IMG/VR virus record: IMGVR_UViG_3300025107_000128
Coordinates: 1 to 20,329 of that record
Direction: 5' to 3' (one strand)
Length of the DNA: 20,329 nucleotides
From: a virus
Of this stretch, positions 1 to 20,329 are shown piece by piece (the stretch's first letter is position 1; every line of letters begins with the position of its first letter). Under the pieces are notes generated by a model, which saw nothing but the letters and a program-made list of their open reading frames with translations, made no database searches and was not told the origin of the DNA. Position numbers and translations under genes: made by a program.

Positions 1-2
1 GA

Positions 3-19
3 GTATAATTAATTTATAC
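3..19. promoter_or_regulatory. Repressor operator O1, perfect dyad
   Basis: Perfect 17-nt inverted repeat GTATAA-TTAAT-TTATAC. The same GTATAA-N5-TTATAC pattern recurs at 75-91, 798-814 and 19406-19422. It lies about 90 bases before the repressor start and may also serve a divergent early promoter outside the window on the left. Assignment to the repressor is inferred from position and recurrence. Confidence 0.7.
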
Positions 20-74
20 TTAAAAATCATTAAAGCTAAATAATGCTCATTGCGAATAATTAAATTATTCCTAT

Positions 75-91
75 GTATAATATAATTATAC
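75..91. promoter_or_regulatory. Repressor operator O2 overlapping its own promoter
   Basis: Perfect dyad GTATAA-TATAA-TTATAC; the symmetry extends one base pair or more on each side (73-93). A consensus -10 hexamer TATAAT at 76-81 lies inside it and the ribosome binding site follows at 96-101. A protein bound here would block transcription of the repressor gene, which fits autoregulation. Confidence 0.75.
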
Positions 92-108
92 ATTCAAGGA
101 GTTATATT

Positions 109-798
109 GTGTTTAACGATAATTTAAAAAAATATAGAGGCTTAAAAGGGCTTACACAAGAACAATTAGCGGCTAAAATAAATAATATTCTTATCAATAG
201 AGACTATAAAAAAAGTAATGTTCAATCTTGGGAACGAGATGTAAGTCCAAAATTAGAAGTTATAACCGCAATAGCCGATATATTGAATATACCTGAGCAG
301 TTTTTGTTTGACGATAGCAAAGAAACAATAAATAAAATAATAAGCAAAGAAGCTCCATCATTGAAAATGATTGTAGAGCATACCTTGAAAATTCCTCTCT
401 TAGATGGTTATGTCGGTGCAGGTAGTACAGGTATGATTGATAGATTCGCCGTAAATGATTATGTTTATATAGACAATTTATCCATAAAACCAAAATACGC
501 AAATCAAACGATCATAGCTCTAACCGTTAAAGGTGACAGCATGAAACCGTATGTTGATGATGATGATATGGTTTTGTTTCATCCTATCGAGGACGGACAG
601 TATCATCTTAGTGATGGTAAATATATTATTCGAACCATTAACGGCATAATGGTTAAAAATCTGTCTTTTAGAAGCAATGGTGATATAGTTATATCATCAT
701 GTAATAAAGGCTATAGCGATGAGATCATCAAAAGTTTTGAGAGTCAGGAGTGTCTTGATATACTTGGAATTGTAGTAGGTAGAATTTTAAAGAGTTAG
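109..798 (+). CDS. Phage repressor, HTH plus S24 peptidase domain
   Basis: A CI/LexA-like repressor of 229 residues that binds operator DNA and can inactivate itself by autocleavage when RecA is activated. The N-terminal half has an XRE-type helix-turn-helix (GLTQEQLAAK, then NVQSWERD). The C-terminal half is an S24 domain with the nucleophile Ser144 in GDSMKP, the general-base Lys183 in MVKNL, and an Ala104-Gly105 pair in the expected cleavage-site position. I chose the GTG at 109 because AAGGAG at 96-101 is correctly spaced from it; an in-frame ATG at 73 lies inside the operator and has no ribosome binding site. Operators at 3-19, 75-91, 798-814 and 19406-19422 suggest it controls itself, vapD and the methylase. 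The last base of its stop codon is the first base of the vapD operator. Confidence 0.92.
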   Translation: MFNDNLKKYRGLKGLTQEQLAAKINNILINRDYKKSNVQSWERDVSPKLEVITAIADILNIPEQFLFDDSKETINKIISKEAPSLKMIVEHTLKIPLLDGYVGAGSTGMIDRFAVNDYVYIDNLSIKPKYANQTIIALTVKGDSMKPYVDDDDMVLFHPIEDGQYHLSDGKYIIRTINGIMVKNLSFRSNGDIVISSCNKGYSDEIIKSFESQECLDILGIVVGRILKS

Positions 799-814
799 TA
801 TAAAAGTGTTATAC
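798..814. promoter_or_regulatory. Repressor operator O3 in front of vapD
   Basis: Perfect dyad GTATAA-AAGTG-TTATAC between the repressor stop codon and vapD. It overlaps a -10 like TATACT (810-815). The vapD ribosome binding site follows within ten bases, so repressor binding should shut off a vapD-specific promoter. Confidence 0.75.
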
Positions 815-832
815 TTTCACAAAGGAAAAAAT

Positions 833-1123
833 ATGTATGCAGTAACATTCGATATAGACACAAATTGCTTAGGCGACCAATACCACAATGATTCAAGCAC
901 TAATGCTTATGGAGATATTCGCAAGTTTATGGAAGCCAATAATTTTGCTTGGCAACAAGGAAGCGTATATTTTGGAAATGATAAAATAACTGCAGTAACT
1001 TGCGTTCTTACGATTCAACAACTAGCAAAAAAATATCCTTGGTTTACCGCTTGCGTAAAAGATGTTCGTATGCTTCGTATAGAAGAAAACAACGACCTTA
1101 TGCCTGCTCTTGGACTAGCTTAA
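833..1123 (+). CDS. vapD: VapD-family endoribonuclease (Cas2-like fold)
   Basis: A 96-residue protein matching the VapD family, whose Helicobacter and Haemophilus members cut mRNA and have a Cas2-like ferredoxin fold. Seen in the sequence: the opening MYAVTFDID, with the family's conserved Asp7 at the end of strand 1; the run FAWQQGSVYF, matching the family's FxWxQGSVY; and the ending WFTACVKDVRMLRIEE, matching the family's WF..SVRDIRAFKVE. The ATG at 833 is preferred over an upstream GTG at 806 because of AAAGGA at 821-826 and because homologs begin at MYA. Length is usual for the family. No VapX-like antitoxin is adjacent. An operator of the phage repressor lies directly upstream, so it is probably silent in the lysogenic state and made on induction. 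It could act as a toxin, in phage exclusion or in host takeover; the sequence does not decide. Confidence 0.88.
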   Translation: MYAVTFDIDTNCLGDQYHNDSSTNAYGDIRKFMEANNFAWQQGSVYFGNDKITAVTCVLTIQQLAKKYPWFTACVKDVRMLRIEENNDLMPALGLA

Positions 1124-1131
1124 AAAGAAGC

Positions 1132-1231
1132 GTGTTTCAGCTGCAGAACAAAACCGTGACTCTCCGGATGATACTTTTTTTGTGACTTGCTCTGGCAAGA
1201 TTGTGACACATCGATATTAGTTTTGCGTGAC
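1132..1231 (+). repeat. Modular dispersed repeat, copy A
   Basis: Begins with GTGTTTCAGC and a near-dyad TTCAGCTGCAGAA (1136-1148). Four GTGAC-headed modules follow, at 1156 (GTGACTCTCCGGATG), 1182 (GTGACTTGCTCTGGCAAG), 1203 (GTGACACATCGAT) and 1227. Modules 1 and 3 recur in copy B at 10620 in reversed order. The repeat fills the gap between vapD and the stop codon of the converging minus-strand gene. Function unknown: terminator, protein-binding array or recombination point are all possible. Confidence 0.75.
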
Positions 1232-2050
1232 TTAATAAGCAACTTCTGACAACTTTTGAAAAAAAACATTAAGCGTAATTCCACCTTGATCATTGTATCT
1301 TGCTTGGTCAAATTTTCTATTTGATGAACCGTGTAATTTATATAACTCTTTAATATCGTTTACCGCTAAAGTATTTTTCATAACTTTTATAGCATCTTCT
1401 TTTTTAACAGACCCTTTGTAAGAAACTTTCGTTTGAGATGGATTATCTATATTTGTAGGTATTATTTCTATTGTCACGGTTTTAAAATCAGTATATAGAA
1501 ATGTTTGATAAACTGTGTCAATAAAAGTTCTGTGTATATCTGCTTTTATCCACTCAGACTCATCACTGGAATGATATTTAATATATAAAACTACACTATT
1601 ATCGGATATAGTTTTGATATCGTAATTACCTCCCCATTGCTCCATAACATCTGATACATTATTGAGTTTATTGATTGTTACAAGTGGTTCTTCTCTTGGC
1701 AACTCTAATTTTTTATTACACCATTGTATAACTTCACTAAAATATAGGTCTTCATTTTTTGTTCTTGTAAATTCATCCATACAGTTTTTATAACTGTCTT
1801 TTAGTTTTTCATCCCATTTGTTTGATTTTATAAAAACCTCACTTAGCAAAATTTGTGTTTTTTCATCTTGCACTTTATAATTTTTAAGAGTCATTTTCTC
1901 TATGTCAATTTTTTCTTTTTTATGACTCGTTGGCTCTATCAACTCTTTTTTAACAGGTGTTTGTTGCTCTTGAGGCAGTAAGCTTCCCAATATTCCAAGA
2001 GCAAAAAAGCCTACAACTAAATACATCAACCATTTTTTTAACTTAGCCAT
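1232..2050 (-). CDS. Membrane-anchored hypothetical protein (accessory cassette 1)
   Basis: A 272-residue protein I do not recognise. It starts MAKLKK, followed by one hydrophobic segment at about residues 7-25, then a long charged region (many Lys and Glu) and a probably folded C-terminal domain containing WGGNYDIK and the ending GGITLNVFFQK. It is probably a signal-anchored protein with the bulk outside the membrane. The ATG at 2050 is preferred over 2068 because AAGGGA precedes it at good spacing. A -10 like TATAAT on the minus strand (complement of 2080-2085) would give a short leader. It runs against the tail operon and its stop codon touches repeat copy A. Position and orientation fit a phage moron, for example an immunity or exclusion factor; that role is only inferred. 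Confidence 0.75.
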   Translation of the reverse strand: MAKLKKWLMYLVVGFFALGILGSLLPQEQQTPVKKELIEPTSHKKEKIDIEKMTLKNYKVQDEKTQILLSEVFIKSNKWDEKLKDSYKNCMDEFTRTKNEDLYFSEVIQWCNKKLELPREEPLVTINKLNNVSDVMEQWGGNYDIKTISDNSVVLYIKYHSSDESEWIKADIHRTFIDTVYQTFLYTDFKTVTIEIIPTNIDNPSQTKVSYKGSVKKEDAIKVMKNTLAVNDIKELYKLHGSSNRKFDQARYNDQGGITLNVFFQKLSEVAY

Positions 2051-2091
2051 AACATTCCCTTGTACCATATATTTATCAGATTATAACAAAA

Positions 2092-2129
2092 AAACCACAT
2101 TGAATAATCCACCCAACATTTAATAAAAT
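2092..2129 (+). promoter_or_regulatory. Putative late promoter 1
   Basis: The motif AAACCACATTGA at 2092-2103, followed by WTAAT and an AT-rich -10 like TAAAAT at 2124-2129, lies 68 bases ahead of the first gene of the tail unit. The same 12-mer lies 65 bases ahead of the tape measure gene at 12722. The shared sequence and spacing suggest a common activator site; its protein is unknown. Confidence 0.5.
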
Positions 2130-2159
2130 TTATCTTCAAAATCAAAATTTAGGTTCATA

Positions 2160-2513
2160 ATGTCAGAAAGAATTTTTGAAAAAACGGTTGATGTCTATTT
2201 TCAGTACGGTGTACTTGGAGTAACCATTGTGTTGCTGATGCTAATCTCAAGCGTTTTGTTGTTCCAAATCCTCAAAGATAAAAAAAGTGATGAGCAACTT
2301 TCTGATGCTCTTCAAAAAACTACAGACAATCAAGAGAAATTCGTTTTGATGTATCAAGAAAGTCAAAAACAGCATAAAGAGATAGTTGGAATTTTAAATG
2401 AGACTTTAGAGATTGAGAGAGCAAATACCAAAGAGTGCTATATAGGCGTAGCCAACAAAATAGATAAAATGCACTTGGGTCAAGAGCGTTTATTAGACTT
2501 GCTCAAGAAGTAA
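2160..2513 (+). CDS. Small membrane protein with coiled coil, holin-like
   Basis: A 117-residue protein with a single transmembrane segment at about residues 16-38 (GVTIVLLMLISSVLLF), followed by a charged, heptad-rich helix up to the end. This topology resembles small one-span phage holins of the BhlA/UviB kind, but no diagnostic motif is visible. It is the first gene of late unit 1 and ends three bases before gene V. R-pyocin and P2 clusters also place a holin near V, which supports a lysis role. The lytic enzyme and lipoprotein are encoded far downstream at 18541-19320. Alternative: an inner-membrane accessory factor for tail assembly. Confidence 0.6.
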   Translation: MSERIFEKTVDVYFQYGVLGVTIVLLMLISSVLLFQILKDKKSDEQLSDALQKTTDNQEKFVLMYQESQKQHKEIVGILNETLEIERANTKECYIGVANKIDKMHLGQERLLDLLKK

Positions 2514-2516
2514 CAG

Positions 2517-3035
2517 TTGATACAGTACGGCAAGATAACTGAATTTAGATACACAACCGACAAAGCAGGTAAAAAGCTTGAAGTAAAAGTTAGTGTTGAT
2601 GAGAGAGTTACAAATTGGCTTCCTGTTAAGACTCAAGCATCCTCATTTTTAACGATACATACTCCAGTAAGAATAAATGATCAAGTTATAGTTTTCAATC
2701 CTTTTGGAAACAATGAAGATGGATTTGTAGATAGAAACCTAACTTATAAAGATATTCCACTTCCCGACAAAGCAGACGAAAATACTCTTGTTTTTATTTT
2801 TGAAGATGAAACAGTTTTTACACACAACACAAAAACTAAAAAAATTGATTTAAAAACTCCGTGTGATCTAACACTTGAGGCAAACATTTTAACCATCAAA
2901 GCCGCTCATACAAAATTTATAGGCGGCAAAATCTCTCATGATGGTATAGATATCTCAAAAACTCATAATCATCCTCAAAACGCAGGTAATCATTACGGTG
3001 GCGGTACAAATACTTCCGCACCGAACGGACTATAA
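2517..3035 (+). CDS. V: Baseplate assembly protein V (spike)
   Basis: A 172-residue homolog of P2 gpV, the trimeric central spike that pierces the outer membrane. It has an OB-fold-like N-terminal part and a beta-helical C-terminal half rich in short strands (TKKIDLKTPCDLTLEANILTI, a stretch typical of spike stems). It ends in a Gly/Asn-rich tip with H150-N-H152 in THNHPQ, the His-x-His motif that coordinates iron at the spike apex in the P2 family. The start codon is TTG at 2517, six bases after AAGAAG; there is no internal Met to serve instead. It follows the holin-like gene by three bases and is followed at once by W. Confidence 0.88.
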   Translation: MIQYGKITEFRYTTDKAGKKLEVKVSVDERVTNWLPVKTQASSFLTIHTPVRINDQVIVFNPFGNNEDGFVDRNLTYKDIPLPDKADENTLVFIFEDETVFTHNTKTKKIDLKTPCDLTLEANILTIKAAHTKFIGGKISHDGIDISKTHNHPQNAGNHYGGGTNTSAPNGL

Positions 3036-3036
3036 A

Positions 3037-3366
3037 ATGATAGAAATTACGTATAGCACTTTATCATCTAAACTCGACGGATATGCAGTTACTGCAGAGG
3101 ATAGTTTTGTAGATGCACTGACAACTTTAAAAGGAAGCGTGATAGGAAATCCGGAGTATGGAACTATCTTGCCAAAGCTAAAGCACAAACCGTTTAACAA
3201 CTCTTGGATCATAGACTTTAAAAGATGTTTAAAAGATGCTTGTAAACATGATCCGAGATTAGAGTTTAAAAGTGCCATTATTGATGATAGCAATGTAGCT
3301 GAGGGCAGTATATCTTTTATAGTAAATTTTGGATACTACACGCTAGAAGGTGTCGTAAATGTATAA
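3037..3366 (+). CDS. W: Baseplate wedge protein W (gp25-like)
   Basis: A 109-residue member of the gpW/gp25 family, the wedge protein that joins the sheath to the baseplate. The family signature is visible in VIGNPEYGTILPKL, followed by FNNSWIIDFKR. The ATG at 3037 is one base after the V stop codon and is preferred over the longer in-frame ATG at 2998, which would lie inside V. It overlaps J by eight bases, so translation of the two is probably coupled. Confidence 0.87.
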   Translation: MIEITYSTLSSKLDGYAVTAEDSFVDALTTLKGSVIGNPEYGTILPKLKHKPFNNSWIIDFKRCLKDACKHDPRLEFKSAIIDDSNVAEGSISFIVNFGYYTLEGVVNV

Positions 3367-4465
3367 CGATTTAGAAAAAAAACTCTCTCTTCTACAAGAA
3401 CCTACAGCTTTTGGGATAAAAACTTTTAATGAGCTTTTGCACGAGAATGTTACACTAGCCAAAGAGATACTCGGTAGTGAGTGGCTTCCTCTTGAGTCAG
3501 ACCCATATATGAAAAAACTAAGAGTTTTGACACTAAGACAGATCCACAATCAAGCCGACAAAAAAGAGACGGTTAAACAGCTTTTAGTAACGACTGCTAC
3601 AGGTGTTGCTTTGGATCATCTTGGTAGTTCGGTCAGTATCTTTAGAGATAAAGGCGAGTACCCATACACGAACTTTGAATTTAAACTCTTAGCTCCGTCA
3701 CATGAAGATTTAACGATACCTGCAGGATTGATATTAAATAGTAAAGACGATAAATACAAAACTCACACCGTTAATAGCATTCTCATAAAAGCAGGTAGTT
3801 TGAGTGTTATCGTAAGAGCGGAACTAGAAGAGTATGTTACACAAAGCGATATCAAAACCGAACATTTAGTTACAGAGCTGACTTTTGCAGTAGATATCAA
3901 ACAACTTGATATTTTTAAAAACGGTGCGGATGCCGAAAGTGATGATAGATATAGACTTAGGATCATCGCCTCTAACGATAAACATTCAACTGCAGGCAGT
4001 GTCGAAGCTTATAAATATTTTGCATATAGTGCAGACAGTAGGATAAGCGATATCTCCATTCCCGATGATAATGAGCCGCTGGATGTAAATATCTATCTCG
4101 CCTCTTTTGATATCGTCGATGATGTGATGATAGACAAAGTGTATCAAGCTTGTAATGCAAAATATACCAGACCTCTTGGCGACAATTTAACTGTAGCACC
4201 TGCAGAGATAGTGTATGTTGATTTGAGTGCGACCATAGAACTGTTTGATTTGTTGAAACAGGTTGAGACAGACAATAAAATAAAAGCGAACTTCAAAGAC
4301 TCTTTTTTTATAGGTCAAAATTTTGTCAAAAGTGATTTTATACGAAAGTGCCACATAGACGGTGTTTATAAAGTAGATAGCGATTTTAACGACATAGAAG
4401 TTTCAAATAAACAGGTCATAAAGATAGCTTTTTTTGATTTTACATACAAGCAGGCTAAACTATGA
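3359..4465 (+). CDS. J: Baseplate assembly protein J
   Basis: A 368-residue homolog of P2 gpJ, a major baseplate wedge component related to T4 gp6. The most diagnostic stretch is the central GADAESDDRYRLRI followed by STAGSVEAYKYFA and SRISDISI, which matches the family core (GADxESDDxxRxRI, AGpxxAYxxxA, I.D..v). Length is close to the usual one. It overlaps W at its start and the next gene by four bases (ATGA at 4462), as expected for a stoichiometric baseplate operon. Confidence 0.92.
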   Translation: MYNDLEKKLSLLQEPTAFGIKTFNELLHENVTLAKEILGSEWLPLESDPYMKKLRVLTLRQIHNQADKKETVKQLLVTTATGVALDHLGSSVSIFRDKGEYPYTNFEFKLLAPSHEDLTIPAGLILNSKDDKYKTHTVNSILIKAGSLSVIVRAELEEYVTQSDIKTEHLVTELTFAVDIKQLDIFKNGADAESDDRYRLRIIASNDKHSTAGSVEAYKYFAYSADSRISDISIPDDNEPLDVNIYLASFDIVDDVMIDKVYQACNAKYTRPLGDNLTVAPAEIVYVDLSATIELFDLLKQVETDNKIKANFKDSFFIGQNFVKSDFIRKCHIDGVYKVDSDFNDIEVSNKQVIKIAFFDFTYKQAKL

Positions 4466-5424
4466 ATCTGTTGCCAAACAACTCAACATTGGCAGACCAG
4501 CAGTTCGCATCATTATTCGACTCTAAAACAACTCTCTCTTTTAAAGAATTGTATGTAGATCCTCTAAGTTGCAACAGTTCACTTTTAGAACATATAGCAC
4601 TTTTAAAAGGTGCAAATATTGAAAATATGCTTGAGAGTGAAGCAAGATTATATCTAAGCACATTTACCAAAAAGTCAGTTGGAACCGTAGGTGCAGTTGA
4701 GGATGCCATAAATGTATGTTTTGATGATGCAAAACTTGTAGAGTGGTTTGAAGATAAAGAAAATCTAAAAAGAGGTATGTTTAATGTAGATGTAAATCTG
4801 AAAAACGACACATCACTGATTTACGATGATAGACTCTTTTCTCTCTCTACAAGATTGATAAACAATGCAAAAAATGTTAGAAGCAAATTAGATGCTTTTA
4901 CTCTCAAAATCCAATCAGCAGGACATGTTGGTTACACATCGGCTTTGGTGCAAGATATCAATTTAAAAAATGATTTTGAATTCAAGGACGAAGCTTCCGT
5001 AGATTTGTTTCTGCTCTCAGCATCAATCTCAAATATTGCTTTAACAAATGAATTAAAAACACACATGTCAATATGTGCTTTTGAAATTTCACACGGTGCA
5101 TCTGTAGCCGTAGAACTAGAAAATGATGCATATCAAAATCTACAAAGTGATATAGATTTATTTTTACAAACGGCATCAGTCTCAAACATTGCTTTAACAA
5201 ATGAGTTAAAAACACACATTTCAATATGTGCTTTTGAAATTTCACACGGTGCATCTGTAGCCGTAGAACTAGAAAATGATGCGTATCAAAATTTACAAAG
5301 TGAGATAAATATAAATACAAAATTCGGAGGTGTGATGGATGTAAATCTTGACAATGAACTCATCTTTAAAAATGAGGCAAATGTAAATTTAAATATAAGA
5401 GGAGGAGTTGCATGGGTGTTTTAA
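4462..5424 (+). CDS. I: Tail protein I with duplicated beta-repeat extension
   Basis: A 320-residue protein. Residues 1 to about 110 resemble P2 gpI, which joins fibres to the baseplate (leading LLPNNST, ACIDIC helices, then VEDAINVCFDDAKLVEWFED). P2 gpI is only about 180 residues. Here the remainder is built from recurring motifs of the type (V/I)NLKND..F.DEA.V.L near residues 110, 165 and 295, and it includes an almost exact 51-residue tandem duplication (residues 180-230 and 231-281). The predicted strand-rich repeats suggest an elongated shaft or extra adhesive arm. It overlaps J (ATGA) and the next gene by 13 bases. Confidence 0.78.
   Translation: MNLLPNNSTLADQQFASLFDSKTTLSFKELYVDPLSCNSSLLEHIALLKGANIENMLESEARLYLSTFTKKSVGTVGAVEDAINVCFDDAKLVEWFEDKENLKRGMFNVDVNLKNDTSLIYDDRLFSLSTRLINNAKNVRSKLDAFTLKIQSAGHVGYTSALVQDINLKNDFEFKDEASVDLFLLSASISNIALTNELKTHMSICAFEISHGASVAVELENDAYQNLQSDIDLFLQTASVSNIALTNELKTHISICAFEISHGASVAVELENDAYQNLQSEININTKFGGVMDVNLDNELIFKNEANVNLNIRGGVAWVF
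4999..5304 (+). repeat. Two-unit tandem repeat, 153-nt period, inside gene I
   Basis: Unit 1 is 4999-5151 and unit 2 is 5152-5304. The units are nearly identical at DNA level for their last ~110 bases, including third codon positions, so the duplication is recent or kept uniform by recombination. Each unit encodes 51 residues containing SNIALTNELKTH and ISHGASVAVELENDAYQNL. Confidence 0.92.
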
Positions 5425-5882
5425 TGGCAGTGCCAAATAGTGAGGGCGTTGAACTACTAAAAAAAGAGTTGTTTGAAAAAATAACTAAATTCGCACTTGC
5501 CGATGAAAACGGCGAGATCTACTTTACCGACACGGTGCATTCGATTTATTTTGATAGCGACGGAGTACTTACGGTTTCTGCATTGATACCAAAAGAAGAG
5601 CATTTTACAGTATGGAACAAATGGGTAAAACTTTTAAGCGATGAAGATAAGGTTATCGCTGACATAGAAACGCCTGCTATTCAGTTTGTAAAAGGTGTAG
5701 GTGGAGAGCAGACCGTAAAACTTACGGTTGGCGGTAAGGCTGGAGAGGTGGTATTTAAAAAAGATGAATACCTAACACTTGGGGAGATGAACGGTTTGTA
5801 TATCAGTGCTATCGAAGCATTAACTACAAAAGTATTTCAACTTGAAAATAAATTAATAAGAAGAGGAATTTTAGATGTCTAA
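5412..5882 (+). CDS. Tail fibre N-terminal/adapter-like protein
   Basis: A 156-residue protein starting at ATG 5412, just after AGGAGGAG (5399-5406). It sits between gene I and the large fibre gene and overlaps both (13 and 8 bases). Residues 20-130 contain strand-rich sequence with ITKFALADENGEIYFTD and ADIETPAIQFVKG, reminiscent of the baseplate-proximal part of phage tail fibres (gpH-like). The C-terminal ~35 residues are helical and would suit joining to the coiled coil of the next protein. Probably it connects the fibre to the baseplate; the exact family was not recognised. Confidence 0.5.
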   Translation: MGVLMAVPNSEGVELLKKELFEKITKFALADENGEIYFTDTVHSIYFDSDGVLTVSALIPKEEHFTVWNKWVKLLSDEDKVIADIETPAIQFVKGVGGEQTVKLTVGGKAGEVVFKKDEYLTLGEMNGLYISAIEALTTKVFQLENKLIRRGILDV

Positions 5883-7398
5883 GACGTTAGAAAATTTAAT
5901 AGAGCAAGCAACGGAACTTTTAAAAAGATATGACGGTGCTGTTCTTTTACTAGAAAAAAAAGCTGAGGATTATTCGGTTAGGTTGGCACATGAAACTGAT
6001 GACAGCATCGCACTACTTAAAAAAGAGATAGCTATATTGGATGTTGATGAAACGATCAATATTCTCAGATCTGTGTCAAATAAAAATATCGAAGCATTAA
6101 CGGTTAAAAGTCAAGAGATAACTGCTGAGATGGAACAAAAGTTACAAAACTTAGACATAGAGCAGGTTATCGCAGATTTTAAAACTGAAGCGGATGCAAT
6201 AGTAAAAAGTATTAAAGATGAAGTTATTACAACATCTCAAAATAATATGACTAATTTTACAATATTGAGTTCTAAAAATATTAAACTCAATCGTGATTCG
6301 AGTTGTGTACAAGGTAGCTCAACTTACAGTTCACTAATCAAGGTTGCTAAAAATCGTTTCGCGATTGCTAAACTTTTATTTGGTAGTGGTCGCACGGAAG
6401 CTACTCTCACACCTTTTACTATTGACGGAAACGGTAAATTATCGGTTTCAGAACCTGCTCAAATGTTCTTAAACATTTCAGGTGCAGGTATATCAACAAC
6501 ACAATTCTTTAGTGCTGACAACACGGGTAAACTGTTTGCTTATGGACATAACATGTATCCGGGTCAAAGTTCACATCAATTTGGTTATTTCTATGGTCGT
6601 GTTAATGAAAACAACAATGTTGTAGATGTTGGTTATTCAACAGATCTAAACTACCATCAAAACAATGGACAGTATGGCGGAATGTTAGATGGAGACGGTA
6701 ACGGATTTTATGCGGATGGAAGCTCTTACAATCAGTCTGATTCAAAACAGAGAAGTATCCATATTAACTATAGTGGAGACACTCCGAGCTTAAAAGTTCA
6801 TAACCCAAGTTCAGACACTTCAACAGGTTATGCATCCCACTTCATAGGTCAAGAAGGTGTGTCAAATGCAGGTATAACAGGTATCGTTCATTATAGAACT
6901 AGTGCCAATGCTTACAAAGAGAGAGCATTTAACAGTGATGGATCTAGCGCTGAATATGAGATCTCAGGTTGGGACAGTGAGATGGTAGCCTTTGTTCTAT
7001 CTAATGGCAAAGTACTAAATATTACAAGAGGTTCAGCAGGTTATATTGCTTGTGTATATGCCGCTTACAACAACAGAACCATAGTGAACGATATAAACTT
7101 TGATCTTAATCATTTTTATCCTTATTGGTCAAATGCAAATATCACAAATGTTGCTAAAGATACTTGGCTAGTTTTTAACTATCAAATACGAGCGATATTT
7201 ACGATGCACATCAATCCTGATACTTACGAAATGACTATTATTGATGGAATTGATAGTGGTTTGTTGACAGGAAATAACTCTCAACTTTCTGTAAAAGTTG
7301 GTGGTGCAAATAATGAATTCTTAATTGTTTCTCAGCATCAAGAGAATAATTTTCAAACAGTTAAAGTTATTAAAAATCCATTAAAGATGAAGAAGTAG
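5875..7398 (+). CDS. Tail fibre / receptor-binding protein
   Basis: A 507-residue protein. Residues 1 to about 125 are a long, highly charged coiled coil (LLKRYDGAVLLLEKKAEDY through QEITAEMEQKLQNL), the usual trimerising stalk. The rest is rich in Gly, Ser, Asn, Thr and aromatic residues, with short repeated strand-turn units such as FSADNTGKLFAYG, YGRVNENNNVVDVG and VLSNGKVLNITRG, resembling blades of a beta-propeller or a fibre head. It should decide which cell surface is bound. No collagen-like or intramolecular chaperone motif is evident. It overlaps the preceding gene by eight bases. Fibre heads are the fastest-changing part of such clusters, so weak database similarity is expected. Confidence 0.72.
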   Translation: MSKTLENLIEQATELLKRYDGAVLLLEKKAEDYSVRLAHETDDSIALLKKEIAILDVDETINILRSVSNKNIEALTVKSQEITAEMEQKLQNLDIEQVIADFKTEADAIVKSIKDEVITTSQNNMTNFTILSSKNIKLNRDSSCVQGSSTYSSLIKVAKNRFAIAKLLFGSGRTEATLTPFTIDGNGKLSVSEPAQMFLNISGAGISTTQFFSADNTGKLFAYGHNMYPGQSSHQFGYFYGRVNENNNVVDVGYSTDLNYHQNNGQYGGMLDGDGNGFYADGSSYNQSDSKQRSIHINYSGDTPSLKVHNPSSDTSTGYASHFIGQEGVSNAGITGIVHYRTSANAYKERAFNSDGSSAEYEISGWDSEMVAFVLSNGKVLNITRGSAGYIACVYAAYNNRTIVNDINFDLNHFYPYWSNANITNVAKDTWLVFNYQIRAIFTMHINPDTYEMTIIDGIDSGLLTGNNSQLSVKVGGANNEFLIVSQHQENNFQTVKVIKNPLKMKK

Positions 7399-7407
7399 GG
7401 ACATAAA

Positions 7408-7977
7408 ATGAATAGAAGATATATAACATTATTAACAGCTTATTTAGCGGTATGCACAGTTGAGAGTGATCGTGCAATTTTAGAAATTGCAATAAATGAA
7501 TGTAAGAGTGGCAACACTCCAACTTTACCAATCCATATAACAGCTTCGTTGCTTTTGGGTAGTGATGAACTTTTACCTACAGATACCGACTTCGTATCTG
7601 ACGAGTTTAAAGCTAGATTGGAAATAGCTAAACAGGAACTCGCTTATCTGCCAATTGAAGAGCATATCTATTCGATGTATCCAGAAAAGAAACAAGCTCA
7701 AGATAACGGGTGGGTTCAAAACTTTACAACAAAGTTAAAAGCTGGTGGTATAACTGATGTTGAAGCTCAAATCGTAACGATGGCAAGTTCTTTTTTAACA
7801 GGTAAAAAACTTAACAAAATTCTAACAGGTGTTGACGGAGCTGTTAAACCGATGTATGAAAAACTTGTAGAAGTTGCGGTTAAAAATGAATGGGCTTACC
7901 TTTGTATTGGAGAGGGTAAAAAAGCTATAGCTGAGAATAGGGAAGCGGTATATCCTGAGTTTCCAAAATTTGACTAA
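7408..7977 (+). CDS. Protein of unknown function, possible fibre assembly chaperone
   Basis: A 189-residue, mostly helical protein that I do not recognise. It lies between the fibre gene and the sheath gene, the position where P2 (gpG) and R-pyocins encode the fibre assembly chaperone, so that role is the best guess. Visible features are a Tyr/Leu-rich start (MNRRYITLLTAYLAV), a middle segment EHIYSMYPEKKQAQDNGWVQ, and a C-terminal helix ending YPEFPKFD. No signal peptide or membrane segment is convincing. The ribosome binding site is weak (GGGACATAAA before ATG 7408). Confidence 0.45.
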   Translation: MNRRYITLLTAYLAVCTVESDRAILEIAINECKSGNTPTLPIHITASLLLGSDELLPTDTDFVSDEFKARLEIAKQELAYLPIEEHIYSMYPEKKQAQDNGWVQNFTTKLKAGGITDVEAQIVTMASSFLTGKKLNKILTGVDGAVKPMYEKLVEVAVKNEWAYLCIGEGKKAIAENREAVYPEFPKFD

Positions 7978-7986
7978 GGAGTACTT

Positions 7987-9177
7987 ATGCCAAACGGAAT
8001 AAAAGTATTACCAACAAAAAATAAAAGTGCAACGGCAACAATCATCACGAGTACAACCGTGATAGGTCTTGTCGGCACGGCAGTTTTGGCAAAGATGGAT
8101 GAAGCTATCTTGGCAAAACTGGGGGACGAGAGCCAATCTAAACTTTTAAGATTTGGAAATGCTGATGAGGCTTTAGAGTTTTTTGCAGAGCAAGAAGGAA
8201 CTATAAGAGAAGATCTATGGGATATCAAAATGCAAAATGTAAAATCTCCCGTTGTTATCTCTTTAGTAGAGATTGGCGATGCTCACGAGGGTAAAACTCC
8301 TCAGACCTTTTATGACGATGCGGAGTTAAAAAGTGCAGTTGTCGTAGCTGTAGGAAACTTGCAAAAAGCAAGAACGCTTTTTGGTGCAAAAGTAAGAATC
8401 GCAATAGCTTCATATTTTTCGCATGATGATACGGTTAGAAACGCACTCGATAGTTTTGTAACAGGTACTAAAACGATAGCAATCGTAGATATGAACCTAA
8501 ACAATGTAACAGATGCCATAGTTGAGCTTCAAGAGCTCGGTTCAATGAGATATTTGGCATTCCCATTTTATCGTGTCGTATGGTCTGTTTTTGAAGATAA
8601 AACGGTTACTAAACCTAACTCAGCAGTCGTGGCAGGTCACATAGCTTATTGGGATGCGATGCTCGGTGAGTTCGGTTCTGCTTTCGACCATGCAAATAAA
8701 CTCATCTATGATGTAGAGGGTTGTGTAATTCCTCTCACATACGAAGAGGGCGAAGATACATGCGATGTAAATCAAATCGTTAATGCAGGCGGAGCTTTAA
8801 TCATAAACGATGATGGAAATCGTCTTTATAACTTTGAAACGCCTAGCGATGATGCAAGATTTAACAAGCTTGAGACGATTCGTTTTTTCGACCTCATAAA
8901 TGAAAATCTGCAAAAATCTTTAAAAAAACATAAGCACCGCCCGACAACTGATGTTCTTACACTTGCAAAAGCGGATGCGGAAGCTTTTCTTCTAAAAGCG
9001 ATCAACTCCGGTGCAGCAATCGGTGCAAAAGTTTGGTGGTCCAGCAAAAACAACGGTGCAGAAATCGCCGCAGGTATTTTGTATATGGACTATGACGCAG
9101 GTAACAATGTCGGCGTAAGAGCGATTGTGATCCAACCTTATGCAACAAATGAATACTACACGGTAGAAGGGTTTTAA
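7987..9177 (+). CDS. FI: Tail sheath protein FI
   Basis: A 396-residue contractile sheath subunit of the P2 FI family. The N-terminus TIITSTTVIGLVGTA is the typical first strand region of sheath proteins. The C-terminal half has NAGGALIINDDGNRLYNFETPSDD, then RFFDLINENLQKSL, and ends GVRAIVIQPYATNEYYTVEGF, the conserved C-terminal strand that links neighbouring subunits. AAGGAG at 7977-7982 sets the start. Length is normal. It is followed after two bases by the tube gene. Confidence 0.93.
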   Translation: MPNGIKVLPTKNKSATATIITSTTVIGLVGTAVLAKMDEAILAKLGDESQSKLLRFGNADEALEFFAEQEGTIREDLWDIKMQNVKSPVVISLVEIGDAHEGKTPQTFYDDAELKSAVVVAVGNLQKARTLFGAKVRIAIASYFSHDDTVRNALDSFVTGTKTIAIVDMNLNNVTDAIVELQELGSMRYLAFPFYRVVWSVFEDKTVTKPNSAVVAGHIAYWDAMLGEFGSAFDHANKLIYDVEGCVIPLTYEEGEDTCDVNQIVNAGGALIINDDGNRLYNFETPSDDARFNKLETIRFFDLINENLQKSLKKHKHRPTTDVLTLAKADAEAFLLKAINSGAAIGAKVWWSSKNNGAEIAAGILYMDYDAGNNVGVRAIVIQPYATNEYYTVEGF

Positions 9178-9179
9178 AA

Positions 9180-9656
9180 ATGACTAAAAGCGGATTAGGG
9201 CAACCAAGCCAAAACCTCACGGGTCTATCAATTATGATAGCAGGTAAAAACACATTCGGATATACGGACGATGGAACAAAAGCTCCAGCGTTTGAATTTG
9301 AAACGGTAAACGAAGAGAGTACAGGTCTCGTAAAACAACCTAAAATGACTGTTGCAGTCAAAAACTTAGGTGCTGAGTATATCACTCACATGAGTGCAGG
9401 ATTACCTTTCGTCTTAAAAGGCAACATTAGAGAAAGTGGAGAGGATAAACCTCTTCTCATTACTGCTCAAGGTCAGCTTCAAAAGATGAGTGGAGAGATC
9501 AAAGAGGGCGATTCTGTAAAAAGAGAGTTTGAAATTCGTGTTGACATGTACTCTGAGATTGTTGATGGACTTCCAACCATCATTTACAGCAGAAATCCTT
9601 ACAAATGTATTTTAGGCGGCATCGACACGGCACCTGATTTTAACTCAAATTTATAG
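9180..9656 (+). CDS. FII: Major tail tube protein FII
   Basis: A 158-residue homolog of P2 FII, the subunit whose stacked hexamers form the inner tube. Recognised from its length, its place directly after the sheath gene, and the strand pattern with LTGLSIMIAGKNTFGYTDD at the start and a central PKMTVAVKNLGAEYITHMSAG region. It is followed by AGGAGG (9656-9661) and the chaperone gene. Confidence 0.85.
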   Translation: MTKSGLGQPSQNLTGLSIMIAGKNTFGYTDDGTKAPAFEFETVNEESTGLVKQPKMTVAVKNLGAEYITHMSAGLPFVLKGNIRESGEDKPLLITAQGQLQKMSGEIKEGDSVKREFEIRVDMYSEIVDGLPTIIYSRNPYKCILGGIDTAPDFNSNL

Positions 9657-9666
9657 GAGGCACTAG

Positions 9667-9960
9667 ATGGCAAAAACGGAAATTGAATACGGTCAGAAAA
9701 AAGTTACTCTCTCGAGACTTTATCCTTTTGGAGAAGTTGTAGAGATACAAATCGGTAAAGAGACAAAAAAAGTTACCGAACTGACTCTTAACGAGTTAAA
9801 CGGTTTTGATGATGAGATCATCACAAATGAGGTCGAAAAAAATAAAAAAATAGGCGGATATGTTCAGATATCCGTAAGTGCAGGGATTGAGTACAAAGAA
9901 GCTCTTTCTTTGGCGAATAAAGACAGTTCCAAAATCATGGAAGTGTTGCAGGGTTTTTAG
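9667..9960 (+). CDS. E: Tail assembly chaperone E
   Basis: A 97-residue protein in the position of P2 gene E, which coats the tape measure during tail assembly. It starts after AGGAGG with good spacing. The sequence is a small beta-rich start (EYGQKKVTLSRLYPFGEVVEIQI) followed by ELTLNELNGFDDEII and a helical end. Its stop codon TAG at 9958 sits immediately after a -1 slippery heptamer, and an open frame without its own start continues to 10136. As in P2, two products in fixed ratio are therefore expected: E (97 residues) and an E-E' fusion of about 156 residues. Confidence 0.82.
   Translation: MAKTEIEYGQKKVTLSRLYPFGEVVEIQIGKETKKVTELTLNELNGFDDEIITNEVEKNKKIGGYVQISVSAGIEYKEALSLANKDSSKIMEVLQGF
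9951..9957 (+). promoter_or_regulatory. Programmed -1 frameshift site G-GGT-TTT
   Basis: In the E frame the codons read CAG GGT TTT TAG, so 9951-9957 is a perfect X-XXY-YYZ heptamer (GGG TTT T) directly before the stop codon. A purine-rich GGAAG lies about eight bases upstream and could act as an SD-like stimulator. P2 and many tailed phages use such a shift between E and E' or G and GT. Confidence 0.8.
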
Positions 9961-10136
9961 TTCGGCTTGGCGGCTCTAAGGCTACTAAGCTTGAAGCCTA
10001 CTCTTTGGTAAGCGAGTTTTTTCTTTTAACAGTAAAAGAGCAAAAACAATTATCGATACGAGAGTGGTTTGATTACTACAATGTAGCTATTAAAAAGCAT
10101 AAACAAAAGCTTGAGTGGATGAGCTTAAATCGTTAA
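9957..10136 (+). CDS. E': E' extension of the tail chaperone (reached by -1 frameshift)
   Basis: A 59-codon open frame with no start codon of its own, in the -1 frame relative to E. It reads LVRLGGSKATKLEAYSL at the start and includes LSIREWFDYYN and a final KLEWMSLNR before TAA at 10134. The Trp/Tyr/Glu-rich helical ending resembles the short E' tails that contact the tape measure. The fusion protein would have about 156 residues. It lies outside conventional gene calls because it depends on the slippery site at 9951. Confidence 0.75.
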   Translation, partial: LVRLGGSKATKLEAYSLVSEFFLLTVKEQKQLSIREWFDYYNVAIKKHKQKLEWMSLNR

Positions 10137-10154
10137 AACAGTCCTGCCCTGTTT
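10136..10154 (+). other. Small hairpin between E' and the HU-like gene
   Basis: AAACAG and CTGTTT pair across a 7-base loop in the 62-base gap. There is no U-tract, so it could be an RNA processing or stability element; evidence is weak. Confidence 0.3.
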
Positions 10155-10198
10155 AGGTAGGTTGGGTAACCGTAAAAAAAATCAAAAAAGGATCTATC

Positions 10199-10549
10199 AT
10201 GGAAAAAGTCAAATCGTTTAACGAAAAAGAGCAAAGAGAAGCAGTACATGCGGCTCTTACGGCAGAAGGTGTAGAGGTTACAAAAACTCTAGTAGATAAG
10301 ATTATGGACAAACAATCTGAATTAGCTTTTAATGCACTTGTTGCAGGTTCAAGCATTAAATTCAACGGTTTGGGTACTTTAGAGGTTCGCCCACATACAG
10401 AGAGAAAGTACAAGCTTCCAAACGGAACTATGGGAACTGCTCCAGCAGGTTTTCATGTAGAATTTGTTGAGTCAGACAAACTTCTTGAAGCTATGAACGC
10501 TCCTGTAGAAAACAATACGGTTCCTGCAACAGTTCCTGCAAAAGTTTAA
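10199..10549 (+). CDS. HU/IHF-like DNA-binding protein
   Basis: A 116-residue HU-family protein. The beta-arm region reads SSIKFNGLGTLEVRPHTERKYKLPNGT, equivalent to the canonical F.gFGtF.v..R..R.g.NP, and is followed by FHVEFVESDKLLEAMN, the usual closing strand and helix. About 20 Ala/Pro/Val/Thr-rich residues extend the C-terminus. AAAGGA at 10187-10192 gives the start. HU-like genes are uncommon within tail operons; here it lies between the chaperone and the point where a minus-strand cassette separates the tape measure gene. It may shape DNA at the phage promoters or repeats, or act on late transcription; this is inference. Confidence 0.82.
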   Translation: MEKVKSFNEKEQREAVHAALTAEGVEVTKTLVDKIMDKQSELAFNALVAGSSIKFNGLGTLEVRPHTERKYKLPNGTMGTAPAGFHVEFVESDKLLEAMNAPVENNTVPATVPAKV

Positions 10550-10566
10550 AAAAAGCAAGGTGTCCA

Positions 10567-10595
10567 AGAGTCGAGAAAATCTCCGTCTCGACTCT
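10567..10595 (+). terminator. Terminator after late unit 1
   Basis: Perfect 10-bp stem AGAGTCGAGA / TCTCGACTCT with a 9-base loop, followed by an AT-rich run containing TTTTT. It ends the unit that starts at 2160. Confidence 0.8.
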
Positions 10596-10619
10596 AAATA
10601 TATTTTTAAAATCCCAAAT

Positions 10620-10684
10620 GTGTTTCAGCAGCTGAACAAAAATGTGACACATCGATTTAGATTTGGTGTGACTCTCCGGATGGA
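10620..10684 (+). repeat. Modular dispersed repeat, copy B
   Basis: GTGTTTCAGC with the perfect dyad TTCAGC-A-GCTGAA (10624-10636), then GTGACACATCGAT at 10644 and GTGACTCTCCGGATG at 10668, 24 bases apart. The distance from dyad to first GTGAC is 20 bases, as in copy A. The module order is the reverse of copy A. It ends one base before the stop codon of the converging secreted-protein gene. Confidence 0.78.
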
Positions 10685-11032
10685 TTAATTATAATTCATC
10701 ATGGTTTTACAAACTGACGCACTATCTAAAATTTTCCATGTTTTTAAATCTTCAACATAGCTTTCATCAATACATATAGATAGATTAGTAGAATATAACT
10801 TTAGCATTTCAAGTTGGAAGTTACCTGCTTGTTTCATAGTGTTTATAATATTTGGGCAGTATGTACTGATATAGTTTGCTGAAAAACTAAGTTTTTCAAG
10901 TAAACTTGATTTTTTCCATTCCGTCATTGTATGTTTATAAAGTTCTCCATGCTGATACCATTGTTTCTCTACTGCATTTATATTAGTTGTCGCAAATAAT
11001 AGAGTTATAAAGATAATTGATTTTTTAATCAT
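10685..11032 (-). CDS. Small secreted (periplasmic) hypothetical protein
   Basis: A 115-residue protein with a clear signal peptide: a charged start MIKK, hydrophobic residues 5-14 and a probable cleavage after NINA (about residue 20). The mature part has three cysteines (in STYC, SICI and SVCK) and is mostly helical. No family was recognised. It starts after AAGGAA with good spacing. It is the last gene of the minus-strand cassette, and its stop codon abuts repeat copy B, exactly as the membrane-anchored gene at 1232 abuts copy A. A role in immunity or surface exclusion is possible but not shown. Confidence 0.7.
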   Translation of the reverse strand: MIKKSIIFITLLFATTNINAVEKQWYQHGELYKHTMTEWKKSSLLEKLSFSANYISTYCPNIINTMKQAGNFQLEMLKLYSTNLSICIDESYVEDLKTWKILDSASVCKTMMNYN

Positions 11033-11046
11033 TGGAAATTCCTTTT

Positions 11047-11880
11047 TTACGATTTTATCGTATAGGAACTTTTAAACTCTTCAAATTGAGATTTATTATT
11101 TTCAGTATATCCATATTTATCATGGAACGATTTATGACATTTTTTACACAATGTAACACCATTGGATAAATTGAACCTTTCCTCCTTATGGGAGGTATAA
11201 TTTTTAAAATGGTGAGCATTTAAATTTCCACCCGACGAACAGAAGCAGATTTGACAAGTGTAATTGTCTCTTTTAAAAACAGATGTTCTCCACTTTATAT
11301 TTTGCTCTGTTTTTCTTTGTTTAACTCTCTCTTCTTCAGTTTTTTCTGGGTTATAAAAAATGCTATTCTTGCCACTAAATCTTTCTGAAAAACCTTTATT
11401 AGTACATTCTCTAGAACAATAATTAAATTCATTTTTGTTGATTCGAAAATTATTCCTATAAAAAAGTTTATCACAAGAAGAGCATGTAATATCTTTCCCT
11501 GTTTTATATTTTTCAATTTTTGAGAAATATAAACATTCTTTAGAGCAGTAATGTTTTTCCGTTCTACTGATTGAGCTAGGATGTTTCTCTATCTTTTTGT
11601 TACAGTTACTACAATATACTATAACTTTTTTATAATTTGGACTTTCAATTCCTTTCTTTTGAACATAGTGTTTCAAATAACATTCCCTACTACAATAGAT
11701 CTTACTCAATGCTTCAGCTCTACTAATCAAAAAAGTGTTTTTACATCCATGACATGTGAAGTTTATTTCTATCCTCTGTGAAATACCTCTACAAGTGGTT
11801 GAACAAAATTTAGATTTATTGAACCCCATATATTCATTGTTGCAATGTTCACAAATTTTAGATACTTTTTTTTGAGACAT
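11047..11880 (-). CDS. HNH endonuclease with four zinc-finger-like repeats
   Basis: A 277-residue protein. Residues 10-159 hold four Cys quartets (C10/C13/C26/C30, C43/C46/C63/C67, C89/C92/C112/C116, C133/C136/C155/C159), each of the form CxxC...(Y/F)CSxxC. The C-terminus is an HNH nuclease: C209-x2-C212, the catalytic AHH at 222-224, N240, C245-x2-C248 and H249, with the motif LSNGVTLCKKCHKSFH. Such finger-plus-HNH proteins are typical phage homing or cassette nucleases; the fingers likely recognise DNA. GAGG precedes the start. It overlaps no neighbour, lies 9 bases after the Rha-like gene and is probably co-transcribed with it. Confidence 0.87.
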   Translation of the reverse strand: MSQKKVSKICEHCNNEYMGFNKSKFCSTTCRGISQRIEINFTCHGCKNTFLISRAEALSKIYCSRECYLKHYVQKKGIESPNYKKVIVYCSNCNKKIEKHPSSISRTEKHYCSKECLYFSKIEKYKTGKDITCSSCDKLFYRNNFRINKNEFNYCSRECTNKGFSERFSGKNSIFYNPEKTEEERVKQRKTEQNIKWRTSVFKRDNYTCQICFCSSGGNLNAHHFKNYTSHKEERFNLSNGVTLCKKCHKSFHDKYGYTENNKSQFEEFKSSYTIKS

Positions 11881-11889
11881 AACAGAACC

Positions 11890-12243
11890 TCATATCAAGT
11901 TTGTTAAACTCTTGATATGTTTTTTTAACTCTTTACTTTGTTTCTTTTTTAGTAGCTTTTTTTGAACATGAAAAAAGTCATTTAGCAGGGTTCTTTTGAT
12001 GTAGTTTAACTTTGGTATATCGTTGTAGTCAGTTAGAAGTCTGTAAGTTTGTCTCTCATTGAGATACATACCGTAAGTGTCATTTGTCTTATCTATGATG
12101 ATATTTCCGTAGTGTTTGAGTGTATCTTCATTGTCAGATAGTGACATCTTAAATTCATTTATATCTAACTCTAGCAACTTAGCAAGTGAGTAAGCAGATA
12201 TAACAGCAGTTTTGTCAATAACTTGGATTAGTGAGTTTTTCAT
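11890..12243 (-). CDS. Rha-like phage regulatory protein (tentative)
   Basis: A 117-residue protein. The segment YLNERQTYRLLTDYNDIPKL followed by IKRTLLNDFFHVQK resembles the Rha/antirepressor helical module (YL.E.Q...L......V..FK..LV.AF...). The N-terminal part SAYSLAKLLELDINEF looks like a short DNA-binding or winged-helix region. In phages such proteins act as regulators or antirepressors. It is the second gene of the minus-strand cassette, after an XRE gene. Identification rests on the short motif only. Confidence 0.5.
   Translation of the reverse strand: MKNSLIQVIDKTAVISAYSLAKLLELDINEFKMSLSDNEDTLKHYGNIIIDKTNDTYGMYLNERQTYRLLTDYNDIPKLNYIKRTLLNDFFHVQKKLLKKKQSKELKKHIKSLTNLI
11891..11926. 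terminator. Hairpin with T-tract at the Rha-like/HNH junction
   Basis: Perfect 9-bp stem CATATCAAG / CTTGATATG with an 11-base loop. On the plus strand it is followed by seven Ts, so it could stop plus-strand transcripts. On the minus strand it contains the stop codon of the Rha-like gene and lies right before the GAGG of the nuclease gene, where it could also limit nuclease translation. Confidence 0.5.
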
Positions 12244-12291
12244 AATTTTACCTTTTTGATGTTTTATAGGTAAAAGTATATTATTGCAAAA

Positions 12292-12322
12292 CTTAAAAAC
12301 TAATCAATGAGTAGTTTTTAAG
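12292..12322. terminator. Hairpin between XRE gene and Rha-like gene
   Basis: Perfect 11-bp AT-rich stem CTTAAAAACTA / TAGTTTTTAAG with a 9-base loop, overlapping the XRE stop codon at 12318. On the minus strand it is followed by TTTTGC. It may attenuate transcription between the two genes. Confidence 0.5.
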
Positions 12323-12530
12323 AGTGTTTTTCTTTTAGTTCTTGATTAAACTTTCTGATTTCTCTTATAAAGTCTACAGATTTATAAAAATATTTTGGTA
12401 TGCCTCTAGTGCCATTGCTCCATTGATTTACAGTTCCTGTACTTACTCCAATCTTCTCAGCTAACTCTATTTGAGTACATTCAAACTCTTTGCAAATATC
12501 TTTGATGATTTTGTTCTGTTCTTCTTTCAT
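12318..12530 (-). CDS. Small XRE/Cro-like regulator
   Basis: A 70-residue helix-turn-helix protein: ECTQIELAEKIGVSTGTVNQWSNGTRGIP is a textbook XRE helix 2-turn-recognition helix segment (residues ~18-45). It has no further domain, like Cro or plasmid antitoxin regulators. AAGG lies seven bases before the ATG. It is the first gene of the minus-strand cassette and is divergent from the tape measure gene. The 191-base gap between them holds a 12-bp AT-rich palindrome (12601-12634) that could be its operator. Confidence 0.8.
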   Translation of the reverse strand: MKEEQNKIIKDICKEFECTQIELAEKIGVSTGTVNQWSNGTRGIPKYFYKSVDFIREIRKFNQELKEKHS

Positions 12531-12600
12531 ACCAAGCCTTTTTAATCAAAATTATAACTATAAAGATATTACTTTCAATCATTCATTGTAATAGTCATTT

Positions 12601-12634
12601 ATATATTAATATGTATAGTATTATATTAATATAT
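12601..12634. promoter_or_regulatory. AT-rich palindrome in the divergent control region
   Basis: Perfect 12-bp arms ATATATTAATAT and ATATTAATATAT separated by 10 bases, between the XRE gene and the tape measure gene. It may be the XRE operator or a melting region. AT richness raises the chance of coincidence. Confidence 0.4.
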
Positions 12635-12656
12635 AAATTAATATAAGCTTGTAATG

Positions 12657-12697
12657 AAACCACATTGATTAATTAACTCCTAATATGTAAATATAAA
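12657..12697 (+). promoter_or_regulatory. Putative late promoter 2
   Basis: The same AAACCACATTGA as at 2092, again followed by WTAAT, with a -10 like TATAAA at 12692, 65 bases ahead of the tape measure start. This would give the second half of the tail cluster its own late promoter. Confidence 0.5.
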
Positions 12698-12721
12698 TAC
12701 AGATAAATAAAAAGGAATATT

Positions 12722-15295
12722 ATGGCATCGGCATCGGCACAGAGCTTGTCAATCAACATGGTGCTTTCAACTGCGATAAAGGGAAGCGATTTTTTACAAA
12801 TTTCTGTAAACAAACTACATACTTATGCAAAAAGTGTTGAAAAAATAGATCTACTCAAAAGCACAAAATTTTCTCTTCTAGATAGAAATCTAAAACAACT
12901 TGATAATCACTTGGGACATATTAGAAGTCAGACTGCTAAAATAAGTGCTAATCCTATCAGGTTGGATATTCAAACAAGTCGAAACAGTTTAAAAGAAGCT
13001 CGCAAAGATATGACTGCGATAGAACATGATGCGAAACAAGTTGCATTTTGGACTAAAAAAACAAATGAAAATCTAAATAAACCTGTACAAGAATTTCCAT
13101 ATAAAAAAGCACCGATAATAGATACAAATAACCAACCCACTAATCCAAAAAACAAAACTCGAAAAACTACAAAAAATAATGCTCGGGATATCGGCAACAG
13201 TGCAATGGTTGGGGCTGTCGGAATTATTGGCAGTTTTGCAATTCCCTTAAAGCATTCGATTGATTTTGAAAGCAGTATGGCAGATATCACAAAAGCCACA
13301 AATGCAGATGAATTCCAAACACTCAAACTTAAAAAAGCCATTTTAGAACAATCAACCAAGGGTTCTATTTTAACTTCGTCTCAAATGGCACAAATTCAAG
13401 CAGGTGGCGGACGAAGTGGTGTAGCTATGAAAGATTTACCACAATTCATGAATGATATATCAAAAGCATCTGTTGCAATGGATTTAAGTACAGAGGAATC
13501 TGGAAAACAATTTGCAAAGATGGCTGAAAGATTAGACATTCCAATTGATAAAATCAATATTATGACTAATGCATTCACTCATCTTGAAAACAGTGGTACA
13601 AACAGTGCAAAAGATATGATCAACACAACAGGCAGATTATCACTTCTTTTTAAAGAATTGAGATTTAAACCTCAAGACGGCGCTGCTATCTCCAATTATA
13701 TGAACACACTAGAAGTGACACCAGAACTTGCCGCATCTTCATTTCAGATTTTAACTGACAGATTAAAGCAGACTAACAGCCAATTTCATTATTTTGATAA
13801 ATTGAAAGGTGGTGCTCACGAATTAAAGGGAATTATAAAAGATATAACTTCAAAAATGAGTGATGAAAAAATCATTAAAGAATTTGGCTCAAAAGGCGCA
13901 AGTATAATTGTTGGAATGAGCGAAAATTATAAAAGTCTTGATAAATCTCTTGCGCTTGTTGCAGATAATAAATTTATGAGTGCAGTTGATAATGAATATA
14001 ATGTGAAGCTCTCGACAACTGGTGCAAAGGCGTTGATGATTACAAATAGAATAATAGCTCAAAGCATAATAATTGGTGATCATTTAAAGGGAATTTATTT
14101 GTTAATGTACGATGGTCTATCTCAAGCTATTGTCTCAGGAACTGAGTTTTTTAGTAATTTTGTACAAAAATTCCCTCAAGCTTCAAAATCAATAGTCATT
14201 CTTGGCACAACATTTATGGCGGGCAGTATTGCACTCGCAGGTTTTGGTCTTGTTGCGAGCGGAGTCGGTACAGCATTAGCGGTTCTTACTTCCCCGATGT
14301 CTATGGTGGTTCTGGGTGTAATGTCCATTGCCGCCGCAGGTGCTTATCTTTACAACAAATTTGAGAATGTTAAAACCTCTCTAAATAGTTTCTTTACTTC
14401 TTTTTCTAGCGGATTGTCACCTGTAGTCGAAGAGTTCAAAGGTTTATTTGGCGGTTTATTTTCAAGTGTAGGCGGTCTGTTTAGTTCTTTGTCTCCTGTA
14501 TTTTCAGCGATTAGTACCGTTTTGAGTGGCGTAGGAATTGATTTTTCAAATATAGGAACAATTGCGGCAAATGTTTTTAGTATAGCTCTCTCACCCATCA
14601 AATTAGTGCTTAAAGCTCTTACTTGGATTGTAGATGTCGGTGCAATGGTAGTTCAAGGCTGGGTAAATATAGGGGCTTTGGCAGTTGATATCTGGAACGG
14701 TGTTACAAATGCTATCAAGTCTCCTTTTGTAATTTTGTTTGATTGGATAGATAGTAGGTTTTCAGCGGTTATGGGCGTAGTTGAGAAAGTAAAAAACATA
14801 GCTTCAAGTGTCACAGGGTTATTTGGTTTTGAAGATAAGCCAAAAATCCTAAAAGCAGAACCTTCTGTTGCAAATAATGTTAACTTCAATAAAAAAGTGT
14901 CTGGAGTTGAAACCACAAAGAGCATAGCAGATGTAAAAACAATCAAACAAGAAAACATGCTAGATAAGCCAAAAATTCTGAAGACAGAATCTATAGTAAA
15001 TAATATCAGCTTTAGAAAAGAGCTTCCTAAAACTTCTTTTTTAAAAGAATTAGAGATACCGACCGTTCCGCTTGAGAGTGTATCTGATGTTACAAATACT
15101 CAACTCAACCAGACTAAAAATCAACTTCAAAACAATACTAATCAAAAACAGATCGCTCAAACGATAACCAATCAGATTACGGTTTATGCGAGTGACGGAA
15201 AGGTGGACTATGAAGACTTAAAAGAAAAACTAAGAAGAGCCAACAAAGAGTTAGCTCATGATGAGCAAGATTTGCAATTTGCAGATGTATCTTAA
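12722..15295 (+). CDS. T: Tail tape measure protein T
   Basis: An 857-residue tape measure protein, which sets tail length and helps the DNA or pore pass the membrane. Residues ~179-380 are the TP901-type core (FESSMADITKATNADEF, GSILTSSQMAQIQAGGG, SGTNSAKDMINTTGRL). A hydrophobic stretch follows at about 491-548 with IVILGTTFMAGSIALAGFG and a second span, then Gly/Ser/Phe-rich repeats (FKGLFGGLFSSVGGLFSS). Near the C-terminus two short copies of DKPKILK(A/T)E occur. AAGGAA precedes the ATG. With an inner tube of the P2 type, this length is in the ordinary range for a tail of roughly 100+ nm. It is separated from its chaperone E/E' by the HU-like gene and the minus-strand cassette. Confidence 0.9.
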   Translation: MASASAQSLSINMVLSTAIKGSDFLQISVNKLHTYAKSVEKIDLLKSTKFSLLDRNLKQLDNHLGHIRSQTAKISANPIRLDIQTSRNSLKEARKDMTAIEHDAKQVAFWTKKTNENLNKPVQEFPYKKAPIIDTNNQPTNPKNKTRKTTKNNARDIGNSAMVGAVGIIGSFAIPLKHSIDFESSMADITKATNADEFQTLKLKKAILEQSTKGSILTSSQMAQIQAGGGRSGVAMKDLPQFMNDISKASVAMDLSTEESGKQFAKMAERLDIPIDKINIMTNAFTHLENSGTNSAKDMINTTGRLSLLFKELRFKPQDGAAISNYMNTLEVTPELAASSFQILTDRLKQTNSQFHYFDKLKGGAHELKGIIKDITSKMSDEKIIKEFGSKGASIIVGMSENYKSLDKSLALVADNKFMSAVDNEYNVKLSTTGAKALMITNRIIAQSIIIGDHLKGIYLLMYDGLSQAIVSGTEFFSNFVQKFPQASKSIVILGTTFMAGSIALAGFGLVASGVGTALAVLTSPMSMVVLGVMSIAAAGAYLYNKFENVKTSLNSFFTSFSSGLSPVVEEFKGLFGGLFSSVGGLFSSLSPVFSAISTVLSGVGIDFSNIGTIAANVFSIALSPIKLVLKALTWIVDVGAMVVQGWVNIGALAVDIWNGVTNAIKSPFVILFDWIDSRFSAVMGVVEKVKNIASSVTGLFGFEDKPKILKAEPSVANNVNFNKKVSGVETTKSIADVKTIKQENMLDKPKILKTESIVNNISFRKELPKTSFLKELEIPTVPLESVSDVTNTQLNQTKNQLQNNTNQKQIAQTITNQITVYASDGKVDYEDLKEKLRRANKELAHDEQDLQFADVS

Positions 15296-15309
15296 TATAA
15301 AGGAAAAAA

Positions 15310-16056
15310 ATGAAAAAAATAAGTGTGCACAGTTTACAAGCTGTAAGAAGTTTCGCGGAGAACCATAGTGTTCATAAATTGAGTTTAAAAAAAAGCAATA
15401 AGAATGCTAATGCGAGTTTTAAAATAAGAACTAGTTCTAAGCCTTTTCCTGAAACTTTTGCTTATTATGAAGCAGAGTTGTTTGATGGAGAATATTCTCT
15501 TTTAAAAGGTTTTGTTGTAACTGTATTACAAAAATGTTTTACAAAAAAATCTATTAAATTAAGCATTGAAGAGTTAAACAAAGTGATTGATTTTATTGAA
15601 ACAAATATGTATCAAGATGTTTGTTTAGACCAACCGATGTTAACTGATAAGATGAGAGATGGATTTGATTTTGTTGTAGGTCAGATTATTGTTTTGGGTT
15701 GCAGTGTTGAAGACGGTGGGAATAATGAATTTGAGTTACCTGCAATTGTTACAAAAATTCACCCAAGAGATATTAATGAACACTATCAATATGACTTCAT
15801 ATTTCCTTTGAGAGGAGCTTGTGAATTTGTTAGTTGGGGAAAAGACGAAAAAAGATATTTGTGGCGTTTTCATCGTAAAGAAGTAGTAAGACCTCCGACT
15901 TGGTTTTTAGATGGATTTTTAAAAGAGACATCTAATTGTTTTACAGTTGCGGATTGTGATTTGGTGTTGGACAACCTATTTTATATAGATAAGAATGTAG
16001 ATAAAAAAGAAGATATGAAACTAATTTATCCATTTAGATATGAAGGAAAAAAATGA
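15310..16056 (+). CDS. Hypothetical protein between T and the nuclease
   Basis: A 248-residue soluble protein that I do not recognise. It has a Lys/Ser-rich N-terminus (about residues 1-45) followed by a folded domain containing ELNKVIDFIETNMY, GFDFVVGQIIVLGCSVED and PRDINEHYQYDFIFPLRG, and a Trp-rich part WRFHRKEVVRPPTWFLDGF. No signal peptide is visible. It overlaps the nuclease gene by four bases (ATGA), and the two genes share almost the same ribosome-binding and start sequence. Translational coupling suggests they work together; it could be a partner or an inhibitor of the nuclease. P2 has no gene in this place. Confidence 0.65.
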   Translation: MKKISVHSLQAVRSFAENHSVHKLSLKKSNKNANASFKIRTSSKPFPETFAYYEAELFDGEYSLLKGFVVTVLQKCFTKKSIKLSIEELNKVIDFIETNMYQDVCLDQPMLTDKMRDGFDFVVGQIIVLGCSVEDGGNNEFELPAIVTKIHPRDINEHYQYDFIFPLRGACEFVSWGKDEKRYLWRFHRKEVVRPPTWFLDGFLKETSNCFTVADCDLVLDNLFYIDKNVDKKEDMKLIYPFRYEGKK

Positions 16057-16592
16057 AAAAAATAATATTGGTTCTAGCCTTGGTGGCTAGTTTGTTTGCT
16101 TTAGACAATTGGGACGAAGCGAAGGTTAAATATGTGCTTGACGGCGATACTTTGATGTTGCAAAAAGGAGATAAAGAGCCTTTTAAAGTTCGCTTGATAG
16201 CGATTGATACTTTTGAAACAAAAGTAAATGAGAGAGCATCTTTGCAGTTGCAAACTCTAAAGGATATACATCCCAATAATCCGCAACATAAAGATAGATA
16301 TGTTCATTCATTCAACAAAGTTATGGAACTTGGAAACAAAGCTAAGGATTATGTACAAAATAAGTATTTAGGCAAAGTGGTCAAATATCGCAGTTACGGT
16401 TTTGATAAATACGATAGAGAGCTTGTTTGGATTGAAGTTTTGAACTTCTCTTTAGTTCGTAATGGTCTGGCACTCTACTATCCAAACAACCAAATATCGC
16501 CTCAAGAGAAAGCTTATCTTTTGGATCTAAGTCGTGAAGCGAATCTTGAAAAAAGAGGGATTTACAACAGGTTAGGCAATGATTTCAAATAA
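16053..16592 (+). CDS. Exported staphylococcal-type (SNase) nuclease
   Basis: A 179-residue thermonuclease-family enzyme that cuts DNA and RNA with calcium. Residues 1-17 form a signal peptide (MKKIILVLALVASLFAL), so the enzyme should reach the periplasm. All residues corresponding to the S. aureus active site are present: Asp32 in DGDTL, Arg47, Asp52 and Glu55 in RLIAIDTFE, and Arg122 in KYDRELVW. The C-terminus SREANLEKRGIY is also typical. It is embedded in the tail operon, overlapping the gene before it and gene U after it (14 bases). This is not part of the P2 or R-pyocin gene order. It may degrade DNA of lysed or competing cells, exclude incoming phage DNA, or be a cargo. Confidence 0.9.
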   Translation: MKKIILVLALVASLFALDNWDEAKVKYVLDGDTLMLQKGDKEPFKVRLIAIDTFETKVNERASLQLQTLKDIHPNNPQHKDRYVHSFNKVMELGNKAKDYVQNKYLGKVVKYRSYGFDKYDRELVWIEVLNFSLVRNGLALYYPNNQISPQEKAYLLDLSREANLEKRGIYNRLGNDFK

Positions 16593-17004
16593 ACTTATAA
16601 GCGGTCTTGTAAGTAGTCTCATAAGCGGTCTTAGCATGGGCAAGCTTGGAGACTTTGAATTTTATATGTCAAAAAACGAATATAAAAAGATATCTCAAAC
16701 ATTAACTGCAGAGCATGGCGTTTTTACTCCAATTAAAGGGCAAAAACGCTTTAGTGATTCAGGCGGCTACACTCGTGAACTCTCTCTTGAGGGTGTTTTA
16801 GTAGTTCAACCGCTTAATGCTCTTAAGAGTTTGGAAGATTATCTGATTGCTCGAAAGCCTATACGATTTACTACGCTTAACCATGATTTTGAAGTTTTGA
16901 TATCTTCTTTAAACATCACTCAAGAGAAGTTTTTAGATGACGGGAACTACACCGTGCAAACTTACAATCTTTCTTTAAAAGAGGTTTATGATGAGCTTGT
17001 ATAA
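16579..17004 (+). CDS. U: Tail protein U
   Basis: A 141-residue homolog of P2 gpU. The family pattern is visible from residue 20 on (MGKLGDFEFYMSKNEYKKI, then KGQKRFSDSGGYTRELSLEGVL). The first 19 residues are an extra hydrophobic segment containing the duplicated ISGL. A second possible start is ATG 16636, where homologs usually begin, but the ATG at 16579 has an AGG upstream and is coupled to the nuclease. It overlaps gene X by 17 bases. Confidence 0.82.
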   Translation: MISNKLISGLVSSLISGLSMGKLGDFEFYMSKNEYKKISQTLTAEHGVFTPIKGQKRFSDSGGYTRELSLEGVLVVQPLNALKSLEDYLIARKPIRFTTLNHDFEVLISSLNITQEKFLDDGNYTVQTYNLSLKEVYDELV

Positions 17005-17215
17005 GTGTAGTGATGGAGATAGAATTGACTTGATAGTGCTGAATCGTTACGGCGATTTGAAACACCTGAACAATGTTGTAGCCGCAAATAAACAGCTTTT
17101 TGGCAAGCCTTTGATTTTGCAAAACGGAACTACTATCGAACTCCCGACTTTTGAAACTCAGCAGCGGAATAAAAGTGTGACACAACTGGCTAAGACAAGA
17201 GAGCCGTTATGGTAG
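16988..17215 (+). CDS. X: Tail protein X (LysM-like)
   Basis: A 75-residue homolog of P2 gpX, which contains a LysM-like fold. Signature: YKCSDGDRIDLIVLNRYGDL, then NNVVAANKQL and the ending GTTIELPTFE. The start may be 16988 or the ATG directly after it (16991). It overlaps U and D on both sides, the usual U-X-D arrangement. Confidence 0.87.
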   Translation: MMSLYKCSDGDRIDLIVLNRYGDLKHLNNVVAANKQLFGKPLILQNGTTIELPTFETQQRNKSVTQLAKTREPLW

Positions 17216-18144
17216 TTGATACTATAGAACTTATGATTGATGGCGAAGAGGTGGCGATTGAAAATGTACTTAGCCTCTCATTTTCTGATGAAGTCGGTAT
17301 AAAATCAGACAAAGTTACCATTAGCGTTTTGCCAAATTTTCCAAAACCAAAACCAAGTGCAAAGGTAGAACTCGTCCTCAAAAGTTTAAAAAACGATACG
17401 GTAGTAGAAGAGTTAAACTGCGGTTTGTTTCATGTACAAACTGTAACTCGTACAAATAATAAAGCTTTGTCAATTACGGCTACAGGTGTTGAGTTTAACG
17501 AAAAACAAAAAGACAAGATATCCCATCATTATGTCGATACAAAACTCTCAAGCATCGTCAAAATTGTCGCTGATAGATTGGGTCATAAAGTAAAGTTTCA
17601 AACTACAGACACACAAATAAAATCACTCAACCAAACAAATGAGAGCGATATCAATTTTCTCGAGAGAATATCTAAAGACTACAATGTACTTTTTTCAATC
17701 AAAAATGACTTTGTGTATTTTGTAAACAAAGATGATAAATCTTTACCTGTAACCAAAATTGATATATCCAAATGTAGCAGCTCTTCCTTGAAGCACTCTA
17801 CAAAAACTTACTACAACTCATGCGAAGCTTCATGGCATGACTTAGATGGTGGTAAAACCATAAAAGTTACTGTTGGCGATGGTACACCTGTTATAAAAAT
17901 CAAAAGTGCATATCAAGATGAGGAGGATGCGAAAGCAAAAGCAAAAGCAAAACTAGACTCCATCAACAAAGGCACGGTTAAAGGATCTCTTTCTTTAAAA
18001 GGATGTGCCGTTTATGCAGGTACTAAAGTGGATTTGTTTAACACATACGATGGTGAGGATGACGGTTTGTTTAGTGTAGAGAGTTGCAATCATAGCTATA
18101 ACCGTAGTGATGGTTGGAACACTTCAATTGAAATAGAAAATTAA
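17209..18144 (+). CDS. D: Late control protein D / tail hub
   Basis: A 311-residue homolog of P2 gpD, the hub protein to which the spike V attaches. Recognised from its place after X and from GLFHVQTVTRTNNKALSITATG, NESDINFLERISKDYNVLFS and the C-terminal GTKVDLFNTYDGEDDGLFSVES region. The name 'late control' is historical; it is a structural baseplate hub. An Ala/Lys dipeptide repeat (KAKAKAKAKL) lies at about residue 241. It overlaps X by seven bases. Confidence 0.9.
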   Translation: MVVDTIELMIDGEEVAIENVLSLSFSDEVGIKSDKVTISVLPNFPKPKPSAKVELVLKSLKNDTVVEELNCGLFHVQTVTRTNNKALSITATGVEFNEKQKDKISHHYVDTKLSSIVKIVADRLGHKVKFQTTDTQIKSLNQTNESDINFLERISKDYNVLFSIKNDFVYFVNKDDKSLPVTKIDISKCSSSSLKHSTKTYYNSCEASWHDLDGGKTIKVTVGDGTPVIKIKSAYQDEEDAKAKAKAKLDSINKGTVKGSLSLKGCAVYAGTKVDLFNTYDGEDDGLFSVESCNHSYNRSDGWNTSIEIEN

Positions 18145-18157
18145 AGGAGTTGAAAAG

Positions 18158-18544
18158 TTGAAAATAGGTTTTAGAGAAAAAAAAGTTGTATTGTCTGTCT
18201 CTCAAAGTGGAGATATTCGAACAACTATGTCAGAGTTGACTTACTATACAGAGGTTGTAGAACCTCAGTTGATTTTAGTGCCTATCGGTTTTGATACTGA
18301 CTTGGGAAGTATTCCCCGAATATTTCAGAGTTTTATACCAAAAGATGGGATAGTCATTTTTGCTTATATTTTGCACGATTATCTTTACAAAATGGGATTA
18401 TTTACAAGAACTCAAACCGACAATATACTTGATGAAGCGATGAAATCTCAAGGAGCTAGTTTGGTTCATAGAAAAGTAGTCTTAAGCGGTTTAAGAGTCG
18501 GCGGTTGGGTGTCTTGGAATAAACATAGAAAAGCAGAAAAGTGA
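18158..18544 (+). CDS. DUF1353 family protein
   Basis: A 128-residue DUF1353 protein, a family common in phages next to lysis genes; biochemical role unknown. The family motifs GFDTDLGSIPR (residues 44-54) and LHDYLY (72-77) are clear, and RVGGWVSWNKHR ends the fold. The start is TTG at 18158, eight bases after AGGAG. It overlaps the lipoprotein gene by four bases. Its position between D and the muramidase suggests a role in lysis or envelope passage. Confidence 0.85.
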   Translation: MKIGFREKKVVLSVSQSGDIRTTMSELTYYTEVVEPQLILVPIGFDTDLGSIPRIFQSFIPKDGIVIFAYILHDYLYKMGLFTRTQTDNILDEAMKSQGASLVHRKVVLSGLRVGGWVSWNKHRKAEK

Positions 18545-18801
18545 AAATGAAAATTTTACTTATTGTATTTCTGGCGTTGGCGTTGTTATTGTTTAGCGGT
18601 TGTAGTACTGCATACGGTACAGGTAAGGTAGTGTACAAAGGTGCAAGAACGGCATATATAGAATTGGAGCTTGAGAATGAGAATTTAGAGAAGATAGACA
18701 ACATACTTGTTATTTACGACAAGGTTAGAGGTTCGGTTGATGAAGAGGTGCAAAAGCAAAAAAAGCAGGTTGCGAGTACTTTAAAAGTACAAGAGCCTTA
18801 A
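18541..18801 (+). CDS. Small lipoprotein, spanin-like
   Basis: An 86-residue protein with a lipoprotein signal peptide: hydrophobic residues 5-18 and a lipobox-like LFSGC with the lipid-accepting Cys21 (when counted from the GTG at 18541; an ATG two codons later is the alternative). The mature part has a short GKVVYKGARTAYIELELEN stretch and a charged helix. Placed between DUF1353 and the muramidase, it could be an outer-membrane spanin (o-spanin) for the last step of lysis. No inner-membrane spanin partner is evident unless the 2160 gene serves. Confidence 0.65.
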   Translation: MKMKILLIVFLALALLLFSGCSTAYGTGKVVYKGARTAYIELELENENLEKIDNILVIYDKVRGSVDEEVQKQKKQVASTLKVQEP

Positions 18802-18819
18802 TAAAATGTTGGTGGTAAA

Positions 18820-19320
18820 ATGAAAAAATTTCATAAAGCGTTTGAGACAGTTATCGGTATTGAAGGTGGGTATGTTTTTGACAAGGACGACAAAGGCGGT
18901 GAGACCAAATTCGGCATATCAAAACGAAGTTATCCCGATTTGGATATCAAAAATCTTTCTTTAGAAGAGGCTCGAGAGATTTACCTCACGGATTTTTGGA
19001 ATACAGAACGAGGAAATCTCGAAATGTTGCCTGAAAGTGTAGCAATAGAAGTTTTTGATACCGGTGTCAATATGGGCATAGAGATGGGTAGAAAGATTTT
19101 GCAAAGGTCTTTAAACTTGTTAAATAGGATTGAAACATTGTATCCAGATTTGAAAGTTGACGGTTGGTTAGGCGATACAACACTTAAAGCACTTGAGAAA
19201 GTAGAGACAAGTAAACTGCTCAAAGTGCTTAACGGTCTTCAGTTCATGAAATACTACAGCATAGTAGAGCATGATCACAGTCAAGAAAAGTTTTTTGCAG
19301 GCTGGATTGAAAGGGTCTGA
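18820..19320 (+). CDS. GH108 muramidase (phage lysozyme)
   Basis: A 166-residue peptidoglycan hydrolase of glycoside hydrolase family 108. The N-terminal GIEGGYVFDKDDKGGETKFGIS contains the catalytic Glu15 and the family's EGGyv.d..D.GG.T..GI signature; ANMGxx-like DTGVNMGIEMGRKILQRSLN and VDGWLGDTTLKAL match the C-terminal peptidoglycan-binding part. No signal peptide is seen, so release needs a holin, probably the 2160 product. GGTGG precedes the ATG. It is the last gene of late unit 2. Confidence 0.92.
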   Translation: MKKFHKAFETVIGIEGGYVFDKDDKGGETKFGISKRSYPDLDIKNLSLEEAREIYLTDFWNTERGNLEMLPESVAIEVFDTGVNMGIEMGRKILQRSLNLLNRIETLYPDLKVDGWLGDTTLKALEKVETSKLLKVLNGLQFMKYYSIVEHDHSQEKFFAGWIERV

Positions 19321-19339
19321 AAATACTTAACAAATAGCA

Positions 19340-19371
19340 CAGAGAGTGATACTTCGAACTCCCACTCTCTG
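19340..19371 (+). terminator. Hairpin after the muramidase gene
   Basis: Perfect 9-bp stem CAGAGAGTG / CACTCTCTG with a 14-base loop, 20 bases after the stop codon. No T-tract follows, so it is a weak or factor-assisted terminator. Confidence 0.55.
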
Positions 19372-19405
19372 AACTGTAATACTATCAAATACATAATTAA
19401 AATAT

Positions 19406-19422
19406 GTATAACTGAATTATAC
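19406..19422. promoter_or_regulatory. Repressor operator O4 in front of the methylase
   Basis: Perfect dyad GTATAA-CTGAA-TTATAC overlapping a -10 like TATACT (19418-19423); the ribosome binding site AGGAG follows at 19437. Same geometry as the vapD operator, 18.6 kb away. Confidence 0.75.
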
Positions 19423-19447
19423 TTAGATAGAAAAATAGGAGTTCTAT

Positions 19448-20240
19448 ATTAATACTACAACATTAAAACCGCCACACGGTTGGGTCGGTGGAAAATCAAA
19501 ACTTGCAAAGCAGATAGTCGGTCTTATACCAAATGAACATGAGTTATTTGTAGAGGTCTTTGGAGGTGCGTTAAATGTGCTATATGCTAAAGAGTTACCT
19601 GCAAGGTCAAAATATAGAGAAGTCGCAAATGACTTTAACAGCGACCTTATCAATTTGCATAGATGCATCCGCAGCAATCCGTTACTTTTACAAAAATACC
19701 TAAATGAGTTGCTTATCTCTCGAGAGCTGTTTAGCGATAATAAAATTAAGCAATATGAAACCACGAGACTTCGTAGAGAAAGCAGCATTTTATTTCTATC
19801 AGCTCCAGATGAGTTTTGGAAGCAAGGGCGATAACTTTGCTATGAGTGCCAAAAGCAGAAAACCTAAAAATATTTATAGAGATTTTACAAAATGGTCTCA
19901 GAGGCTCAAAATGGTAACTATTGAAAATATGGATTTTCAAAAACTCATAGAAAATTATGATCAAGAAGAAGCATTTTTTTACTGCGACCCTCCGTATGTC
20001 GGAACTGAGTCATATTATAAGAATAAAAAGACTTTTGATTTAAACGACCATAAAAGGCTGTATAAGACTCTAAAAGGTGTTAAGGGTAAGTTTCTACTCT
20101 CTTACAACGATTGTGAGTTTGTGAGGGGTTTATATGCCGATTTTCGTATAGTAGAGAGTGATAAGTTTGAATACACTCTCGGTAAGAATGTTCATGGCAA
20201 AAATAAATCTGTTCGGGAGCTGTTTATAACGAATTATTAA
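19448..20240 (+). pseudogene. Dam-type DNA adenine methylase (D12 class), frameshifted
   Basis: The N-terminal frame (19448-19834) has the S-adenosylmethionine-binding start KPPHGWVGGKSKLAK and ELFVEVFGGALNVLYAKE, then NDFNSDLINLHRCI. The C-terminal frame (from about 19746 to 20240) continues with FVEKAAFYFYQLQMSFGSKG and the catalytic DPPY at 19986-19997 (FYCDPPYVG). Removing one A from the A4 run at 19742-19745 would restore a single frame. No ATG, GTG or TTG fits the start; an ATT at 19448 is six bases after AGGAG. So either the gene is broken, the read has an indel, or start and frame are unusual. Similar methylases follow gene D in CJIE1-type prophages and protect phage DNA. Repressor operator O4 lies upstream. 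Confidence 0.8.
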
Positions 20241-20243
20241 AGT

Positions 20244-20271
20244 GTGTTTCAGCAGCTGAAAAATATGTGAC
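20244..20271 (+). repeat. Modular dispersed repeat, copy C (core)
   Basis: GTGTTTCAGC with the perfect dyad TTCAGC-A-GCTGAA (20248-20260) and one GTGAC at 20267, 19 bases after the dyad start. It follows the methylase stop codon by three bases. Further modules, if any, are replaced by the terminator hairpin. Confidence 0.7.
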
Positions 20272-20278
20272 GGACCAG

Positions 20279-20321
20279 TAAGTAAAAGCGATTTAGTTCG
20301 CTTTTACTTAATATTCGTTTT
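20279..20321 (+). terminator. Strong terminator at the right end
   Basis: Perfect 12-bp stem TAAGTAAAAGCG / CGCTTTTACTTA with an 8-base loop (20279-20310), followed by an AT-rich run with six Ts. It ends the methylase unit and may serve both strands. Confidence 0.78.
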
Positions 20322-20329
20322 TTATCAAA

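What the first reader, a model, noticed from the sequence alone, without database searches (positions are those of the whole stretch)
1132..20271. Dispersed repeat family made of shuffled GTGAC-headed modules
Three copies (1132-1231, 10620-10684, 20244-20271), all in the same orientation, begin with GTGTTTCAGC and a dyad, followed at a fixed 19-20 bases by the first GTGAC. Modules recur every 21-26 bases: 'GTGACTCTCCGGATG' is first in A and last in B, 'GTGACACATCGAT' third in A and first in B. Most modules contain a small palindrome (TCCGGA, ATCGAT, TTGC..GCAA). Shuffled order with helical-like spacing is unlike a normal terminator or REP element and suggests a protein-bound array or a recombination substrate.
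Basis: seen in the sequence. Interest (0 to 1): 0.75.

Follow-up and report, generated by a model that had tools for sequence, protein, structure and literature searches.

The report
24-base arrays in Campylobacterota mobile elements
Short arrays of a degenerate 24-base repeat headed GTGAC are scattered over a linear, hairpin-ended, tail-encoding plasmid of Campylobacterota and over unrelated prophages of the same bacteria, even inside genes on either strand, so they probably act as DNA binding or recombination sites for a factor that is still unknown.

Summary
Copies A (1132), B (10620) and C (20244) are arrays of one degenerate unit, GTGAC-TSANCWGS plus an A-rich tail. The modal period is 24 nt and the header is itself a unit. 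A fourth copy lies inside a tail gene (17153-17200). The window is part of a linear plasmid with hairpin telomeres, a telomere resolvase, ParA and its own origin. It encodes a contractile tail and lysis but no recognisable head. A relative (27,145 bp) is closed by two perfect palindromes.

Relatives keep arrays at the same places while the units change. Unrelated mobile elements carry the same unit types: a contractile phage, inoviruses and other proviruses. In a cytosine methylase, arrays fill the same linker in both orientations. At that site GTGAC is unchanged in 45 of 45 comparisons; other positions changed in 80 of 171. The arrays therefore act at the DNA level.

Partition, origin, terminator and RNA readings fail or weaken. 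Best reading: cooperative binding arrays for a factor supplied in trans. Main rival: recombination or homing junctions, because cargo genes and one module breakpoint abut the arrays. The binder was not identified.

The parts
1132..1250 (+). Array A: header unit 1132-1155, then GTGAC units at 1156, 1182, 1203 and 1227; lies between the ends of a VapD/Cas2-like gene (+) and a cargo gene (-, 1232-2068)
10620..10691 (+). Array B: header unit 10620-10643, GTGAC units at 10644 and 10668; lies after the HU-like gene; cargo genes on - start right after it
17153..17200 (+). Array X (new): header-like unit plus one GTGAC unit, in frame in the 3' end of the tail gene gpX (16988-17215)
   Evidence: homologous arrays in G001, G005, G006, G011, G013
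20244..20290 (+). Array C: header unit 20244-20266 and one GTGAC unit at 20267; starts 3 nt after the stop codon of the Dam-like methylase
20279..20310 (+). Ordinary intrinsic terminator (13-pair stem) overlapping the end of array C, so the array is not needed for termination
10685..12530 (-). Cargo block next to array B (four genes, one a zinc-ribbon HNH endonuclease 11047-11880); absent from G001, G005, G006 and G013, which keep the array
1232..2068 (-). Cargo gene whose stop codon lies inside the last unit of array A
10199..10549 (+). HU-like DNA-binding protein gene upstream of array B; also present in array-free relatives

Best explanation
The arrays are a family of dispersed, iteron-like binding sites that act as double-stranded DNA. 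Each 24-bp unit has a core, GTGAC-TSANCWGS, and an A-rich spacer of about 11 bp; two to five units line up at fixed spacing so that neighbouring bound proteins can touch. They sit where the element tolerates extra sequence: between gene ends, or in flexible linkers of genes on either strand. The binder is supplied in trans and is probably host-encoded or widely shared, because array-bearing elements of different types share no evident DNA-binding gene other than the methylase, which some lack. The most likely use is organising or silencing the dormant element. Shown: anatomy, spacing, dispersal, constraint at the DNA level, occurrence in unrelated element types. Inferred: protein binding, cooperativity, host origin of the binder, role.
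For: Arrays far above chance. Same loci and 24-nt spacing in diverged relatives while unit sequences change. In array D of the methylase, GTGAC differs in 0 of 45 pairwise comparisons and other positions in 80 of 171. The same methylase linker holds arrays antisense in the plasmids and sense in G294 and G384, so the encoded peptide cannot be the function. Unit profile GTGAC, T6, S7, A8, C10, G12, S13, A-rich 16-22. Same unit types in inovirus, provirus and phage L266. BLAST finds only the methylase shared with integrated elements, plus an endolysin in G088.
Against: No binding was shown and no binder identified. Units were gathered largely by GTGAC, so conservation of positions 1-5 is partly ascertained outside array D. 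24 bp does not keep one helical face. Array-free relatives with similar gene content live without the arrays. Array A diverges faster than its flanks (14% against 2.5-2.9% mismatches).
Confidence: 0.45

Rival explanations
1. Module-junction substrates: the arrays are targets for recombination or homing, for example by zinc-ribbon HNH endonucleases, through which cargo genes are captured and exchanged between mobile elements. Repair copies units between arrays, which shuffles them.
For: Opposite-strand cargo genes end within or just after the last unit: window A (1232) and B (10685), G013 A (6398) and C (21786), G005 C, L266 (5649). Array B is present without cargo in relatives, and window and G001 part completely right after it. 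HNH genes sit next to arrays in the window and in L266. Cargo is shared between element types: methylase, PAPS-reductase-like gene. Identical or near-identical units recur at different loci of one element (G013 H and X; TGTACAGG at three loci of G005).
Against: Unit similarity is too short for homologous recombination and no common recombinase was found. Many arrays have no cargo beside them. Another breakpoint lies about 60 bp beyond C. Convergent gene ends are tolerant sites anyway.
Confidence: 0.25
2. Dispersed partition sites (centromere) read by the ribbon-helix-helix-like partner of ParA, as the dispersed IR sites of N15 are read by SopB.
For: The element is a linear plasmid with ParA and an RHH-like gene in one operon with the resolvase and no room for a centromere there. 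N15 IR sites are a precedent (PMC7205306).
Against: Same arrays in integrated inovirus and proviruses. Relatives with ParA and RHH (G008-G010, G017, G018) lack them.
Confidence: 0.1
3. A non-functional, parasitic short repeat (REP/BOX/MITE-like) that spreads among mobile elements and is tolerated in intergenic DNA and linkers.
For: Mosaic unit order, occurrence in unrelated elements, in-gene copies on both strands.
Against: GTGAC and 24-nt register are kept in array D across diverged plasmids; in G001 the two-unit pattern is confined to the plasmid contig of a 1.8-Mb assembly; no transposase or RAYT-like gene seen nearby.
Confidence: 0.12
4. RNA-level element: transcription terminator or mRNA 3'-end stabiliser between convergent genes.
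For: All three convergent junctions in the window carry an array; header units show weak stem covariation (z about 3).
Against: Folding of A and B is no better than shuffles (z +1.1 and +0.2). No Rfam match. Arrays lie inside genes, some antisense. C is followed by its own ordinary terminator.
Confidence: 0.05

Closest known systems
Stoperators of cluster A mycobacteriophages (L5, TipsytheTRex)
   Same: Many asymmetric sites dispersed over a temperate element, in short intergenic spaces (PMC9283540)
   Different: Stoperators are single 13-mers whose orientation follows transcription; here there are tandem 24-bp units, also inside genes and in either orientation; binder unknown
Dispersed IR1-4 partition sites of phage-plasmid N15
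   Same: Several centromere sites on a linear hairpin plasmid-prophage with a Par system (PMC7205306)
   Different: N15 sites are perfect inverted repeats (GTGCGACC..GGTCGCAC); ours are tandem asymmetric units and also occur in integrated elements without this Par system
Iterons of plasmid replication origins
   Same: Tandem direct repeats of about 20 bp with AT-rich parts (general knowledge)
   Different: The element has a separate origin-like GTGTTTC iteron cluster; the arrays are dispersed and degenerate
REP/BIME, BOX and Neisseria NIME repeats
   Same: Modular mosaics of small palindromic units at gene 3' ends (general knowledge)
   Different: Fixed 24-nt register, seen in mobile elements, often inside coding DNA, no RAYT-like gene seen
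Telomere phages (N15, PY54, VP882 type)
   Same: Telomere resolvase and hairpin telomeres on the carrier element
   Different: Carrier encodes a contractile tail but no recognisable head or terminase

Membership tests
Stoperator system | Site orientation follows the direction of transcription | tested here: not met
   Arrays antisense to the methylase and to the G003 primase, sense in G294, G384, gpX and helicase
Stoperator system | Bound by the element's own repressor | not testable with these tools
   Repressor genes are present in array-free relatives too; no binding data
N15-like dispersed partition sites | Sites are inverted repeats bound by the ParB-type partner | tested here: not met
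   Units are asymmetric tandem repeats
N15-like dispersed partition sites | Sites occur together with the cognate Par system | tested here: not met
   Arrays in integrated inovirus and proviruses; absent from several ParA/RHH-bearing relatives
Plasmid replication iterons | Repeats clustered at the origin beside the initiator gene | tested here: not met
   Origin-like cluster uses GTGTTTC at about 11-bp period elsewhere
REP elements | Dispersed over the host chromosome, mobilised by a RAYT-type transposase | tested here: not met
   In G001 the two-unit pattern is only on the plasmid contig; no such gene among the ORFs examined
Intrinsic terminators | Stable RNA hairpin followed by a U tract, in non-coding DNA | tested here: not met
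   Folding no better than shuffles; arrays inside genes
Telomere phage / linear plasmid (carrier element) | Telomere resolvase and palindromic hairpin telomeres | tested here: met
   ResT-TelK_cat 34.4 bits, cut-off 27; G013 closed by 104-bp perfect palindromes at both ends. The window itself holds neither; they are on overlapping or related contigs
Telomere phage / linear plasmid (carrier element) | Complete virion gene set including head and terminase | tested here: not met
   None recognised in window, G001 or G013

The most novel reading that the evidence does not exclude
A shared DNA address code of Campylobacterota mobile elements: unrelated plasmids, inoviruses and phages carry arrays for the same trans-acting factor, which controls or exchanges their cargo as a common pool, and the unit types act as interchangeable specificity modules.
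Probability: 0.25. Interest if true: 0.85.

Novelty: new variant of a known kind. Interest (0 to 1): 0.62.

Why it matters
If the arrays bind one factor, they would be a cis-element shared by otherwise unrelated mobile elements of a bacterial phylum, and a handle for finding the protein that reads them. The module breakpoint and the cargo genes next to the arrays make cargo exchange directly testable. The carrier, a linear hairpin-ended plasmid that seems to encode only a contractile tail, looks unusual in its own right; the one full-text search made for such an element found nothing.

Tried and rejected
Chance: rejected. Header as origin iteron: GTGTTTC iterons exist, but headers diverge (GTGTCTTAGC, GTGATTTAGC, GTGACTCAGC) while the origin keeps GTGTTTC. 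Partition sites: weakened by arrays in integrated elements. HU-like protein as binder: also in array-free relatives. Orientation following replication forks: the arrays to the right of the origin share one orientation and the helicase-junction array is opposite, but an array in G012 on the telomere side of the origin has the common orientation too. RNA structure: no signal. Periodic arrays with another core in array-free relatives: not found apart from the origin iterons. The IMG/VR scan with the header pattern gave chance matches except in the near-identical contig.

Full report
Check. The three copies are present at the stated coordinates, on the + strand, with the stated order of modules. 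GTGAC links of 20-27 nt number 4 in the window with a chain of 4; 500 dinucleotide-preserving shuffles gave a mean of 0.09 links, at most 2, and no chain above 3. The header GTGTTTCAGC.. is itself a unit: it precedes the first GTGAC by 24, 24 and 23 nt, not 19-20. A fourth copy lies in frame at the 3' end of the gpX tail gene, 17153-17200.

What the window is. It is a 20.3-kb virus record. A near-identical contig (IMG/VR 3300003343_000002) and a 27.7-kb contig of a Helicobacteraceae MAG (G001) extend it. To the right come a ribbon-helix-helix-like gene (my reading of the sequence; no Pfam match), ParA and a telomere resolvase (ResT-TelK_cat, 34.4 bits against a cut-off of 27). To the left come a DUF5906/VapE-like helicase, a DnaG-type primase and MerR/Mor-like and HTH genes. 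A relative, G013 (27,145 bp), ends in two perfect 104-bp palindromes, the expected read-through of hairpin telomeres. Gene content is baseplate, sheath, tube, tape measure, hub, endolysin, methylase. No capsid, portal or terminase gene was recognised; the few 'head' or 'connector' labels (head decoration, head closure, Hoc-like decoration) are weak matches in tail-gene slots. The element is best read as a linear plasmid that encodes a headless contractile tail. Its resolvase has no relative among 50,697 phage and 72,556 plasmid records at E 1e-5.

Arrays in relatives. With the unit scan (further places) arrays lie at conserved places: after the repressor (A), after the HU-like gene (B), in gpX (X), after the Dam-like methylase (C), in a C5-cytosine methylase (D), at the primase-helicase junction (H) and near the left telomere (G012). 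Spacing is 24 nt nearly everywhere. G003, whose resolvase groups with that of G002 (a 5.5-kb fragment without arrays) and away from the G001 clade, has four units inside its primase gene, antisense. Relatives G008-G010 and G014-G018 show none that look genuine. The unit profile from 101 distinct units in 40 arrays is GTGAC (87-99% per position), T6, S7, A8, C10 (88%), G12 (60%), S13, A-rich 16-22; units were gathered largely by GTGAC, so positions 1-5 are partly ascertained. Recurrent types at positions 9-13 are GCWGC, ACAGG, CCAGG, CCGG and TCGA.

Selection on DNA. In array D of three plasmids, GTGAC differs in 0 of 45 comparisons and the other positions in 80 of 171, although the region is coding on the other strand. 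In the methylase family the array fills the linker before the C-terminal zinc ribbon. It is antisense in the plasmids and sense in G294 and G384, so different peptides are encoded. This argues strongly against a peptide-level function there.

Beyond the plasmid. A three-unit pattern in 399 genomes of the order hit 7; two of these (G052, G309) look like unrelated repeats by eye, and the reversed control hit 3. A second survey with a header-plus-unit pattern hit 6 of 397 genomes of the phylum, with no reversed-control hit. Contexts: inovirus prophages with a pIV-like secretin and a Zot-like gene, carrying the methylase (G384), small proviruses (G190, G294, G088) and, from IMG/VR, a different contractile phage (L266). 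G210, G067 and G403 were not typed further, though G403 resembles the G190 element. In G001 the two-unit pattern is confined to the plasmid contig. BLAST found only the methylase shared with the integrated elements, plus an endolysin match in G088; there is thus no evident common element-encoded binder, and a host factor is the inference.

Junctions. In the window all three convergent gene junctions carry an array. Cargo genes on the opposite strand end within or just after the last unit: A/1232, B/10685, G013 6398 and 21786, L266 5649. Array B predates the window's cargo, because relatives have the array without it. Window and G001 are similar up to the end of B (HU gene 1.4% and array 7.7% mismatches) and then differ completely. 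This supports a role, active or passive, as module junctions. Against an exclusive role, another breakpoint lies about 60 bp beyond C.

Alternatives. Origin: a separate GTGTTTC iteron cluster flanks an AT-rich stretch next to the helicase. Partition: arrays in integrated elements and array-free ParA-bearing relatives argue against it. RNA: no folding signal, no Rfam hit. Stoperators: similar in dispersal, but orientation is not fixed here. Zinc-ribbon proteins (HNH or methylase) are found in most well-covered array-bearing elements and not in ten array-free ones. That relation is confounded by kinship and by arrays lying in the methylase gene; it is a lead only.

Verdict. A real, unusual repeat family, constrained at the DNA level, in unrelated mobile elements of one phylum. 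It works most like dispersed cooperative binding arrays, possibly also as cargo junctions. Binder and role remain inferred.

Noticed in passing
L143/L144 (G013, 1-27145); window 2160-20240; L067 4157-6354: The carrier looks like a complete linear hairpin-ended plasmid that encodes a contractile tail and lysis but no head or terminase: a tailocin-like element on a linear plasmid.
   Followed up: partly
L126 11888-12200; L127 11897-12240; G008 left end 1001-1320; G009 570-880: Origin-like region downstream of the helicase: inverted clusters of GTGTTTC iterons at about 11-bp period flanking an AT-rich stretch.
   Followed up: partly
window 11047-11880; L266 5649-6455: HNH endonucleases with four tandem zinc-ribbon-like motifs, both next to arrays in unrelated contractile-tail elements.
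   Followed up: partly
L087 18255-19409; L144 8786-9898; L301 3467-4603: PAPS-reductase-like cargo genes next to or near arrays in two different element types.
   Followed up: no
G001 and G005 contigs (L112/L113, L115/L116): TGCAGGT/ACCTGCA is strongly over-represented (24 against 2.1 expected in G005, 17 against 2.4 in G001); could be codon usage (Ala-Gly) or a motif.
   Followed up: no
window 19577-20240: The Dam-like methylase reading frame is split in the window by a frameshift, while G001 and G005 have longer intact frames.
   Followed up: no
window 5000-5305: Tandem duplication of 153 nt (91% identical) inside a tail gene.
   Followed up: no
L297-L299 (G384:C1 1990000-2047999): Three inovirus prophages in tandem; two carry the C5 methylase with arrays, the middle one has an IS3-like transposase in its place.
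   Followed up: no
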